DNA of 64,000 nt from Calothrix sp. PCC 7716 (lineage in GTDB: Bacteria > Cyanobacteriota > Cyanobacteriia > Cyanobacteriales > Nostocaceae), in assembly GCF_019977735.1 (NCBI RefSeq), contig NZ_AP025018.1, positions 2,170,001 through 2,234,000 of the forward strand, read 5' to 3'. This document shows, one piece after another, positions 1-64,000 of the stretch. Below the pieces are notes generated by a model, which saw only the letters and a list, made by a program, of their open reading frames with translations, made no database searches and was not told the origin of the DNA. The translations under genes and the position numbers were made by a program. Numbering within the stretch: the stretch's first letter is position 1; every line of letters begins with the position of its first letter.

Positions 1-147
1 CAGTAGCAGTGAAAAATGCTCGGTTATATAGGTATCTCCACCCCCACGAAACCACCATTCCCACTGACGAACCATCGCCCCAGTATCATCGCTTACTTGG
101 TTGGGAAACCAGAACTTTATAACATCTTCATATTGTTCAGTTTTCAA
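1..147 (-). CDS. DUF924-family protein, N-terminal part (cut by window edge)
   Basis: The first 49 codons are visible and open to the edge of the window. The start is a TTG six bases after a strong GGAGGAGG ribosome binding site, and no ATG nearby has a comparable site. The protein begins MKTEQYEDVIKFWFP and continues with a QWEWWFRGGGD stretch. This resembles the start of DUF924 proteins, which usually open with a V-x-x-FWF motif and a following W-W-F segment. The function of the family is not established. The assignment rests on a short recognised pattern, so the family call is moderate while the reading frame is well supported. Confidence 0.6.
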   Translation of the reverse strand, partial: MKTEQYEDVIKFWFPNQVSDDTGAMVRQWEWWFRGGGDTYITEHFSLLL

Positions 148-308
148 GGTGAACCTCCTCCTACATTTACTGACTTACATGTTTGCTTTTAATGCTTTAT
201 GCAACACCATATAAATGAATAAAAGTAATCAGATTACCACTCAACATTTAAATATTGGTAGTATCTGATATCTTGCATCTCTACACATAAATTCTTGATT
301 TTAAATAA

Positions 309-397
309 GCATGTTTCTAATATTACTGATTGAGCTAGTTCATTTTAATGAACTTAAGCCCCAACGCCTACGGGTTTTAACACGCTTACGGGTATTG
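309..397. repeat. Intergenic palindromic repeat, copy 1
   Basis: The stretch holds an 8-bp hairpin (AGTTCATT, two-base loop, AATGAACT at 337-354) followed by a second direct/inverted motif around CTACGGGTTTT. A diverged copy with the same order, CATGTT..TAATATTA, hairpin, GGCGGG-like tail, lies near 35413-35510. The rest of the gap between the neighbouring genes (148-308) is AT-rich and shows nothing else I recognise. Confidence 0.55.
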
Positions 398-401
398 TAT
401 A

Positions 402-920
402 TTACAGTGTAGTTTTATCTACAAATAGACCTGGTATTTCTCTAAGGTCGTGACCCCCAAGTGTTAATGGTTGATTCAATACATCCATAGATTTGACTAT
501 TACAATCTCGGATGCATTACTAGATTTAAGGGCATTTATTGCATTTTCAGGAATATCATCTAAGAAAATAATTATTTTTATAAATCCTTTATGTTGAATT
601 GCAATATCAAACATTGTTTCAAGTTCTAGCCCATAGTCCCACAATTCATTTAAAGTGGGTATTCCATCTGGTCTTATTAGCTCAGAGTTTGGAACATATT
701 CATCCCATACTGGCTCACAAGCTTCATTTCCTTTTGTTGTAATTGGATAGTCTGGAAAAACTCCCCAAAATGGTTCTCCTCTATTTACACGCCAACTAAT
801 TGCAGGTAATAAATTACTTTTGACGTAATTATCGTATCCAACAAACTCTGCTTCGTTTCTTAACCATTTAACAAGTAGTTCCTGAGCATATTTTTGAGCG
901 TGAGTTTTAGGTTTTAGCAT
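402..920 (-). CDS. Hypothetical protein, 172 aa
   Basis: I do not recognise this protein. It is a soluble, acidic-to-neutral polypeptide with no signal peptide or membrane segment. The N-terminus is helical with many charged residues (KTHAQKYAQELLVKWLRNE). The middle has an aromatic stretch (GEPFWGVFPDYP) and a predicted strand IKIIIFLDDIP around residue 120 that could be the core of an alpha/beta fold. The ATG follows AGGAACAATAA, a fair ribosome binding site. It lies just downstream of, and in the same direction as, the helicase gene, separated from it by a duplicated helicase tail. Confidence 0.6.
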   Translation of the reverse strand: MLKPKTHAQKYAQELLVKWLRNEAEFVGYDNYVKSNLLPAISWRVNRGEPFWGVFPDYPITTKGNEACEPVWDEYVPNSELIRPDGIPTLNELWDYGLELETMFDIAIQHKGFIKIIIFLDDIPENAINALKSSNASEIVIVKSMDVLNQPLTLGGHDLREIPGLFVDKTTL

Positions 921-942
921 TTATTGTTCCTCGTTATTGTAA

Positions 943-1046
943 TTTAACTTCATCCAAATCTAGATAATCATATACAAATGCTTTTCAAGAGCAACGGGTA
1001 AGGTATGTACTCATCATACTTCTGAAGTTGCGGCGCCTCGGTCACC
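943..1046 (-). pseudogene. Duplicated 3' end of the helicase gene
   Basis: About 100 bases repeat the last part of the helicase coding sequence (matching roughly 1131-1236). A few substitutions and a small insertion next to CCGTTGCTC break the frame. After that insertion the reading frame gives AFVYDYLDLDEVKLQ and a stop, which is probably the ancestral helicase C-terminus. The intact gene now ends in a different sequence supplied by an inserted repeat. Seen directly by aligning the two stretches by eye. Confidence 0.8.
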
Positions 1047-1074
1047 AGGTGCCGTAAGAAAAAGTTTAGCCTGG

Positions 1075-1126
1075 ACAAAGATGCTTCGTACCTCAGCATG
1101 ACAAAGATGCTTCGTACCTCAGCATG
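1075..1126. repeat. Two tandem 26-bp units of a dispersed TCATGCTGAGG-type repeat
   Basis: Two perfect copies of a 26-base unit that reads, on the minus strand, CATGCTGAGGTACGAAGC then ATCTTTGT. Related dispersed repeats with the TCATGCTGAG / GCATCTT signature lie near 14461, 22838, 47112 and 58913. Here the unit sits at the 3' end of the helicase gene and supplies its last codons and stop. Confidence 0.75.
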
Positions 1127-3267
1127 ACATCATTTAAATCTAGATAATCATGGACGAATGCTTTTCTTAGCAACGGGTAAGGTATGTACTCATCATACTT
1201 CTGAAGTTGCGGGGCCTCTGCTTCACTTACCAGGTGTTCGGGTATTATACGCTGTGTACATAACGAAGTTATCTCCGGTTCAAGATTATCTACTTTATCT
1301 CTAGGTAATCTAACTGTAATATAGTATGGACACGAACCGCCAATACTTTTTATTTCTAACGATTCACGGCAAAAAGTATTTAGCATTCTTTCTAAAGTTT
1401 TAAACCCTGCTGTTCCTAACCAAGGAAATATTATACATTTACCTTTCGGTAGTCGCACAATATAGTTTTCATCTAAACCCAAGCCTTGTACTAGTTCGCG
1501 TACTTGTTTTAATCGCTTTAAAGCATTTGGTTGTAAATAGCTATATTCAGTATCTTCGCACAATACGCGACGCATACGTTGTAGAACTTTAGTATGTATG
1601 GCGCCACTACCACCACGCCAAAATACACTACCTTGTCCTTCAGTTGGTTTGACAGATATTGATTTTTTACGAAAGTCTACATCTAAGACTTGCCATGTTC
1701 TTCCTGCTAAACCAAATTCACTACCAACAGTTGGTATCATGGCTATACTACCAATATTAGTTGCATTACAGTTAACGGCAAATTCGAGATTTTCTGGGAA
1801 AACTGCATAGAACTGGAATCTATTGACTATTTTCTCGCCGTTCATGCCTAATATTAATCGACCTTTGTCTGTTTTCTGGATATGGTCAATACCTACTAGG
1901 TAGTTTAGTAATAATCGATAATCGTCTTGAGAGATATATTGAAAAGTTGATAAAGCTAAAACTCGTTTCGCCAAATTAGCTGGTGATATTTCACAATTAG
2001 CTGCAATAATACTCATTGTTTGGTGATATAACAATGAGAACGGATATTTTACTGGTTTAAACGGCTCTACCCAACGTTCTTGCATGTAAAGCTGTATAAT
2101 GGCGATGCTTTGTATAAGCTGCCACGGTATTTGTTCGTATATAGGCGCCTCATCTAAAACTTCTTCTGCACATACAAAGCGCATATCTGAAGGTTTACCG
2201 CGTCTTCCTGCACGTCCTAACCTTTGTAAAAAACTTGCCACAGACATTGGTGCTTCTAATTGAATAACTCGTTCTAAGTTTCCAATATCCACACCTACCT
2301 CTAACGTTAAAGTTGCCGCAGTCACAGCAGGTTTATCTTTCTCACGCATAGCATTTTCTGCTTGTTGTCGTAAACTCGCGGCAATACTGCCATGATGGAC
2401 ATGGTAAATATCTGGCTCTTTTTCTTGTGCGGCAATTTGTCGTAATGCTGCTATTATCGATTCGGTTTGGGCTTTATTATTGGCGAAGATAAGACATTTA
2501 CTGTTTTTACTGAGATTATAAATGTACTGCGAGTAAGCATTTGTTTCATATGAAAGGGCGCCGTCACTTATGTAAAAATGTTCTAAAGCCAGTTTTATAT
2601 TACGTTTTCCTGCTTCGAGCTTTGGTGTAATTACTTGTTTATCGGTATCTGAACGTAACCACGCTTGAGCTAACTCATAATCTCCTAATGTTGCCGATAA
2701 CCCAATTCGACGATGTTGTTTTCCTGTAACTTGGGCAATACGTGCAAGTTGGCATAATATTTGACAACCTCGTTCGGTTCCCATAAAAGCATGAACTTCA
2801 TCGATAATTACAAAGCGTAAGTCTCCAAACAACCTGGGCAAATCATCATTTTTGTTAATTAACAAACTTTCTAATGACTCTGGAGTTATTTGTAAAATGC
2901 CACGCGGGTTTTTTAAGGCTTTATTTTTACGACTTTGCGCTACGTCTCCATGCCAAGGTATTACTGGGATATCAGCTTCGCGTAATAATTCATTCAAACG
3001 CTCAAATTGGTCATTTATCAATGCTTTGATGGGACCAATATAAATTACTCCAATACTACGGGGATTTTCTGCGTGTAATACCGTGATTACTGGCAAAAAA
3101 GCTGCTTCTGTTTTACCTGCGGCAGTTCCAGCAGCAACCAGCAAATGCGCGTCTGTGTCAAATATTACTTCACTTGCTGCCGTTTGAATGGGTCTTAATT
3201 CCGTCCAGTTATTGTTGTAAATATATTCTTGGATAAACGGCGCCAGTCTGTTAAAGGTTTTGTTCAT
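1093..3267 (-). CDS. Lhr-like superfamily 2 DEVH-box helicase
   Basis: ATP-dependent nucleic-acid helicase of 724 aa. RecA domain 1 has the Q-like LRPIQ segment (24-28), Walker A GTAAGKT (47-53), the DEVH box (157-160) and motif III SAT (192-194). RecA domain 2 has VHHGS (near 291), motif V TLEVGVDIG and motif VI QRLGRAGRRG (349-358). The VHHGS plus RAGRRG combination is typical of Lhr-type helicases. The remaining 360 residues are a C-terminal extension that I cannot divide further. The Lhr family acts in DNA repair or RNA handling; which applies here is not shown. The last residues (MLRYEASLSC) come from an inserted repeat, not from the ancestral gene. Confidence 0.85.
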   Translation of the reverse strand: MNKTFNRLAPFIQEYIYNNNWTELRPIQTAASEVIFDTDAHLLVAAGTAAGKTEAAFLPVITVLHAENPRSIGVIYIGPIKALINDQFERLNELLREADIPVIPWHGDVAQSRKNKALKNPRGILQITPESLESLLINKNDDLPRLFGDLRFVIIDEVHAFMGTERGCQILCQLARIAQVTGKQHRRIGLSATLGDYELAQAWLRSDTDKQVITPKLEAGKRNIKLALEHFYISDGALSYETNAYSQYIYNLSKNSKCLIFANNKAQTESIIAALRQIAAQEKEPDIYHVHHGSIAASLRQQAENAMREKDKPAVTAATLTLEVGVDIGNLERVIQLEAPMSVASFLQRLGRAGRRGKPSDMRFVCAEEVLDEAPIYEQIPWQLIQSIAIIQLYMQERWVEPFKPVKYPFSLLYHQTMSIIAANCEISPANLAKRVLALSTFQYISQDDYRLLLNYLVGIDHIQKTDKGRLILGMNGEKIVNRFQFYAVFPENLEFAVNCNATNIGSIAMIPTVGSEFGLAGRTWQVLDVDFRKKSISVKPTEGQGSVFWRGGSGAIHTKVLQRMRRVLCEDTEYSYLQPNALKRLKQVRELVQGLGLDENYIVRLPKGKCIIFPWLGTAGFKTLERMLNTFCRESLEIKSIGGSCPYYITVRLPRDKVDNLEPEITSLCTQRIIPEHLVSEAEAPQLQKYDEYIPYPLLRKAFVHDYLDLNDVMLRYEASLSC

Positions 3268-3387
3268 GTTAAATATACATATATATAGAGAAATTACTTA
3301 AGCTTACATCAAATGCAAACACAAGTAATCTTACAGTGGAACGGCGCCGTTGAATGGAGCTATAAATGCAACATAGATTAAATCTTT

Positions 3388-3614
3388 GATCCCCCCCAAC
3401 CCCCCCTTAATAAGGGGGGGCTTTAAACTCCCTCTTATCCCATTATTAAGGGGGGGCTTTAAACTCCCTCTTATCCCATTATTAAGGGGGGGCTTTAAAC
3501 TCCCTCTTATCCCATTATTAAGTAGAGGCTTTAAACTCCCTCTTATCCCATTATTAAGTAGAGGCTTTAAACTCCCTCTTATCCCCCCCTTATTAAGGGG
3601 GGCTAGGGGGGATC
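3388..3614. repeat. 36-bp tandem repeat array inside a GATCCCCCC palindromic element
   Basis: Four full units of 36 bp (start CTTTAAACTCCCTCTTATCC) plus a partial fifth run from 3421. Units 1 and 2 end in AAGGGGGGG, units 3 and 4 in AAGTAGAGG. The array is bounded by inverted ends, GATCCCCCCC...CCTTAATAAGG on the left and CCTTATTAAGG...GGGGGGATC on the right. It lies between the divergent helicase gene and the next membrane protein gene. The 12-codon periodicity keeps a 102-aa frame open, but I treat that as a by-product of the repeat. Confidence 0.85.
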
Positions 3615-3653
3615 AAAAGTCTAGATTAAAATTAAATTTAACAAAACCATTAT

Positions 3654-4202
3654 ATGAACATATCAAAATTTATCAAGGAACCATCGCAACGTAAGGTAAT
3701 GATTCTCAAAAACAATGATATCGTTGAGATTTTCATTCCTTCGGTAGGATTTTTCTCGCGTTTTACAATGCTAGCTCTAATTTTTTTGATTTTCCCGGTT
3801 TGTTTAATCAATTTTTTTACACTTTCACTCAAACATGATATTAGATTATTTCCACCTGTATTTACTTTTAATTTAGTAATTTCACTTATAGCTATTGGAG
3901 TAGTTCTACTCTCTGAGTTTGCTCAAAAACGCTTTTCTATCACTCGCAAAAAAATATCTTGGAGCTATGAAATTTTTGGACTTAAGCTAAAAGAGCCTTT
4001 CCCCGCTTCAGTTCCGGGAATTGTTCGCATTGCCAAAACTCGCCAATATTGGAATCGCTGGTTTCTGGAAATTTGGGCTGGGCGCCGACTTTACGAAATT
4101 TCTACCAGCGACTTCTCTCCATTTGCAGTGACTAATTCTGAAATTGACTTGCTAGCACGGGAACTGAGTAATTGGTTTGAATTGACGATTCTACAGGAGT
4201 AG
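3654..4202 (+). CDS. Hypothetical two-helix membrane protein
   Basis: A 182-aa protein with a short basic N-terminus, a predicted transmembrane helix at about 36-57 (FTMLALIFLIFPVCLINFFT) and another at about 72-88. A soluble C-terminal half follows (FSITRKKISWSYEIFGLK...), reminiscent of a PH-like beta domain found in some small bacterial membrane proteins. The exact function is unknown. A second ATG at codon 17 is a possible start; neither has a clear ribosome binding site. Its last 71 bases overlap, tail to tail, the end of the phosphatase gene on the other strand. Confidence 0.6.
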   Translation: MNISKFIKEPSQRKVMILKNNDIVEIFIPSVGFFSRFTMLALIFLIFPVCLINFFTLSLKHDIRLFPPVFTFNLVISLIAIGVVLLSEFAQKRFSITRKKISWSYEIFGLKLKEPFPASVPGIVRIAKTRQYWNRWFLEIWAGRRLYEISTSDFSPFAVTNSEIDLLARELSNWFELTILQE

Positions 4203-5118
4203 ACTTCACGTTGAAAAGTATACAAGCTGTTAACCAAACTAAACCAGCAGCATAACCAGCCGTAACATCTGTCAACCAATGTACACCCAAATATAACCGA
4301 CTAAAACCAATTGCCATAATAAAGGCAACCGCAAGCGCAGAAATTTGATTACGGTACTGAGGATATTGTTTCGCTAAAGTATACCCAATATACCCATAAA
4401 CTATCATCGATACCATTGAGTGACCACTGGGGAAGCTATGATGACTAACCTCTACAATTCTGTCCCACAATAAAGGACGTGACCGAGCAAATAATAATTT
4501 GAGTAAACAATTCAATCCTATTCCACCTAATGCAGCAACCATCAGGGTATTTGCATCTCGGCGCCGATTATGACGCAGTAACCAATGTCTATATAATCCA
4601 CTAACCAATAGTAAAGTTGTGCCTTCTCCGAATAAAGTGGCACCTACCATAACAGTATCAAGCAACGGAGAATGTAATTTCTGTATTGTCAACAAAACCC
4701 TTTCATCAAGACCACGCGCATACACTACTAAAGTACAAAGTGCCAACGCACTAACGGCGCCTGTCATTAGGACTTCAGTACTAATTGCGCTTTTAACCTT
4801 TTCTGAATTTACAACCTGGGTAGGTATGGTGTAACTAACATCCATACTGTAACTTGAGACAATTTTTTGAATTAGTCCAGCAATAGCACTTTGACTCCAG
4901 TTGGGATGATACAACACAAGAATGTTTCCTGTATCACTATTTGCTTGCACTCGTTCGATAGCTCTGTGCTGCGATAGTTGAGATTCTAAATATTTTTTCA
5001 GCGCTTTATTCCCATATAGCCCGTACACTTTATATCTAGCTCTACCTGTAACAGCAGTATGTACAGGGGTAATTAATGAGTCTTTGTGTGTGATAGGGTG
5101 CAAAAGTTCGTTATACAT
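4132..5118 (-). CDS. PAP2-family phosphatase with an HMA-like N-terminal domain
   Basis: A membrane phosphatase of the PAP2 (lipid phosphatase/haloperoxidase) family, acting on phospholipid-type or polyprenyl phosphates. All three active-site motifs are present: K207-x6-RP215, PSGH at 230-233 and SR-x5-H ending at H280. Several transmembrane helices lie between residues 113 and 305. The first 90 residues form a ferredoxin-like domain resembling the HMA-type domains before metal P-type ATPases (RARYKVYGLYGN, ILVLYHPNWS), but with no CxxC metal site. An HMA-like domain fused to PAP2 is uncommon. The gene diverges from the protease gene, with 70 bases between their starts. Confidence 0.8.
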   Translation of the reverse strand: MYNELLHPITHKDSLITPVHTAVTGRARYKVYGLYGNKALKKYLESQLSQHRAIERVQANSDTGNILVLYHPNWSQSAIAGLIQKIVSSYSMDVSYTIPTQVVNSEKVKSAISTEVLMTGAVSALALCTLVVYARGLDERVLLTIQKLHSPLLDTVMVGATLFGEGTTLLLVSGLYRHWLLRHNRRRDANTLMVAALGGIGLNCLLKLLFARSRPLLWDRIVEVSHHSFPSGHSMVSMIVYGYIGYTLAKQYPQYRNQISALAVAFIMAIGFSRLYLGVHWLTDVTAGYAAGLVWLTACILFNVKSTPVESSIQTNYSVPVLASQFQN

Positions 5119-5188
5119 TAGTGTAAGTTAGTGGTTTTAAATAAATTGCTTTCCAGAGAGACTTAGTTAATATACAAAGGTTTGGAAG

Positions 5189-6664
5189 ATGTTTACTGCG
5201 TCAGAAACTCCTGTAATCGCGACTGTTTTAGTTGTCGCTTTTGGTATTTTAGGTTGGGGCTTTTATCGCGCCAGACCTTTTGGTAAGCTAGGAATCTTAG
5301 CCTGGTTGCAATCGCTTGTGCTAATGACTCCGTGGCTACTGTTCTTTGGCTTGTTCGCTGCGGGCATTTATATTAATATTATCGGCATTGTTTTGCTGTT
5401 AGTTGTCTCCGCAGGAATATATGTGTACTTAGGGCGCCAACTCCGTGCGGCTGGACAAGATGCTATTTTACGCCAAAAAGCTGTAGATAGGTTAAAGAGT
5501 GAAAGTGAATCTAATACTAATACACCGACCGTAGCTGTAGTGATACCCGAAACACTATCAATACCCGATGATGACTTGAGTGCAATTAAAAGTATTTTCG
5601 GTATTGATACCTTTTTTGCCACGGAAACAATTCCTTATCAAGATGGCGCCGTCTTTAAAGGTAATCTACGAGGAGAACCTGAAGAAACTCACAACCGTTT
5701 AACCGAGAGTTTAAAGTCACGTGTAGGTGATAAATATAGATTGTTCCTCGTAGAAAATGCTGACTCTAGACCTGTAGTTATCGTGCTTCCTAGCCGTAAT
5801 GACCCACGTCCAATGTCGATAGCACAAAAAGTGTTTGCTGGAGTTTTGTTAACTGCGACACTAGGTACTTGCTTAGAAGCTGCTGGTTTACTCTTGGGTT
5901 TTGACTTCTTTTCTTATCCTGCACGCTACCAAGAAACTTTACCTATTGGTGGAGGCATTTTCATTATTTTAATCGCACATGAAATTGGTCATTGGGTTGC
6001 TGCACGGCGCCATCAAGTTCGTTTGAGTTTACCTTTTTTCTTGCCAGCAGTGCAAATTGGTTCATTCGGCGCCATTACTCGTTTCGAGTCACTGTTACTC
6101 AACCGTAAGGTTTTATTTAATATATCCCTAGCTGGCCCTGCGACTGGAGGAATTCTTTCTCTAGTAATGTTAATAGCTGGATTGTTGCTATCAAAACAAA
6201 GTAGCTTGTTTCAAATACCTAACGAGTTTTTCCAAGGTTCCATTTTAGTTGGAACTTTGTCACGGGTAGTACTAGGCGCCGCATTACAATCACCAACAGT
6301 ACCAGTAAACCCATTAGTAATTATTGGATGGTTAGGTTTAGTAGTAAATGCTTTAAATTTAATGCCCGCAGGTCAATTAGACGGTGGTCGCATTGTTCAA
6401 GCAATATATGGACGCAAAATAGCGAGTCGAGCTACTATTGCCACCTTAATAGTACTAGCACTCGTATCTCTTGGTAATCCATTAGCTATGTACTGGGCAA
6501 TAGTAATTGTATTTTTGCAACGCGACCTCGAACGTCCTAGCTTAAACGAAATTACCGAACCCGACGACCAAAGCGCAGCTTTAGGTTTACTCGCACTATT
6601 TCTAATGATTGCAACACTCATTCCCTTAACCCCCGCTTTAGCCGGTAGACTAGGAATCGGTTAG
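5189..6664 (+). CDS. EGY1-type site-2 protease (peptidase M50)
   Basis: Membrane zinc metalloprotease of 491 aa that would cut substrates inside the membrane. It has two N-terminal helices (about 7-25 and 43-82), a cytosolic linker with the GNLR motif (158-161) typical of plant EGY and cyanobacterial relatives, then the catalytic membrane core. The zinc ligands are HEIGH at 264-268 and the N-x-MPAGQLDGG motif at 390-400. In chloroplasts EGY proteases support thylakoid development; the cyanobacterial substrate is unknown. The gene is complete and carries several GGCGCC sites, as expected for a native gene here. Confidence 0.9.
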   Translation: MFTASETPVIATVLVVAFGILGWGFYRARPFGKLGILAWLQSLVLMTPWLLFFGLFAAGIYINIIGIVLLLVVSAGIYVYLGRQLRAAGQDAILRQKAVDRLKSESESNTNTPTVAVVIPETLSIPDDDLSAIKSIFGIDTFFATETIPYQDGAVFKGNLRGEPEETHNRLTESLKSRVGDKYRLFLVENADSRPVVIVLPSRNDPRPMSIAQKVFAGVLLTATLGTCLEAAGLLLGFDFFSYPARYQETLPIGGGIFIILIAHEIGHWVAARRHQVRLSLPFFLPAVQIGSFGAITRFESLLLNRKVLFNISLAGPATGGILSLVMLIAGLLLSKQSSLFQIPNEFFQGSILVGTLSRVVLGAALQSPTVPVNPLVIIGWLGLVVNALNLMPAGQLDGGRIVQAIYGRKIASRATIATLIVLALVSLGNPLAMYWAIVIVFLQRDLERPSLNEITEPDDQSAALGLLALFLMIATLIPLTPALAGRLGIG

Positions 6665-6666
6665 AT

Positions 6667-6745
6667 AAAAACCACAGAAACCGGGTTTCTTCACCACTAA
6701 GCATTACAACTATAAATGTTTATAACAGAAACCCGGTTTCTCAAT
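6667..6745. repeat. AGAAACCGGGTTTCT inverted repeat pair
   Basis: AGAAACCGGGTTTCT and its complement AGAAACCCGGTTTCT enclose about 45 AT-rich bases and could fold into a stem-loop just after the protease stop codon. The same element occurs at 36593-36690 and 53519-53562, so it is a dispersed repeat; it may also serve as a terminator. Confidence 0.7.
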
Positions 6746-6778
6746 AGTAAACAAAGTCTACAATAAAAATACTCCTCC

Positions 6779-6810
6779 CGTGCGTAATTCTTATCCTTAG
6801 TCTTATATAT
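6779..6810 (+). promoter_or_regulatory. Weak variant of the shared promoter box
   Basis: TGCGTAA and ATATAT are separated by 17 bases, as in the box common to many genes here, but the first half has G for A and the leading AC is missing. It points at the sigma-like gene 44 bases away. On its own the match would not be convincing. Confidence 0.25.
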
Positions 6811-6853
6811 AGTATAAGGTTTCAAAACCATACTTCAAATCGATGGTGCAGCT

Positions 6854-8293
6854 ATGATCAATACAACTTCAAGATATTGGAAAATTTGGCAAGTTAACCC
6901 TGCTCAAGATAAATTAGGGTATAAACAAGTACCAGTTCCAATTGCTCAAGAGTTCGCTAAAAATCGAGTACCTGACGTAGAAAGTGGAAATAATAGTAAC
7001 GCCCAAAATGTTCTGTTTTCGTATTTTTACGCAAAAAAAAATAATTCTGATGTAATTAATAGAGCGCAGGCAGGTCTTTGTCTAAGATGTTACGTTTCAG
7101 AACCAATACTGAGAGAATGTAAAAAAATAGACTCTTTGTTCAGTGGTGGAAAGCAATTTACGTATCGAGATTTATTACCGTTCGTCCTTAATGATGATGG
7201 GCAAAAATTAATTATTTTAGACCAAGATAAAAAAACCCAACTAATGGTAGATGACAACAGTCAAATTAAAACATCTAAATATAAGTTTTTTTCTGTTTCA
7301 GTATTACAAACATTTAATCCTGATTCACAATCTCGAATGAGCTTGGATAATTGGGCCTATTTGCAAACCAAGCAAAATCCAGAACTGAAAAGCTTTTTAT
7401 CTGAGTTTGGTTTCAAACATTTAACTGATTGGGCACTTTTAAACCGAGTCAGGAGAACGCAACTTGAGCGTTTATCAACCCAGGAACGCGATATGGTTAA
7501 AGCTTTTCATGCTGTTTATCGTCGAGATAGGCAAATGCAACATCATAAGGGAGCTAAAAAGTGTCCCGACCCCACTTTTGCTCAATTGCAAGAAATGTTA
7601 GCTTATTTGCAGCAGTGTCAAGTGTATATTGATACCCCTGTAACGCTGCTCAAAGGACTCAAGAATATTGCTCAACAAATTAGAAAATATGATGTTTGGA
7701 GTTCTAGAGAATCTTTAGATATATACGATGCTGAAAGTGGTACGTATCAAACAAGACACGATTTACCAGTTGATTCTCTTGATGAAGTGGATGTAGAACA
7801 GCAAGAATTTTTAGATTTTTTACAAAAGCACCTTTATACGGTTTTGAGCGACGTAATTCAGCAACAAGTAGAAGCCAATATCAAAAAATTACAAAAAAGT
7901 AGTAAGTATGCACCTTTTGCTGATAAATATATCAAAGGGCTGCAATTATACTACTGTCAGGCAATGTCTTTAAAAGAAATTATGCCTGTATTGGGGATGA
8001 CAAGTTGGGATCAAACTAGACGAATTCTAAATCCCGGAGATTTATTAACTTCTGTACGCGCGCAAACTGTAGAACAGATGTTAGAAAGTATTTTGAAAAA
8101 AGCCGCAGAAAAAGGTTTGACTAAAATTCCACCCCTACCCGACTATCTGAAAGCGCTGACAGAACAAATTGAATCTTATGTAGATGGACAAGTGTTTAAA
8201 GCAGCAGCAGAAGAAATTCAAGCAGGGAAAAACCGGACTATGGATAGTTTATATGCCCAACAACTTCGCACGTATACGGAAACATGTACATAA
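6854..8293 (+). CDS. Sigma/HTH-like cyanobacterial protein, copy A (C-terminally truncated)
   Basis: A 479-aa soluble, mostly helical protein strongly similar to the minus-strand protein at 14511-15986. I recognise it as a cyanobacterial family that sits beside DUF1822 and CHAT genes. Residues about 365-405 (QLYYCQAMSLKEIMPVLGM, then TSWDQTRRILNPGDLL) look like a helix-turn-helix comparable to sigma-70 region 4. Function is not established; transcription control is an inference. This copy stops at ETCT while copy B continues 12 more residues. The cause is a deletion that joins its end to the tail of a DUF1822 gene. Confidence 0.65.
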   Translation: MINTTSRYWKIWQVNPAQDKLGYKQVPVPIAQEFAKNRVPDVESGNNSNAQNVLFSYFYAKKNNSDVINRAQAGLCLRCYVSEPILRECKKIDSLFSGGKQFTYRDLLPFVLNDDGQKLIILDQDKKTQLMVDDNSQIKTSKYKFFSVSVLQTFNPDSQSRMSLDNWAYLQTKQNPELKSFLSEFGFKHLTDWALLNRVRRTQLERLSTQERDMVKAFHAVYRRDRQMQHHKGAKKCPDPTFAQLQEMLAYLQQCQVYIDTPVTLLKGLKNIAQQIRKYDVWSSRESLDIYDAESGTYQTRHDLPVDSLDEVDVEQQEFLDFLQKHLYTVLSDVIQQQVEANIKKLQKSSKYAPFADKYIKGLQLYYCQAMSLKEIMPVLGMTSWDQTRRILNPGDLLTSVRAQTVEQMLESILKKAAEKGLTKIPPLPDYLKALTEQIESYVDGQVFKAAAEEIQAGKNRTMDSLYAQQLRTYTETCT

Positions 8294-8478
8294 ATTGCTC
8301 CCGACTTAGAAGAATATACTATACTGCTATCGAAAGCTGGTAAAATCCTTCAAGAAGTAACAGCGAGAACTCAAGATAACTATATTCAACTTAAGAACTT
8401 TAAGGTTGAACCAGGTATAAAATTTAGTATTCAACTTAGTTTAGGATATGTGAGTGTGAGTGAAAATTTTGAATTGTA
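8294..8478 (+). pseudogene. 3' remnant of a DUF1822 gene
   Basis: Directly after the sigma-like stop codon the + strand encodes LLSKAGKILQEVTARTQDNY...VSVSENFEL and a stop. This matches the C-terminal 60 or so residues of the intact DUF1822 protein at 13277-14341 (LLSKAGKTLQEVTARFQDNY...INVSENFEL). No start codon or upstream part remains. One deletion appears to have removed the last residues of the sigma-like gene, the intergenic promoters and the first five sixths of DUF1822. Confidence 0.85.
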
Positions 8479-8499
8479 AAAGAATTGTGCAATAAAGTA

Positions 8500-11400
8500 A
8501 TGGTTCATTCAGTTATCATCAATTTAGGGTGTGGTAATTTATCCGAGGGTTTCCCTATGGTAACTGTTGGGTTACGGGAAGCAAATAATCCTCGTTCGCA
8601 GCAAATTGTCGGTAGTTTGGCGCCGGCGCCGAATTTGATAGAATCGTATCAAAATTGGCGATTGATATATCAAAGTTTGTGTGACCGTGCTGCATTTCGA
8701 GGCAGAAACCCTCGTTACGACGCATCACTCAGAAATTTTGAGGATGATGATGACGATGAATTAGAAATTAATGAAGCTGATGTCACAAATGTTTCCGTAG
8801 TGAATTTTTATGATTTGTGTCAACAGTTACAACTCGAAATTGATAATTGGCTCTTATCACCAACAATTATCAATATTAACCGACAGTTACGCGCTGCACT
8901 GAACCCGATAGATGAAATTCGAGTAATTGTCGAAACTCAAGATGATATTATCCAAAAATTACCTTGGCATTGCTGTAACTTTTTTCAAGATTATCCGCGC
9001 GCGGAAGTATCATTTGCGAGGACAGAGTACCAAAGTAGTTATCACTTGCAATTGGCAAAGATTCCTCGAACAAAAGTTAGAATTTTGGCGATTTTAGGTA
9101 ATTCGCAAGGAATTAATTTAGAGAAAGAAAAAACTTTTTTACGAAGTTTACCAGATGCAGAAGTAGAATTTATTATCAAACCTTCGCGACAGGAATTTAA
9201 TGATAAACTCTGGGATGCTCAAGGTTGGGATATGCTGTTTTTTGCTGGGCATAGCCAAACAGAGCAAGGAAAAGGGATAATTTATATTAACGAAAACCCA
9301 ACTAATAACAGCTTAACTATTGAACAGTTGACAGAAGCGTTAAAAGCAGCGATTGAGAAAGGCTTAAAAATCGCAATATTTAATTCCTGCGATGGCTTAG
9401 GTTTAGCACAAAGTTTGGAAAAATTAAATATACCAACAACTATTGTCATGCGCGAACCCGTACCGAATAGGGTAGCAGAGAGTTTTTTCAATTATTTTTT
9501 ACAAGCATTCGTATTTGAACAAAAATCTTTATATATCTCAGTCCAGCAAGCACGACGTAGATTACAAGGATTAGAAGATGATTTTCCTGGTGCGAGTTGG
9601 TTGCCAGTAATTTTTATTAACCCTGCGGAGGAACCACCGACTTGGCTAAGTTTACAAGAACAATTTTCGCATCCAACTATATCTCAACCTTCACAAATAA
9701 GCACTCAACCCAAAAATCAAAACAAACGTCAAGATTGGGGAGATGCAATTGATGTTTCAACATTTTACGGACGGAATGATGAAATTAACACTTTTAAACA
9801 ATGGCTGATAAAAGATAAGTGCCGATTAATTACAATTATAGGCATAGGTGGCATTGGTAAAACTGCTTTGTCTGTAAAGTTAGCAGAATCTGTTCAACAT
9901 GAATTTGATTGCTTAATCTGGCGCAGTTTACGAAATGCACTACCTGTAGAAGATTTATTAACCGATTTAATTGGTTTTTTAACAACAGAACATCAAATAG
10001 TTATCGCTAATTCATTAGACAAACAAATAGCGCAATTAATTGATTGTTTGCGTGCTGCACGCTGTTTAATAGTCTTAGATAATTTAGAATCAATTTTAGA
10101 CAGTGATCAACAAGTAGGGAATTATCGTCAAGGATATACAGGATACGGACAACTTCTGCGATGCATTAGCGATACCCTGCATCAAAGTAGTGTTTTAGTT
10201 ACTAGTCGTGAAAAACCCAAAGGATTAAACGCCAAAGAAGGCGAAAATTTACCTGTGCGCTTGCTGACTTTAAAAGGTTTAAATTACAGCGAGGGAGAAT
10301 CAATTCTCTTTTCAAAAGGTTTATCACCATCAGTATCTGAAATAAATAGCTTGGTTAAGTGTTATGCTGGAAATCCATTAGCGCTAAAAATTGCTGCAAC
10401 AACGATTGTAGATTTATTTGCTGGCAGTATTACTGATTTTTTACAAGCGGGTACAGTTCTTTGTAACGATATTTTTAATTTGCTTGACCAACAATTTCAA
10501 CGTTTATCAGTCCTCGAAAAACAAGTGATGTATTGGTTAGCAATTTATCGAGAATGGATGTCTATTAAAGAATTACAAAGTAATATTATTGATATAATTA
10601 AACAACGAGACTTAATTGCCGCTTTAGAGTCTTTAGTATCTCGCTGTTTAATTGAAATTCAAGCTGGCAAGTTTACTCAGCAGCCAGTTGTTATGGAATA
10701 TATAACAGAAGAATTAGTTGAAAAAATAACTCAAGAAATTTATAGTAGTGAAATTAATGCTTTAAATAAGTATGCTCTAGTTCTAGTCCAAAATCAAGAT
10801 TATTTAGTTAACGCTCAAATACAATTTATTCTTCAACCAATCGCAAATAAATTATTAGATTATTTCGCCACTACGGTCAATATTAAAACTCATTTAAATC
10901 AAATCATAGCTCAAATTAAAGTTAAAATTAAAACATCTAAATTACCCCAATTTGGTTACGCTGTAGGTAATATTATTAATCTGTTGCGACAACTGCGTAT
11001 ACAATTAAATAATTATGACTTTTCTGACCTAAATATTTGTCAAGCCAACCTGCAAGACATCAATTTACAACAAACAAACTTTACTAATTGCAATTTTAAA
11101 ACAACAGTATTTACCCAAACATTAGGTAGTTTACTCATAGCAAAATTTAGCCCCGAGGGTAAGTTATTTGCAACAGCTATCGAAAATAATATTTACCTCT
11201 GGGAAGTTGATAATATCCAACAATTATTAAAACTTGATGGTCATACTGCATGGGTGCGAGCTATTGCTTTTCATCCAAATGGTAAAGTTTTAGCTAGTGG
11301 TAGTAACGATAACACAATTAAGTTGTGGAACGTGGAAACCGGACAATGTTTGCAAACTCTCTCTGGTCATACATCTTCAGTCGCAACTCTTGCTTTCCAT

Positions 11401-12978
11401 TATGACGGTAATATTTTAGCTAGCGGTAGCGACGATAAAACAGTAAGATTGTGGGATATTTCTACAGGGAGCGTGGAAATATTTGCAGGTCATACTAATA
11501 ATCTGGTTTTTGTCACTTTTCATCCACATGAACAAATATTAATTACCGCTAGCACAGATAACACGGTAAGATTGTGGGATATTACAACTAATGAGTGCGC
11601 GCGAATTTTTAAGATAGCAATTAATTGGCGTTTGGCTATCGCCCTAAGTCATGATGGTAAAATTTTAGCGACTGGAAGCGATAGTAATGCAGTTAAATTT
11701 TGGGATATATCCAAGGGTGAATGCATTCAAACTTTACCAGATTATCACAGTTGTGTCTGGTCGATAGCGTTTAGTAATGACGATAAAACTATAATTACGG
11801 GTAGTGAAGATAACACGATTAAAATCTGGGATGTGGAAACGGGCGAATGCTTACAAACCTTGCGTGAGCATCAACAGCGCGTTTGGTTAGTTGACTTACA
11901 CCCGAATAATTCTACTTTGCTAAGTATTAGTGAAGACCAAACAATCAAACTTTGGGATATTAACTCGCGACGCTGTTTAAAAACGTTAAAAGGTTATAGT
12001 AACTGGATATTATCCCTTGCCTTTAGCCCCGACGGTCAAACTTTAGCTAGCAGTTCCCAAGACAAAAAAATCCGATTATGGGATATGAAAACGGGAACGT
12101 GTACTTTAACTCTAGAAGGACACGATAATCTTATCTCCACTATCGCTTTTGCTCCCATCCAGATTCGCGATTGTCTGTTAGCTAGCGGTAGCGATGATAA
12201 TACTATTAAACTATGGAATCATCAAGGTGAATGCTGGCGAACGCTGCGAGGACACTCTACTTGGGTATATGCGGTTGCATTTAGTCCAGGGGGCGAAATT
12301 TTAGCTAGTGGTAGTCGCGATAACACAGTAAAAATTTGGGATTGGCGTACTGGTGCTTGTTTGCATACTTTTGTCGGACACGAACACCGTGTCAAATCAA
12401 TTAGTTTTCATCTTAATGGTAATATTCTCGCTAGCGCTAGCGATGATAAAACTATCAAAATTTGGGATGTAAATAATCGTACTTGCTTGCAAACGCTGAT
12501 GGGGCATGAAGAAAGTGTTTGTTGTTTAGTTTTCAGCCCTGATGGTAGTATTATTGCTAGTGGTAGCTGTAATAAAATTATTAAACTTTGGGATGTGAGT
12601 ACAGGGAAATGTACGCGAACATTATCAGCGCATGACTCTAGAATCCGCGCGCTCGCTTTTAGTCCAGATGGTAAAATTTTGCTTAGCTGTAGCGATGACT
12701 GTACGGTAAAATTGTGGGGCGCCAATACAGGTGAACATATTAGAACTATTAAGGAACATGACAAAGCTGTTTGGACGGTAGCAATTAGTGCTGATAATTG
12801 CTTATTAGCTAGCGGTGGCGAAGACCAAACGATTAAATTATGGGATTTGCATTCCTGTGAACATATTCAAACTTTGAGATGTACTCGACCCTATGAAGGT
12901 ATGAATATTAATAATATTACTGGATTAACAGATGCTCAGAAAAAGATTTTAATATCTTTGGGGGCAGTAGATGCATAA
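8500..12978 (+). CDS. CHAT peptidase - NB-ARC NTPase - 14 WD40 repeats
   Basis: A prokaryotic NLR-like protein of 1492 aa. The N-terminal CHAT (caspase-like) domain has the catalytic pair His in LFFAGHS (about 251) and Cys in FNSCDG (about 297). An NB-ARC-type ATPase follows, with Walker A GIGGIGKT (448-455) and a Walker B CLIVLDNLE. After a helical part and a few pentapeptide-like repeats come 14 WD40 repeats, enough for two seven-bladed propellers. Ligand sensing by the propellers would license the NTPase and the protease. I prefer the ATG here over an upstream TTG because MVHSVIINLG aligns with the start of the related CHAT-CHASE2 protein. The gene lost its own upstream DUF1822 partner. 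Confidence 0.88.
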   Translation: MVHSVIINLGCGNLSEGFPMVTVGLREANNPRSQQIVGSLAPAPNLIESYQNWRLIYQSLCDRAAFRGRNPRYDASLRNFEDDDDDELEINEADVTNVSVVNFYDLCQQLQLEIDNWLLSPTIININRQLRAALNPIDEIRVIVETQDDIIQKLPWHCCNFFQDYPRAEVSFARTEYQSSYHLQLAKIPRTKVRILAILGNSQGINLEKEKTFLRSLPDAEVEFIIKPSRQEFNDKLWDAQGWDMLFFAGHSQTEQGKGIIYINENPTNNSLTIEQLTEALKAAIEKGLKIAIFNSCDGLGLAQSLEKLNIPTTIVMREPVPNRVAESFFNYFLQAFVFEQKSLYISVQQARRRLQGLEDDFPGASWLPVIFINPAEEPPTWLSLQEQFSHPTISQPSQISTQPKNQNKRQDWGDAIDVSTFYGRNDEINTFKQWLIKDKCRLITIIGIGGIGKTALSVKLAESVQHEFDCLIWRSLRNALPVEDLLTDLIGFLTTEHQIVIANSLDKQIAQLIDCLRAARCLIVLDNLESILDSDQQVGNYRQGYTGYGQLLRCISDTLHQSSVLVTSREKPKGLNAKEGENLPVRLLTLKGLNYSEGESILFSKGLSPSVSEINSLVKCYAGNPLALKIAATTIVDLFAGSITDFLQAGTVLCNDIFNLLDQQFQRLSVLEKQVMYWLAIYREWMSIKELQSNIIDIIKQRDLIAALESLVSRCLIEIQAGKFTQQPVVMEYITEELVEKITQEIYSSEINALNKYALVLVQNQDYLVNAQIQFILQPIANKLLDYFATTVNIKTHLNQIIAQIKVKIKTSKLPQFGYAVGNIINLLRQLRIQLNNYDFSDLNICQANLQDINLQQTNFTNCNFKTTVFTQTLGSLLIAKFSPEGKLFATAIENNIYLWEVDNIQQLLKLDGHTAWVRAIAFHPNGKVLASGSNDNTIKLWNVETGQCLQTLSGHTSSVATLAFHYDGNILASGSDDKTVRLWDISTGSVEIFAGHTNNLVFVTFHPHEQILITASTDNTVRLWDITTNECARIFKIAINWRLAIALSHDGKILATGSDSNAVKFWDISKGECIQTLPDYHSCVWSIAFSNDDKTIITGSEDNTIKIWDVETGECLQTLREHQQRVWLVDLHPNNSTLLSISEDQTIKLWDINSRRCLKTLKGYSNWILSLAFSPDGQTLASSSQDKKIRLWDMKTGTCTLTLEGHDNLISTIAFAPIQIRDCLLASGSDDNTIKLWNHQGECWRTLRGHSTWVYAVAFSPGGEILASGSRDNTVKIWDWRTGACLHTFVGHEHRVKSISFHLNGNILASASDDKTIKIWDVNNRTCLQTLMGHEESVCCLVFSPDGSIIASGSCNKIIKLWDVSTGKCTRTLSAHDSRIRALAFSPDGKILLSCSDDCTVKLWGANTGEHIRTIKEHDKAVWTVAISADNCLLASGGEDQTIKLWDLHSCEHIQTLRCTRPYEGMNINNITGLTDAQKKILISLGAVDA

Positions 12979-12992
12979 TTAATACTGCTCGG

Positions 12993-13256
12993 TTAAGGAT
13001 GATAGTAGGATACATCAAAGCTATTACAATTTTCAACAAAACGAAAAATCATGTGCTTTGATGCAAAACGGTCACACAAACTTTGATATATTAATCGCCA
13101 ATTTCGATACGATTCTACCAAATTCGGCGCCGATGTCAAGCTACCGACAATTTGCTGCGAACGAGGGTTATTTGCTTCCCGTAACCCAACAGTTCCCATC
13201 GGAAAACCCTCAGATAAATTACCACACCCTAAATTGATTATAACTGAATGAGCCAT
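12993..13256 (-). pseudogene. 5' remnant of a CHAT gene (arm B)
   Basis: The first 63 or so codons (MAHSVIINLGCGNLSEGFP... YQSLCDR) are nearly identical to the start of the CHAT-NB-ARC gene on the other strand, then the similarity ends and a stop follows after about 25 unrelated residues. No CHAT catalytic residues are left. It keeps the ancestral position just downstream of DUF1822 and ends 15 bases from the convergent full-length CHAT gene. Confidence 0.85.
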
Positions 13257-13276
13257 TACTTTACTGCACAATTCTT

Positions 13277-14341
13277 TTACAATTCAAAATTTTCACTCAC
13301 ATTTATATCTCCGAAACTAACTTGAATGCTAAATTTTGTACCTGGTTTGCCCTTAAAAGATTTGAGTTGAAGGTAGTTATCTTGAAATCTCGCTGTCACT
13401 TCTTGAAGGGTTTTACCAGCTTTCGATAGCAATATTAATTTTATATTTGGCGGTAGAAACTTTTCTCCATTAAAAGGATATAGTTGAGCGAGTACATTAA
13501 TTTTTTCTTCTTGTGTATCCTCAGATATATCGGGAGAGATGCACACTAATAACGCGAATTTTGTGTTTAAATCTAGACCTAAATTAATAATTTTTGCTTT
13601 TTTAGTGTCTTGATTTGTATTCCTGGTACTAAAAGCTAAAGCTAGTTCTGGGTTTGCAAGAGCATCTATAGTTTTCCAACCTTCATCAATTATACCTTGC
13701 AACCACTGACTGAGCTTAGTTATATTCGAGTGAATTTGCTTAACTGGGTTAACTTGATTAACTTTATCAATAATTGCTACAGTAAATTCAGACGGTTGGG
13801 CATAACGGTAATAAGTTACTATATGATTTGGTTCAGTATCAAAGTAAGAGAATGGAATTTGATAGGCGCCATTATGAACTGGTAATTGCAATTCATTTTG
13901 TATCTCAATTAATTGCTTGTAAGGTAGAAATCCTCTAATGATAACTTCTTCCTCTTCTTCTAACACTTCGAGCAATACGTAAAAATGGGGTGTTAACTGC
14001 GGTTGTTCAATTATTTCTTGAGGTATATTGACAATTTCGTTCAGTAAGTGTTCAGTCGCAATCGCACAAAGTTTGTAATCACCTAATTTTAGACTACCTG
14101 CAATTGCTATCTGGCTCAAATCTCGATAGACTTTTACGGCGCCTATATCGGCAAATTTATTATCCAACCATGCCTCAAGAGCTAGTAGTGCTAATGTATT
14201 TAAATAAACTTGCCAAGAAATATCGGCATTATTCTTGTCTAAAGCGCTTGTAGAGGATGCAAGTGCGAGATGTTCGGCTTCTAAACAGACGGTTTCTGGC
14301 AATAAAAGCCTAAAATCTTGAGTGGAATTTAACTTGGGCAT
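13277..14341 (-). CDS. DUF1822 family protein (arm B, intact)
   Basis: A 354-aa soluble protein of the cyanobacterial family DUF1822, whose biochemical role is not known. The family signature is visible at the N-terminus (LLLPETVCLEAEHLA, YLNTLALLALEAWL) and in the conserved KLSQWLQGIIDEGWKTIDAL segment near residue 210. The C-terminal domain is beta-rich and ends ISVQVSFGDINVSENFEL-like. In this window DUF1822 always stands just before a CHAT gene, so the two probably act together. Two copies of the shared promoter box lie 29 and 80 bases before its start. Fusion or truncation is not seen in this copy. Confidence 0.85.
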   Translation of the reverse strand: MPKLNSTQDFRLLLPETVCLEAEHLALASSTSALDKNNADISWQVYLNTLALLALEAWLDNKFADIGAVKVYRDLSQIAIAGSLKLGDYKLCAIATEHLLNEIVNIPQEIIEQPQLTPHFYVLLEVLEEEEEVIIRGFLPYKQLIEIQNELQLPVHNGAYQIPFSYFDTEPNHIVTYYRYAQPSEFTVAIIDKVNQVNPVKQIHSNITKLSQWLQGIIDEGWKTIDALANPELALAFSTRNTNQDTKKAKIINLGLDLNTKFALLVCISPDISEDTQEEKINVLAQLYPFNGEKFLPPNIKLILLSKAGKTLQEVTARFQDNYLQLKSFKGKPGTKFSIQVSFGDINVSENFEL

Positions 14342-14370
14342 GATGTTAATTTTACCTCACGTTTGAAGGT

Positions 14371-14402
14371 AAATAGGCGCCAGTCTTTAGGACTGATGCA
14401 GT
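14371..14402 (-). promoter_or_regulatory. Shared promoter box, proximal copy before DUF1822
   Basis: ACTGCATCAGT, 15 bases, CTATTT, ending 29 bases before the DUF1822 start. A GGCGCC site lies just before the CTATTT half. Read as a promoter, GCATCA and CTATTT are 17 bases apart, the normal -35/-10 spacing. Confidence 0.6.
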
Positions 14403-14421
14403 TTATTGTTGGCCATATTAC

Positions 14422-14453
14422 ATATAGGTGCCAAATTTTTCAACTGATGCAGT
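14422..14453 (-). promoter_or_regulatory. Shared promoter box, distal copy before DUF1822
   Basis: ACTGCATCAGT, 15 bases, CTATAT. A second, better-conserved copy 20 bases upstream of the proximal one; this is the only gene here with two boxes in tandem. Confidence 0.6.
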
Positions 14454-14510
14454 TTTCTGTCATGCCCAAAAACGAAGCATGACAGAAGTCGTTTGCAGTA
14501 TAGCCACATT

Positions 14511-15986
14511 TTATTTTGTAGCAAAATTGAGATGCTCCGTTGCAGGTAACGTACATGTTTCTATATAACTACGAAGTTGTTGGGCATATAAACTATCCAT
14601 CGTCCGATTTTTCCCAGTTCTAATCTCTTCTGCTGCTGCTTGGAATACTTGTTCATCTACATAAGATTCAACTTGTTCTGTCACTGCTTTCAGATAACCA
14701 GCTTCGGGTGGCATTTTAGTCAAGCCCTTTTCTGCAGCTTTTTTCAAAATACTTTCTAACATTTGTTCTACAGTTTGCGCGCGTACAGAAGTTAACAAAT
14801 CTCCAGGATTTAAAATTCGTCTAGTTTGATCCCAACTTGTCATCCCCAATAAAGGCATAATTTCTTTTAAAGACATTGCCTGAGAGTAGTACAATTGCAA
14901 TCCTTTAATATATTTATCAGCGAAAGGTGCATATCTACTACTATGATGCAATTTTTTGATGTTGGCTTCTACTTGTTGTTGAATTACCTCGCTCATAACC
15001 GTATAAAGGCGCTCTTGTAAAAACTCTAAAAATTCCCGCTGTTCTACATCCACTTCATCAATAGAATCAACGAGTAAATCACGTCTTGGTTGATACTGAC
15101 CACTTTCAGCATCAAATATATCTAAAGATTCTTTGGAAGCCCAAATATCGTACTTTCTAATTTCTTGGGCAATATTTTTTAGTTCCCTCATCAACCGTGC
15201 GGAGGTATTAATAGAAACTTGATACTTTTGCAAATAAACTAACATCTCTTGCAACTGCACGTTTGTGGGGTCGGGACACTTTCTTGCTGCCTTGTGGTGT
15301 TGCATTTGTCGGTCTCGACGATAAACAGCGTGAAAAGCTTCAACGATATAGCGGTGTTGGGTTAATAAACGCTCAAGTTGCTTAGTTCTGACTCGATTTA
15401 AAAGTGACCAATCGCTTACATGCTTGAAACCAAACTCAGATAAAAAGTTTTTCAGTTCTGGATTTTGCTTTGTTTGCAAATAAGCCCAATTATCCAAGCT
15501 CATCCGAGACTGTGAATCCGCATTGAATGTTTGTAACACAGTCATAGAAAAAAACTTATACAATTCTGGTGTAGTCTGACTACAGTTATCTACCATGAGT
15601 TGGGTTTTCCCATCTCGGTCTAAGATAATCAATTTCTGTCCATCATCGTTAAGAACGAACGGTAACAAATCTCGATATGTGAATTGCTTGCTACCACTAA
15701 ACATTGAGTCGACTTTTTTACATTCCCTCAGTATGGATTCAGAAACGTAACATCTTAGACAAAGACCTGCTAGCGCGCGAGTAGTCACATCCAAATTTTT
15801 GTTATCTGCGTGAAAATACGAGAATAGTGTATTTTGAATACTAACGTTATCCAGATTGTCTATGTCGGTTAGCTGATTTTTTAAAAATTCTTGAGCAATT
15901 GGAACTGGTACTTGTTTATACCCTAACTTCTCTTCTGCTGGGTTAACTCGCCAGATTTTGCAATATCTTGAAGATATATTATTCAT
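14511..15986 (-). CDS. Sigma/HTH-like cyanobacterial protein, copy B
   Basis: A 491-aa paralogue of the protein at 6854-8293, alike along nearly its whole length, with the same sigma region 4-like helix-turn-helix (LQLYYSQAMSLKEIMPLLGM) near residue 375. The frame is open 46 codons further upstream. I choose the ATG starting MNNISSRYCKIWRVNP because it matches the start of copy A, and both are preceded by the same TACTTCAA(G/A)T(G/C)GATGGT sequence. It keeps the 3' end missing from copy A (LPATEHLNFATK). It is followed by the DUF1822 gene in the same direction. Function is inferred only. Confidence 0.65.
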   Translation of the reverse strand: MNNISSRYCKIWRVNPAEEKLGYKQVPVPIAQEFLKNQLTDIDNLDNVSIQNTLFSYFHADNKNLDVTTRALAGLCLRCYVSESILRECKKVDSMFSGSKQFTYRDLLPFVLNDDGQKLIILDRDGKTQLMVDNCSQTTPELYKFFSMTVLQTFNADSQSRMSLDNWAYLQTKQNPELKNFLSEFGFKHVSDWSLLNRVRTKQLERLLTQHRYIVEAFHAVYRRDRQMQHHKAARKCPDPTNVQLQEMLVYLQKYQVSINTSARLMRELKNIAQEIRKYDIWASKESLDIFDAESGQYQPRRDLLVDSIDEVDVEQREFLEFLQERLYTVMSEVIQQQVEANIKKLHHSSRYAPFADKYIKGLQLYYSQAMSLKEIMPLLGMTSWDQTRRILNPGDLLTSVRAQTVEQMLESILKKAAEKGLTKMPPEAGYLKAVTEQVESYVDEQVFQAAAEEIRTGKNRTMDSLYAQQLRSYIETCTLPATEHLNFATK

Positions 15987-16386
15987 AGCTGTACCATCCA
16001 CTTGAAGTATATTGTTTGTAATTTTACGCCATATACCTATGGGTTGTGACTGATATCGATTATGCAACTTTATGTAACTTCGTTGGTAAAAATTTGCCGT
16101 AACTTTTCGGAATGTATCTAACATGAATATGTGTATGATTTATTGCCACGCATAAGAATAAAATCCGTAGGCTAATAGCACAATTCCATTGAAATAGACT
16201 ATTAATAATAGCAATATTAAATACATAATTATTTGAAAATAAGAGTTTATACGTAAGTATGCGAGATTTGAGCTAAAGTTATTTTATTACAACCATTAGT
16301 TTACACTGGCGCCTGTGTTTACATCTTAAGTAAATTTATGTACATATGGTATATGTAGAGACTATTCATGTCGCGTCTCTACATGT

Positions 16387-16418
16387 ACTGCATAAGTCAA
16401 TATTGCTCACATCTATAT
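16387..16418 (+). promoter_or_regulatory. Shared promoter box before the lipoprotein gene
   Basis: ACTGCATAAGT, 15 bases, CTATAT, 61 bases before the ATG. The rest of the 490-base gap upstream is AT-rich, apart from a degenerate TGTAGAGAC/GTCTCTACA hairpin near 16352-16384. Confidence 0.65.
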
Positions 16419-16479
16419 AAAAAGTGAAAGCAGTCAAAATGCTGTAAATTGACAAAAAGCAAATGAAATATTAAGAATT

Positions 16480-17370
16480 ATGTTACCTAAATTTCGTCAA
16501 ACTTTTATTTTAGTTGCAGTCGTTGCAGCTTTATCAACTGGTTGTCGTTATCAGAAAGAGTATAGCAAAATCACAGAAGCAGGAAATCAATATACAACTG
16601 CCGTTGATCAGCTATTATCTAAGGCTAGCGATTTACAAGTTGATGCAAGTTCTGAGCAGTTACTATTAGATGACAAACTATCTAACCAAACACAAGAAGC
16701 TTATGATAATTTAAATAAACAAGACCAAGAAATGCTACAAATAATTTCTGATATGCGTGAGCATAATCGACTCTTACAAAGGTATTTCCATAAGTTACGG
16801 CAACTTGCCCGCTCTGATGCGCCAGAAGAAACCCAAAAAGAAATTGATGGAATTGCAAGCAACATCCAAACAATTAGTTCTCGTCTGCAAACTAGCAGTT
16901 TTTTTGCTAATAGAGGAATATTAGGTAGAGTTGGTAAACTTGTGATTAATGCTAAAATCGACGGCGCCCTCAGAAAAGAGTTAGAAAAACGCGACAACAC
17001 AATTCTACAGGAGCTAACAATACAAGAAAGCATGTTAGGTAGTTTAAGGGGCTTTATGGAACACAGAATTAAGCTAATACAAGATGCACGAGAAACACGT
17101 CTGTTAATTCGTCCCTTAATAGACAAAGAACCAATTGAAGCTGGCCTTGCACAAACATGGATAGATGAACGCAGGCAAATGTTTTTGTTCGACCAACATA
17201 TCGTAGAAATAAAAAATGCTAGTTCTGCATTAAAAGAGTTCAAAGATATTTATAAAGCTTCTGTCGAAGGTAATATTAATTCCGCGCGTCTGAATAATGC
17301 ATTAGAAGATATTAACACTTTTTTAGCTCTTCTTGTTGACACTAAGCAAACAATCAACTCAACAAATTAA
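16480..17370 (+). CDS. Helical lipoprotein of unknown function
   Basis: A 296-aa exported protein with a signal peptide and lipobox LSTGC, so Cys22 would carry the lipid anchor. The rest is almost entirely alpha-helical with heptad-like patterns (LNKQDQEMLQIISDMREHNR, LRKELEKRDNTILQELTIQE), suggesting a coiled coil in the periplasm or at a membrane. I do not recognise the family. It has the shared promoter box and is followed after 44 bases by a second small helical protein, so the two are likely co-transcribed. Confidence 0.7.
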   Translation: MLPKFRQTFILVAVVAALSTGCRYQKEYSKITEAGNQYTTAVDQLLSKASDLQVDASSEQLLLDDKLSNQTQEAYDNLNKQDQEMLQIISDMREHNRLLQRYFHKLRQLARSDAPEETQKEIDGIASNIQTISSRLQTSSFFANRGILGRVGKLVINAKIDGALRKELEKRDNTILQELTIQESMLGSLRGFMEHRIKLIQDARETRLLIRPLIDKEPIEAGLAQTWIDERRQMFLFDQHIVEIKNASSALKEFKDIYKASVEGNINSARLNNALEDINTFLALLVDTKQTINSTN

Positions 17371-17414
17371 CAAAACTAATTACTAATTATTATACAAAAA
17401 GGAGAATCAGAACA

Positions 17415-17744
17415 ATGTTGACAACTAATCAATTACTATCAGAACTAAGAACAAGTGTTGAAGAACTTTACTCACCAAAAGTTCAACTTGAAATGGAGCG
17501 ACAACCTGAATCAGTTAAACAACAATTCTTGAAACAACGCGCACAAACTAGTAACTATCTCCACAACTTGGAAACACAGGAATTAAAAAAATTGGTCGAA
17601 AAAATGAAACCTCTTGAGTCAGAATTAAAGAAAGCAATTCAAGATTTAAACCGCGAATTACAAAGTATTAATAATACAGTTAAGTTTATTAGTAGTATCA
17701 ATGCGGTTACGAGAGTTCTTGCTAGATTGGTAATGATTTTTTAG
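17415..17744 (+). CDS. Small helical protein paired with the lipoprotein
   Basis: A 109-aa, entirely helical, charged protein (ETQELKKLVEKMKPLESELK) with a more hydrophobic last helix (KFISSINAVTRVLARLVMIF). There is no signal peptide. The start has a clear AGGAGAATC ribosome binding site. The short gap to the lipoprotein gene and matching coiled-coil character suggest partners. The family is unknown to me. Confidence 0.65.
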   Translation: MLTTNQLLSELRTSVEELYSPKVQLEMERQPESVKQQFLKQRAQTSNYLHNLETQELKKLVEKMKPLESELKKAIQDLNRELQSINNTVKFISSINAVTRVLARLVMIF

Positions 17745-17780
17745 ATAACCCCTCCACCGAAAGCATTCTGTTCACGATGA

Positions 17781-17969
17781 TTATGATTCAATTTTGCGAG
17801 TAGGCTGTTCAGTTGCCGCCCTTTCAGACGATTTTTTTACTTCTAACAAACCTCTATCTGTAACTCCTGGAGAGCGTGATGAACCATCCGAATCTTGCTC
17901 TTCTTGATTTTCTTGTTCTTCTTGCTCTTCTGCTTGAGTTTTTTTGGTTTCCTGAATATTTTCACTCAT
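17781..17969 (-). CDS. Possible small acidic, glutamate/glutamine-rich protein
   Basis: A 62-aa frame, MSENIQETKKTQAEEQEEQE onward, with a disordered Glu/Gln/Ser-rich composition and no recognisable domain. It has no good ribosome binding site. Composition is more protein-like than a random frame, but I cannot exclude a chance ORF. It converges on the preceding helical protein gene. Confidence 0.35.
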   Translation of the reverse strand: MSENIQETKKTQAEEQEEQENQEEQDSDGSSRSPGVTDRGLLEVKKSSERAATEQPTRKIES

Positions 17970-18166
17970 AATTCAAAACAAACGTTACATCCATTTTTAG
18001 TAGTGCCAAATCAATACTAACTAATTTTCACAATATTACATCCTCCCTGAGAGTTATTTTTACTCTAAGTAGGTTGGGCAATACCAGCCCCTTCAATCAA
18101 TACAGATAGACTACTAAGAAGGCACATGGGCATGTTTTCTCAGTGCCTACGTCGTAAAAGCATAAA

Positions 18167-18198
18167 ACTGCATAACTTGATTTTTCCAATATCTATTT
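18167..18198 (+). promoter_or_regulatory. Shared promoter box before the GDSL esterase gene
   Basis: ACTGCATAACT, 15 bases, CTATTT, 60 bases before the ATG. The last two bases of the first half differ from the consensus AGT, but the spacing is exact. Confidence 0.55.
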
Positions 18199-18258
18199 CT
18201 TGATTAAAGAGACTTGTGTGTACACTTAAGCAAATAAAAAAACTAAAGAAGTTAAACT

Positions 18259-19215
18259 ATGAGTATTTATTTTTACAGTATTGTCAATAAATACCAAGAC
18301 ATGAATCTTGACGTTTCGCGAGTTTTTGAAACAATAGAGCTTCCACCTCTAGTAAACGAGCGTGGTGTTGAATGCAATAAAAATTACTTTCAACCTAGTC
18401 ATATTTACGCTTTTGGCGATAGTTTATCAGATATTGGCAATTGTTTTGATGCAACAAAAAAAGCTTTGGCAAAACCCATACCAGCTACACCTCCCTACTT
18501 TTCTGGACGTTTTTCTAACGGTATTCTATGGGTGGAATATATTGCACAACTGTTAGGGTTATGTTCCGACCAATCCACAAATTATGCTATAGGTGGTGCA
18601 ACTACTGGCGCCACTAATTCATTAGTTCCTAATACACCTGGTTTAACAGGGTTGCAGCCGCAAATCGATAAATTTAAGGCAGAAAACAATCAAACAGACA
18701 TCAGAGCGCTTTACACTATTTGGGCTGGCGCCAATGATTATTTGGGTGCAGGTGTTACTGACTATAATATACCAGTCAAAAATCTGTCAAATGCAGTCAA
18801 ATCACTTGCATCTGTTGGCGCCAAAAATATAATGGTCTTCAATCTACCCGACTTGGGTAATCTTCCGAGAACTCGTAATGACATACAAGAGTCGCAATTT
18901 TTGACAAATATAACTCGGTTACATAATTCTGCATTGGCTAGTGAGCTAGAAACTCTAAAGCAATCTTTTTCTCAAAGCATCAATCTAATTTTAATAGATG
19001 CCTATGTCATATTTAATCAAATTTTCAGTAACCCAGCACAATTTGGTTTTACAAACGTCAAAGATTCGGCACTTTCACAACATGAAAGCTCACTTATATA
19101 TACCGAAAGCTTTTTCTTTTGGGATGAAATACATCCAACAACAGCAAGTCATCTATTAATGGCACATAAAGCACTGGAAGCACTGGTGTCTGTTAAAGAA
19201 TTATCTTTGGTATAA
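18259..19215 (+). CDS. SGNH/GDSL-family lipase or esterase
   Basis: A 318-aa hydrolase with all four SGNH blocks: the nucleophile Ser in YAFGDSLSDIGN (block I, about 52), the glycine block YAIGGATTG, the Asn of the WAGANDYL block, and the catalytic Asp/His pair in DEIHPTTASH (about 294-297). It would cleave ester bonds of lipids or acylated molecules. The usual phospholipase-like spacing PYFSGRFSNGILWVEY is kept. There is no clear signal peptide; the 50 residues before block I are not typical of secreted relatives. It has the shared promoter box, which places it with the caspase, STAND and protease genes. Confidence 0.9.
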   Translation: MSIYFYSIVNKYQDMNLDVSRVFETIELPPLVNERGVECNKNYFQPSHIYAFGDSLSDIGNCFDATKKALAKPIPATPPYFSGRFSNGILWVEYIAQLLGLCSDQSTNYAIGGATTGATNSLVPNTPGLTGLQPQIDKFKAENNQTDIRALYTIWAGANDYLGAGVTDYNIPVKNLSNAVKSLASVGAKNIMVFNLPDLGNLPRTRNDIQESQFLTNITRLHNSALASELETLKQSFSQSINLILIDAYVIFNQIFSNPAQFGFTNVKDSALSQHESSLIYTESFFFWDEIHPTTASHLLMAHKALEALVSVKELSLV

Positions 19216-19324
19216 AATTGAACGAATTATTACTGGTTATATTTTGATCGAGCCAATTGACCAAATCGTAAATATCATAAAAATTCACGGTTTTGGGATT
19301 TTTGTTTCTGGAATATCACGAATT

Positions 19325-20431
19325 TCAAGTGTAGTTTCGTAATTTATTTAGCTCAGACTCAGTAAAAGGGTTTTTGTTAGCTCGTAGGGATTTGACCCAA
19401 GCTTGCCGTTGTAGTTTACTTTTTTTATCATCAGTCTGGGCAATATATGCTTCAAAATCAGCAATAGCTCCTTTGTAATCTCCCGTTAGCGCTCTGGCTA
19501 ATCCTCGGACATCACGAATGCTACCATTATTTGGAGCAAGTTTAACGGCTTTTTCGCAGGCAAAGATTACCAATGCAGCAGATTCATATAGGCTACCTCG
19601 CCAACAAATATCAGCTAGGGTGTTTGCATCAATTTCCACTTTAGGGTCAACTTTTTCAGCTTGGTTATAAGCAGCAATAGCTTCTTTTATTTTTTTCTCT
19701 TGAATAAGAGTACGTGCTTTAGTAACTAAACCTTCAGCTGCTAGCTGTTGGGCTTTTTTTTGTGGGTTGATGTTTAAGCTTGGGTCTAATTTTAAGGCTT
19801 CTTGAAAGTTGGTAACAGCATTTAGTATATCATTCTCTCTTGCTAGGTTTTCGCCTTCGTTTATTAAGTGTTCGGCTTTGCCTTTATTCTCAAATTTTTG
19901 TGCTTTTTGCTGAGGGACAAATTTCGTTAATTTCGAGTTCCACTTCAAAGCTGTTTTGAAATTTGCAATAGCTTTATCTATATTACCAGCTTTTGCTTCT
20001 GCTTCTCCGGCTTTTAGCAAAAACGGCGCAGCAGCTTTTAATTTTTCTGGTGTTTGGCATAATTCTAATTTTTGCAATTCTTTTAATTTTTGCACCGGAG
20101 AGAGTAAACTGTTTTCTAACCACCAAGTTTCCAAGTCAAAGTCTCGGTAAAGCTTAAATACGCTTACTAACGTGTCTATAACTCCAGCGTACCATTGCTC
20201 TGGAGTTATATCCGCTGTACCAATGGCGGTGATGTCAACTGCTGCACAAGCAAAATCCTCCGAAAGCAAGCGCTGCATTACTCGCACTCGCAAGCTTGAT
20301 TTTCCCATTTTCCGAGAATTTAGTACATAACAAAATTCACCCGCTTTTAGCCCTGTGTATAAATCATGGTCTGCTTGGCGAGTGACATATGTGGGAGAAT
20401 TAGAGGGAAGACTTCCGCCGACTTGATACAT
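19325..20431 (-). CDS. Truncated AAA-like NTPase fused to TPR repeats (internal deletion)
   Basis: Residues 1-118 match the start of the AAA-like domain of the protein at 31448-35296: YQVGGSLP, then [12 protein letters not shown] as the P-loop, [10 protein letters not shown] and SLLSPVQKL. The similarity jumps there directly to that protein's C-terminal end ([18 protein letters not shown] and [20 protein letters not shown]). Between these lie helical TPR-like repeats ([20 protein letters not shown]). Walker B, sensor motifs and all WD40 repeats are missing. The join lies at a repeated CAAAAATTA, so an in-frame deletion by short-homology recombination is likely. ATPase activity is doubtful; the TPR part could still bind partners. 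Confidence 0.75.
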
Positions 20432-20847
20432 ACCCTTTTAGATTTTAGATTTTCCCCAGTACCTACAGATTTTGATGAGTGACCTGCTATACTATCAATC
20501 GACTTCTGAGTTCTATCAGGAAAGTGGGGAGTAGCTAACTGCTCGTATTCGTGTAACTAAAATCTGGTAAAAACTACTAATATCTGCTAATGGCTCTTTA
20601 AAATCTGAAATATACTTCTTTCCTTGTGTTTCAAATGCACGTGTGTAATAAATATAACAATCAGATTTGTTGAGGTCATATTCATTATGATTTTATGTTA
20701 ACTGATGCACGCACATAGAAAGAGATATAGATAAGTCGAATAATTGTAATAATTAATAAATATTATAAAAACCAAAAATACTTTGTCAAAGCGAATATTA
20801 TCTGATAGAATATAAATTATATAACTTGTAGGTCGAGCAGTTATAAT

Positions 20848-22584
20848 ATGGGAAAATCATTATTAAGTGAACTGACACATCGTTCTTATTCAAAAGTAAA
20901 AAATCAGTCAGGAACACGTACTCCCCAATTACGAGTAGGGGTGGAAGCAAAATTGCCTTATCACTCATTTATGTCAGATTGGGGTGATAAATACCAGTCA
21001 ATAATGCGTACAGCATTAAATGAATTGCAACATGGGCAATCAGAAGACTATATTGAAAAAACTTTTCAGGAAAAGTTTAATATTGATTGGGCGTGGGCTG
21101 ATTCAATTGCAACTGATGCAAAAGGCACATTTGACCAATTAATTGAAGCACGCGCTTTAAGAATAAAGGCACTAGATGACGATATAAAGGCAGGTTGGAA
21201 GTCTGTTGCATCGACAATTGAATTAATGGAACAACAGTTAGCGCTCCCCTCACGTAAGAACATGAAAGGGTTTGCAAAGCGTTTGATGGGATTAGAATCT
21301 AAAGTTAGTAGACTTGAACGCAAACAAGTAGAGAAAGAAGAATTAGAAAAAACGAAAAGACTACATATATGTTTTGGTAGCGCTAAATTATTTAATGCCC
21401 AGTACCATTTAGAAGAAAATGGTTATTCGTCTCATGATGAATGGCGTGTAGATTGGGAGAAAAAACGTGGTGGTAATTTCTACAGTGTAGGTAAAGGCTC
21501 AGTTTCGGGCAACAATCCTGTAGCCAAAATATTTTATATATCAGGCGATATATTTAGTGTAACCTTCGCGGTTCCTAGATTTTTACGTGATAAATATGGA
21601 GATACAGTCAGTCTGAAGTTTGAGGTATCAGGACAACGTAAACATAATTTACTTTATGCCTTAGAAGTAAAAAAACCAGTTACAGTTCAATGTTTCCGAC
21701 GCGAGCATAAAAATGACCAATGGTATATTCACCTTACAACTTACGTCCAAGATGTTCCGACTATTTCTAGTATAAATAATGGATGTATTGGTATTGACTT
21801 AAATGCAGAAACTATTGATGTAATTTACATTAAACGCGACGGGAATCCGGAAAGAAGTCGCAATGCTATAAGTTTTCCCATTCCGACAGGAACAACTGGA
21901 CAGAAAGAGGCGAAACTTCGTGATATTGTATGTGAAATTGTTAAATTAGCAGAAATTTATCAATGTCCAATTGCTTGTGAGAATCTTGATTTTTCAACAA
22001 AGAAGAATCAACTTAGGCATAGTGGAACTAAAGAATATAACCGGATGTTGACAGGTTTTATTTATGATAAATTTCGTTCATATCTTGTTGTTAGAGCAGA
22101 AAAGTATGGAATAGAAATATTATTTAAATCACCATTTATGACTAGTGTTATAGGTATGGTGAAATACATGGCAAAATATGGACTAAATAGCGCTAGTTCT
22201 GCCGCTATGGTAATAGCTAGAAGAGCTATGGGTTTTAAAGAGTATATCCCCCAGCAATGGTTAAAAACTCTCACTGCATTTTTGCAGCCAGAGGATTGGA
22301 AAGATGCAGGTTTCGGGGGAGGGTGGAGACGAATTTCAGCTTGGCTGAAAAAATTTTTCATCCGTAGACCCCGTATGTTTGAACTCGATACCGTGCTTCG
22401 GTTTTTATTAGATTCCTTATTAACCCAATCCCAGAAAAAGACCCATAAAAAGCGAAAGTCGGGAGGTAGCAAGCAGTCTGGGGGTAAGAGAACGGGAAAG
22501 GTTAACCCTACTGAAGCTCAAGTTCCACTTGAACGAGAACAAATGAAGGTCACGAATTCAGGGGCATTCACCGTGGCTCCGTAA
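20848..22584 (+). CDS. TnpB-like RuvC protein (IS605-type, no tnpA)
   Basis: A 578-aa protein of the TnpB/Cas12 ancestor group. RuvC-I is GCIGIDLNAETIDVIYI (Asp near 316), RuvC-II is PIACENLDFSTKK (Glu near 378). The RuvC-III region reads IGMVKYMAKYGLNSASSAAM then VIARRAMGF, the pattern of a TnpB-related subgroup, but no obvious third acidic residue stands at the expected place. There is no CxxC zinc ribbon. The C-terminal tail is basic and low-complexity. No Y1 transposase is adjacent. The 415 bases upstream and 150 downstream are AT-rich and show no clear element ends. The gene has no GGCGCC sites, consistent with recent arrival. It may be an immobile, possibly domesticated, RNA-guided protein. 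Confidence 0.75.
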   Translation: MGKSLLSELTHRSYSKVKNQSGTRTPQLRVGVEAKLPYHSFMSDWGDKYQSIMRTALNELQHGQSEDYIEKTFQEKFNIDWAWADSIATDAKGTFDQLIEARALRIKALDDDIKAGWKSVASTIELMEQQLALPSRKNMKGFAKRLMGLESKVSRLERKQVEKEELEKTKRLHICFGSAKLFNAQYHLEENGYSSHDEWRVDWEKKRGGNFYSVGKGSVSGNNPVAKIFYISGDIFSVTFAVPRFLRDKYGDTVSLKFEVSGQRKHNLLYALEVKKPVTVQCFRREHKNDQWYIHLTTYVQDVPTISSINNGCIGIDLNAETIDVIYIKRDGNPERSRNAISFPIPTGTTGQKEAKLRDIVCEIVKLAEIYQCPIACENLDFSTKKNQLRHSGTKEYNRMLTGFIYDKFRSYLVVRAEKYGIEILFKSPFMTSVIGMVKYMAKYGLNSASSAAMVIARRAMGFKEYIPQQWLKTLTAFLQPEDWKDAGFGGGWRRISAWLKKFFIRRPRMFELDTVLRFLLDSLLTQSQKKTHKKRKSGGSKQSGGKRTGKVNPTEAQVPLEREQMKVTNSGAFTVAP

Positions 22585-22711
22585 CTGATTCTGGTAATGA
22601 TTTTATAGGTTTTTACCAGTTTTTATCAGGTTTTTTAGTAGGTGATTAGAAGGCGCTATTGAGTAAAACTAAAGAACCAGTTAGATTTTACAAAGCGTTG
22701 ATTCCACATAT

Positions 22712-22743
22712 ATATAGGTGTAGGTAAATTTAAGTTATGCAGT
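22712..22743 (-). promoter_or_regulatory. Orphan copy of the shared promoter box
   Basis: ACTGCATAACT, 15 bases, CTATAT, pointing left, into the back of the TnpB gene. No start codon for a minus-strand gene follows closely. The next minus-strand gene in its path is the AAA-TPR gene that starts at 20431, so the TnpB insertion may have separated the two. Confidence 0.5.
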
Positions 22744-22837
22744 TTTCAATAAACAATACATATGTATCAAATCTGTCCGGTAGAAAAAATGTTTGAAAAG
22801 TCAGACAATGTATAGACAAGGTATAAATTGTCCCAAG

Positions 22838-22900
22838 CGAGTGGAGTGCAACGGAACGTAATGCGGAGCATTTGCCCTTACTGCTAGAATCTGGCTTTTG
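22838..22900. repeat. Degenerate dispersed repeat (GCGTAATGCGGAGCATTTG type)
   Basis: GTAATGCGGAGCATTTGCC and CTAGAATCTGG-like segments match the middle of the repeat at 47112-47205. The inverted ends of that repeat are not preserved here. Confidence 0.55.
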
Positions 22901-22967
22901 AAGCATATACTGCCACAGCAATTCTATTGTAAATTTTATTAGTAATCTAAGGCTTGGTGTTTTCCGC

Positions 22968-22999
22968 ATTGCATAAGTTAACTTTAGTGACACCCATAA
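22968..22999 (+). promoter_or_regulatory. Shared promoter box before the caspase-WD40 gene
   Basis: ATTGCATAAGT, 15 bases, CCATAA, 75 bases before the ATG. Second base and -10-like half are the most divergent of the gene-linked copies, but spacing is kept. Confidence 0.5.
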
Positions 23000-23074
23000 C
23001 ATCTAAGTAGGTACGTCAATGCCGAACATTGCAATACTAATATACTATAAATAAAGTAAACTAGGGGTGTGTGT

Positions 23075-24751
23075 ATGAACGTAACTCAACAAACGGAAAC
23101 ATTTAATAACCCAGAAACTGGCGCCGAAACAGGTTTTGCTCGCAATTTAGCATTTATTATTGGTATTGATAATTACCAAAATGGTATATCTCCTCTCAAA
23201 ACAGCCGTCAACGATGCCAAAAAGCTCGTAGAAGTTCTGCGCTCTAAGCATCAATATCAAACTTGGATATGTTTAGACAACGTTGCAACCTTAAGTAATT
23301 TAAATCAATTTTTAGAGGAAAAATTACCCGCACAAGTTACCGAAAATGACCGCTTGTTATTTTACTTTGCTGGTCATGGAGTTGCACTGAATGGAGATGA
23401 TGGTCCTGTTGGTTACTTAATTCCCCAAGATGCGAAGCTGAATGAGACCAAGAGTTATTTACCAATGGCGAAGTTGCATTCGGCTTTGAGTAAATTACCT
23501 TGCCGGCATTTTTTAGGTATTTTGGATTGTTGTTTTGCAGGCGCCTTCCGGTGGTCGAGTACACGTGATTTAATTACATCCCCTGAAGTTATCTATCAAG
23601 AACACTACGACCGCTTTATTCGAGATGCGGCATGGCAAATAATTACTTCCTCAGCTTCCGACCAGAAAGCCTTAGATAACTTTAATTTAGATACAGAACG
23701 CGGTCAAGTTGGTAATCATTCTCCTTTTGCTGCTGCATTACTAGAAGCATTAGAAGGCGCCGCAGATACTTATCCTCCTGCTAAAAATGGTAAACAGAGT
23801 GGAGATGGGGTAATTACAGCTACCGAATTATATTTACATTTACGCGATAGGGTCGAAATTCCTACAGAGAAACAGCGTCTGCGTCAAACTCCTGGTATTT
23901 GGTGTTTAAATAAGCATGATAAAGGCGAGTATATCTTTCTTTCTCCTAGTCACAAGTTAAATTTACCATCGGCGCCGCCATTAGACGAATCCAAAAATCC
24001 CTATCGCGGTTTAAATTCATTTGAAGAAGAACACAGCGAAATATTTTTTGGCAGAAGTAAGTTAGTTGAAAAATTACAAAAGTTTGTCAAAATTAATCCT
24101 CTGACAGTTGTACTCGGCGCCAGTGGTTCAGGTAAATCGAGTTTGGTCAAAGCCGGATTAATTCCTAAGTTAAAACAAGAAGCTAATAATAGTTTCAGTC
24201 CCGATGGCAAGATGCTAGCTTCTGCCAGTGATGACAGCACGGTTAAATTGTGGGATACCACCAATGGCAAAGAAATCAAAACCCTTACTGAGCATATAAA
24301 CTCGGTTTATGGTATTAGCTTCAGTCCCGATGGCAAGATGCTAGCTTCTACCAGTGCTGACAGCACGGTTAAATTGTGGGATACCACCAATGGCAAAGAA
24401 ATCAAAACCCTTACTGAGCATACAAACACGGTTTGGGGCATCAGCTTCAGTCCCGATGGCAAGATGTTAGCTTCTGCCAGTTCTGATAACACGTTGAAAC
24501 TGTGGGATGTCAGCACAGGCAAAGAAATCAAAACCCTTACTGGGCATATAAACTCGGTTTATGGTATCAGCTTCAGCCCGCATGGCAAGATGCTAGCTTC
24601 TGCCAGTGCTGACAAAAATGTGAGACTGTGGAGGCTGGATTTTGATTATTTACTCCGGCAAGGGTGCAATTTTGTGCGCGAGTATTATAAAACCAATCCC
24701 CCTGATAATGAGAGTGACAAGCACTTGTGTGATGGTCTTGGTAATTTTTAA
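23075..24751 (+). CDS. Caspase-like protease - truncated STAND P-loop - WD40 (internal deletion)
   Basis: The first 250 residues are a peptidase C14 (caspase/metacaspase-like) domain with His in FYFAGHG (about 101) and Cys in LDCCFAG (about 153). A STAND module begins at NPYRGLNSFEEE with Walker A LGASGSGKSSLVKAGLIPKL, then jumps without Walker B or any helical part straight into WD40 (SFSPDGKMLASASDD). About four WD40 repeats remain, followed by the typical C-terminal cap LRQGCNFVREYYK. The NTPase must be dead, so the protease is no longer under normal STAND control. The ATG is preferred over an upstream GTG because it follows AGGGGTG. Confidence 0.85.
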   Translation: MNVTQQTETFNNPETGAETGFARNLAFIIGIDNYQNGISPLKTAVNDAKKLVEVLRSKHQYQTWICLDNVATLSNLNQFLEEKLPAQVTENDRLLFYFAGHGVALNGDDGPVGYLIPQDAKLNETKSYLPMAKLHSALSKLPCRHFLGILDCCFAGAFRWSSTRDLITSPEVIYQEHYDRFIRDAAWQIITSSASDQKALDNFNLDTERGQVGNHSPFAAALLEALEGAADTYPPAKNGKQSGDGVITATELYLHLRDRVEIPTEKQRLRQTPGIWCLNKHDKGEYIFLSPSHKLNLPSAPPLDESKNPYRGLNSFEEEHSEIFFGRSKLVEKLQKFVKINPLTVVLGASGSGKSSLVKAGLIPKLKQEANNSFSPDGKMLASASDDSTVKLWDTTNGKEIKTLTEHINSVYGISFSPDGKMLASTSADSTVKLWDTTNGKEIKTLTEHTNTVWGISFSPDGKMLASASSDNTLKLWDVSTGKEIKTLTGHINSVYGISFSPHGKMLASASADKNVRLWRLDFDYLLRQGCNFVREYYKTNPPDNESDKHLCDGLGNF

Positions 24752-24817
24752 TACCGCTACGCCGAAACAAGTTACGTAAGTCCTATTCGTATTAAAAAAC
24801 CGGCGTTGCATAAATGT

Positions 24818-25153
24818 TTACCCAACAGCAAATCCATCATATTGGCGCAAAAATGCCGAGTGGTAAGCTAATACAATATCCTGTTTAGGCACGCCTAATT
24901 CTACTAAAGTATTCGCAACACCATCTTCTGTTCCATCATATTGAATCCAAATTTTATCACCAATTAAATCAATGTGTATCAAGGCGCCGTATATTCTTTG
25001 AAACCCATCCCAACCAGCATGAAATATTTGATAATGGTCGTCAAGAGTATCAAACATTTTATAAACTTCTATTTCTCCACCTGATGGTTTCATTTCCAAA
25101 TATGGCATTAAGCATTGACGAATTAGTTGACGATAATGATTTAATTTATCCAT
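24818..25153 (-). CDS. xisI: XisI, fdxN element excision controlling factor
   Basis: A 111-aa protein of the XisI family (MDKLNHYRQLIRQCL start, DGWDGFQRIYG-like core, QYDGTEDGVA, and the family end LAYHSAFLRQYDGFAVG). XisI and XisH were found as factors needed for excision of the fdxN element in heterocysts, but pairs are widespread in cyanobacteria far from any excision element. Its start overlaps the end of xisH by 13 bases, so the two are translated together. No xisF recombinase lies in the window. Confidence 0.92.
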   Translation of the reverse strand: MDKLNHYRQLIRQCLMPYLEMKPSGGEIEVYKMFDTLDDHYQIFHAGWDGFQRIYGALIHIDLIGDKIWIQYDGTEDGVANTLVELGVPKQDIVLAYHSAFLRQYDGFAVG

Positions 25154-25554
25154 TGCTCAATCACCTCGGTTACTGGGTCAAATATTAATAATTTGATGTG
25201 GTAAGTTTGGACACTTAACTTTGGTAAATCTCTACGAAAAAAGGTTCGGTATATTTCTGTTGTCACAGCCAAATATAGTTGACGCTCTGGCTGCTGTATC
25301 TGTAAAACTGCTCTATAATTAAGAAACTGCCCTAACGCTGTATGAAAATCTGTAATTGCTGACGCTCCAATAAAACTTTTCACTTCTACTGCTATCTTTT
25401 CCTGCGCGCGTTCTGCTGTTATTAAACGTTCAGCAGCTAAGTCAATTCGTAACTGGTCGTCTCCTAACCTTAGATATAATGGCTCTGTCACTGTCCAGCC
25501 ATCATTTTGTAATGCAGCCTTTGCGGCGTTGTGGAATAGGTCTTTAGCTGACAC
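25141..25554 (-). CDS. xisH: XisH, endonuclease-fold excision controlling factor
   Basis: A 137-aa protein of the XisH family, first gene of the xisHI pair. It shows a restriction-endonuclease-like core: Asp in LRIDLAAERLI and E-x-K in KIAVEVKSF, with later helices (TDFHTALGQFLNYR) typical of the family. It may cut or bind DNA, with XisI as its partner or regulator; direct activity is not established. Full length for the family. Confidence 0.92.
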   Translation of the reverse strand: MSAKDLFHNAAKAALQNDGWTVTEPLYLRLGDDQLRIDLAAERLITAERAQEKIAVEVKSFIGASAITDFHTALGQFLNYRAVLQIQQPERQLYLAVTTEIYRTFFRRDLPKLSVQTYHIKLLIFDPVTEVIEQWIN

Positions 25555-25714
25555 AACAGAGTAATAATAAATTTTAGACTGTACGTTTTTTCTCTAGCCA
25601 TAATTATACCATTTCTATTTTAGTTTTTACCAACTTTTGGCACAAAAATCCTAAATAGTATAAGAGTATTATCAATGAACCACAAAGGACACAAAGGAAG
25701 AAAGAAGAGGAAGT

Positions 25715-25845
25715 GTTGGCAACGGATGTTAAACGGATGTAACGGATAGTTGATTCGTTTAAAGGAGGCGCCTTAATTTTAAAATCTTGTTTGTAACAAA
25801 TAAATCATCCGTTACATCCGCTACATCCGTTGCAAACCAACCAAA
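25715..25845. repeat. AACGGATGTAACGGAT inverted repeat
   Basis: AACGGATGTTAAACGGATG and GTAACGGATAGTTGATTCG on the left are mirrored by ATCCGTTACATCCG and CATCCGTTGCAAACC on the right around a GGCGCC-containing centre. Single-arm copies occur near 38045-38105 and 43865-43925, after two of the peptidoglycan-binding gene pairs. Confidence 0.65.
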
Positions 25846-25863
25846 ACTTATGACGCACCCTAC

Positions 25864-26072
25864 TGGTCTGTGTCATTAATTCTGGGGTGTAGAGACGCGA
25901 TATATCGCGTCTCTACAAGGTTTTGATATTTACGCAACACACTAAAATTAATGACACGAACCACTACTGTTTCATGTCATTAATTTTGGTTGGTAGAGAC
26001 GCGATTAATCGCGTCTCTACAAAGGTTTGATATTTACGCAACACACCAAAATTAATGACACAGACCACTACG
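25864..26072. repeat. Two nested inverted repeats, about 100 bp each
   Basis: Each unit has outer arms GTGTCATTAATT ... AATTAATGACAC and an inner hairpin GTAGAGACGCGAT / ATCGCGTCTCTAC, followed by TTTGATATTTACGCAACAC. The two units lie head to tail with small differences. The inner hairpin alone recurs at 29624-29653 and in altered form at 32205-32230. This fills most of the 600-base gap between xisH and the caspase-hydrolase gene. Confidence 0.8.
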
Positions 26073-26109
26073 CCAATATCAACCAATTTGCAAGGCGCCA
26101 GAAAAACAA

Positions 26110-26141
26110 ACTGCATAAGTTTGAATGTATGGCACCTAAAA
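26110..26141 (+). promoter_or_regulatory. Shared promoter box before the caspase-hydrolase gene
   Basis: ACTGCATAAGT, 15 bases, CTAAAA, only 28 bases before the ATG. The first half is a perfect match; the second deviates in two bases. Confidence 0.55.
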
Positions 26142-26169
26142 CAATGTATAAAATGAGGGATATAGGGTT

Positions 26170-29100
26170 ATGACTAGTAGTATCTATGCATTGTTGGTAG
26201 GAATTGATAACTATGCTAAACCTGTGAGTCCGCTCCAGGGTTGTATAAATGATGTAATGGCTGTAGAAGAGTATTTAAAAACACGGGTAAAAGCAGAAGG
26301 ATGGAATTTACACTTAAAAATTCTTAAAGATTCAGAAGCAACCCGTCAAGGTATAATTGACGGCTTTAGTGAGCATTTATGTCAAGCGAATAGCAATGAT
26401 GTAGCTTTCTTTTACTACAGTGGTCATGGTTCCCAAGAACCAGCACCCCCAGAGTTTTGGGAATTTCAACCGGACAAATTGAACGAAACGCTTGTTTGCT
26501 ACGATAGCCGTATGGAAGGAGGTAAAGATATAGCAGATAAGGAGTTAGCCTATTTAATCGCAAAGGTAGCAGAAAAAAATCCCCACATTACCTTAATATT
26601 AGATTGCTGTCATTCCGGTTCGGGGACAAGAGACCCATTCCAAGAAACCGCTGTTCGCCAATATACAGCTGATGTGCGCTCTCGTCCTCTAGATAGTTTT
26701 ATTTTTTCTAAAGAAGATATTCCAAGTTTCCGCTCTTTAGACAAACAAGCATCGGGTTGGAATTTACCAAGGGGTAAACATATTTTGTTCGCATCTTGTC
26801 AAAACTCAGAAACTGCCAAAGAATATAAAGTTGATGGTGAACACCGAGGCGCCTTTTGTTATTTTCTCACCAAAACGCTTAACGAAACTCAAGGAAATCT
26901 TACCTATCGAGATTTATTTAAACATATCAATGCTTTGGTACGCACTAAAGTTAAACAACAATCACCGCAATTAGAAGCAACTGATAGTAAAGATTTAGAC
27001 CAATTATTTCTAGGTGGAGCAGTAAGCGATTGCGCTCCATATTATACTGTTGAGTATCACAAACAATATGGTTGGATAATTGATGGCGGCGCCGTACATG
27101 GTGTACCTCGTCCAAAAGATGGTGAAACTATGCATTTGGCACTATTTCCAATCACAGCCCAATCTGAAGAATTACGTAAATTATCTAATAAGCTGGGAGA
27201 AGCGCAAGTTACCGAAGTTTTACCACAACTAAGTCAAATCACAATTAACTCAATTACAAATTTAGACAAAGAACAAACTTTCAAGGCTGTTATTACTAGT
27301 TTACCTTTGCCACCAAAAGGTGTGTACTTTGCTGGTGAAGAAGAAGGAGTGCAATTACTAAAACAAGCATTACAAAATACTAATGATGGGCAACCTTCGC
27401 TGTATATACGCGAAGTTAGCGAGAACGAAACTGCTGAATTTAAAGTTGTCGCTTCAAACGGAGAGTATATAATTACCCGACCTGCAGATGGCATACCGAT
27501 AGTTAATCAAATTCCTGGTTATAGCCAACAAAGCGCTATATTAGTTGTGCAACGTCTCGAACACATTGCCCGCTGGACAAATCTTAGCGAATTATCTAGT
27601 CCTGCAAATAGTCGAATTAGTACGGGTGCAATTCAACTTGAAATTCATCAAGACAATCAAGTTTTAGAAGATAGTGAAATTAATCTTAGTTACTATCAAG
27701 ACGATAGCGGTAAATGGAACCGACCAAGCTTCAAAATCAAGCTTAAAAATACCAGCAACGAAACTCTCTATTGTGCATTACTCAACTTAACCCAAAAATT
27801 TGCAATTAATGCGGGCTTTTTTGAAGCAGGTTGCGTCAAACTTGAACCTAACCAACACGCTTGGGCATTCGGTGCAAAAGCTATTCCTGCCATCGTCCCT
27901 GACGATTTATGGCAGCAGGGAGTTACAGAGTATCAAGATATTGTCAAGCTCATCGTTTGCACCAATGAATTTGATGCCAGATTATTAGAACAAGATAAAC
28001 TCGATTTACCGCGTAAAACATATACTCAACGTAGTGTACGGTCAAGTACCCTTAACCGTTTGATGAGTCATTGGCAATCGCGCGATTTAATTTTAGATGA
28101 ACCAGCCGATGAATATGATGATTGGGTAGCTACTCAAGTTGCAATTAAAACGATTAGACCCCTGGAAACTGTTACCATACAAAATTCTGGTAATGGAGTA
28201 TCTTTGGGTGCAGGAGTAATTTTAAAAGCTCATCCTCATTTACAAGCAGAAGCTCGTTTAACCACTATTTCTCCATCTAGCAGAAATGCAGATAATTATT
28301 ATTTACCTCCCATTTTACGGGACAATCCCCACAGTCAACCCTTTACTTTAACAAACAGCCGAGGAATAGAAACAGGTGCAAACGCTTTAGTACTAAGTAA
28401 TGTCGATACTGCTACTATCTCCACTGTTACCCGTGAAAACCCATTAAAATTAGTCGTTGACACATACTTGGCGCCGGGTGAAAAAGTAATACCAATAGCT
28501 TACGACGGCGAATTTTATCTACCGTTGGGGGTGGGGTATTCTTGTAACGGAAGAACCGAAATTATATTAGAGCGTCTTCCCGAACCTGAACAAGGAGAGC
28601 GCAGTATAAAAAGCGCTTTCCAGATTTACTTCCAAAAAGTCGCCAGCGAAAAACTAGGATTTAAGTATTCTTATCCGCAGTTAGCTATAGCAAAGGTCAA
28701 CGCTTCGGAAAAAGTTAGCTATGAAACTGATTTATTTGCAATCAAACAACAAGTAGCCCAAGCCAAAAGAATAGTTTTGTTCATCCACGGAATTATCAGC
28801 GCCACCGAAAGTATGTTACCTGCAATGCTTCATGCGACCTGGGCAGTTGCAGGAGAGGAAAAGCCCTTAGCTCAAATGTACGATTTAATTCTTGCTTTTG
28901 ATTACGAAAACTTGAACACCTCAATTGAAGAAAACGCGCGGCTATTAAAACAACGTCTCGAAACAATAGGTTTGGGAGAAAACCACGGTAAACAGTTACA
29001 TATCGTTGCTTATTCGCTGGGTGGGTTAATATCTCGGTGGTTAATAGAACGCGAAGGAGGTAACAAAATTGTCAATCATTTAGTAATGTTAGGTACGCCA

Positions 29101-29613
29101 AATGCAGGTTCCCCTTGGTCTACAATTCAAGATTTTGCAACGACATCGCTCACATTAGTGTTAAATAACATATTCGCAGGCGCCTTACCGATGACCATAT
29201 TGGCTAGTTTGCTTACTTCCCTAGAAAAAATTGATGTTTCCCTCGATCAAGTTCGACCTGGGTCAGATTTTCTGAAATCTTTAGCAGTGAGTCCCGACCC
29301 AGGTATTTCTTACACAATTATTGCTGGCAATAACTCAGCAATATCCACAATAAGTGAAACCAAGAAATTACAACAATTAATACAGAAATTGAAACATAAA
29401 TCAATCAACTTAGCATTCTTTGGTCAAATCAATGACATTGCGGTAACGGTGAGCAGTATAACAAGCGTGAATAACGCGCGCTCACCCCAACCACAAATTT
29501 ATCAAGTAGATTGCAATCACCTCAATTACTTTAGTGATACCGCAACATTAAGCATACTTGCTAAGACGTTGATGGAAAGCGCTGTTACATCACATGCGGT
29601 TAATTGCCCATAA
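26170..29613 (+). CDS. Caspase-like protease fused to an alpha/beta-hydrolase (lipase-like)
   Basis: An 1147-aa two-enzyme protein. The N-terminal metacaspase-like domain has His86 in YYSGHGSQ and Cys147 in LDCCHSG, with a proper N-terminal strand IYALLVGIDNY. A long beta-rich middle (about 270-830) has no domain I can name. The C-terminal 290 residues are an alpha/beta-hydrolase: oxyanion segment LFIHGI, nucleophile elbow AYSLGGL, then LVMLGTPNAGSP, and a late His in NHLNYFSD. Cleavage by the protease half could release or activate the lipase half, a plausible membrane-attacking effector. No signal peptide. It heads a likely operon with the CHAT-AAA and AAA-WD40 genes. Confidence 0.88.
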   Translation: MTSSIYALLVGIDNYAKPVSPLQGCINDVMAVEEYLKTRVKAEGWNLHLKILKDSEATRQGIIDGFSEHLCQANSNDVAFFYYSGHGSQEPAPPEFWEFQPDKLNETLVCYDSRMEGGKDIADKELAYLIAKVAEKNPHITLILDCCHSGSGTRDPFQETAVRQYTADVRSRPLDSFIFSKEDIPSFRSLDKQASGWNLPRGKHILFASCQNSETAKEYKVDGEHRGAFCYFLTKTLNETQGNLTYRDLFKHINALVRTKVKQQSPQLEATDSKDLDQLFLGGAVSDCAPYYTVEYHKQYGWIIDGGAVHGVPRPKDGETMHLALFPITAQSEELRKLSNKLGEAQVTEVLPQLSQITINSITNLDKEQTFKAVITSLPLPPKGVYFAGEEEGVQLLKQALQNTNDGQPSLYIREVSENETAEFKVVASNGEYIITRPADGIPIVNQIPGYSQQSAILVVQRLEHIARWTNLSELSSPANSRISTGAIQLEIHQDNQVLEDSEINLSYYQDDSGKWNRPSFKIKLKNTSNETLYCALLNLTQKFAINAGFFEAGCVKLEPNQHAWAFGAKAIPAIVPDDLWQQGVTEYQDIVKLIVCTNEFDARLLEQDKLDLPRKTYTQRSVRSSTLNRLMSHWQSRDLILDEPADEYDDWVATQVAIKTIRPLETVTIQNSGNGVSLGAGVILKAHPHLQAEARLTTISPSSRNADNYYLPPILRDNPHSQPFTLTNSRGIETGANALVLSNVDTATISTVTRENPLKLVVDTYLAPGEKVIPIAYDGEFYLPLGVGYSCNGRTEIILERLPEPEQGERSIKSAFQIYFQKVASEKLGFKYSYPQLAIAKVNASEKVSYETDLFAIKQQVAQAKRIVLFIHGIISATESMLPAMLHATWAVAGEEKPLAQMYDLILAFDYENLNTSIEENARLLKQRLETIGLGENHGKQLHIVAYSLGGLISRWLIEREGGNKIVNHLVMLGTPNAGSPWSTIQDFATTSLTLVLNNIFAGALPMTILASLLTSLEKIDVSLDQVRPGSDFLKSLAVSPDPGISYTIIAGNNSAISTISETKKLQQLIQKLKHKSINLAFFGQINDIAVTVSSITSVNNARSPQPQIYQVDCNHLNYFSDTATLSILAKTLMESAVTSHAVNCP

Positions 29614-29623
29614 TATCCATGCC

Positions 29624-29653
29624 GTAGAGACGCGATTCATCGCGTCTCTACAA
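29624..29653. repeat. GTAGAGACGCGAT palindrome between two operon genes
   Basis: GTAGAGACGCGAT and its complement separated by two bases form a perfect hairpin 10 bases after the caspase-hydrolase stop. It is the inner hairpin of the repeat at 25864-26072, and here it may weaken read-through into the next gene. Confidence 0.75.
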
Positions 29654-29750
29654 GAATCTTGGTACAATACGTAAAATCTATTAAACCTGAATGGTAGTTA
29701 AAAACACTTTTAACTATTTTTTTATAAATATATTATTAACTATATAGTAT

Positions 29751-31451
29751 ATGAAGAAAATCCTTATATTATCAGCCAATCCGAAGGATACATCGAAACT
29801 ACGCCTTGATGAAGAAGTGCAAGAAATAGAGGCTGGATTAGAACGTTGTAAACATCGCTCAGAGTTTGAAATTATTTCTAAGTGGGCAGTGCGTCCTGAT
29901 ACTTTGCGTCAAGCTTTGCTAGACCATGAACCAGAAATTGTTCACTTTTGTGGACATGGTGCTGGTGTTGATGGTTTGGCATTAGAGAATAAGTTTGGAG
30001 AGACGCAATTAGTCAGTACAAACTCACTAGGAGGACTGTTTAAACTGTTTGAAGGCAAGATTAAGTGCGTTATTCTCAATGCCTGCTACAGTGAAGCACA
30101 ATCTGAGGCAATTAAACAGCACGTTGACTGGGTAGTAGGCATGAATCAAGCGATTGGCGATAAAGCTGCAGTTCAGTTTGCCAAAGGATTTTATGATGCT
30201 TTAGGCGCCGGTAGGTCATATGAAGATGCATTTGCCTTTGGTTGTAATGCAATTGATTTAGAAGAAATTCCCGAAGTTTCTACTCCAGTAATGAAAAGCA
30301 AGAATTCTGGTAGCCAAACGACTATACCACCACAAGAACCCAAGGAGGCGCCAGTAATCCGGGGTGAAAATCTATCTTCAGAGGTGCGTACAATTAGCAG
30401 CGTATCAAAACCATTGAAAACTTCAGCAACTCCTCTAGAAAACCCAGAAGGACAAGTACCACTAAAATCTTTGTTCTATGTAGAACGTCCACCGCATGAA
30501 GTTGACTGTTACGAAACTATTCTTCAACCCGCTGCTTTGATTCGCGTTAAAGCACCCCGACAAATGGGTAAAACTTCTTTAATGACGCGGATTCTTCACC
30601 ATGCCCAACAGCATGATTATAGAACTGTACGTTTGAACTTTCAATCAGCCGATGGCGAATTATTAGACACTTTAGATGAATTTTTGCAATGGTTTTGTGC
30701 TAGTGTCGCTTTTGAATTAGATTTACCAGATAAACTTGATGAATATTGGAAAGGTATTTTAGGTAGCAAAAATAAGTGTACAAGGTACTTTGAGAGGTAC
30801 TTATTACCCCAGATTAATAGTCCCATAGTGTTAGGGTTAGATGAAGTAGATCAAGTCTTCAAGTATCCAGAAATTGCTGCAGACTTTTTTGGGTTATTGC
30901 GAGCTTGGCATGAACGCGCGAAAAATGAGGCAGAGTGGCAAAAACTCGCGTTAGTGATTGTACATTCCAAAGAGGTTTATATACCCCTTAATATCAATCA
31001 ATCACCTTTTAATGTCGGATTAGCGATTGAGTTACCAGATTTGAACGTAGCTCAGATGCAAGATTTGATACAGCTACATGGATTAAACCTGACTGGCAAA
31101 GAAGTAGAGCAGATAATTAATCTCGTCGGTGGGCATCCTTATTTACTCCGAGTTGCCTTGTATCAAATAGCTCGTGGCAGAATTACCCTAGAAAAGCTTT
31201 GGGAAATAGCACCGACTGAGGAAGGTCCTTACAGCGAGCATTTACGGCGCCATTTACTGAATTTACAAGAAGACGAACAATTATTGACAGCATTTAAACA
31301 AGTGCTTGCAGCTTCACAACCCGTAGATGTGGGAACCACTGCAGCATTTAAACTCCGGAGTATGGGACTGGTTAAATTACAAGGAAACTCCGTGGCGCCA
31401 AAATGTTATTTATATAGAAAATATTTCAGCGCGCGCTTGGAGGTTGTATGA
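29751..31451 (+). CDS. CHAT peptidase fused to an AAA-like NTPase
   Basis: A 566-aa protein. Residues 1-185 are a CHAT-type caspase-like domain of the short '[13 protein letters not shown]' class with His69 (HFCGHG) and Cys112 (LNACYS). After a variable linker an AAA-like NTPase runs from about 240: [12 protein letters not shown] as Walker [12 protein letters not shown] as Walker B, and a winged-helix-like end ([13 protein letters not shown]). Its stop overlaps the start of the next gene by four bases (ATGA), so translation is coupled. The pair would work as protease plus WD40 sensor, both with related AAA-like domains. No box of its own; it probably depends on the upstream promoter. Confidence 0.88.
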
Positions 31452-34400
31452 CACAATACCAAGTCGGTGGCAGTCTTCCTGCTAATGCTCCAATTTATGT
31501 CAGGCGCCAAGCTGACCAAGATTTATATGAAGGCTTAAAAGCGGGTAATTTTTGCTACGTCCTCAACTCCCGGCAAATGGGCAAGTCGAGTTTGCGGGTA
31601 CAGGTAATGCAACGGTTAGTTTCCGAAGGTTTTGCTTGTGCAGCAGTTGACATTACAGCGATTGGAACAGCCGATATTAACTCAGAACAATGGTATGCTG
31701 GGGTAATTGATACCTTAGTAGGTATTTTTAAACTTTACAAAGAATTTGATTTAGAAACTTGGTGGCAAGAAAATAGTTTACTATCCCCTGTGCAAAAGCT
31801 GGGTAAATTTATTGATACAATTTTATTAGTGAAAATTACGAATCAAATCATTATATTTATTGATGAAATTGATAGTCTTCTGAGTTTAGATTTTAAAGAT
31901 GATTTTTTTGCAGCAATTCGTGCGTGTTATAACAAAAGAGTTGATAAACCAGCATATAAACGATTAACTTTTGCCTTACTGGGGGTAGCAACTCCTTCAG
32001 ATTTAATCAGTGATAAAAACCGCACACCGTTTAATTTAGGGACAGCAATTCAACTAAATGGTTTTGAATTGCACGAAGCGGCGCCGTTAGCACAAGGTTT
32101 AACAGATAATTCTCAAGAAATATTACAAACCGTATTAAACTGGACAGGGGGACAGCCATTTTTAACCCAAAAAGTATTAAAAATTTTAGCAAACCATAAT
32201 AATGTAGAGACGTTACATGTAACGTCTCTAGATGCCAAATGGGTTTCACAAATCATCCAAACCCAAATTATAGACAACTGGGAAACCCAAGACGAACCAG
32301 AACACCTAAGAACAATACGCGACAGACTTCTTCGCAACGAAAAGCGCGCGGGTAGGTTATTAGGACTATATCAACAAATTATCTCATCCTCCCTTACAGA
32401 AATCTCTGGAATAGCAGGGGATAACACCCCAGAACAAATGGAACTGCGGTTAACAGGGTTAGTAGTAAAGCGAGATGGCAAACTACAGGTATATAACCCC
32501 ATTTACCAAAAAATATTTAATACAGATTGGGTAGAAAAAGAACTAGCAAAACTGCGTCCCTATTCCCAAACCTTGAATGCTTGGTTAGAATCTGACCGCA
32601 AAGATGAATCACGGTTGTTACAAGGACAAGCTTTACAAGATGCCTTAAATTGGGCAAATGATAAAAGTTTAAGCGATATAGATTATCAATATTTAGGCGC
32701 CAGTCAAGAACTAGATAAGCAAGAAGTTAAATTTGCCCTAGCAGAAACAGAGAAAAAAGCTCTTCAAATTGTCGCCGACGCACAAAGCAAAGCCAAACGC
32801 ACCAAACGCATTAGTTTAACTATATTATCAGTAGCGGTTCTTGGGACAATCGGAGCGGGTTGGTATGCCAACACATTAATCAAAAATGCAGAAACAGTTA
32901 CTGCCTTGGAGCGACAAAGTAATAGTGCTTTAGAAGTGTTTAATGCCAAGCAAATAGATGGGTTACTCTTAGCAATGAGCGCCGGACAAGATTTACAAAA
33001 GTTTGTTGGGAAAAATGCCCCTATCGATACGTATCAAGTTACCAGCCCCATTGGCGCCTTACATAGCATTTTAACTAAAATTCAGGAACGTAATCAACTT
33101 AATGGGCATACAGATTATATCAGAAACGCCAATTTTAGCCATGATGGCAAGACGATAGTCACCGCATCAGACGACAAAACCGCCAAGGTCTGGGAGACGA
33201 CAACTGGCAAGTTGGTTTCCACCCTCACAGGGCATAGTTCAAATGTCAGAAACGCCAATTTTAGCCCCGATGGCAAGACAATAGTCACCGCCTCAAACGA
33301 CAATACCGCCAAGGTCTGGGAGACGACAACTGGCAAGTTACTTTCCACCCTCACAGGGCATAGTTCAAATGTCAGAAACGCCAATTTTAGCCCCGATGGC
33401 AAGACAATAGTCACCGCATCAGACGACAATACTGCCAAGGTCTGGGAGACAACAACTGGCAAGTTGGTTTCCACCCTCATAGGGCATAGTTCAAATGTCA
33501 GAAACGCCAATTTTAGCCCCGATGGCAAGACGATAGTCACCGCCTCATGGGACAATACTGCCAAGGTCTGGGAGACAACAACAGGCAAGTTGGTTTCCAC
33601 CCTCACAGGGCATACATTTTATGTCAACAACGCCAATTTTAGCCCCGATGGCAAGACGATAGTCACCGCCTCAGCAGACAATACCGCCAGGGTCTGGAAG
33701 ACGACAACTGGCAAGTTGGTTTCTACCCTCAATGAGCATACATCAAATGTCAACAACGCCAATTTTAGCCCCAATGGCAAGACGATAGTCACCGCCTCAA
33801 GTGACGGTACTGCCAAGGTCTGGAAGACGAAAACTGGTAAATTGCTTTCCACCCTCACAGCACATACATCTTATGTCATAAACGCCAATTTTAGCCCCGA
33901 TGGCAAAACGATAGTCACCGCATCAGCAGACAATACTGCCAAGGTCTGGGAGACGACAACTGGCAAGTTGGTTTCCACCCTCACAGCGCATATATCTACT
34001 GTCAACAACGCCAATTTTAGTCCAGATGGCAAGACGATAGTCACCGCATCAGATGACAAAACCGCCAAGGTCTGGGAGACGACAACTGGCAAGTTGGTTT
34101 CCACCCTCATAGGGCATACATCTTATGTCAACAATGCCAATTTTAGTCCAGATGGCAAGACGATAGTCACCGCATCAGATGACAAAACCGCTAAGGTCTG
34201 GGAGACAACAACAGGCAAGTTGGTTTCCACCCTCATAGGGCATATATCTACTGTTAATAACGCCAATTTTAGTCCAGATGGCAAGACGATAGTCACCGCC
34301 TCAGCAGACAATACTGCCAAGGTCTGGGAGACGACAACAGGCAAGTTGGTTTCCACCCTCACAGGGCATACATCTGCTGTCAACAACGCCAATTTTAGTC

Positions 34401-35296
34401 CAGATGGCAAGACGATAGTCACCGCATCAGGAGACAAAACCGTCAAGGTCTGGGAGATGAAAACTGGCAAGTTGGTTTCCATCCTCACAGGGCATAAATC
34501 TACTGTCAACAACGCCAATTTTAGTTCAGATGGCAAGATGATAGTTACCGCATCAGGAGACAAAACCGCCAAGGTCTGGGAGACGACAACAGGCAAGTTG
34601 CTTTTTACCCTCGAGCATACAGACATTGTCAACAACGCCAATTTTAGTCCAGATGGCAAGACGATAGTCACTGCCTCAAACGACAAAACTGCCAAGGTCT
34701 GGGAGACGACAACTGGCAAGTTGGTTTCCACCCTCATAGGGCATACATCTTATGTCAACAACGCTAATTTTAGTCCAGATGGCAAGACGATAGTCACCGC
34801 ATCAGATGACAAAACCGTCAAGGTCTGGGAGACGAAAACTGGCAAGTTGGTTTCCACCCTCACAGGGCATATATCTACTGTCAACAACGCCAATTTTAGC
34901 CATGATGGCAAGACGATAGCCACCGCCTCATGGGATAATACCGCGAAGGTTTGGCAATGGAAAGGGTTAGGGGAACTATTAGATACTGGTTGTGAGTGGT
35001 TAAAGGATTATTTGGTAATTAACCCTACTGAACTACAAAAATTAGAAGTATGTCAAACACCATCAAACTTAAAAGCAGCGGCGCCGTATGGTAGTATTCG
35101 TAATAATCGGGGATTAGCGAGGGCACTGACGGGAAATTACAAAGGCGCCATACCCGACTTTGAGGCATACATGCAAGAGATTGATGATAAAGAAAGTAAA
35201 GCACAATGGCAAGGATGGGTGAAAGACCTGCGTGCGGGTAAGAATCCGTTTACTAAGGAAGTGTTAGATAAATTGCGCTCACAAAAAGCTAATTAA
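31448..35296 (+). CDS. AAA-like NTPase with 15 near-identical WD40 repeats
   Basis: A 1282-aa sensor-type protein. The AAA-like domain has P-loop [11 protein letters not shown] (about 42-52), Walker [13 protein letters not shown] (about 134-145) and a winged-helix end. A transmembrane helix lies near 456-476 ([18 protein letters not shown]). From residue 554, 15 WD40 units of 42 aa follow, built on [20 protein letters not shown]. A cap ([17 protein letters not shown]) and a short TPR-like tail close the protein. The units differ mainly at positions right after the His and around the S-x-D-x-T turn. It is translationally coupled to the CHAT-AAA gene, whose protease it probably controls. Confidence 0.9.
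32205..32230. repeat. Perfect 26-bp palindrome inside the AAA domain coding sequence
   Basis: TAGAGACGTTACA followed by its exact complement. It is a relative of the intergenic GTAGAGACGCGAT hairpin and is translated in frame as part of [15 protein letters not shown], in the winged-helix region of the NTPase. A repeat inserted into a coding sequence without breaking it is unusual. Confidence 0.8.
33107..34965 (+). repeat. Fifteen 126-bp tandem repeats encoding WD40 blades
   Basis: The repeat unit is 126 bases (42 codons), with long identical stretches such as GCCAATTTTAG and GCAAGACGATAGTCACCGC between units. Unit 12 is one codon shorter. The near identity at DNA level points to recent duplication or gene conversion. 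Large antisense frames in this stretch are products of the periodicity. Confidence 0.95.
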
Positions 35297-35412
35297 TATT
35301 CAGCGAAAGGCGCCAAGTTTTGGGAAGTTAAAGGTTTTACCACAAAGACTACTGGCGGTCACGATATCTAACCGAACAGCATTTCTACGTAGTAACCCTT
35401 AATTGCGAACAA

Positions 35413-35510
35413 ACATGTTCTTAATATTATTTTTACACGCAGTCCATTAAAATGGACTTTTGCTATTAGCCTAGGAACTTTTAGCCCTAGGCGGGTATGA
35501 GCATAGTTGC
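35413..35510. repeat. Intergenic palindromic repeat, copy 2
   Basis: Hairpin AGTCCATT / AATGGACT (35441-35458) followed by CCTAGGAACTTTTAGCCCTAGG. Diverged partner of the element near 309-397. The remaining 460-base gap between the AAA-WD40 gene and the peptidoglycan-binding array shows only this repeat and the promoter box. Confidence 0.55.
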
Positions 35511-35639
35511 AAATAGAGTAATTAATATTACATATACAAATTTAGGTGCAAGTTAGGGGGTACACAAAGTTTAATAGCTAGCTTTGGCGCCAACGACAGA
35601 TTAAACGAGAGATTTTGGAGTCACACTCAAGGGAACGTG

Positions 35640-35671
35640 ACTGCATAAGCCAAAATTAGCGACAACTATAT
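35640..35671 (+). promoter_or_regulatory. Shared promoter box before the first peptidoglycan-binding gene
   Basis: ACTGCATAAGC, 15 bases, CTATAT (continuing ATAAACAGAGA), 84 bases before the ATG. The whole leader, down to CCACTCTGCTTATTC, is copied before the next paired genes. Confidence 0.65.
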
Positions 35672-35755
35672 ATAAACAGAGATAGTGAACAAAACCACTC
35701 TGCTTATTCAAAAAGACTCAAAACAACAAAACTCAATTATTTAAGGAGAAAAAAC

Positions 35756-35986
35756 ATGTCAGTTCAAGCCAATCGAACAACTCTACGTGTCGGTAGCACC
35801 GGTAAAGATGTTGAATTTGTGCAATCAGTCCTAAATGTTCATGGTTTTGGTCGTATAGCTGAAGATGGAATATTTGGTTCTAGAACCGAAGGTGCTGTTA
35901 AGAAATATCAAAGAGACCGTGGATTGTCAGCAGATGGAATTGTCGGCCCTAAAACTTGGGCACGTATAATTCACGATGCTAATTAA
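35756..35986 (+). CDS. Single peptidoglycan-binding domain protein, 76 aa
   Basis: A complete PG_binding_1-type three-helix domain and nothing else: L-R-x-G-S-x-G-x-x-V at the start, then EDGIFGSRTEGAVKKYQRD and the closing ADGIVGPKTWARI. The ribosome binding site AAGGAG is eight bases before the ATG. There is no signal peptide. It is the most divergent member of the array and the only one without a C-terminal cysteine. Such domains bind cell-wall peptidoglycan in secreted enzymes; here, without export signals, the ligand is uncertain. Confidence 0.85.
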   Translation: MSVQANRTTLRVGSTGKDVEFVQSVLNVHGFGRIAEDGIFGSRTEGAVKKYQRDRGLSADGIVGPKTWARIIHDAN

Positions 35987-36081
35987 TGCTTTGAGGAGCT
36001 AGTTAACAATCTCGGCTCAACCTCAACTATATATAAACAGCGATGGTAAATACCAAATACCAAAGTTAGCCCTCAATCAAA

Positions 36082-36113
36082 ACTGCATAAGTCAAAATTA
36101 GCGACAACTATAT
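36082..36113 (+). promoter_or_regulatory. Shared promoter box before pair 1
   Basis: ACTGCATAAGT, 15 bases, CTATAT, 86 bases before the ATG; a perfect copy of the consensus. Confidence 0.65.
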
Positions 36114-36199
36114 ATAAACAGAGACGGTGAACAACAACCACTCTGCTTATTCAAAAAAACTCAAAACAACAACACACAATTATCTTTGGAGAACTCGAA

Positions 36200-36526
36200 A
36201 TGCAAGCACTAGCTATTGAAACTCTACCACGTCTTGCACAAGGCAGCAGAGGTGAAAGCGTTAAACATTTGCAACGATTACTAAACGCTTACAGTGAAAA
36301 AATTCAAAACTCTGGAAACGTATATCCAATATTGGATGTAGACGGTATTTTTGGTCCACGAACAAAAAATGCTGTTGAAGGTTTCCAAAGAGAATATAGC
36401 GAAATCCGTAATTTATCTATCGATCCAAGAGACCTCCATTACTTCCCAGTTGATGGAATAGTCGGTACCTTAACTTGGCGTGCGCTGGGTGATTTTGCTT
36501 ATCGTAGCTGTAATTTAACAGCTTGA
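36200..36526 (+). CDS. Peptidoglycan-binding domain protein, 108 aa (pair 1, long)
   Basis: One PG_binding_1-like domain with an insert of about 15 residues (FQREYSEIRNLSIDPRDLH) between the two conserved glycine motifs DGIFGPRTKNAVEGF and DGIVGTLTWRAL. It has one cysteine, close to the end (YRSCNLTA). There is no signal peptide. The start is set by GGAGAACTCGAAATG. It is the first gene of a two-gene unit (108 aa then 82 aa) that occurs four times in the array with over 90 percent alike sequence by eye, including leaders. Confidence 0.85.
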   Translation: MQALAIETLPRLAQGSRGESVKHLQRLLNAYSEKIQNSGNVYPILDVDGIFGPRTKNAVEGFQREYSEIRNLSIDPRDLHYFPVDGIVGTLTWRALGDFAYRSCNLTA

Positions 36527-36574
36527 TATCTACATCAGCCTTTCGCAGTCAAAAATAACTTTTCACACATTCAG

Positions 36575-36708
36575 CAACTAACATTACTCAAAGACTTATG
36601 CAAAGAAACCGGGTTTCTACGAAAAATCGTCGTTTTTATTAAAAGTCATCGACAAAGAAACCCGGTTTCTCAGATTGCGTAAGTCCTGAACAACTAACAT
36701 TACTCAAA
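36575..36708. mobile_element. MITE-like insertion between the genes of pair 1
   Basis: Compared with the other three pairs, 98 extra bases (36593-36690) sit here between two copies of an 18-base direct repeat, CAACTAACATTACTCAAA. The insert has inverted ends GACTTA(T/C)GCAA and carries the AGAAACCGGGTTTCT palindrome pair also found at 6667 and 53519. The empty site is seen in pairs 2 to 4. Confidence 0.75.
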
Positions 36709-36728
36709 TCAAATCAGGAGAAAAAATC

Positions 36729-36977
36729 ATGTTTCCAACATTATCACTAAATGACAAAGGTGAAGCTGTAAGATTCTTGCAACAACTTTTATTAAGTTCC
36801 GGTTTAATAACTAGCCAAGATTTTAATGCAGAATTCAAAGCAAGTACTCAGCAAGCAATACGCACTTTCCAAAGCGAAAAAGGCTTGAGTGTTGATGGCA
36901 TTGTCGGAGCAAATACTTGGTTTGCTTTAATCTCACAAGTGAATACTAATTGTTCGCTTACACCAATACAACAATAG
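36729..36977 (+). CDS. Peptidoglycan-binding domain protein, 82 aa (pair 1, short)
   Basis: A minimal PG_binding_1 domain: LSLNDKGEAVRFLQQLL, then FKASTQQAIRTFQSEKGL and the closing VDGIVGANTWFALI. One cysteine near the end (NTNCSLTP). Ribosome binding site CAGGAG. No signal peptide. It differs from its paralogues by a Phe for Leu in TWFALI and the last residues IQQ. The single late cysteine in both members of the pair could allow disulfide linkage between them, which is an inference. Confidence 0.85.
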   Translation: MFPTLSLNDKGEAVRFLQQLLLSSGLITSQDFNAEFKASTQQAIRTFQSEKGLSVDGIVGANTWFALISQVNTNCSLTPIQQ

Positions 36978-37030
36978 ACTAACATGTTCTTTTACTTACT
37001 GATTAGTCGGCGCTGATTTTAATGCTAACA

Positions 37031-37076
37031 CAGGCAAATATAATCATTTAAATATTATATTTACCTGTAAAAGGGT
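37031..37076. terminator. Hairpin after pair 1
   Basis: ACAGGCAAATATAAT and its near-complement ATTATATTTACCTGT form a 15-bp stem with one mismatch. A related stem follows pair 3 at 42957. Placement after the last gene of the unit suits a terminator, though no long T run follows. Confidence 0.45.
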
Positions 37077-37161
37077 CGCATTATTCAAAGGCGCCCTGTT
37101 GATATGCCAAACTTTCAAATCCTCTTATCCTGATATACTCCCCTGAAATTTTTCACAGTCA

Positions 37162-37193
37162 ACTGCATAAGTCAAAATTAGCGACAACTATAT
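37162..37193 (+). promoter_or_regulatory. Shared promoter box before pair 2
   Basis: ACTGCATAAGT, 15 bases, CTATAT, 86 bases before the ATG; identical to the copy before pair 1. Confidence 0.65.
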
Positions 37194-37279
37194 ATAAACA
37201 GAGATGGTGAACAAAAACCACTCTGCTTATTCAAAAAAACTCAAAACAACAACACACAATTATCTTTGGAGAACTCGAA

Positions 37280-37606
37280 ATGCAAGCACTAGCTATTGAA
37301 ACTCTACCACGTCTTGCACAAGGCAGCAGAGGTGAAAGCGTTAAACATTTGCAAAGATTACTAAACGCTTACAGTGAAAAAATTCAAAACTCTGGAAACG
37401 TATATCCAATATTGGATGTAGACGGTATTTTTGGTCCACGAACAAAAAATGCTGTTGAAGGTTTCCAAAGAGAATATAGCGAAATCCTTAATTTACCTAT
37501 CGACCCAAGAGACCCCAATTACTTCCCACTTGATGGAATAGTTGGTACCTTAACTTGGCGCGGACTGGGTGACTTTGCTTATCGTAGCTGTAATATAACA
37601 GCTTGA
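37280..37606 (+). CDS. Peptidoglycan-binding domain protein, 108 aa (pair 2, long)
   Basis: Paralogue of the 108-aa protein of pair 1, with changes confined to the insert and C-terminal third: SEILNLPIDPRDPNYFPL, TLTWRGLGDF and the end SCNITA. The single C-terminal cysteine and both glycine motifs are kept, as are leader and ribosome binding site. Changes cluster in the part that differs most between paralogues, so the insert may carry specificity. Confidence 0.85.
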   Translation: MQALAIETLPRLAQGSRGESVKHLQRLLNAYSEKIQNSGNVYPILDVDGIFGPRTKNAVEGFQREYSEILNLPIDPRDPNYFPLDGIVGTLTWRGLGDFAYRSCNITA

Positions 37607-37687
37607 TATCTACATCAGCCTTTCGCAGTCAAAAATAACTTTTCACACATTCAGCAACTAACATTACTTAAATCAGGAGAAAAAATC

Positions 37688-37936
37688 ATGTTTCCAACAT
37701 TATCACTCAATGATAAAGGTGAAGCCGTAAGATTCTTGCAACAACTTTTATTAAGTTCCGGTTTAATAACTAGTCAAGATTTTAATGCAGAATTCAAAGC
37801 AAGTACTCAGCAAGCAATACGCACTTTTCAAAGCGAAAAAGGCTTGAGCGTTGATGGCATTGTCGGAGCAAATACTTGGTTGGCTTTAATATCACAAGTG
37901 AATACTAATTGTTCGCTTACACCAATACACCAATAG
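37688..37936 (+). CDS. Peptidoglycan-binding domain protein, 82 aa (pair 2, short)
   Basis: Nearly identical to the short protein of pair 1, with TWLALI and the end TPIHQ. It follows its long partner after 81 bases, and here the spacer has no MITE-like insertion. One cysteine, NTNCSLTP. Ribosome binding site CAGGAG. Confidence 0.85.
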   Translation: MFPTLSLNDKGEAVRFLQQLLLSSGLITSQDFNAEFKASTQQAIRTFQSEKGLSVDGIVGANTWLALISQVNTNCSLTPIHQ

Positions 37937-37991
37937 ACTAAGATGTTGTTTTATTTACTGATTAGTCGGTGCTGATTTTAATGCTAACACA

Positions 37992-38042
37992 GGCAAAATT
38001 AATGACATGAACTATTAGTAGTTCATGTCATTAATTTTAGTG
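37992..38042. repeat. AAAATTAATGACATGAAC inverted repeat
   Basis: AAAATTAATGACATGAACTA and its complement TAGTTCATGTCATTAATTTT form a stem of about 20 bp. The same sequence with two changes follows pair 4 at 43814, and its arms form the outer arms of the repeat at 25864-26072. Confidence 0.8.
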
Positions 38043-38127
38043 GGTCGGTTGGCAACGGATACAACAGATGTAACGGATAGTTGATTCGTTATTTGGAGGC
38101 GCCGAAAGTTTGAATCAGAAAAAAAAG

Positions 38128-38158
38128 ACTGCATAAGCTAAAAATGCTGCAACTATAT
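38128..38158 (+). promoter_or_regulatory. Shared promoter box before the first subtilase gene
   Basis: ACTGCATAAGC, 14 bases, CTATAT, 85 bases before the ATG. One base shorter than most copies. Confidence 0.55.
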
Positions 38159-38243
38159 TAATTTAGAAGGCAGAAAAACAAGCCTATCAAGTCAATAAGT
38201 GGTATTTCCACAAATTCAAAGTAATTCAAGGAACGTTAAAATT

Positions 38244-39416
38244 ATGACAAATTTGAATCAATCCCAGGCAACGGGTAGAAGTTTAGTATTGTTTCGTGAA
38301 GATGCAGTTGCATCCTCAGTACAAGCAGTAACTAGTATGGCAGGTATTAGAAACACTAATGCAGTTTCTTTTTGTGAAAATCTAGGTGTTGCTGTGATAG
38401 ATGCACCACCAGAAGAACTGATGGCAAATACCAGGTCAATGAGCGATAGCCCAATTTTAATCGTTGAGCCAGAAAGATACGTTTATCCTATAATTGCAAC
38501 ATCAGATGTTGAAGCTCAAGCGGATGTAAGTGAATTAGAAGCAACTTGGGGTTTACAGGTAACACGAGTAAGCCAATTAGACCCTAGCGTTAGTGGTATC
38601 GGTATCAAGATAGCGATTATAGATACGGGGTTAGATTTGACACATCCAGATTTTCAAAGACGAAAAATTGTTACTAAGTCTTTTGTTGAAGATACTCCTA
38701 TTGATGATGTAGATGGACATGGTACTCATTGTGCGGGAACTGCAGCTGGTCCTTTGCGCCCAAGTGCTTTACCTCGTTATGGGATAGCTTATGATGCTGA
38801 GATGTATATAGGTAAAGTATTCCCCAACCAACCACAACCGGGTCAAGACACAATTTCAGCTAAAGATGGTGATATTATCCAGGCAATGGAATGGGCTATT
38901 GCTAGCGGTTGTCATATTATTTCCATGTCCCTTGGTTCTAGTTCTAAGCCAGGAGAAACCTACTCTCGCGTTTATGAAGCTGTTGCAAGAAGAGCCTTAA
39001 ATAGAGGAACTTTAATTATTGCAGCTGCTGGTAATGAAAGCGATCGCCCAGCTGGGACTGTGGCTCCAGTTGGTACACCAGCTAATAGCCCTTCTATCAT
39101 GGCTGTAGCAGCTATCGACTCCAGTTTGCGAGTTGCTGATTTTTCTAATGGTGAAATTAACCCAGAAGGTGGCGAAGTAAATATTGCCGCTCCAGGGGTA
39201 GGCGTTTATTCTAGCGTTCCGATGCCAGCTAAATATGCTCGTCTTAACGGAACAAGTATGGCAGCGCCACATGTTGCAGGTATCGCAGCTCTCTACGCTC
39301 AAGTTACTGGGCTAAGAGGGCAAGAATTGTGGGATGTAATTATTAACAATGCTCTCAATATCAACCTCCCAAAAACAGATGTAGGTGCTGGCTTAGTTCA
39401 AGCTCCAAAAGCCTAA
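38244..39416 (+). CDS. Subtilisin-like serine protease (S8), 390 aa
   Basis: A subtilase with Asp in IAIIDTGLD, His in DGHGTHCAG and Ser in NGTSMAAPHVAG, about residues 132, 165 and 346 counted from the chosen start. The first 110 residues (GRSLVLFREDAVA...) resemble a propeptide-like domain and are shared with the subtilase on the minus strand at 52082. I start at the ATG after AAGGAACG; an upstream ATG adds 15 residues without support. There is no signal peptide, unusual for a secreted protease. It stands between peptidoglycan-binding genes and has the shared box. The gene has a HIP1 octamer and no GGCGCC, suggesting transfer from another cyanobacterium. Confidence 0.92.
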   Translation: MTNLNQSQATGRSLVLFREDAVASSVQAVTSMAGIRNTNAVSFCENLGVAVIDAPPEELMANTRSMSDSPILIVEPERYVYPIIATSDVEAQADVSELEATWGLQVTRVSQLDPSVSGIGIKIAIIDTGLDLTHPDFQRRKIVTKSFVEDTPIDDVDGHGTHCAGTAAGPLRPSALPRYGIAYDAEMYIGKVFPNQPQPGQDTISAKDGDIIQAMEWAIASGCHIISMSLGSSSKPGETYSRVYEAVARRALNRGTLIIAAAGNESDRPAGTVAPVGTPANSPSIMAVAAIDSSLRVADFSNGEINPEGGEVNIAAPGVGVYSSVPMPAKYARLNGTSMAAPHVAGIAALYAQVTGLRGQELWDVIINNALNINLPKTDVGAGLVQAPKA

Positions 39417-39466
39417 AAAATCATTTTCCCATCAAATTGTTCAAATTAATTAACGGAGAATCAATC

Positions 39467-39763
39467 ATGCAAAATTCTGTAGATACAAAAACACCCACTA
39501 GCATTAATATGCCAGTTCTCACACTCAACAGTTCTGGACCAGCAGTATTACACGCTAAAAAGCTACTGTTGTCTTATAACTTTACTAAAGTCAATCCAAC
39601 TAGCGATATTTTCGATGCAGATACAGAAGCTGCTGTAATAGCATTGCAAGAACATTATCAATATGACCGCGATAACAATTTTGCTGTCGAAGTTAACGGA
39701 ACTATTGACAGAGAAACATGGAGAGCATTGGGCGACCATTTCTACCGTAAATGTCGCCGTTAA
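39467..39763 (+). CDS. Divergent peptidoglycan-binding-like protein, 98 aa
   Basis: Weak PG_binding_1 pattern: VLTLNSSGPAVLHAKKLLLS, DADTEAAVIALQEHYQYD and the closing NGTIDRETWRALGDHFYRK. It has one cysteine, third from last (KCRR). The chosen ATG follows ACGGAG; the frame is open ten codons further up. It follows the first subtilase after 50 bases and precedes another small member, so it matches the 'long' position of a diverged pair, belonging to a protease-linked operon. Confidence 0.75.
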   Translation: MQNSVDTKTPTSINMPVLTLNSSGPAVLHAKKLLLSYNFTKVNPTSDIFDADTEAAVIALQEHYQYDRDNNFAVEVNGTIDRETWRALGDHFYRKCRR

Positions 39764-39820
39764 AAGTATATCCTCTATCATGTATTATTCACATTCAAGA
39801 AAATTAAGGAGCAAACAATA

Positions 39821-40066
39821 ATGAATTCTTTACCAACTCTGGAACGTAATCAAAAAGGTGATGCTGTACGATTTTTACAACAGTTGTTACTAGGTTATGG
39901 GTTTGATACGGTTATATTTAGCGCTGAATTTGATGAAAGAACCGAAAATGCAGTGAAAATTTTCCAAGAGCAGCATGATTTAACAATTAATGGAATCGTT
40001 GATGCATTTAGTTGGGACGCTTTGATTGATGGTACTTTTAATGTATGTAATGCACCTAGAAGCTAA
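39821..40066 (+). CDS. Divergent peptidoglycan-binding domain protein, 81 aa
   Basis: Equivalent of the short members: LERNQKGDAVRFLQQLLLGYGF, FDERTENAVKIFQEQH and NGIVDAFSWDALI. One cysteine near the end (NVCNAPRS). Ribosome binding site AAGGAG eight bases before the ATG. It follows the 98-aa gene after 57 bases. Likely part of an operon with the first subtilase. No signal peptide. Confidence 0.8.
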   Translation: MNSLPTLERNQKGDAVRFLQQLLLGYGFDTVIFSAEFDERTENAVKIFQEQHDLTINGIVDAFSWDALIDGTFNVCNAPRS

Positions 40067-40117
40067 ATCAAAGCACAGGTAAGTTTTACATCATCAATTA
40101 ACATTGTTTACTAGCAA

Positions 40118-40146
40118 GGGGACACGGCACAGCCGTGCCTCTACAA
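40118..40146. repeat. Short palindromic repeat GGCACAGCCGTGCC
   Basis: GGCACAGCCGTGCCTCTAC with a flanking GACAC forms a compact hairpin in the gap before the second subtilase. It looks like a dispersed cyanobacterial repeat; nothing else is evident in this 260-base gap. Confidence 0.45.
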
Positions 40147-40329
40147 CATTGAGTTTACTTGCTTGTTCGCGCAAACGATGATATTGCCATTAATGTGTTC
40201 TTTTTATGAGGTTTAAAGGGTGCTTTCTTTAAAGACTCATGTATCGCTTTATGCTTCCATTTTTAGTCAAAAGACAAATGATGCGTCTGCTGCAAATTAG
40301 ATTAGTTAATGTTAAATCAAGGTATTTCC

Positions 40330-42057
40330 ATGACAAACACTAATAATACACCAAAGAAATTTCAACGCGAGTTAATCGTCGTTGTAAAACCTGAAGCTGG
40401 AGTGCGGGCGACACGAGAAGGAGTTAGCTCCATCGCCGCAGCAAATGTTAATCCTATAGCTGAATTACTTTCTTCTGAAAATGCCACAATGCGACCATTG
40501 TTTGGTTTGAGTGAAGAGCGGATGCAAGCTAGGAAAGCTTCTTTAGCTACCCAAAGTAATGCAGATGTGCCAGATTTATCTGTTTATTACAAAATAGATG
40601 CTCCCGATGAACGGTTGGAAGAAATAGCTGCTCGTTTGCGTGAACAGGAAATTGTAGAAGCAGCTTACGTGAAGCCAGCGCCAGAACTACCCATCGCTCT
40701 GTCCACGAGAAATCAAACACTTAATATTATGCAGGCAAGAACACAGGAAGTACTGACAGTTACTCCTGATTTTAGTAGCCGTCAAACTTATCTAGATGCT
40801 GCTCCAAACGGTATTGATGCTCGTTATGCATGGACAATACCAGGTGGTAGCGGTGATGGTGTTCAGATTATCGATATAGAAGGTGATTGGCATTTTAGCC
40901 ATGAAGACCTTTTAGAAAACCAGGGTGGTATCATCGGCGGTTCTCCTGCAAATGACTTAGATTGGCGAAATCACGGTACTGCTGTTGTTGGGGTACTAGG
41001 CTGCGATCTCAATTCTTATGGTTGTACGGGAATTTGTCCAGATGCAAGCGTCCGTGCCATTTCTATTTTTAATGAGCAAGGTTACAATTATGCCGCAGCG
41101 ATTCGCCAAGCTGCTGATGCTCTGAATCCTGGCGACATCATTCTCATAGAACTTCAGGCACGTGGACCCCGTGCTACCGGAAACGGACAGGAAGGTTTAG
41201 TTGCAATAGAGTGGTGGCCCGACGACTTTGATGTCATTCGCTATGCTACCAGCAAGGGTATAATTGTGATAGAAGCTGCAGGCAATGGCGCAGAAGACTT
41301 AGATGACCCAATTTACGACATCCCTTTTCCTGGATTTCCATCCAATTGGTCTAACCCATTTAATCGGGTCAATCGTGATTCTGGTGCAATTATAGTAGGA
41401 GCTGGTGCGCCTCCTCCAAATACCCACGGACGCAATCACGGTCCTGACAGATCCCGTTTGGAATTCTCTAATTATGGTTCAGCAATTGATGCTCAAGGCT
41501 GGGGTAGTGAGGTGACAACTTGTGGATACGGTGACTTACAGGGAGGTATAAACGAAGACGAATGGTATACCGACAAATTTAGCGGTACTTCCAGTGCCTC
41601 ACCGATTGTGGTTGGTGCTGTGGCTTGCGTCCAAGGAGTTTTGCGTGCCCTTGGTATGAGTCCTCTCACTCCAGGTGCAGCAAGGGATTTACTCCGAAGC
41701 ACAGGTTCACCTCAACAAGATGCACCCGGACGCCCCAACAACCAACGCATTGGTAATCGTCCTGATGTCCGTGAGATGATTGCAAACCTGCTTGGAGACA
41801 ATCGCAAAGTTGTAATTTATTCCGACAGCGAGTATCGAGGCATTAGTCAAGAACTAGAACCGGGTATTTACGACCTCGACCAACTTACTATTGGCAACGA
41901 TACCTTGAGTTCTTTGCGCGTACCCCCAGGAATGCTAACTATCCTTTACGAACAGCCTGGATTTACTGGTCAAAGCAAGGAGTTTAGTTCAGATACTACT
42001 TATGTGGGTGATGATTTTAATGATAAAACATCCTCGCTGGAAATTCTGGTTCTTTAA
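40330..42057 (+). CDS. Subtilase-like protease with a C-terminal beta/gamma-crystallin domain
   Basis: A 575-aa S8-family protein with Asp in IIDIEGDWHFSHED, His in DWRNHGTAVVG and Ser in FSGTSSASPIVVG. A propeptide-like region of about 160 residues precedes the catalytic core. The last 85 residues form a beta/gamma-crystallin fold with two calcium-clamp motifs, NDTLSS and NDKTSS, so calcium may stabilise or control the enzyme. I choose the second ATG, after AAGGTATTTCC; the earlier one adds seven residues. There is no signal peptide. No own promoter box was found; the gene may be read from upstream. Confidence 0.88.
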   Translation: MTNTNNTPKKFQRELIVVVKPEAGVRATREGVSSIAAANVNPIAELLSSENATMRPLFGLSEERMQARKASLATQSNADVPDLSVYYKIDAPDERLEEIAARLREQEIVEAAYVKPAPELPIALSTRNQTLNIMQARTQEVLTVTPDFSSRQTYLDAAPNGIDARYAWTIPGGSGDGVQIIDIEGDWHFSHEDLLENQGGIIGGSPANDLDWRNHGTAVVGVLGCDLNSYGCTGICPDASVRAISIFNEQGYNYAAAIRQAADALNPGDIILIELQARGPRATGNGQEGLVAIEWWPDDFDVIRYATSKGIIVIEAAGNGAEDLDDPIYDIPFPGFPSNWSNPFNRVNRDSGAIIVGAGAPPPNTHGRNHGPDRSRLEFSNYGSAIDAQGWGSEVTTCGYGDLQGGINEDEWYTDKFSGTSSASPIVVGAVACVQGVLRALGMSPLTPGAARDLLRSTGSPQQDAPGRPNNQRIGNRPDVREMIANLLGDNRKVVIYSDSEYRGISQELEPGIYDLDQLTIGNDTLSSLRVPPGMLTILYEQPGFTGQSKEFSSDTTYVGDDFNDKTSSLEILVL

Positions 42058-42125
42058 CCAAGCTTGATAGAGGTTGAGCCGAGATACAAGCTAAAACGGA
42101 AATAAATAATGGCGACTCAATCAAA

Positions 42126-42157
42126 ACTGCATAAGTCAAAATTAGCCACAACTATAT
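42126..42157 (+). promoter_or_regulatory. Shared promoter box before pair 3
   Basis: ACTGCATAAGT, 15 bases, CTATAT, 87 bases before the ATG. Differs from the copies before pairs 1 and 2 only inside the spacer (GCCACA for GCGACA). Confidence 0.65.
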
Positions 42158-42244
42158 ATAAACAGAGATGGTGAACAAAAACCACTCTGCTTATTCAAAA
42201 AAACTCAAAACAACAACACACAATTATCTTTGGAGAACTCGTAA

Positions 42245-42571
42245 ATGCAAGCACTAGCTATTGAAACTCTACCACGTCTTGCACAAGGCAGCAGAGGTGA
42301 AAGCGTCAAACATTTGCAACGATTACTAAACGCTTACAGTGAAAAAATTCAAAACTCTGGCAACGTATATCCAATATTGGATGTAGACGGTATTTTTGGT
42401 TCACGAACAAAAAATGCTGTTGAAGGTTTCCAAAGAGAATATAGTGAAGTCCTTAATTTACCTATCGACCCAAGAGACCCCAATTACTTCCCAGTTGATG
42501 GAATAGTTGGTACCTTAACTTGGCGCGCGCTGGGTGACTTTGCCTATCGTAGCTGTAATGTAACAGCTTGA
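42245..42571 (+). CDS. Peptidoglycan-binding domain protein, 108 aa (pair 3, long)
   Basis: Paralogue of the other 108-aa proteins, with FGSRTKN instead of FGPRTKN, SEVLNLPIDPRDPNYFPV, and the end SCNVTA. Both glycine motifs and the single late cysteine are kept. The leader matches pairs 1 and 2; one extra base (GAACTCGTAAATG) separates ribosome binding site and start. Confidence 0.85.
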   Translation: MQALAIETLPRLAQGSRGESVKHLQRLLNAYSEKIQNSGNVYPILDVDGIFGSRTKNAVEGFQREYSEVLNLPIDPRDPNYFPVDGIVGTLTWRALGDFAYRSCNVTA

Positions 42572-42656
42572 TATCTACATCAGCCTTTCGCAGTCAAAAA
42601 TAACTTTTCACACATTCAGCAACTAATATTACTCAAATCAAACCAGGAGAAAAATC

Positions 42657-42902
42657 ATGTTTCCAACATTATCACTAAATGACAAAGGTGAAGCTGTAAG
42701 ATTCTTGCAACAACTTTTATTAAGTTCCGGTTTAATAACTAGTCAAGATTTTAATGCAGAATTCAAAGCAAGTACTCAGCAAGCAATACGCACTTTTCAA
42801 AGCGAAAAAGGCTTGAGCGTTGATGGCATTGTCGGAGCAAATACTTGGTTGGCTTTAATATCACAAGTTAATACTAATTGTTCACTTACACCAATACACT
42901 AA
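42657..42902 (+). CDS. Peptidoglycan-binding domain protein, 81 aa (pair 3, short)
   Basis: Same as the other short members except for ending one residue earlier (TPIH then stop). NTNCSLTP carries the lone cysteine. Ribosome binding site CAGGAG. Follows its long partner after 85 bases. Confidence 0.85.
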   Translation: MFPTLSLNDKGEAVRFLQQLLLSSGLITSQDFNAEFKASTQQAIRTFQSEKGLSVDGIVGANTWLALISQVNTNCSLTPIH

Positions 42903-42956
42903 TAGACTAAGATGTTGTTTTATTGACTGATTAGTCGGCACTGATTTTAACCCTAG

Positions 42957-43003
42957 CACAGGCAAATATAAGAATTTAAGTTATCATATTTGCCTGTAAA
43001 AGG
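42957..43003. terminator. Hairpin after pair 3
   Basis: ACAGGCAAATAT and its exact complement ATATTTGCCTGT enclose about 18 bases; counterpart of the hairpin after pair 1. The downstream copy of the unit is joined shortly after it. Confidence 0.45.
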
Positions 43004-43095
43004 CTCGCATTATTCAAAGGTGGTGAACAAAAACCACTCTGCTTATTCAAAAAAACTCAAAACAACAACACACAATTATCTTTGGAGAACTCGAA

Positions 43096-43422
43096 ATGCA
43101 AGTACTAGCTATTGAAACTCTACCACGTCTTGCACAAGGCAGCAGAGGTGAAAGCGTCAAACATTTGCAACGATTACTAAACGCTTACAGTGAAAAAATT
43201 CAAAACTCTGGCAACGTATATCCAATATTGGATGTAGACGGTATTTTTGGTTCACGAACAAAAAATGCTGTTGAAGGTTTCCAAAGAGAATATAGCGAAG
43301 TCCTTAATTTACCTATCGACCCAAGAGACCCCAATTACTTCCCACTTGATGGAATAGTTGGTACCTTAACTTGGCGCGCGCTCGGTGACTTTGCCTATCG
43401 TAGCTGTAATGTAACAGCTTGA
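43096..43422 (+). CDS. Peptidoglycan-binding domain protein, 108 aa (pair 4, long)
   Basis: Paralogue starting MQVLAIET instead of MQALAIET and otherwise like the pair 3 protein (FGSRTKN, SEVLNLPID, SCNVTA) with FPLDG as in pair 2. The duplication that made this unit begins inside the leader, at GGTGAACAAAAACCAC, so the promoter box is missing. Expression would depend on read-through from pair 3 past the intervening hairpin. Confidence 0.83.
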   Translation: MQVLAIETLPRLAQGSRGESVKHLQRLLNAYSEKIQNSGNVYPILDVDGIFGSRTKNAVEGFQREYSEVLNLPIDPRDPNYFPLDGIVGTLTWRALGDFAYRSCNVTA

Positions 43423-43507
43423 TATCTACATCAGCCTTTCGCAGTAAAAATAACTTTTCACACATTCAGCAACTAATATTACTCAAATCAAACCAGGAGA
43501 AAAAATC

Positions 43508-43756
43508 ATGTTTCCAACATTATCACTAAATGACAAAGGTGAAGCTGTAAGATTCTTGCAACAACTTTTATTAAGTTCCGGTTTAATAACTAGCCAAGAT
43601 TTTAATGCAGAATTTAAAGCAAGTACTCAGCAAGCAATACGCACTTTTCAAAGCGAAAAAGGCTTGAGCGTTGATGGCATTGTCGGAGCAAATACTTGGT
43701 TGGCTTTAATATCACAAGTGAATACTAATTGTTCGCTTACACCAATACACCAATAG
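43508..43756 (+). CDS. Peptidoglycan-binding domain protein, 82 aa (pair 4, short)
   Basis: Identical in protein sequence, by eye, to the short member of pair 2, including TPIHQ. The downstream sequence (GATTAGTCGG, the AATTAATGACA inverted repeat, GGTCGGTTGGCAACGGATG) also matches that after pair 2. Pair 4 is therefore likely derived from pair 2 at its 3' side. Confidence 0.85.
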   Translation: MFPTLSLNDKGEAVRFLQQLLLSSGLITSQDFNAEFKASTQQAIRTFQSEKGLSVDGIVGANTWLALISQVNTNCSLTPIHQ

Positions 43757-43813
43757 ACTAAGATGTTGTTTTATTTACTGATTAGTCGGCGCTGATTTTA
43801 ATCCTAATACAGG

Positions 43814-43862
43814 CAAAATTAATGACATGGACTATTAGTAGTTCGTGTCATTAATTTTAGTG
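43814..43862. repeat. AAAATTAATGACATG inverted repeat, copy after pair 4
   Basis: Near-identical to the stem after pair 2, with GGACTATTAGTAGTTC in place of GAACTATTAGTAGTTC, so one stem pair is lost on the left arm. Confidence 0.75.
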
Positions 43863-43978
43863 GGTCGGTTGGCAACGGATGAGAGGGGATGTAACGGATA
43901 GTTGATTCGTTATTTGGAGGCGCCGAAGGTTTGAGTCAGAAACACAGAAATCATTTATACAATGTATATACAGAACAA

Positions 43979-44010
43979 ATGGTATAAGTTGTTTTGACTG
44001 GCTCCTATAT
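43979..44010 (+). promoter_or_regulatory. Shared promoter box (variant) before STAND gene 1
   Basis: ATGGTATAAGT, 15 bases, CTATAT, 95 bases before the ATG. The first half has two changes (GTATAA for GCATAA), the rest of the 150-base leader is almost identical to that of STAND gene 2. Confidence 0.5.
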
Positions 44011-44105
44011 GTAGATAATTACTCTTGTGTCTGAAGTTACACAGCTTCAGCTTCACTTGACTAAAATTATTTGACTGCGCGAAAATTGATTGTGAGGAAA
44101 AGTTT

Positions 44106-47048
44106 ATGAGCAATAGCGGGATGTTAAGTGATAACCGCAGCATTGTCATTGAAAAGGATGCTGTCAGCAGCGCGATTATTTCTGGTAATGGCAACAAAGT
44201 TATTATCTACCAGTCCCAGTTAGAGCGAACTGTTGTAGAGGATACAACTACAACAGCAGGGGAAATTGGTTCTAATCCTTACAAAGGGTTACTGGCGTTT
44301 CAAGAGTCTGACTCTGACCGTTATTTTGGACGAGAAGAACAAATTGAGAAGTTATGGAATTTGTTTCGCGCGCTCCATGAAAATACTACTCAACCAGAAG
44401 CACCATTACGCTTACTACCAATTTTGGGACCATCTGGTTCTGGTAAATCTTCCCTAGCGCGCGCGGGTTTGATTCCAGAGTTAGCAGTACGTCCAATACC
44501 TGGTAAAAGTCAAGCGCGGGTGGCTGTGCTTGTTCCTGGAAGCCATCCTGTAGAAGCGTTAGCGACGGTTTTGGCGCGGATGGCGACGCTTGACCCAATT
44601 CCTGCTTTGAAAACTAAGGAATTTGAGGGGTTATTAAAAGAGGCTAGCGGTGGTAATTATGATGGGTTGCGGCGAATTGCAAATGTCCTCCCAGGTATTT
44701 CTGTGTCCCCACTGGTGGTATTGGTAGACCAATTTGAAGAAGTTTATTCTCTATGCAAAGATAAACAAGAAAGAATAATATTTATTGAAAATTTAATTCA
44801 TGCAGCAAGCGATAGCGCGGGTTATGTATCTGTAATTATTACCCTGCGGAGCGATTTTCTCTCTGAAACTCAAAGACACCCAGCCCTAAATCAGGTAATT
44901 GCAGCTAGAGGTGTAATTGTACCAGCGATGAGTGAAGATGAACTGCGACGGGCGATTACTAAACCAGCAGAAAATGCGGGACATCCTTTAGATGAAGCTG
45001 TGGTTACTCTTTTACTAAAAGATACAGAAGGAAGAGAGGGAGCGTTACCTCTGCTGCAATTTGCTTTGACCCGGATTTGGGAGGGATTAAAAAAAGGCGT
45101 TGAACCCTTGAAGACATTGGAAGATATTGGTGGTGTGGGGGGAGCATTAGCTCAAGAAGCGCAACGTATTTTTGATAGTCTCAATGATGAGGAGCAGACT
45201 ATAGCTCGACGGGTATTTTTGGGATTGGTGCAGTTGGGAGAAGGAGCGAGCGACACTCGTCGTCGTGCGGATGTTGATAATTTAGTTGGTTATAAAGAAC
45301 AGTCAGAATCTGTCAAAAGGGTAATTGACAAATTTGCTCACCCTGGAGTGCGATTAGTGACTGTTTCGTCTGAGTCAGGAATAGAGACTGCGGAAGTTAC
45401 CCATGAAGCATTGTTTGCTAATTGGGGGAAAATGAAAGAATGGCTAGATAGCAGCCGCAGTGATATTCGGTTCGGGCGCCGTTTGGAAGCAGCAGCGGTT
45501 GAATGGAGACAGAATAATAAGTCGAAAGGTTATTTATTGCGGGGGAAACAATTGCAGGATGCTCAAGTATTTCGCAAACAGCAAAATCTCAATTTAACGT
45601 TATCATATTTGGCTAATGACTTTATTCAGAAAAGTGTTAATTATAGACGGAATTATTACTTAAGGTTAATTGGGTTTGTTTTTATTCCTATAATTTTATT
45701 CACCATATCTGCCGAAAGACAGATGCGAATTAGCACATATTGGAGTAGATACAATACTGCAAAAGTACAAAAAGATAGTTCTTCCAAAATTTTGGCGCTC
45801 CAAGAACTGGTAAAACTCGGTGTAGACCTAAGTAATGTTAATCTCAGAAACGTTGACCTCACTGGGATAAACTTCAGTGGTGCAAGCCTTAATGGTACCA
45901 ATCTCATCGGTGCAAATCTCATCGGTGCGAACCTCAGCAATGCAGACCTTAGTCGTGCGAACCTTAGCAATGCGAACCTTCGTGGAGCTAAACTCAACAA
46001 AACCAATTTCACTGGTGCTACCATGAACGATACTAACCTATCAGCAGCCGATCTTAGCGATGCCCAGCTTAAAGCTGCTATTCTCAGCGATGTCAACTTA
46101 GAAAATGCTAATCTGAATAGAACCAACTTTAAAAATGCTCAAATACATAGCGCTAAACTCAACGATGAATACTTAGATAGTGCTTTGTTGTGCGATACTA
46201 CCATGTTTGATGGAAAGATATCTAACCGCGACTGTGTAGATATAAACACTATTACCTCTTCAGCTAATACTAATATTCAACCTCCAAGAAATTCTCAAGT
46301 TTGTATTCCTGGACACTATGGAAAAGAAGTTCCAAAATCTCTAGCGATTACTTTGGCAAAGGCTTTAGAGTTAGCACAGTGTAATAACCAGGGTTTATCT
46401 GGGGAAATTGGTCTTAAAGTTACTCTTGGTTACTACGACTTACAAGAAGCAAAAGAGCTAGTAGGTGTTGCTAAATCTGGTGTAAGCTATGCTCAGGCTA
46501 CTTTAAGGGACGCTCTGGCTTTAGAAAGAGCTGGCGTGGGTACAATATCTGATGTTTTGAAAAGTCAATTTAATCTAGCAGCAGCTAATCAAGCACTGAC
46601 TAATGCTATAACAAAGCAACAAATAGTGAAAATGCGCTTATCTTTTCAATTAGGTTTTCCAAAGCAAGTTAATTTGTTGGCAGTAGACCCTGTGCGAATA
46701 CTTGGTCTTTGGAATTTACCACTAGAAAAAACTATTGATCTTGCTCAAAAAAACAGAAATAAACAGCAACATCTGCACAACCAAATCAAGTTAGAAGTTC
46801 AAGAAATATATATTATCCTGGAATCTAGTGCTTTAACAAACATTCAAACCTCTAACACACTATTGGAGCGAGATAAAGAATCTTTGCGTCTGGCAAGGTT
46901 AAGATTCCAAGCTGGAGTAGGTACTCAAGCCGATGTTGTGCAAGCACAGGAACGACTAACAATATCTGAACGTAATCAAATTAAATCTATTATAAATTAT
47001 AACCGAGCTTTTGCTCAGTTGAAACGAGCAGTTTCTCCTGTTAACTAG
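44106..47048 (+). CDS. STAND NTPase - pentapeptide repeats - TolC-like helical domain
   Basis: A 980-aa fusion. Residues 12-36 hold a short motif (IISGNGNKVII) resembling RHIM-like amyloid motifs. The STAND NTPase starts at NPYKGLLAFQES (58), with Walker A LGPSGSGKSSLARAG (107-121) and Walker B VVLVDQFEEVY, and is nearly identical to that of the gene at 47454 up to about residue 460. A transmembrane helix follows near 516-535, then about 110 residues of pentapeptide repeats (A-N-L type), then 240 residues like cyanobacterial TolC/OEP proteins (ERAGVGTISDVLKSQFNLAA, ARLRFQAGVGTQADVVQAQ). The TolC part lacks the beta-barrel strands. I know of no such fusion. Role as sensor end is inferred. Confidence 0.85.
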   Translation: MSNSGMLSDNRSIVIEKDAVSSAIISGNGNKVIIYQSQLERTVVEDTTTTAGEIGSNPYKGLLAFQESDSDRYFGREEQIEKLWNLFRALHENTTQPEAPLRLLPILGPSGSGKSSLARAGLIPELAVRPIPGKSQARVAVLVPGSHPVEALATVLARMATLDPIPALKTKEFEGLLKEASGGNYDGLRRIANVLPGISVSPLVVLVDQFEEVYSLCKDKQERIIFIENLIHAASDSAGYVSVIITLRSDFLSETQRHPALNQVIAARGVIVPAMSEDELRRAITKPAENAGHPLDEAVVTLLLKDTEGREGALPLLQFALTRIWEGLKKGVEPLKTLEDIGGVGGALAQEAQRIFDSLNDEEQTIARRVFLGLVQLGEGASDTRRRADVDNLVGYKEQSESVKRVIDKFAHPGVRLVTVSSESGIETAEVTHEALFANWGKMKEWLDSSRSDIRFGRRLEAAAVEWRQNNKSKGYLLRGKQLQDAQVFRKQQNLNLTLSYLANDFIQKSVNYRRNYYLRLIGFVFIPIILFTISAERQMRISTYWSRYNTAKVQKDSSSKILALQELVKLGVDLSNVNLRNVDLTGINFSGASLNGTNLIGANLIGANLSNADLSRANLSNANLRGAKLNKTNFTGATMNDTNLSAADLSDAQLKAAILSDVNLENANLNRTNFKNAQIHSAKLNDEYLDSALLCDTTMFDGKISNRDCVDINTITSSANTNIQPPRNSQVCIPGHYGKEVPKSLAITLAKALELAQCNNQGLSGEIGLKVTLGYYDLQEAKELVGVAKSGVSYAQATLRDALALERAGVGTISDVLKSQFNLAAANQALTNAITKQQIVKMRLSFQLGFPKQVNLLAVDPVRILGLWNLPLEKTIDLAQKNRNKQQHLHNQIKLEVQEIYIILESSALTNIQTSNTLLERDKESLRLARLRFQAGVGTQADVVQAQERLTISERNQIKSIINYNRAFAQLKRAVSPVN

Positions 47049-47111
47049 ACGATATAAAAAGTATCCCGATTTACTATAAATTTATGTATACTAAGAACGG
47101 TTTAGAAATGT

Positions 47112-47205
47112 CATTCTGAGCGTAGCGTAATGCGGAGCATTTGCCGCAGGCTAGAATCTCTAAGATGCTTCACTGCACTGCGTTTCGTTCAGCATGACAA
47201 AGTTT
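47112..47205. repeat. Dispersed TCATTCTGAGCG...CAGCATGAC element
   Basis: Ends GTCATTCTGAGCGTAGCG and CGTTTCGTTCAGCATGAC are inverted; the middle has GCGGAGCATTTGCCGCAGG and AAGATGCTTCACTGCACTG. It lies between inverted AT-rich flanks (GTATAC...) in the gap between the STAND genes. Related copies: 1075, 14461, 22838, 58913. Confidence 0.7.
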
Positions 47206-47327
47206 ATATTTAACCCGTTTACAGTATACTTATACGTACTTGACAATTTCCACTATTTAACTAGATGTGGCTAATTATAGTGAATTTTTATATTAAAATT
47301 ATTTATACAATCTATATACAGAACAAA

Positions 47328-47359
47328 TTGCATAAGTTGTTTTGACTGGCGCCTATATG
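47328..47359 (+). promoter_or_regulatory. Shared promoter box before STAND gene 2
   Basis: ATTGCATAAGT, 15 bases, CTATAT, 94 bases before the ATG. A GGCGCC site abuts the CTATAT half, as in the proximal DUF1822 box. Confidence 0.6.
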
Positions 47360-47453
47360 TAAATAATTACTCTTGTGTCTGAAGTTACAAAGCTTCAGCT
47401 TCACTTGACTAAAATTATTTGACTGCGCGAAAATTAGGTATGAGGAAAAGTTT

Positions 47454-50400
47454 ATGAGCGATAGTGGGGTGCTAAGTGATAACCGCAGCATTGTCATTGA
47501 AAAGGATGCTGTTAGCAGCGCGATTATTTCTGGTAATGGCAATAAGGTTATTATCTACCAATCCCAGTTAGAGCGAACTGTTGTAGAGGATAAAACTACA
47601 ATAACAGGGGAAATTGGTTCTAATCCTTACAAAGGGTTACTGGCGTTTCAAGAATCAGACTCTGACCGCTATTTTGGACGAGAAGAACAAATTGAGAAGT
47701 TGTGGAATTTGTTTCGCGCGCTCCATGAAAATACTACTCAACCAGAAGCACCATTACGCTTACTTCCAATTTTGGGACCATCTGGTTCTGGTAAATCTTC
47801 CCTAGCGCGCGCGGGTTTGATTCCAGAGTTAGCAGTGCGTCCAATACCTGGTAAAAGTCAAGCGCGGGTGGCTGTGCTTGTTCCTGGAAGCCATCCTGTA
47901 GAAGCGTTAGCGACGGTTTTGGCACGGATGGCGACGCTTGACCCAATTCCTGCGTTGAAAACTAAGGAATTTGAGAGGTTATTAAAAGAAGCTAGCGGGA
48001 ATAGTTATGATGGGTTGCGGCGAATTGCGAATGTTCTCCCAAGTATTTCTGTATCGCCACTGGTGGTATTAGTAGACCAATTTGAAGAAGTTTATTCTCT
48101 GTGCAAAGATAAAGAAGAACGACAAATATTTATTGATAACTTAATTCATGCTGCGAGCGATAGCGCGGGTTATGTATCTGTAATTATTACCCTGCGAAGC
48201 GATTTTCTCTCTGAAACTCAAAGACACCCGGCTTTAAATCAAATAATTGCATCTCCAAATCATGTAATTGTCCCCGCGATGAGCGAGAAAGAACTGCGAC
48301 GAGCGATTACTAAACCAGCAGAAAACGCGGGACATGCTTTAGATGATGCTGTAGTCACGCTTTTACTTAAAGACACATACGGAAGAGAGGGAGCGTTACC
48401 CTTGCTGCAATTTGCTTTGACCCGGATTTGGGAGGGATTAAAAAAAGGCGTTGAACCCGTGAAGACACTGGAAGATATTGGCGGGGTGGGGGGAGCGTTA
48501 GCTCAAGAAGCGCAGCGTATTTTTGATAATCTCAACGAAGAGGAGCAAAAAATAGCTCGACGGGTATTTTTGGGATTGGTGCAGCTAGGAGAAGGAGCAA
48601 GCGATACTCGTCGTCGGGCGAATGTTGATAGTTTGGTTAGTTATAAAGAACAGCCAGAATCTGTCAAAAGGGTGATTGACAGATTTGCGAATCCTGGGGT
48701 GAGGTTGGTTACTGTTTCGTCCGAGCAAGGAGTAGAAACTGCGGAAGTTACCCATGAAGCGTTGTTTGCTAACTGGGGGAAAATGAAAGAATGGCTAGAT
48801 AGCAGCCGCAGCGATATTCGCTTTGGGCGCCGATTGGAAGAAGCAGCGCGGGTTTGGGAGGAGAATGGGCGCCAGTCCGGAAGTCTTTGGCGCCCTCCTG
48901 ATTTGGATTTGTTGAGGAAATATGAGTTGCGCGCTCGTGATAATATGGCGCCGTTGCTCTTGGAGTTTTTTAATGCTTCTAAACAAGCAGAGAATAAAAA
49001 AAAGCGCTTGTTGAGGTTTGGAGTTATTGGATTGGTATCAGGTTTTGCAATTACAACAATAACAACTCTTGTTGCAGCTTACCAGTGGCAAAGTGCAGAA
49101 CGAGGGCGAGTAGAACAAGCCGCTATAGCAGCAAAAAATATGTTATCAGAATATCCCTTACAAGGGATGGTGAGAGCGATTAGTGCAGTAGGACAAAGCC
49201 GTGAACCTTGGCTCAATTTTCCTAATCAATCACTTCCCCAATCGGTAAAAGAATCAGTAAAAGATAGTTTGTTTAGTGCGGTTGAGATTAGCCGAGAAAA
49301 AAATCTCCTCAAGGGTCATCAAGGTGAAGTATTTTCTGTAGCAATAAGCAGGGATGGTAAAACAATTGTAAGTGGGGGTCGTGATGGGACTGTGAGGATG
49401 TGGAACCCTAAAGGTGAGCAGATTGGTCAGCCTTTTAAAGGTCATCAAGGCGTAGTAAGCTCTGTAGCAATAAGCAGGGATGGTCAGACAATTGTCAGTG
49501 GGGGACAAGATGGGACTGTGAGGATGTGGAACCCTAAAGGTGAGCAGATTGGTCAGCCTTTTAAAGGTCATCAAGTTGTAGTAAGTTCTGTAGCAATAAG
49601 CAGGGATGGTCAGACAATTGTCAGTGGGGGATTAGATGGGACTGTGAGGATGTGGAACCCTAAAGGTGAGCAGATTGGTCAGCCTTTTAAAGGTCATCAA
49701 GGTGAAGTAAGGTTTATAACAATAAGCACTAATGGTCAGACAATTGTCAGTGGGGGACAAGATGGGACTTTGAGGATGTGGAACCGTGAAGGTCGGCTGA
49801 TTGGTCAACCTTTTAAAGATTATCAAGGTAGGGTGCTGTCCGTAGCAATAAGTACGGATGGAAAGACAATTGTTAGTGGGGGACAAGATGGGACTGTGAG
49901 GATGTGGAACCGTGAAGGTAGTCCGATTGGTCAGCCTTTTATGTGGAACCGTGAAGGTAGTCCGATTGGTCAGCCTTTTGAAGTTCATCAAGGCATGGTA
50001 ACGTCTGTAGCAATAAGCACGGATGGAAAGACAATTGTTAGTGGGGGACAAGATGGGACTGTGAGAATGTGGAACCGTGAAGGTAGGCAGATTGGTCAGC
50101 CTTTTAAAGGTCATCAAGGTTTTGTATATTCTGTAGCAATAGGCATGGATGGTCAGACAATTGTCAGTGGGGGACAAGATGGGACTGTGAGGATGTGGAA
50201 CCCTCAAGGTCAGCAGATTGGTCAGCCTTTTAAAGGTCATCAAGGTGAAGTATCTTCTGTAGCAATAAGCATGGATGGAAAGACAATCGTCAGTGGGGGT
50301 GATGATGGTATCAGGATGTGGAAGCGTGAAGGTCGGCAGATTGGTCAGCCTTTTAAAGGTCATCAAGGTAGGGTGCTGTCCGTAGCAATAAGTACGGATG

Positions 50401-50963
50401 GTCAGACAATTGTCAGTGGCGGACGTGATGGGATTGTGAGGATGTCAAATCCTCAAGGTCGGCAAATTGGTCAGCCTTTTAAAGGTCATCAAGGTTTTGT
50501 ATATTCTGTAGCAATAAGTACGGATGGAAAGACAATTGTTAGTGGGGGTGATGATGGGACTGTGAGAATGTGGAAGCGTGAAGGTGGGCAGATTGGTCAG
50601 CCTTTTAAAGGTCATCAAGCATTCGTAAATTCTGTAGCAATAAGCACTGATGTTCAAACAATTGTCAGTGGGGGATTCGATGGGACTGTGAGGATGTGGA
50701 ACCGTGAAGGTGGGCAGATTGGTCAGCCTTTTAAAGGTCATCAAGGTGAAGTATCTTCTGTAGCAATAAGCACTAATGGTCAGACAATTTTCAGTGTGGG
50801 TGGTGATGGTATCAGGATGTGGGATATTAAATTAGATAGTTGGTTGAAAGTAGCCTGTGAGCGCTTACGCTACCATCCTGTATTACGGACTCCTGAAAGT
50901 AACGACGAGAAAGAAGCGAAGAAAACTTGCGAGCCGTATCTGCGCTTAGTACAGAAGAATTAA
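47454..50963 (+). CDS. STAND NTPase with 12 WD40 repeats
   Basis: An 1169-aa paralogue of the neighbouring STAND protein, sharing leader, RHIM-like N-terminal motif (SSAIISGNGNKVIIYQ) and the NTPase with Walker A GPSGSGKSS and Walker B VVLVDQFEEVY. After SDIRFGRRLEE the proteins part ways. Here come a transmembrane helix near 520-540 (FGVIGLVSGFAITTITTLVA) and about 12 WD40 units of 42 aa built on GHQGxVxSVAISTDGKTIVS. Units 8 and 12 lack one or two residues, and unit 5 contains a 13-residue duplication. The C-terminal cap is LDSWLKVACERLRYHP. A sensor with no effector domain of its own; the CHAT gene starts 56 bases after its stop. Confidence 0.9.
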   Translation: MSDSGVLSDNRSIVIEKDAVSSAIISGNGNKVIIYQSQLERTVVEDKTTITGEIGSNPYKGLLAFQESDSDRYFGREEQIEKLWNLFRALHENTTQPEAPLRLLPILGPSGSGKSSLARAGLIPELAVRPIPGKSQARVAVLVPGSHPVEALATVLARMATLDPIPALKTKEFERLLKEASGNSYDGLRRIANVLPSISVSPLVVLVDQFEEVYSLCKDKEERQIFIDNLIHAASDSAGYVSVIITLRSDFLSETQRHPALNQIIASPNHVIVPAMSEKELRRAITKPAENAGHALDDAVVTLLLKDTYGREGALPLLQFALTRIWEGLKKGVEPVKTLEDIGGVGGALAQEAQRIFDNLNEEEQKIARRVFLGLVQLGEGASDTRRRANVDSLVSYKEQPESVKRVIDRFANPGVRLVTVSSEQGVETAEVTHEALFANWGKMKEWLDSSRSDIRFGRRLEEAARVWEENGRQSGSLWRPPDLDLLRKYELRARDNMAPLLLEFFNASKQAENKKKRLLRFGVIGLVSGFAITTITTLVAAYQWQSAERGRVEQAAIAAKNMLSEYPLQGMVRAISAVGQSREPWLNFPNQSLPQSVKESVKDSLFSAVEISREKNLLKGHQGEVFSVAISRDGKTIVSGGRDGTVRMWNPKGEQIGQPFKGHQGVVSSVAISRDGQTIVSGGQDGTVRMWNPKGEQIGQPFKGHQVVVSSVAISRDGQTIVSGGLDGTVRMWNPKGEQIGQPFKGHQGEVRFITISTNGQTIVSGGQDGTLRMWNREGRLIGQPFKDYQGRVLSVAISTDGKTIVSGGQDGTVRMWNREGSPIGQPFMWNREGSPIGQPFEVHQGMVTSVAISTDGKTIVSGGQDGTVRMWNREGRQIGQPFKGHQGFVYSVAIGMDGQTIVSGGQDGTVRMWNPQGQQIGQPFKGHQGEVSSVAISMDGKTIVSGGDDGIRMWKREGRQIGQPFKGHQGRVLSVAISTDGQTIVSGGRDGIVRMSNPQGRQIGQPFKGHQGFVYSVAISTDGKTIVSGGDDGTVRMWKREGGQIGQPFKGHQAFVNSVAISTDVQTIVSGGFDGTVRMWNREGGQIGQPFKGHQGEVSSVAISTNGQTIFSVGGDGIRMWDIKLDSWLKVACERLRYHPVLRTPESNDEKEAKKTCEPYLRLVQKN
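49902..49979 (+). repeat. Exact 39-bp tandem duplication inside a WD40 blade
   Basis: Thirty-nine bases beginning ATGTGGAACCGTGAAGG occur twice in a row without a single change, adding 13 residues (MWNREGSPIGQPF) to one blade while keeping the frame. The identity suggests a very recent event or an assembly artefact. Confidence 0.9.
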
Positions 50964-51019
50964 TTTACAAGTCGCGCTGTTACCTTGTGTTAGTGATTAC
51001 TGTATATATAAAGGAATTT

Positions 51020-52027
51020 ATGAAAAAAATCTTAATTTTAGCTGCCAATCCCAAAGATACTAGTAACCTGCGCCTGGGTGAAGAGGTGCGGGAAATAAAC
51101 AATACGCTCCAATTATCTCCTAATAGAGATTTATTTCAAATAATAACAGAATCGGCGGTGCGGGTGGATGATTTAACTCGTTCCCTATTTGAGCATCAAC
51201 CAACAATTGTTCACTTTTGCGGACACGGTTCGGGTGCTGATGGGTTAATATTTGAGTCTGATTATGGACACACGCAATTGGTAAGTACGCAAGCTTTAGC
51301 AAGGCTATTTGATTTAGTTCAGCAACAGGTAGAGTGTGTTTTGCTAAATGCTTGTTATAGCTCTGAACAAGCTGAAGCAATTCATCAGCATATTGATTGC
51401 GTTGTGGGGATGGACAAGGCGATTGGGGATAAGGCGGCGATTAAGTTTAGTGTGGGATTTTATACTGCATTGGCGGCGCCGAGTGATTATGATGTTTGTT
51501 ATAAGATGGGTTGTGCTTCTATTGATTTACAAGGAATTCCAGAGTATTCAACCCCTAAAATTAAATTTAGACCGCGCAGGCAAGCACAGTTAATAAAGCC
51601 TGTAAAATCTCCCAAGAAAGATTCTGTTAAGAATAATATCAGCGAACAAAATCGCTCGGTTTCTATTGGAGGTAATGTTACTGGTGGTGCAGTTCAAACT
51701 GGGGACAAAAACACTGCTATGATAAATTTTCAGCAAGGTAGTTTATCGGCGCCTGAGAGCGTGAATATACGGGTAGAAATTAGCGCTGTATATAATATAA
51801 TAGCTCAGTTAGAAACACCTGACCGTCGTAAAATTAATAATGCTTTTGAAGATGTGGAAGAAGAGCTAAGTAAGACACAGCCAGATAAAGAGGAATTGGG
51901 AATGTCGTTGAAGCGCGCTTTGGATTATGCTAAAAAAGCTGAGGGGTTTGCAGAAGTGGTTGCTCTACTTCAGCCCCATTTAAATAAAATTTCTGCTTGG
52001 TTAGAAGGAAAGAATTTTGGATTTTAA
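51020..52027 (+). CDS. CHAT peptidase with RHIM-like motif and helical tail
   Basis: A 335-aa CHAT-type caspase-like protein. Residues 1-175 are the protease, with His69 (HFCGHG) and Cys112 (LNACYS), alike to the CHAT part of the protein at 29751. After a basic linker, residues 211-240 read RSVSIGGNVTGGAVQTGDKN and on, containing VQTGDKNTAMI, which resembles RHIM cores (V-Q-x-G-x-x-N). The last 90 residues are helical. The chosen ATG follows AAGGA; an upstream in-frame start lies inside the STAND gene. Position right behind the STAND gene and the similar motif suggest it is the effector for one or both STAND proteins. Confidence 0.85.
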   Translation: MKKILILAANPKDTSNLRLGEEVREINNTLQLSPNRDLFQIITESAVRVDDLTRSLFEHQPTIVHFCGHGSGADGLIFESDYGHTQLVSTQALARLFDLVQQQVECVLLNACYSSEQAEAIHQHIDCVVGMDKAIGDKAAIKFSVGFYTALAAPSDYDVCYKMGCASIDLQGIPEYSTPKIKFRPRRQAQLIKPVKSPKKDSVKNNISEQNRSVSIGGNVTGGAVQTGDKNTAMINFQQGSLSAPESVNIRVEISAVYNIIAQLETPDRRKINNAFEDVEEELSKTQPDKEELGMSLKRALDYAKKAEGFAEVVALLQPHLNKISAWLEGKNFGF

Positions 52028-52081
52028 AATGGCGCCATACTCATTTAGTACGACACCACATAAATTAAAGAAAGGAAAATA

Positions 52082-53227
52082 CTACTCAATGGGAGCTTGA
52101 GCTAGTCCAATACCAACATCTGTTGAGGGTAAGTCTAAACCTAGAGCGTTTTGAATTAGCGCTGCCCAAAGTTCTCTTCCTCTAAATCCGGTTGTTTCGG
52201 CGTACAATGCTGCAATACCCGCTACATGGGGTGTTGCCATACTCGTTCCATTAAAACGGTCGTACTGTGTAGGCATGGGAACACTAGAATAAACGTTTAC
52301 ACCAGGAGCAGCAATATCAACTTCTCCACCCTCATTTTCTGTTCCACCACAGGAGAAATCTGCTACTTGCAAACTAGGGTCTAAAGCAGCAACCGCCATA
52401 ATTGAGGGACAGTTTGCTGGACTTGCAACAGGTTTAATCACCCCACTTTCACGTGTACTCTCATTTCCGGCAGCTGCAACTATTAAAGTACCTCTATCAA
52501 GTATCCTCCTAGCTAGAGTCTCATAAAAATCAGAGTAGCTTTCGCCCGGTTCAGTCGCAGAACCAAGGGACATAGAAATGATATGGCAATCATTATCAAC
52601 CGCCCATTGCATTCCTGCGAGTACCCACTCGGTATTGCCAAAACCGCTATTTCCCAGTACTTTTCCTACGTAGATTTCTGCTTCATGGGCAACTCCATAA
52701 CGAGGTGCAGCTTTTGGTTTGAATGCACCGCAAGCTGTACCTGCACAATGGGTACCGTGTCCTGCCACATCTTGTACATCCTCATCAGGAACAAAAGACT
52801 TAGTAACAATTGTCCGCCCTTCAAAATCAGGATGTTGCAGGTCTAAACCTGTATCTAAAATTGCAACCTTAATTCCCGCACCAGTCGCAAGAGAATCAAT
52901 TACACCCGTTGCTTTTAAACCCCAAGTATGCTCCTCTTCATCAAGCGCTGGAGATTCAGGGGCATCTTGTAAATTAACAATAGGATAAAAGAATCGTTCT
53001 GGCTCAATTGCTAAAATTGGGCTATCTGTAAGGCTTCTAGTGTTTACACTTAACTCATCTGGTGTAGCATCAACAACAGCAACACCAAGATTTTCAAAAC
53101 AAACAATACTATCTGTACTTCTAGTAGTGACAGTTTGGCTTAACAATTGTACGCCTTCAGCTACTGCATCTTGGCGGAACAGAACTATACTTCTACCAGT
53201 AAAACGAGGTCTATTAGCAATACTCAT
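52082..53227 (-). CDS. Subtilisin-like serine protease (S8), 381 aa
   Basis: A subtilase similar along its whole length to the one at 38244-39416. The triad is Asp in VAILDTGLD, His in AGHGTHCAG and Ser in NGTSMATPHVAG. The N-terminal 110 residues (GRSIVLFRQDAVAEG) form the same propeptide-like part. No signal peptide. The start follows AAGGAAAG. It has the shared promoter box but no peptidoglycan-binding genes next to it. It converges on the CHAT gene with 54 bases between stops, and lacks GGCGCC sites like its relative. Confidence 0.92.
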   Translation of the reverse strand: MSIANRPRFTGRSIVLFRQDAVAEGVQLLSQTVTTRSTDSIVCFENLGVAVVDATPDELSVNTRSLTDSPILAIEPERFFYPIVNLQDAPESPALDEEEHTWGLKATGVIDSLATGAGIKVAILDTGLDLQHPDFEGRTIVTKSFVPDEDVQDVAGHGTHCAGTACGAFKPKAAPRYGVAHEAEIYVGKVLGNSGFGNTEWVLAGMQWAVDNDCHIISMSLGSATEPGESYSDFYETLARRILDRGTLIVAAAGNESTRESGVIKPVASPANCPSIMAVAALDPSLQVADFSCGGTENEGGEVDIAAPGVNVYSSVPMPTQYDRFNGTSMATPHVAGIAALYAETTGFRGRELWAALIQNALGLDLPSTDVGIGLAQAPIE

Positions 53228-53316
53228 TTTTTTACTTTCCTTATAATTAACTAAAATCAGAACAACAAAATACCCACTACACTATAAATGCATTATTGTG
53301 TTCGCGTTCTGAGTTT

Positions 53317-53347
53317 ATATAGATGACCAATTTTTTACATATGCAGT
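53317..53347 (-). promoter_or_regulatory. Shared promoter box before the minus-strand subtilase
   Basis: ACTGCATATGT, 14 bases, CTATAT (continuing AAACTCAG), 89 bases before the ATG. Matches the other subtilase box in having the one-base-shorter spacing. Confidence 0.55.
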
Positions 53348-53367
53348 TTTTATTTTTGGAATTGGTG

Positions 53368-53490
53368 TAGTTCGGTGAAGGAGCAAGCGATACACATCGT
53401 CATGCGAATGTTAGTAGTTTGGTTAATTATAAAGAACAAGCAGAATCTGTCAAAAGACTGATTGACAGATTTGCTAAAGTAGAATTTCAA
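53368..53490 (+). pseudogene. Remnant of a third STAND gene
   Basis: GGTGAAGGAGCAAGCGATAC onward closely matches the stretch of both STAND genes that encodes GEGASDTRRRANVDSLVSYK and EQPESVKRVIDRFA (for example near 48590-48690). Only about 40 codons are left, with no start and unrelated sequence on both sides. It marks an earlier, larger STAND cluster. Confidence 0.75.
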
Positions 53491-53518
53491 GACCGAAAGG
53501 TTTTGGTGCCTTTACGTT

Positions 53519-53562
53519 GCGTTCGAGAAACCCGGTTTATAACAGAAACCGGGTTTCATCAA
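53519..53562. repeat. GAGAAACCCGGTTT inverted repeat
   Basis: GAGAAACCCGGTTTATAAC and AGAAACCGGGTTTC form a tight hairpin just after the DUF3122 gene stop codon; third copy of the element at 6667 and 36593. Possible terminator for the minus-strand gene. Confidence 0.65.
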
Positions 53563-53563
53563 T

Positions 53564-54055
53564 TTAATCAAATTCAGTTACTAGCATTTGCCATTCGGTG
53601 ATAATGTTTGTGGGTATTTTGATTTGAGTGTCTGAACCTGATAGTGGAAGATTCAGTTTTAAGGATTTGGTTGTTGGTAGTTGATTTAATACGCCTGTGA
53701 ATTTATATTCACCTACATTCGGCGCCGGTGAACCAAGAGCATAAACATCTGGTGCAGTTAATAATAACCCATGTGCTGTCATGACTTCTAAGGCTTTTGG
53801 ATGCTCGAATTTTACTATACTTGGAAACCCTACTAGTCGAAGATTGATGTCGGACGAGGCGCCGGGATTATTTACCTTATATAATATAACCTGCCATGCA
53901 TGTCCTGTTTCGTCTTTTATTGATGTTTGTGAATGATAGCGCATTACTCCTGGTGATTCTTGGTGCTGACGAAGTAATGCGGTTGCAGTTGGTGTGAAGA
54001 AAGTAAATGTTAGCGTTAATAACGTCAAAAAATATACTAGAAGTTTTCTTGTCAT
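53564..54055 (-). CDS. DUF3122 family exported protein
   Basis: A 163-aa protein with a clear signal peptide (LLVYFLTLLTLTFTFFTPTATA) and a mature part matching the cyanobacterial DUF3122 family: GVMRYHSQTSIKDETGHAWQ, LRLVGFPSIVKFEHPKAL and the late KLNLPLSGSDTQIKIP. It is probably a small beta-rich periplasmic or lumenal protein. Function unknown. It follows the DUF928 gene in the same direction after a 250-base gap holding a GGTGGGCAGTGCCCACC palindrome (near 54180), so it may be transcribed separately. Confidence 0.8.
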   Translation of the reverse strand: MTRKLLVYFLTLLTLTFTFFTPTATALLRQHQESPGVMRYHSQTSIKDETGHAWQVILYKVNNPGASSDINLRLVGFPSIVKFEHPKALEVMTAHGLLLTAPDVYALGSPAPNVGEYKFTGVLNQLPTTKSLKLNLPLSGSDTQIKIPTNIITEWQMLVTEFD

Positions 54056-54178
54056 TTTTAACTAGCGTGGTTCATCAAGTAAATTAGAGATATATATAAT
54101 TGTATAATTTTTTTCATTTCTCTACCGTAATAACTAGATAGCATATTAAGTACTAAGAATTGTTAATTGCCGGAAAAA

Positions 54179-54197
54179 GGTGGGCAGTGCCCACCCT
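54179..54197. repeat. GGTGGGCAGTGCCCACC palindrome
   Basis: A near-perfect palindrome, a common dispersed cyanobacterial motif, standing in the gap between the DUF928 and DUF3122 genes. It may act as a terminator hairpin. Confidence 0.5.
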
Positions 54198-54301
54198 ACT
54201 TTATGTTCTTTGTGTCTAAGAAAGCGGGAAATCCTCCAGATTATGTGGTTAAAAATATATTGACTGCACAGGCGCCCATCCTGTGCTACAAGAGGTTAAA
54301 A

Positions 54302-55111
54302 TTAATGTTGCTTGCTTAATCTGTCGTAATTATTTGTGTCATCTGAAATTATTCGCTCTTTTGCAATTTCATGTAAACCGATGTTAGTAAGCAAGTTTTT
54401 CCAGTCGGTTTGAATGGTAGTATTTTGAGGGTTTTGTTGTTTTAGCTGTATGAGCGTTGCCAAAGCTTGATGCCATATGCCGTTTTGAGCATATATGGCA
54501 AATCTTTGCAATGGTTGCGCTGTTTGTAGTTGTTGATGAATTGTTGCTGTAAGATTAACTCGACTAACTACACCTTCAACGTAAATTGGAGGCGCCTGCT
54601 TTTCTTTGTCACAATATACAGAAAGAAACCAACGATATTGTTTATTAACTTCTAATGCTGGAATACTTCCTGGTATTTTAACACTGATTATTCCAGGTTG
54701 TTCGGGTAGAGAAACTTCTTCTTTATAAACTGGACTTGATTTCTCATTCAATAGTACAAATTCTGTTGGATATTTAGAACTTTTAGTATAAGGCAAATAA
54801 AACCAAAAGGTCGGACGTTCCGAAGTCGTTAATCCCCACACGTTTTTTACTGTTGCTGGTTCTTCGGTTTCTGGCATTAAAGCGGTGAGTTTAGGAGTCG
54901 TCGAAGGACATGTATCACGACGACCACCCCCTGTACGACGACCTCCTGGTGGTGTTCCTTCTGGCAACTTTGGACGCACAAATTCTTTATTTACACTATG
55001 AAGAACTTGTTTTGATGATACAGGCAATATCGGCTTTATCTCAGCTGCTTGACTACTGCACGCAAAAGTTAATGCTACAAATATTATTTGTGATTGTAAA
55101 AAAAATTTCAT
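54302..55111 (-). CDS. DUF928 family exported protein
   Basis: A 269-aa exported protein with a short signal peptide (FLQSQIIFVALTFACSSQA). The DUF928 hallmarks are present: a Gly/Arg-rich stretch GGRRTGGGRRD near residue 58, CPSTTPKLTALMPE, LTTSERPTFWFYLPY and PGIISVKIPG. In cyanobacteria DUF928 genes are usual neighbours of CHASE2-CHAT and DUF1822 genes, as here, which implies a common pathway at the cell envelope. Biochemical role unknown. The start ATG follows AGGTGG, and the gene begins 21 bases after the CHAT-CHASE2 stop, so an operon is likely. Confidence 0.9.
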   Translation of the reverse strand: MKFFLQSQIIFVALTFACSSQAAEIKPILPVSSKQVLHSVNKEFVRPKLPEGTPPGGRRTGGGRRDTCPSTTPKLTALMPETEEPATVKNVWGLTTSERPTFWFYLPYTKSSKYPTEFVLLNEKSSPVYKEEVSLPEQPGIISVKIPGSIPALEVNKQYRWFLSVYCDKEKQAPPIYVEGVVSRVNLTATIHQQLQTAQPLQRFAIYAQNGIWHQALATLIQLKQQNPQNTTIQTDWKNLLTNIGLHEIAKERIISDDTNNYDRLSKQH

Positions 55112-55132
55112 ATTCCACCTACGGCAAAATAG

Positions 55133-57505
55133 CTAAAACCTAACGCTCTTTATTATCAAAGCCGTTACACTTAATGCTATTACACTTGGTACTAACGGCG
55201 CCCAATAACTCGATAACAGGAACCCAAAACACACTATATAAACTATTCCAGCCGCTGTCATGATAGTGATTATCAATCGCATTTTTGGTGTACGTAATCG
55301 TAACGTTAAAACTCCTCCTACTAAAGACGAACTCAATATCCAAATTATCTCATGTATAGGCGCCAAAGTTTGTAGTAAAGAACGATTATCAAGAACATGG
55401 CTAAGAATTTGACTTAGCATATGTGCGTGAATTAGCACTCCTGACTTTTGTGTATTTAGTTCGCTACCTAACGGTGTTGGTAAATAATCTTGTAAATCTC
55501 CTTTGGCAACAACTCCAATAAGTACAATTTTGTCCTTGAAAGAACTTGGGTTGACCTGATCCTGTAAAATTTCTGTCAGCGATACTTTTTCAGATAGTTT
55601 ATCACTCGCGCGCCAGTTCAGCAAAACTTGTCCGCCACTTGCGTCGATATTTTGATATCCTCCACTATAACGAGTCAAGGGTTGGAAAGTTGCTTTGTCA
55701 ATTTTGAGTGTATAATCAACAGGGTTTATAGTAATTTCGTTAATGCCTTTGAATTTAAAATATTCAAACGCTAACTGTAAGCTTAAAGAATATTCTGCTG
55801 TACATAGCGAGTTAGGTTCTTGCTTCATAAATAAAAGATGGCGCCTAACTATACCATCTTCATCTCGAATAAAATCACTAAATCCCAAACGGTCTCGAAT
55901 ATCTTGAGAAGGAATTTCTGGTGGTGGTGCTATACCTTTACTATTGGCGCCAATATAACTACCTTTACATATAGTAATTAAATTTGTTGTTTGCTGAAGA
56001 CGCTTTGTTAACTCTGGGTCTTCAGATTTAAAATCGCGGTATATATCTAGACCAATTACAGAAGGTTGATACTGTTCTAATTTTTCTAAAAGTATGTTTA
56101 ATGATTTATCTGAGATTGAAGTTCCCTTCAAAGACTCACCTTTGCGACGTTGTTCTGCGAGGTCATTATCATCTATTGTCACCATTATTATACGATTATC
56201 GGGTTGTTCTTTCACAACTAAAGAACGTAACCACAGCATTTGGTCGAATGTTTTTAACTCAGTAGTCTCAAATAACCCAAATAATCGCATTAATATTATT
56301 ACGGATGTAACTAAACTAACAATTATAGTAAAGTAGATTTTATTACGATAATTATGAAGACGATTTGACGGTGCCGATATCTGATTATGATTGTTATGAT
56401 TCGTTATTTCTGTAGAAATTGTGATATTATTTAAAAGTTGGCGCCAATTTAAAGGTATCTGTATCGGATTACTTTGGCAAATCATTGGTAGCCAAGTGCA
56501 ATTGGGAAATTTATCCTCAAGTCCTTGTAATCTTTCTCTGGCAAGACGTACAGCCAGATAAAATTCTGTTCCATTTGCAAACTCTGAAAGAAAATACTTT
56601 AAAAATTCGCTAGCAATTTTATCAGGAACAGGTTCGCGCATAAAAATGATTTCGGGTATTTGTAAACAAGAAAGTTCTCTTGCTAACCCCAAACCGTCAC
56701 AAGAATTAAATATTGCTAATTGTAATCCACGGGCAACAGCTTTTTGAAGCGCATACCGCAGTTCTGTCATACTCAAACTATCGGTTTGATTCAAATAGAT
56801 TTTACCGCTTTCGTCTGACTGCGTTAAACTGTGTCCAGCAAAAAATAATATATCCCAATTATTATCCCATAACTGGTCATTCAACTCCTGGCGCCTTGGC
56901 TCGACTAAAAAAGTAATATCTGTGTCGGGTATTCTTTCGAGTATGTTTCTATCTGCTTGAGTATCAATACCTCTACTATCACCAACTATTGCTAAAATCT
57001 TAACCCTCGAATTGGTATGATGAATGATATCGCTGCGTTCGTAGTTGGGAGATGAAACTGCTATTTCTGCTCTTGTATACCGTTCTAACAAGTCCCAAGC
57101 GTGCCAAGGCAAGCGTAATAATGTACTATTTTGCGTTTGTAGTATAACTCTAATATTATCTGTACTATCGAGACGTTCCAACCACTTTTCTCGTAGTGGA
57201 CGGAAGGAATCAGATTGTAACCAAGAATTAAAGTCTGTGCGAAGAATTTGAGCAGTTGTTTGACAATCAGAAGTTATGGATACATTCGTCACCTGTACTT
57301 TATCAGCAGACAAACGAAACGCACTACCTAAACGTCGGTAATTTGAACGCCAATGATTATAGTACATTAATAATTGCGGCGCCGCTGGTAATCTACCCAT
57401 AATTTCGATATCAGGTAGTCTACCTTCAGTCCCAATTTGTAACGTGACAGTAAATCCGACATCGAAATTGCCGTCACTAAATTTTAAAACAACTAGCTTG
57501 CCCAT
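55133..57505 (-). CDS. CHAT peptidase fused to a CHASE2 sensor domain
   Basis: A 790-aa membrane protein. The N-terminal CHAT domain has His in LFFAGHS (about 228) and Cys in FNSCDG (about 272) and is similar to that of the 8500-12978 protein, including the family start MGKLVVLKFSDGNFDVGF. A transmembrane helix (about 391-409) leads into an extracytoplasmic CHASE2 domain (FDQMLWLRSL... VTIDDNDLA ... KIVLIGVVAKGD), followed by two or three transmembrane helices at the C-terminus. An outside signal sensed by CHASE2 could control the cytosolic protease. It follows DUF1822 after 39 bases. Confidence 0.92.
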   Translation of the reverse strand: MGKLVVLKFSDGNFDVGFTVTLQIGTEGRLPDIEIMGRLPAAPQLLMYYNHWRSNYRRLGSAFRLSADKVQVTNVSITSDCQTTAQILRTDFNSWLQSDSFRPLREKWLERLDSTDNIRVILQTQNSTLLRLPWHAWDLLERYTRAEIAVSSPNYERSDIIHHTNSRVKILAIVGDSRGIDTQADRNILERIPDTDITFLVEPRRQELNDQLWDNNWDILFFAGHSLTQSDESGKIYLNQTDSLSMTELRYALQKAVARGLQLAIFNSCDGLGLARELSCLQIPEIIFMREPVPDKIASEFLKYFLSEFANGTEFYLAVRLARERLQGLEDKFPNCTWLPMICQSNPIQIPLNWRQLLNNITISTEITNHNNHNQISAPSNRLHNYRNKIYFTIIVSLVTSVIILMRLFGLFETTELKTFDQMLWLRSLVVKEQPDNRIIMVTIDDNDLAEQRRKGESLKGTSISDKSLNILLEKLEQYQPSVIGLDIYRDFKSEDPELTKRLQQTTNLITICKGSYIGANSKGIAPPPEIPSQDIRDRLGFSDFIRDEDGIVRRHLLFMKQEPNSLCTAEYSLSLQLAFEYFKFKGINEITINPVDYTLKIDKATFQPLTRYSGGYQNIDASGGQVLLNWRASDKLSEKVSLTEILQDQVNPSSFKDKIVLIGVVAKGDLQDYLPTPLGSELNTQKSGVLIHAHMLSQILSHVLDNRSLLQTLAPIHEIIWILSSSLVGGVLTLRLRTPKMRLIITIMTAAGIVYIVCFGFLLSSYWAPLVPSVIALSVTALIIKSVRF

Positions 57506-57544
57506 ATAACAAAGTGTGAAGTCCCAAATTCGGTAGTATGCGAA

Positions 57545-58492
57545 CTAAATTACAAAATGTTCGGTAATATAAGCTCCACCATGTCCTACCCTTACACTAA
57601 ACCTTTCTCCAACTTCACCACTAAACTGTAACTGAATGTAATTATCGGCACTTCGTGATTGAGCTTCTAAGAATAAATTCAGAGACTCATCCAATACAGA
57701 TAATACAATAGATGGCTGTAAATAAACGGCGCCTGTGGGATGCAATTGTAGACGTACACTAGTTTTGGAATTTGATTGAGGTGTAATTTCCACTATTAAT
57801 ATAACGGGTTGATTGGCAATTTGAATTCCCAAATCGAATAACTTTGCCCGTCTAAAGGAATCTGCCTCAGTCTCCTTTAATACTGTATCACCACTAATAG
57901 CTTCCACACTACGAAAAACATACGCAGGTCGCAATTGAGGATTTTCGAGTAAAGACTCAACAGTTTGCCAACCATATTCAACCACACCAGACACCCATCG
58001 ACTCAAACTAACCAAAGTTGATTGAGCTAACTTTTGCGATTCAAGATGCTCCACCAAACCCTCCAACGGCAACAACTCCTCGTAATGCAGTACTTCAGTA
58101 CTGCAACCCTTCACAAACCCCATAATTCTAGCTTCCTCCAAACACTCATCAATCACCACCACAACATAAGCTACACGTGTACCCCAACTTTCAGGAGGGA
58201 TGTAACAAGAATCCTCATTTACGGAAGCAGGACGACATTCAATTTTACCAACCCCAGGCACATCCAAATCAGCAACATCCATAGATAAACGCATAACTGG
58301 ATTCCAAGAGTCACCAACATTAACGTCAGTTGACACACCCATTAAATTGAGGTAGTAGCTCACAGTCAACACTGAAACTGTATTCAAAAGAACTTTTTCG
58401 GCTTTAGAGCGAGTTGGTTGCTGTCGAGCAAAACTCTGTGCTGTAAGAATCGCAGTTTCAGATATTGGCAGTGGCAAAGCATTGCATGTCAT
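57545..58492 (-). CDS. DUF1822 family protein, 315 aa
   Basis: A DUF1822 protein, distantly related to that at 13277. Visible family parts are LPLPISETAILTAQSFARQQ at the start, the LLNTVSVLTVSYYLNLMGV helix, LSRWVSGVVEYGWQTVESLL near residue 195 and a beta-rich C-terminus ending YITEHFVI. I choose the ATG preceded by AGGAGTAAAT; the frame is open 41 codons further up without support. First gene of the set DUF1822, CHAT-CHASE2, DUF928, in the order DUF1822-before-CHAT also seen in the inverted duplication. Here no sigma-like gene is present. Confidence 0.85.
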   Translation of the reverse strand: MTCNALPLPISETAILTAQSFARQQPTRSKAEKVLLNTVSVLTVSYYLNLMGVSTDVNVGDSWNPVMRLSMDVADLDVPGVGKIECRPASVNEDSCYIPPESWGTRVAYVVVVIDECLEEARIMGFVKGCSTEVLHYEELLPLEGLVEHLESQKLAQSTLVSLSRWVSGVVEYGWQTVESLLENPQLRPAYVFRSVEAISGDTVLKETEADSFRRAKLFDLGIQIANQPVILIVEITPQSNSKTSVRLQLHPTGAVYLQPSIVLSVLDESLNLFLEAQSRSADNYIQLQFSGEVGERFSVRVGHGGAYITEHFVI

Positions 58493-58694
58493 ATTTACTC
58501 CTAGACGGTAAATGCTGCTATTCAGATATCTGCCAATTTTAAAGATATTACGCACGATATCTATAAAATTCTTAAGAACCAGCAACTTCTCCACTATAAG
58601 GCAGTAATATAGCAAACTCAGCGCCTAATCTCAATTGTGATGTAAAAAACAACTGTCCTTTATGCTGTATTCTCATTTGGTTGGCTACGTTCCT

Positions 58695-58750
58695 ACCCAC
58701 ATGGTACTCAAAGTACCATGCGGTGGGTCAAAAGTCCTCGCGCATAGGAC
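58695..58750. repeat. CATGGTAC hairpin and AGTCCT repeat
   Basis: CATGGTACTCAAAGTACCATG is a strong hairpin, followed by AAAGTCCTCGCGCATAGGACT, a second one. Both are dispersed-repeat types. The rest of the 380-base gap upstream of the DUF1822 gene, apart from the next repeat, is AT-rich and shows nothing else. Confidence 0.55.
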
Positions 58751-58912
58751 TAAATAATAAATGTTGTTTTTATTACTGCTATTTATGTATTTAATTTTTT
58801 TTTACTTAGATGTGCAAGATTTCAGTTAATCGATAACCTTAAACTCGTTCCTTGCTCTAGAAGTTTGATTGTAAAAAATAAGAGAACCCCACAAAAAAAT
58901 TTATCCTATGGT

Positions 58913-59010
58913 GTCATGCTGAGTGCAGCGTAAGCGCAAGGAAGCATCTTAAAGCAGAATTGGGCATTTCAATGAGATTCTTCACTCCACTGCGTTGTGT
59001 TCAGAATGAC
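58913..59010. repeat. Dispersed GTCATGCTGAGTG...TCAGAATGAC element
   Basis: Inverted ends GTCATGCTGAGTGCAGCG and CTGCGTTGTGTTCAGAATGAC, with GGAAGCATCTTAAAG in the middle. Same family as 47112-47205. It abuts the NACHT remnant and may mark where that gene lost its 5' end. Confidence 0.7.
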
Positions 59011-59240
59011 CTGCATTGAATGGTTGGAACGGGAGATAAAACGGCGCCAGATTGATACAAAGTATGTACCACTTGCATGTACTAAAGAAGAAATTGATTC
59101 TGTGACAGGGCGCCAAATTGCGGTTAGTCACTATGAAGAAGAAGACGGTTGGATCGATGGATATATTGACCGCTGGCTCTCGGACTCGGCAAAAGAACAT
59201 ATATCTGTACTAGGAGAATTCGGTACTGGTAGTGAAAGAG
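59009..59240 (+). pseudogene. N-terminal fragment of a NACHT-type NTPase gene
   Basis: About 77 codons encode CIEWLEREIKRRQIDTKYVP, a GWIDGYIDRWLSDSAKEHIS segment and VLGEFGTGS. This matches the sequence leading to the Walker A motif (GEFGTGKT) of NACHT/STAND proteins. The coding sequence breaks exactly within the P-loop and continues as part of a transposase in another frame. Nothing functional can be left. Confidence 0.6.
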
Positions 59241-59840
59241 CAAGGGCGATTAATATTAGCAATTGATGGAATGCAACCAGAAGTTGGACATGAAGTATTG
59301 TGGGTAATTCGTGATTGTTTATCAGGAGAGATTTTACTGGCAAAAACATTACTATCTTCAAAAATAGAGGATTTGGCTGCACTGTTACTGGATGTAAAAA
59401 ATACACTCGCTGTGCCAATAGATGGAGTTATCAGTGATGGGCAACAATCAATCCGTAAAGCAGTTGAGGTGGCATTGCCGGAAATTGCTCATGGCTTATG
59501 CCATTTTCATTACTTAAAAGAAGCAAGCAAAATAATATACGAGGCAGATAGACATGCAAAGAAAGAATTAAAAAAGCATGTGCGAGGTATACGAAAAATA
59601 GAAAGTAGTATACCAGATGATGATAAAAAGGTTGCAGCAGTAGTGGGCAAATATTGCTCGGCAGTGCGTGCATCACTAACAAGCGATGGTGAATCAGTTG
59701 CCGGGAATGGTTTCCTTTCCGGCAAACTGATGAACCCGAAGGGGCGCCCACCTTTAGACGCATCTGGTTTAAAACTACAAGAACGTTTGACATTAATAGA
59801 ACAAAGTCTCGATAAAATGGAGAAAAAAAGTCTACGTTAA
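59232..59840 (+). pseudogene. Transposase fragment (DDE type)
   Basis: A 200-codon open stretch resembles the middle of a DDE transposase: LILAIDGMQPEVGHEVLWVI with a first Asp, then VISDGQQSIRKAVEVALPE with a second Asp, and HGLCHFHYLKEASK. N-terminal DNA-binding part and the rest of the catalytic domain are missing. It is fused to the NACHT fragment upstream. Another frame downstream (VTQKLHELFSAIFPQ, 59846 onward) probably belongs to the same broken gene. The family is not certain. Confidence 0.65.
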
Positions 59841-59984
59841 AAAAAGTGACACAAAAACTGCATGAACTTTTTTCAGCCATTTTCCCACAAAGTCAACAGC
59901 CTACCCCAAGGGGGGTCACGAGCTTGAGTTTATTACAAGGGGGCAATCATCGGCACCTGAATCCTTACCTTTTTTACTTTAGAA

Positions 59985-61514
59985 CTACTGTTGCCAAGTT
60001 GATTTCTCCGAACCGCGAGAGTTCGTGACTCGCCGCAATTTTTTGATACCCCAAGGATTGTAAATATCGCTATCTTTGTTCCATAGTTTATTGGGAGCGT
60101 CGTCCCAAGATAAGCTTTTGCCTGTCCATTTTGCCTCAATCGTGCCTTCATGCTTGCCGGGGTTGACTATCCGATCCCAAAAATTATCTTTATCGCCATT
60201 GTTGTCATACCAATTGCTGCGAAAATCGGGCAAATTAAAATTAACAGAACTAAAATTAATCAATCTGCGATCGAGAGCATTTGTAAACACGTCAACAACC
60301 GCACCATGAGCGTTGTAGGCACTAAATCCACCTTTACCCTCAAATTTGATTGTCAAAGAAATGTTTGCCGTAGCAGCTTTGTCATTATTTCCCGCAGTTC
60401 CTAAGTTGATACCAGGTATGCCCAACCAATTATCTGCAACTACAAATGCTAGGGAATTATTAGCTATGTCTCTAAAATTTGAAGGACTTTGTTTACCATC
60501 CCTTTGGTTGTCGATATCGTATCCAGTTAACCCATCTGCTGGAAAAGCCGGGTCGAGAGCAACAAAATTTTTAACTTTACCGAAAAGTCTTCCAATTTCG
60601 GTACCGATATATGTACCCAAACTATGCCCGACAATAGTTAATTGCTGGGAATCAATGCCCAATTGCACCAGACGATTGTGAGTCCATGTGCCAATCGTAG
60701 AAATCCATCCGGCAGTCTTGTACGGAATGATACCATTATCCAAGCCTGCTTCCGCAATACTACTCCAATCTAAAGACAAAACTTGATAATCTTGGTATTC
60801 GCTAGCTTCTTTTGCTAATTCTCGGACTGTATCGACTTGATCGTTATTATTCCAACCATGAATAACGAGGATAGTTTCCTTTCTGGATTTTATGCCGTTG
60901 GATGTGCCACCTTGACTATTTTCTCTTTCAGTTCGGCCACCTTCGTGGTATCGCCATATATTTGTCGGTTTTTTAAAACTGTCAAATTGGGAAAAGTCTG
61001 TGGAAAGTAAGGTGCTGCGGAGTTCTATGTCGCCTGTGACGATTTCGATATTTTTGGGAATTACTCGAATTGAGTATTCACCTGGATTTAAAATTTCAGC
61101 AATAAAATGTCCGGAGGTTCCTTCATGGAGGGATTGGGAAATAATTTCTTCTGGACTGTCTACGATGCCGTTATTATTTTTATCTTGAATTAGTTGTAAG
61201 TCGATTGCGCCGCTGAATAAGATTGAACTAATGTCAATATTTGTACGGTCATTTGTAATCTTAAATCTAAAAACATCAATCGGATTGTTAGGATCTCCAA
61301 CAGTATCGATGCGTTTTTCTTCTTTGCCGTCTGCAAATTCGTCTAGATAGATACTACTATTTGTATAGAGATTATTTGCAAAATCACTACTCGAACTTTG
61401 AGAGTATGCATTTATACTGAGCGGATTTAACAAGTCCAAGGTAGATTGATAATTCCGATCGCCGCTGAGGGGGGCAGATAAATCCAGAGGACTATCCGTA
61501 AATTTAGATACCAT
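59985..61514 (-). CDS. Lipase-like alpha/beta-hydrolase with N-terminal beta domain
   Basis: A 509-aa hydrolase. The N-terminal 160 residues include a pre-peptidase-like beta domain (PIDVFRFKITNDRTNIDISS, LNPGEYSIRVIP) often found in secreted calcium-rich proteins. The hydrolase has VIHGWNNN (oxyanion), nucleophile elbow IVGHSLGTYIG and FVALDPAFPAD with a likely catalytic Asp, similar to pancreatic-lipase-type enzymes. I start at the ATG after AGGTGATT; the GTG three codons earlier is weaker. The gene has no GGCGCC sites, unlike its surroundings, hinting at transfer. A copy of the shared promoter box lies about 90 bases upstream. Confidence 0.85.
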   Translation of the reverse strand: MVSKFTDSPLDLSAPLSGDRNYQSTLDLLNPLSINAYSQSSSSDFANNLYTNSSIYLDEFADGKEEKRIDTVGDPNNPIDVFRFKITNDRTNIDISSILFSGAIDLQLIQDKNNNGIVDSPEEIISQSLHEGTSGHFIAEILNPGEYSIRVIPKNIEIVTGDIELRSTLLSTDFSQFDSFKKPTNIWRYHEGGRTERENSQGGTSNGIKSRKETILVIHGWNNNDQVDTVRELAKEASEYQDYQVLSLDWSSIAEAGLDNGIIPYKTAGWISTIGTWTHNRLVQLGIDSQQLTIVGHSLGTYIGTEIGRLFGKVKNFVALDPAFPADGLTGYDIDNQRDGKQSPSNFRDIANNSLAFVVADNWLGIPGINLGTAGNNDKAATANISLTIKFEGKGGFSAYNAHGAVVDVFTNALDRRLINFSSVNFNLPDFRSNWYDNNGDKDNFWDRIVNPGKHEGTIEAKWTGKSLSWDDAPNKLWNKDSDIYNPWGIKKLRRVTNSRGSEKSTWQQ

Positions 61515-61603
61515 ACTAATCACCTATGAAGTTTTTACCGTAATTTTTCGTACAACAATTATTTACTAAGTAATATTTTATGATAATCACTTTCGATGTT
61601 TGC

Positions 61604-61636
61604 ATATTCCATATACTTTTGTCAAGCTTATGCAGT
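61604..61636 (-). promoter_or_regulatory. Shared promoter box (variant) before the lipase gene
   Basis: ACTGCATAAGC, 16 bases, GAATAT, 90 bases before the ATG. The first half is near perfect; the second is weak and one base further away. Confidence 0.4.
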
Positions 61637-61769
61637 AATTAATACTACAGTGAATTCCCTAAATTTACTTATGGGAAAAACATAGCGCTCTTTTATTAAC
61701 CCAAGTTGCTAGTTACTCACTCCGGCGCCAAGGTGCCTCGTATCGTAAGGTACCAAACTGTAATAAAAT

Positions 61770-61796
61770 CCCCTCCAGAAGGAAAATTTGGAGGGG
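61770..61796. repeat. CCCCTCCA / TGGAGGGG hairpin
   Basis: An 8-bp GC-rich stem with an 11-base loop just before the IS982-like remnant. It could be an end of the insertion sequence or an old terminator. Confidence 0.45.
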
Positions 61797-61800
61797 CATA

Positions 61801-62190
61801 TGTTAAACGAAATAATTGCTATATATGCGCTTCCCCGACGACTTGCTGAAAGCTATTGGGCATAAAGATGATATCCGTAGAGTTCCGGAGTGATGCAGAA
61901 ATTATTACAACGGAAGAGCGTGGCAGCAATATTTTTTTGTGGTGATCACAGCAATGCTTGTAGATATATGAGAGACCATAATCTCATTCCAGAAATGTTA
62001 GAAAAATCACGATTTAATCGGCGGCTACATAATGTATCAATGTTAATGAACGATTTATTCCATCAAATAGGAATGATACTTAAAGAGAGTAGTGATTGTA
62101 CTGAGTATCTTTTAGATTCGTTTCCTGTTCCAATATGTGATAATATTCGTATCTTCAATGTTAACTTGATTAAATCCAATACCCGTGAAT
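61801..62190 (+). pseudogene. IS982-family transposase, truncated and frameshifted
   Basis: Pieces in several frames match the start of IS982 transposases: EIIAIYA, then FPDDLLKAIGHKDDIR, then SDAEIITT, then VAAIFFCGDHSNACRYMRDH, NLIPEMLEKSRFNRRLH and LLDSFPVPICDNIRIFN. The first catalytic Asp (LLDSFPV) is in the last piece. The gene ends soon after, before the remaining catalytic residues. At least three frameshifts separate the pieces. Confidence 0.75.
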
Positions 62191-62197
62191 GAAGTTC

Positions 62198-62491
62198 TCA
62201 AGCTGCCTTCGGGGTGAGTATTTCTAAATCTTTATTCAAGTCTCTAGTTTCAGACTTATGAGTTGAATTTTTTCGTTTAAATTTAGACATTTTGATTTTG
62301 ACAACACGTTGATTTACACGATTTCTTCGAGGTCGATCAATTTCGGACTCAGAGATTAATAACAATAAGTAATGGAAATCACGACTCCTTCCATGTTCGG
62401 AACCTCGGCTCATGCGCCGCAGCCTTTGGTGTAATTTCTCAGCCGCCGCGCGCTCCTCTTCTGGTAAATTAATGTTTTTCTCCGATTCCAT
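62198..62491 (-). pseudogene. Probable C-terminal fragment of a transposase
   Basis: A 97-codon frame, highly basic, with IDRPRRNRVNQRVVKIKMSK and FKRKNSTHK, which resembles the basic C-terminal ends of IS4-type transposases. It lies between other mobile-element remnants. The upstream 200 bases on the same strand contain further broken frames (LMPIQEELLTTI). I cannot exclude a small independent gene. Confidence 0.5.
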
Positions 62492-62716
62492 AATTTCTTT
62501 AAATTGTTGTAAGCAATTCTTCCTGTATCGGCATTAAATATGGCTGTGATTGTTTACCCAAGTAAGCAAGCAAGCTTTTTACTGCACCATCACCAAAAGG
62601 TAATTGGTGCAGGCGCCCACCATCTACACAACTCCATACGCTTTCTCAATCAAAGACAGTAAGTTCTCTTGTACTGGCGTTAAAGGCTTATTCCTTTTAC
62701 TCATTGCTTTCAATCT

Positions 62717-63043
62717 AAAGGTATTAATCAGATTCATGTAGTAAACAGAAGCGATAATACAAATTATGCAAGAGCAAAGACAGGCGCCAGAATAATTCAC
62801 GTTTCCAAAGATTTAATGCAAATGTACTCAAATTATCTAATTGCTGAATATCCAGAAGTCGATAGCGATTATGCATTTATCAACTGTTGGAAGAAGCCGT
62901 TAGGGGCGCCGATGTCAAAGTCTAATGTAGATAATTTATTCAATCGTCTAGCTAAAAAAACAGGAATTAAAGCGTATCCCCACCTTTTAAGACACACTCA
63001 CGCGACAGAATTAATTAGGGTTCTTGCGTACTTAGCGTGCTAA
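62717..63043 (+). pseudogene. Tyrosine recombinase (phage-type integrase) fragment
   Basis: The in-frame sequence starts without an initiator (KGINQIHVVNRSDNTNYARA, KTGARIIHVSKDLMQMY) and reaches the active-site motif HLLRHTHATELIR, which supplies the H-x-x-R-H residues of tyrosine recombinases. The final His/Trp and Tyr boxes are absent because a stop follows shortly. Both ends are missing, so it is a remnant. Confidence 0.7.
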
Positions 63044-63112
63044 ATTAATATTATAGTGCCAAGAAAGTAAAGCTCTAATTTCAAAATTGCGAAAATTTCT
63101 AAAGCCAAATCC

Positions 63113-63346
63113 TTACCCAGTGAGCGTTGTGTACGTTGTGGTGTATATAACCAATGGTGGACATTCTTGGAGAACGTCCACAACAGTTGCGGCATCAATT
63201 AATTGATATGACCGAGAACGGTTGTAGTTGAATCTATTTCTACAATACTCCTCGAAGGTGTTATGAGTATTGCGGTACAGGCGCCACTGGTCTAACCGCC
63301 GCAGAAAAAGCCACGCGAGCGCGCACTCGGCGCCGTTGATGAACAA
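63113..63346 (-). pseudogene. Fragment of a plasmid/phage-type protein
   Basis: A 77-codon frame with RLYRNTHNTFEEYCRNRFNY and SRSYQLIDAATVVDVLQ. This block is familiar from longer plasmid- or phage-linked bacterial proteins in which it precedes ParB-like or methylase parts, but only the block is present. The first and last 15 residues look unrelated. Likely another remnant of mobile DNA. Confidence 0.45.
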
Positions 63347-63503
63347 GATTTGTAAAAATAATTACATCATGGTTGAAATCGGCGCCTGTTTCCGAAGCAA
63401 GAAATTAGACACTATAGCAACATGTTTTTTCTGTTCCTTATTTCTAAAGTAAAATACCAGTTCAGGCGCCTAAACTATTTGCGACCCAGTTAATTAAACT
63501 CTT

Positions 63504-63809
63504 CTAATTTTTTCTAATTTTAACTAACTTTGGATAATATCTATAATTATCTGAGTCTGGAATATATCCAAGCTGACCCCAAAAGCTTTTACGCTTACCT
63601 ATATCTTGCTTGGTCAATCCTTCAATATAAATAATACTTTCAACAATAAAACCCTCTCTTAACACGGCACTAGCAGCTTGATTATTTGGTGATACATATT
63701 CAACAACACCTTCAACAAAAACAGAGGGTGTTAAAAAGTTTAACCCCAATACTCCAATAACTAAACCTAAACAGGTGCCTACTAAAAATGTTATAACTAA
63801 TTTTCTCAT
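63504..63809 (-). CDS. Hypothetical membrane-anchored protein, 101 aa
   Basis: A short N-terminal hydrophobic helix (KLVITFLVGTCLGLVIGVLG) is followed by about 75 soluble residues (VEGVVEYVSPNNQAASAVLR ... GQLGYIPDSDNYRYYPKLVK). The helix could be a signal anchor. I start at ATG rather than the TTG four codons upstream. I do not recognise the family. The sequence after it to the window end (63810-64000) is AT-rich and without a visible gene. Confidence 0.55.
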   Translation of the reverse strand: MRKLVITFLVGTCLGLVIGVLGLNFLTPSVFVEGVVEYVSPNNQAASAVLREGFIVESIIYIEGLTKQDIGKRKSFWGQLGYIPDSDNYRYYPKLVKIRKN

Positions 63810-64000
63810 GATTTTATTCAATATTTAAGTTTAATAGATTTTTTACAATGCTCTAATCAATTAATTGTTAAGCACATTAAAGATAAATGGATAATTTGCT
63901 TAAAATAAGCGGCACATAGGCATTATTTTCTTTCATGATTGTTAATCCAAACTTGAAATTTCTTTATGTAAAGTTTCATAACATTCGGATGGCGCTATGT

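Follow-up and report, generated by a model that had tools for sequence, protein, structure and literature searches.

The window, a 64,000-nucleotide stretch of the genome of Calothrix sp. PCC 7716, was found to carry a promoter-like signature, designated the A-box, before about twelve otherwise unrelated cell-conflict and wall genes. The signature is confirmed as real and is common to many filamentous cyanobacteria. It tracks an overlooked protein family that, from its sequence, looks like an RNA polymerase specificity (sigma) factor. The A-box is probably a promoter read by a divergent sigma factor of one branch of this family, clade A, which would drive its own gene in many relatives and switch on a conflict or self-lysis regulon.

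A-box copies in the window

A weight matrix of the TGCATAAGY-N15-CYATWW type, derived from 99 distinct sites in seven other genomes including sites from two near relatives, matched 13 window sites at 14 bits or more, where 0.23 were expected from simulation. No site in 30 simulated windows scored above 21.4 bits, a value that three window sites (43981, 14451 and 14400, at 21.7–22.5 bits) only just exceed. The exact form GCATAAGT-N10-20-CTATAT occurs five times (0.02 expected), and TGCATAAGT-N15-CTATAT with up to three mismatches occurs 18 times against 3.69 expected, a count reached in 0 of 100 shuffles, although some of these 18 matches are due to chance. Neither Rfam nor a tRNA scan gave any match in the window. 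The copies are:

14371..14400, minus strand: A-box, proximal of a tandem pair before DUF1822; 22.5 bits
14422..14451, minus strand: A-box, distal of the same pair; 21.8 bits
16389..16418, plus strand: A-box before putative lipoprotein gene 16480–17370 (no Pfam match), 61 bases to the start; 35.3 bits
18169..18198, plus strand: A-box before GDSL lipase gene 18259–19215 (PF00657); 28.2 bits
22712..22741, minus strand: A-box absent from the earlier list, with no clear target, facing TnpB-like gene 20848–22584; 34.9 bits
22970..22999, plus strand: A-box before caspase-WD40 gene 23069–24751 (PF00656); 30.3 bits
26112..26141, plus strand: A-box before caspase gene 26170–29613 (PF00656); 23.4 bits
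35642..35671, plus strand: A-box before a 76-aa ORF, 35756–35986; 27.4 bits
36084..36113, plus strand: A-box before peptidoglycan (PG)-binding gene 36200–36526 (PF01471); 32.4 bits
37164..37193, plus strand: A-box before PG-binding gene 37280–37606, a near-copy of 36200–36526; 32.4 bits
38130..38158, plus strand: A-box variant with a 14-base spacer before subtilase 38199–39416 (PF00082)
42128..42157, plus strand: A-box before PG-binding gene 42245–42571, a near-copy of 36200–36526; 32.1 bits
43981..44010, plus strand: A-box, GGTATAAG variant, before nSTAND1 gene 44106–47048 (PF20703); 21.7 bits
47329..47358, plus strand: A-box before nSTAND1-WD40 gene 47454–50963 (PF20703); 32.5 bits
53317..53345, minus strand: A-box variant with a 14-base spacer (TGCATATG) before subtilase 52082–53227 (PF00082); read from the sequence, with no matrix score

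All twelve copies with a 15-base spacer listed in the earlier note were recovered within two bases, the earlier start there being the preceding AC, and the distance of 28–95 bases from box to start was borne out for the 12 measured copies; an ORF also follows the box at 35642, 84 bases away. The claim that all twelve read GCATAA-N17-CTATAT was too strict, as the copies at 14371 and 14422 read TGCATCAG, that at 43981 carries the variant given above, and the -10 ends deviate at 26112 (CTAAAA), 22970 (CCATAA) and 18169 (CTATTT). Copies with 14- or 16-base spacers had also been proposed; the two with 14 bases are present, whereas 61604–61634 offers only GAATAT at 16 bases and was left uncounted. 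The spacer of the matrix is fixed, and for this reason neither the 61604 copy nor the 14-base copies can be judged by it. The statement that every copy is oriented toward its gene fails for the box at 22712–22741, which faces the 3' end of the TnpB-like gene and lacks an evident target. Displacement of its target by TnpB insertion was considered; in genome G002 the sole alignment found for this region spans just the stretch adjoining the caspase box.

Because of near-identical spacers at duplicated genes, the copies are not all independent: the spacer hardly differs among 35642, 36084, 37164 and 42128, and likewise between 43981 and 47329. Counterparts occur in other genomes, namely a similar caspase-WD40 box and protein in G002 (L203), a gene similar to nSTAND1-WD40 47454–50963 and preceded by the same box in the relative G004 (L210), and, also in G004, a DUF1822 gene preceded by a tandem box pair. 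Both window caspases match PF00656, and one matches the NCBIfam model caspase_w_EACC1 below the cut-off. By eye, the 76-aa ORF looks like the adjoining PG-binding proteins.

Geometry of the probable promoter

With spacers of 11–19 bases allowed, 99 of the 132 matches had a spacer of 15 (six of eight genomes, those listed in full). The -10 element of SigA promoters is TANNNT. At 100 sites fetched from seven genomes the base after CTATWW, which takes the position of the final T, is A in 75 and T in 4, so that the element is not of the SigA type. Beyond the box and a purine-rich start zone the 100 sites have no common sequence. The constant spacing, the start zone and the non-SigA -10 are consistent with a promoter. 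Two options had been left by the earlier note, a dedicated sigma factor and an operator beside an ordinary promoter; the first is well supported by co-occurrence with clade A and by boxes before clade-A genes, and the second is less likely, being disfavoured by the non-SigA -10.

Divergent sigma-70-like proteins

The window encodes two unannotated sigma-70-like proteins and a DUF1822 partner:

6854..8293, plus strand: divergent sigma-70-like protein, clade A, copy 1, 479 aa, followed by a C-terminal DUF1822 remnant
13277..14341, minus strand: DUF1822 gene, partner of the sigma-like gene (PF08852, E 1.2e-51)
14511..16124, minus strand: second clade-A copy of the divergent sigma-70-like protein (copy 2; 78% identity with copy 1), immediately upstream of DUF1822

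Thus copy 2 adjoins an entire DUF1822 gene and copy 1 keeps the remnant only. At six other DUF1822 loci of the genome the slot held here by copy 2 is occupied by a sigma70-ECF gene scoring above the cut-off. Compared with these six DUF1822-linked sigma-70 factors by hhalign, the family profile scored 98.0% (E 1.5e-13), with shuffled-column decoys at 1.0% or less; taken one by one, the six factors held the top ranks (64.7–91.8%), the best of 52 random proteins reaching 1.6%. The similarity spans about 250–320 columns and extends beyond the helix-turn-helix (HTH). The window proteins have no Pfam sigma domain; their matches to NCBIfam sigma models fall far short of the cut-off wherever bits were shown. 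Among 49 family members, three touch Sigma70_r4_2 and one Sigma70_r4, with E up to 0.05. A PDB search with the family profile returned no sigma factor among its matches; one of the two was a deoxyribonucleoside regulator (E 0.087), aligned in the putative HTH part. Relatives occur in 17 plasmid records, of which 15 are annotated as hypothetical protein and two have no annotation at the spot. These profile comparisons support homology of the window proteins to sigma-70 factors, and the clade-A protein is predicted to be a working sigma factor that binds the A-box.

Distribution of the A-box and clade A

The 12.4-Mb genome has 14 copies of the strict form of the box, seven of them inside the window. 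The genome-wide scan proposed in the earlier note, run as a pattern search, showed the box to be rare; its placement relative to ORFs was assessed on sites of seven other genomes, as given below. Nine TGCATCA-type matches outside the window (L048, L050, L055–L061) all lay within stop-to-stop frames of at least 100 aa and were taken as chance; one further match, on contig C5, falls outside this set.

Clade A was defined by at least 49% identity among the matches listed and later formed a single clade in a paralogue tree. A search of 217 genomes from the same taxonomic family, with a pattern tuned on the window beforehand, gave 548 A-box sites in the 61 genomes with clade A (G029 and G033 counted through fragments) against 36 in the other 156; the reversed pattern gave 26 sites in all 217. 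Among the matches listed, 13 of the 36 are in 41 genomes that carry clades B or C only, and 23 in 115 genomes where no relative of the sigma-like gene was found. Clade-A genomes have a mean of 8.98 boxes, with at least three in 45 of 61, and shuffling the clade-A label within genera reached the observed value in 0 of 20,000 trials. As counter-evidence, 16 of the 61 have fewer than three boxes, five of these having none, and among 11 mixed genera there is one whose non-carrier is richer in boxes (G080, a non-carrier among these genera, is only 54% complete).

The 100 sites fetched, of 584, came from seven genomes chosen because they had many sites or complete chromosomes. Outside ORFs of at least 100 aa lay 96 of them; an ORF of this size starts within 350 bases downstream of 65 and on the opposite side of 10, and 15 have no ORF of at least 50 aa starting within 350 bases. 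Many of the downstream genes are not conflict genes. A Pfam count of 78 distinct proteins from these sites and 77 controls, some very short and one invalid stretch having been dropped, showed no enrichment of PG-binding proteins (4/78 against 3/77), and caspase, CHAT and nSTAND1 were not among the best 25 families of the control set. In other taxonomic families, a relative of the sigma gene lay in the same 14–20 kb in seven of ten box regions, which had been picked for clustered boxes or sigma-like spacers.

Boxes before the sigma-like genes

For 22 of 37 clade-A genes (the 37 include two identical pairs) the 400 bases upstream contain a box of at least 12 bits, in 21 cases 48–62 bases ahead of where the protein match begins. 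With the DUF1822 side included, the count rises to 26 of 37; in the same scan the A-box preceded 0 of 12 clade B or C genes. Clade A thus appears to have an autoregulated promoter matching the regulon motif. This is unclear for the two window copies, whose upstream regions have no clear box (2.2 and -0.7 bits).

Own-gene variants of a shared promoter were found before 17 of 35 clade-A, 13 of 21 clade-B and 24 of 28 clade-C genes, with antisense counts of 1, 0 and 3. The clade-C box has the same -35 as that of clade A and a different -10 (GAAATAK vs CTATWWA), and is again regulon-like; its pattern was derived from clade-C upstream regions, so its matches include the sites it was derived from (one of the 10 in this genome). 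The number of A-boxes follows one clade and that of C-boxes another, the clade-C carriers being those among the matches listed. Between A and C the putative HTH part is 30% conserved and the N-terminal part 36%; as the HTH is no better conserved, a frozen HTH is no simple explanation of the shared -35. The clade-B -10 reads CTATATATA by eye, with a slightly different -35. In this genome the family promoter pattern was found upstream of none of the six DUF1822-linked sigma genes (0/6), nor was it found upstream of 13 other sigma genes (0/13). In G028 a standard sigma70-ECF gene, too, has an A-box in front of it, so a cascade is possible.

A wider reading, on which we are evenly divided, is that filamentous cyanobacteria have a paralogous, self-driven sigma family that comprises clades A, B and C and perhaps others, with one -35 word (TGYATRAG) and told apart mainly by the -10. 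Its parallel circuits, possibly with a cascade, would command separate caspase, STAND, CHAT, TPR/protease and wall sets as a dedicated conflict or controlled-cell-death programme, and in other taxonomic families it would form a compact island of a sigma gene and several boxed genes.

Proposed mechanism and alternatives

The box would act as a promoter with TGCATAAGT as -35, a 15-base spacer and CTATWWA as -10, and we infer a start site in the purine-rich zone 8–12 bases after CTATWW. Its reader would be RNA polymerase carrying a divergent sigma-70-type factor, of which the window holds two putative copies, from clade A of a cyanobacterial family adjoining DUF1822; in many relatives the factor's own operon would be controlled via the same box. 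DUF1822, a caspase or another partner are candidates for gating it. Once active, it would jointly induce caspases, STAND/CHAT proteins, subtilases, lipases and PG-binding proteins, and the outcome may be a cell-conflict or self-lysis regulon.

It is unlikely that the clade-A protein is instead a DNA-binding activator that attaches to TGCATAAGT beside the -10 and brings in the holoenzyme with the housekeeping sigma. Rigid spacing is also known for activators overlapping the -35, so the geometry is compatible with one, and the PDB match to a transcription regulator lies in the putative HTH part. However, the T that ends the -10 of SigA promoters is missing here, the -10 changes with the protein clade, which would be needless under a shared SigA, and the similarity to true sigma-70 factors covers the HTH and more. 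Still less credible is another regulator unrelated to clade A, with clade A a mere target in the same genomes. Co-occurrence by itself cannot separate reader from target, and the window copies show no obvious autoregulation; yet clades A, B and C each have their own promoter variant, A-box and C-box counts track different clades, and picked box clusters in other taxonomic families adjoin a sigma gene in 7 of 10 cases.

The earlier note had cautioned that some copies might be transposon ends. A MITE-like palindrome at 36594–36684 does have the ends ACTTATGCAA and TTGCGTAAGT, and some boxes are borne on duplicated segments. The caution does not apply, as the arms (36594–36618 and 36656–36684) are unmatched by the box searches and the boxes have no shared flanks. 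An origin from a MITE or other repeat has next to no probability and was rejected: the 100 sites in seven genomes have no common flank of the kind that a repeat body with terminal inverted repeats would give, N15 to CTATWW is constant, and placement and strand are tied to genes.

Under the sigma-factor reading, bacteria could switch conflict and wall genes on together, and sister sigma factors may keep their circuits separate via the -10 element. For the switching-on of caspase, STAND and CHAT genes in filamentous cyanobacteria, a promoter word with its likely sigma factor opens the way to direct experiment and provides a sequence tool to list each strain's gene set, and the finding points to a sigma branch overlooked by domain libraries.

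Comparison with known systems

ECF (group 4) sigma factors are often self-regulated, recognise a conserved -35/-10 pair and may have their regulator encoded by an adjacent gene. Clade A is alike in its apparent self-regulation, in the conserved pair and in a possible regulator gene next to it. ECF factors have about 200 aa against about 480 aa here, and the partner here is DUF1822 and not a known anti-sigma factor. We know of no usual ECF -35/-10 pair of the form TGCATAAG/CTATWW.

Neighbourhoods of an ECF sigma factor, DUF1822 and EACC2-caspase have been described, with the sigma factor proposed to regulate many genes (Kaur et al., eLife 2021, PMC8195603). The window shares this gene company (sigma factor, DUF1822, caspases), and its sigma-like genes differ in forming a branch to which neither Pfam nor NCBIfam gives a sigma label. 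The word "promoter" occurs nowhere in the main text of that paper, and its passages on these systems name no list of targets. The association of sigma factor, DUF1822 and caspase is therefore already in print, and the A-box was not found in the open-licence literature searched. A survey of sigma-70 diversity in the phylum was built on known sigma domains (BMC Genomics 2024, PMC11119718); as the clade-A proteins of the window have no Pfam sigma match, a domain-based survey as described there probably missed them. SigJ of Nostoc punctiforme reads the J-box GGGaAtacT, which combines an extended -10 and a weak -35 (mSphere 2019, PMC6495340). As described there, it resembles the present case in that filamentous cyanobacteria have it as an alternative sigma factor and its promoter motif is widespread, and differs in that the -35 of the J-box is weak whereas that of the A-box is highly conserved.

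Results

The A-box in its own genome and across the family

The earlier note had claimed that one promoter-like box, here called the A-box (TGCATAAGY-N15-CYATWW type), is shared by conflict, protease, lipase and wall genes of the window, and the counts bear this out: the exact core with a gap of 10–20 bases occurs five times (0.02 expected), and a 15-base spacer with at most three mismatches gives 18 matches (3.69 expected). Judged from sequence, the box is genuine, conserved and of promoter type, and its most probable reader is a divergent sigma-70 branch with members encoded in the window. The search of the own genome covered 12,367,066 bases in 10 contigs, where TGCATAAGT-N15-CTATA was found eight times, five of these in the window, and its reversed pattern not at all. 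The looser TGCATMASY-N14-16-CYATWW had 31 matches, 12 of them in the window, against five for the control. Outside the window, the nine TGCATCA-type matches examined were inside frames of at least 100 aa; none of the ten TGCATAA-type matches was, and a gene follows most of the latter (named by eye, with no search):

L032, CHAT-like protein
L053, EAD/CHAT-like protein
L007, pentapeptide protein
L051 and L052, small secreted proteins
L049 and L054, small Cys-containing peptides
L047, TPR-like protein
L046, large unknown protein
L045, no clear gene found by eye

Further observations were made in the window:

22712-22741 (-), strong box directed into the 3' end of the TnpB-like gene 20848-22584 (+); the target of the box, perhaps the AAA_35-like gene 19325-20431, may have been displaced
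20848-22584 (+), resembles TnpB/Cas12f weakly (NF040570 below cut-off at E 1.7e-07) and matches no Pfam family; it may be a TnpB-like nuclease of an unusual sort
35642-43756 (+), small PG-binding genes in repeated pairs (108 + about 82 aa), with a box before most first genes and none at the copy at 43096

When TGCATAAGY-N15-CYATWW was searched against 217 genomes of the taxonomic family, 85 of them had a match; the 584 sites were distributed at 0 to 31 per genome, and the reversed pattern gave only 26. Distribution was patchy by genus, with about 10–30 sites per genome in some genera and none in many others.

Promoter-like geometry of the box

A sample of 100 of the 584 sites was fetched from seven other genomes, and its consensus is TGCATAAGT-TRATTTTRCTTRCAYCTATWWA. 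Nearly all of these boxes (96/100) lie outside ORFs of at least 100 aa. For 65 boxes such an ORF begins no more than 350 bases downstream, and for 10 it does so on the opposite side; for ORFs of at least 50 aa the figures are 85 and 40. The median distance from box to start is 110 bases. In six genomes listed in full, with spacers of 11–19 bases allowed, 99 of 132 matches have exactly 15 and the remaining 33 are scattered among the other lengths. Right after CTATWW, 75 of the 100 sites have A and 4 have T, so that the -10 part is not of the SigA type (TANNNT). Positions 8–12 past CTATWW form a purine-rich patch (78, 75, 69, 74 and 68 of 100 sites; 50–61 in the four positions before and 52–58 in the five after), as would be expected for a start site, and no other position around the fetched sites stands out.

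The sigma-like genes

The following genes of the window are concerned:

6854-8293, sigma-like gene, copy 1
8294-8479 (+), C-terminal DUF1822 remnant of 61 aa directly after copy 1, ending just before the WD40 gene 8485-12978 (CHAT-like start by eye)
14511-16124, sigma-like gene, copy 2, in the slot upstream of DUF1822
55133-58615 (-), stretch with a second DUF1822 gene and an adjoining CHAT-CHASE2 gene; no matrix match nearby and no obvious sigma gene upstream in the ORF list

The two copies are 78% identical to each other and have no Pfam match; the DUF1822 partner of copy 1 seems to have been lost. At 8,698,215 of the own genome there is a third copy, a distant one (31%). In a quick tree, with one long C branch flagged, the relatives split into groups A (37 rows), B (21) and C (29); a single branch sets off each of the three (SH-aLRT 96, 100 and 87), and they are apart from six DUF1822-linked sigma-70 factors. 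The own genome has 22 DUF1822 stretches, fragments among them, and six have, directly upstream, a sigma70-ECF gene whose score passes the curated cut-off.

Comparison of a 49-member family profile with a profile of the six DUF1822-linked factors gave 98.0% over 320 columns, against at most 1.0% for five shuffled-column decoys. Compared singly, the six took the top ranks among the proteins tested (64.7–91.8%), and 52 random proteins reached at most 1.6%. Direct library matches to sigma factors were weak, with bits, where given, far below cut-off: at E up to 0.05, sigma70-ECF was touched by nine and the FliA model by eight of the 49 members in NCBIfam, and Sigma70_r4_2 by three and Sigma70_r4 by one in Pfam. 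A PDB search with the family profile found no sigma factor.

Co-occurrence and probable self-control

Clade A, to which both window copies belong, is present in 61 of the 217 genomes, and these hold 548 A-box sites (mean 8.98); 13 sites are in the 41 genomes with B or C relatives only and 23 in the 115 without a relative. Among 11 genera mixing carriers and non-carriers, carriers are richer in 10, the exception having 2.5 against 3.0, and none of 20,000 shuffles of the clade-A label within genera reached the observed sum. Counter to this rule, the box is absent from five carriers, and another 11 have one or two copies.

With a matrix built from other genomes, a box of at least 12 bits was found within 400 bases upstream of 22/37 clade-A genes, in 21 cases 48–62 bases ahead of the point where the protein match starts. 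Six have a box on the DUF1822 side (either side, 26/37). Neither window sigma gene has a clear box in its 400 upstream bases; at copy 2 a tandem pair precedes DUF1822, as also in the relative G004. None of 12 clade-B/C genes reached 12 bits (best 11.4). In genome G028 a box stands before a genuine sigma70-ECF gene (105 bits), hinting at a cascade.

The wider pattern TGYATRWS-N16/17-TA lies upstream of 17/35 clade-A, 13/21 clade-B and 24/28 clade-C genes, with 1, 0 and 3 antisense matches and shuffle means under 0.6. In clade C, TGCATRAG is combined with GAAATAK, the TA being in the same register. This C-box occurs 168 times in 56 of the same 217 genomes (control 4); 128 sites are in 38 genomes with a clade-C-like match, among the matches listed, 20 in 37 other clade-A genomes and 9 in 115 without a family member. 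The window has no C-box. Ten C-boxes are present in the own genome: one precedes its own clade-C gene, and the genes behind the rest, named by eye, code for a vWA-like protein, a histidine kinase, TPR proteins and others. No A-box and five C-boxes occur in G005, which is of the same genus and lacks clade A.

Genes behind the boxes and occurrence in other families

The 78 distinct downstream proteins include nSTAND1 (9), caspase (7), CHAT (6), NACHT (4), PG-binding (4), TIR (2), NB-ARC (2) and DUF1822 (2) families; many targets are ordinary enzymes or unknowns. For 77 control proteins, picked behind randomly placed non-coding points of four of the genomes already sampled, nSTAND1, caspase and CHAT were absent from the top 25 families listed and PG-binding counted 3, so conflict genes look enriched and PG-binding genes do not. 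Several genomes repeatedly have, behind their boxes, small proteins that probably carry membrane helices and look holin-like by eye (L369 near 14052 and 7607, L367 at 14186, L249, L197; no NCBIfam match for the last two). Small proteins of about 80–97 aa (L049, L054, L205, L216, L254, L257), some with Cys at the end, also recur behind boxes and by eye resemble peptide precursors; L205, L216, L254 and L257 had no NCBIfam match.

An order-level sample of 388 genomes, some of them family members, had an A-box match in 74; other families mostly have 0–2 boxes per genome and a few have 3–8. Ten regions were chosen for clustered or sigma-like boxes, not at random (one, L377, is by length and sequence the same contig as L031). 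Seven contain a relative of the sigma gene, 53–59% identical to copy 1 in six cases and 40% in one; six of the seven also have DUF1822, and in six the sigma gene has a box no more than about 270 bases upstream. The 9-kb stretch adjoining the 40% relative holds eight boxes. Locus L369 has seven in 6.5 kb, and no sigma gene within the 20 kb covered. From these arrangements, the sigma gene and its regulon look like a portable island in other families.

Discussion

No earlier report of this sigma branch, its promoter or its conflict-gene regulon was found in the literature searched; alternative sigma factors with regulons of their own are already a known kind. Kaur et al. 2021 (PMC8195603) describe neighbourhoods in which genes for EACC2-caspases are accompanied by DUF1822 and an ECF sigma factor, and propose that many genes are under the control of this factor; in the window, too, a sigma-like gene is paired with DUF1822.
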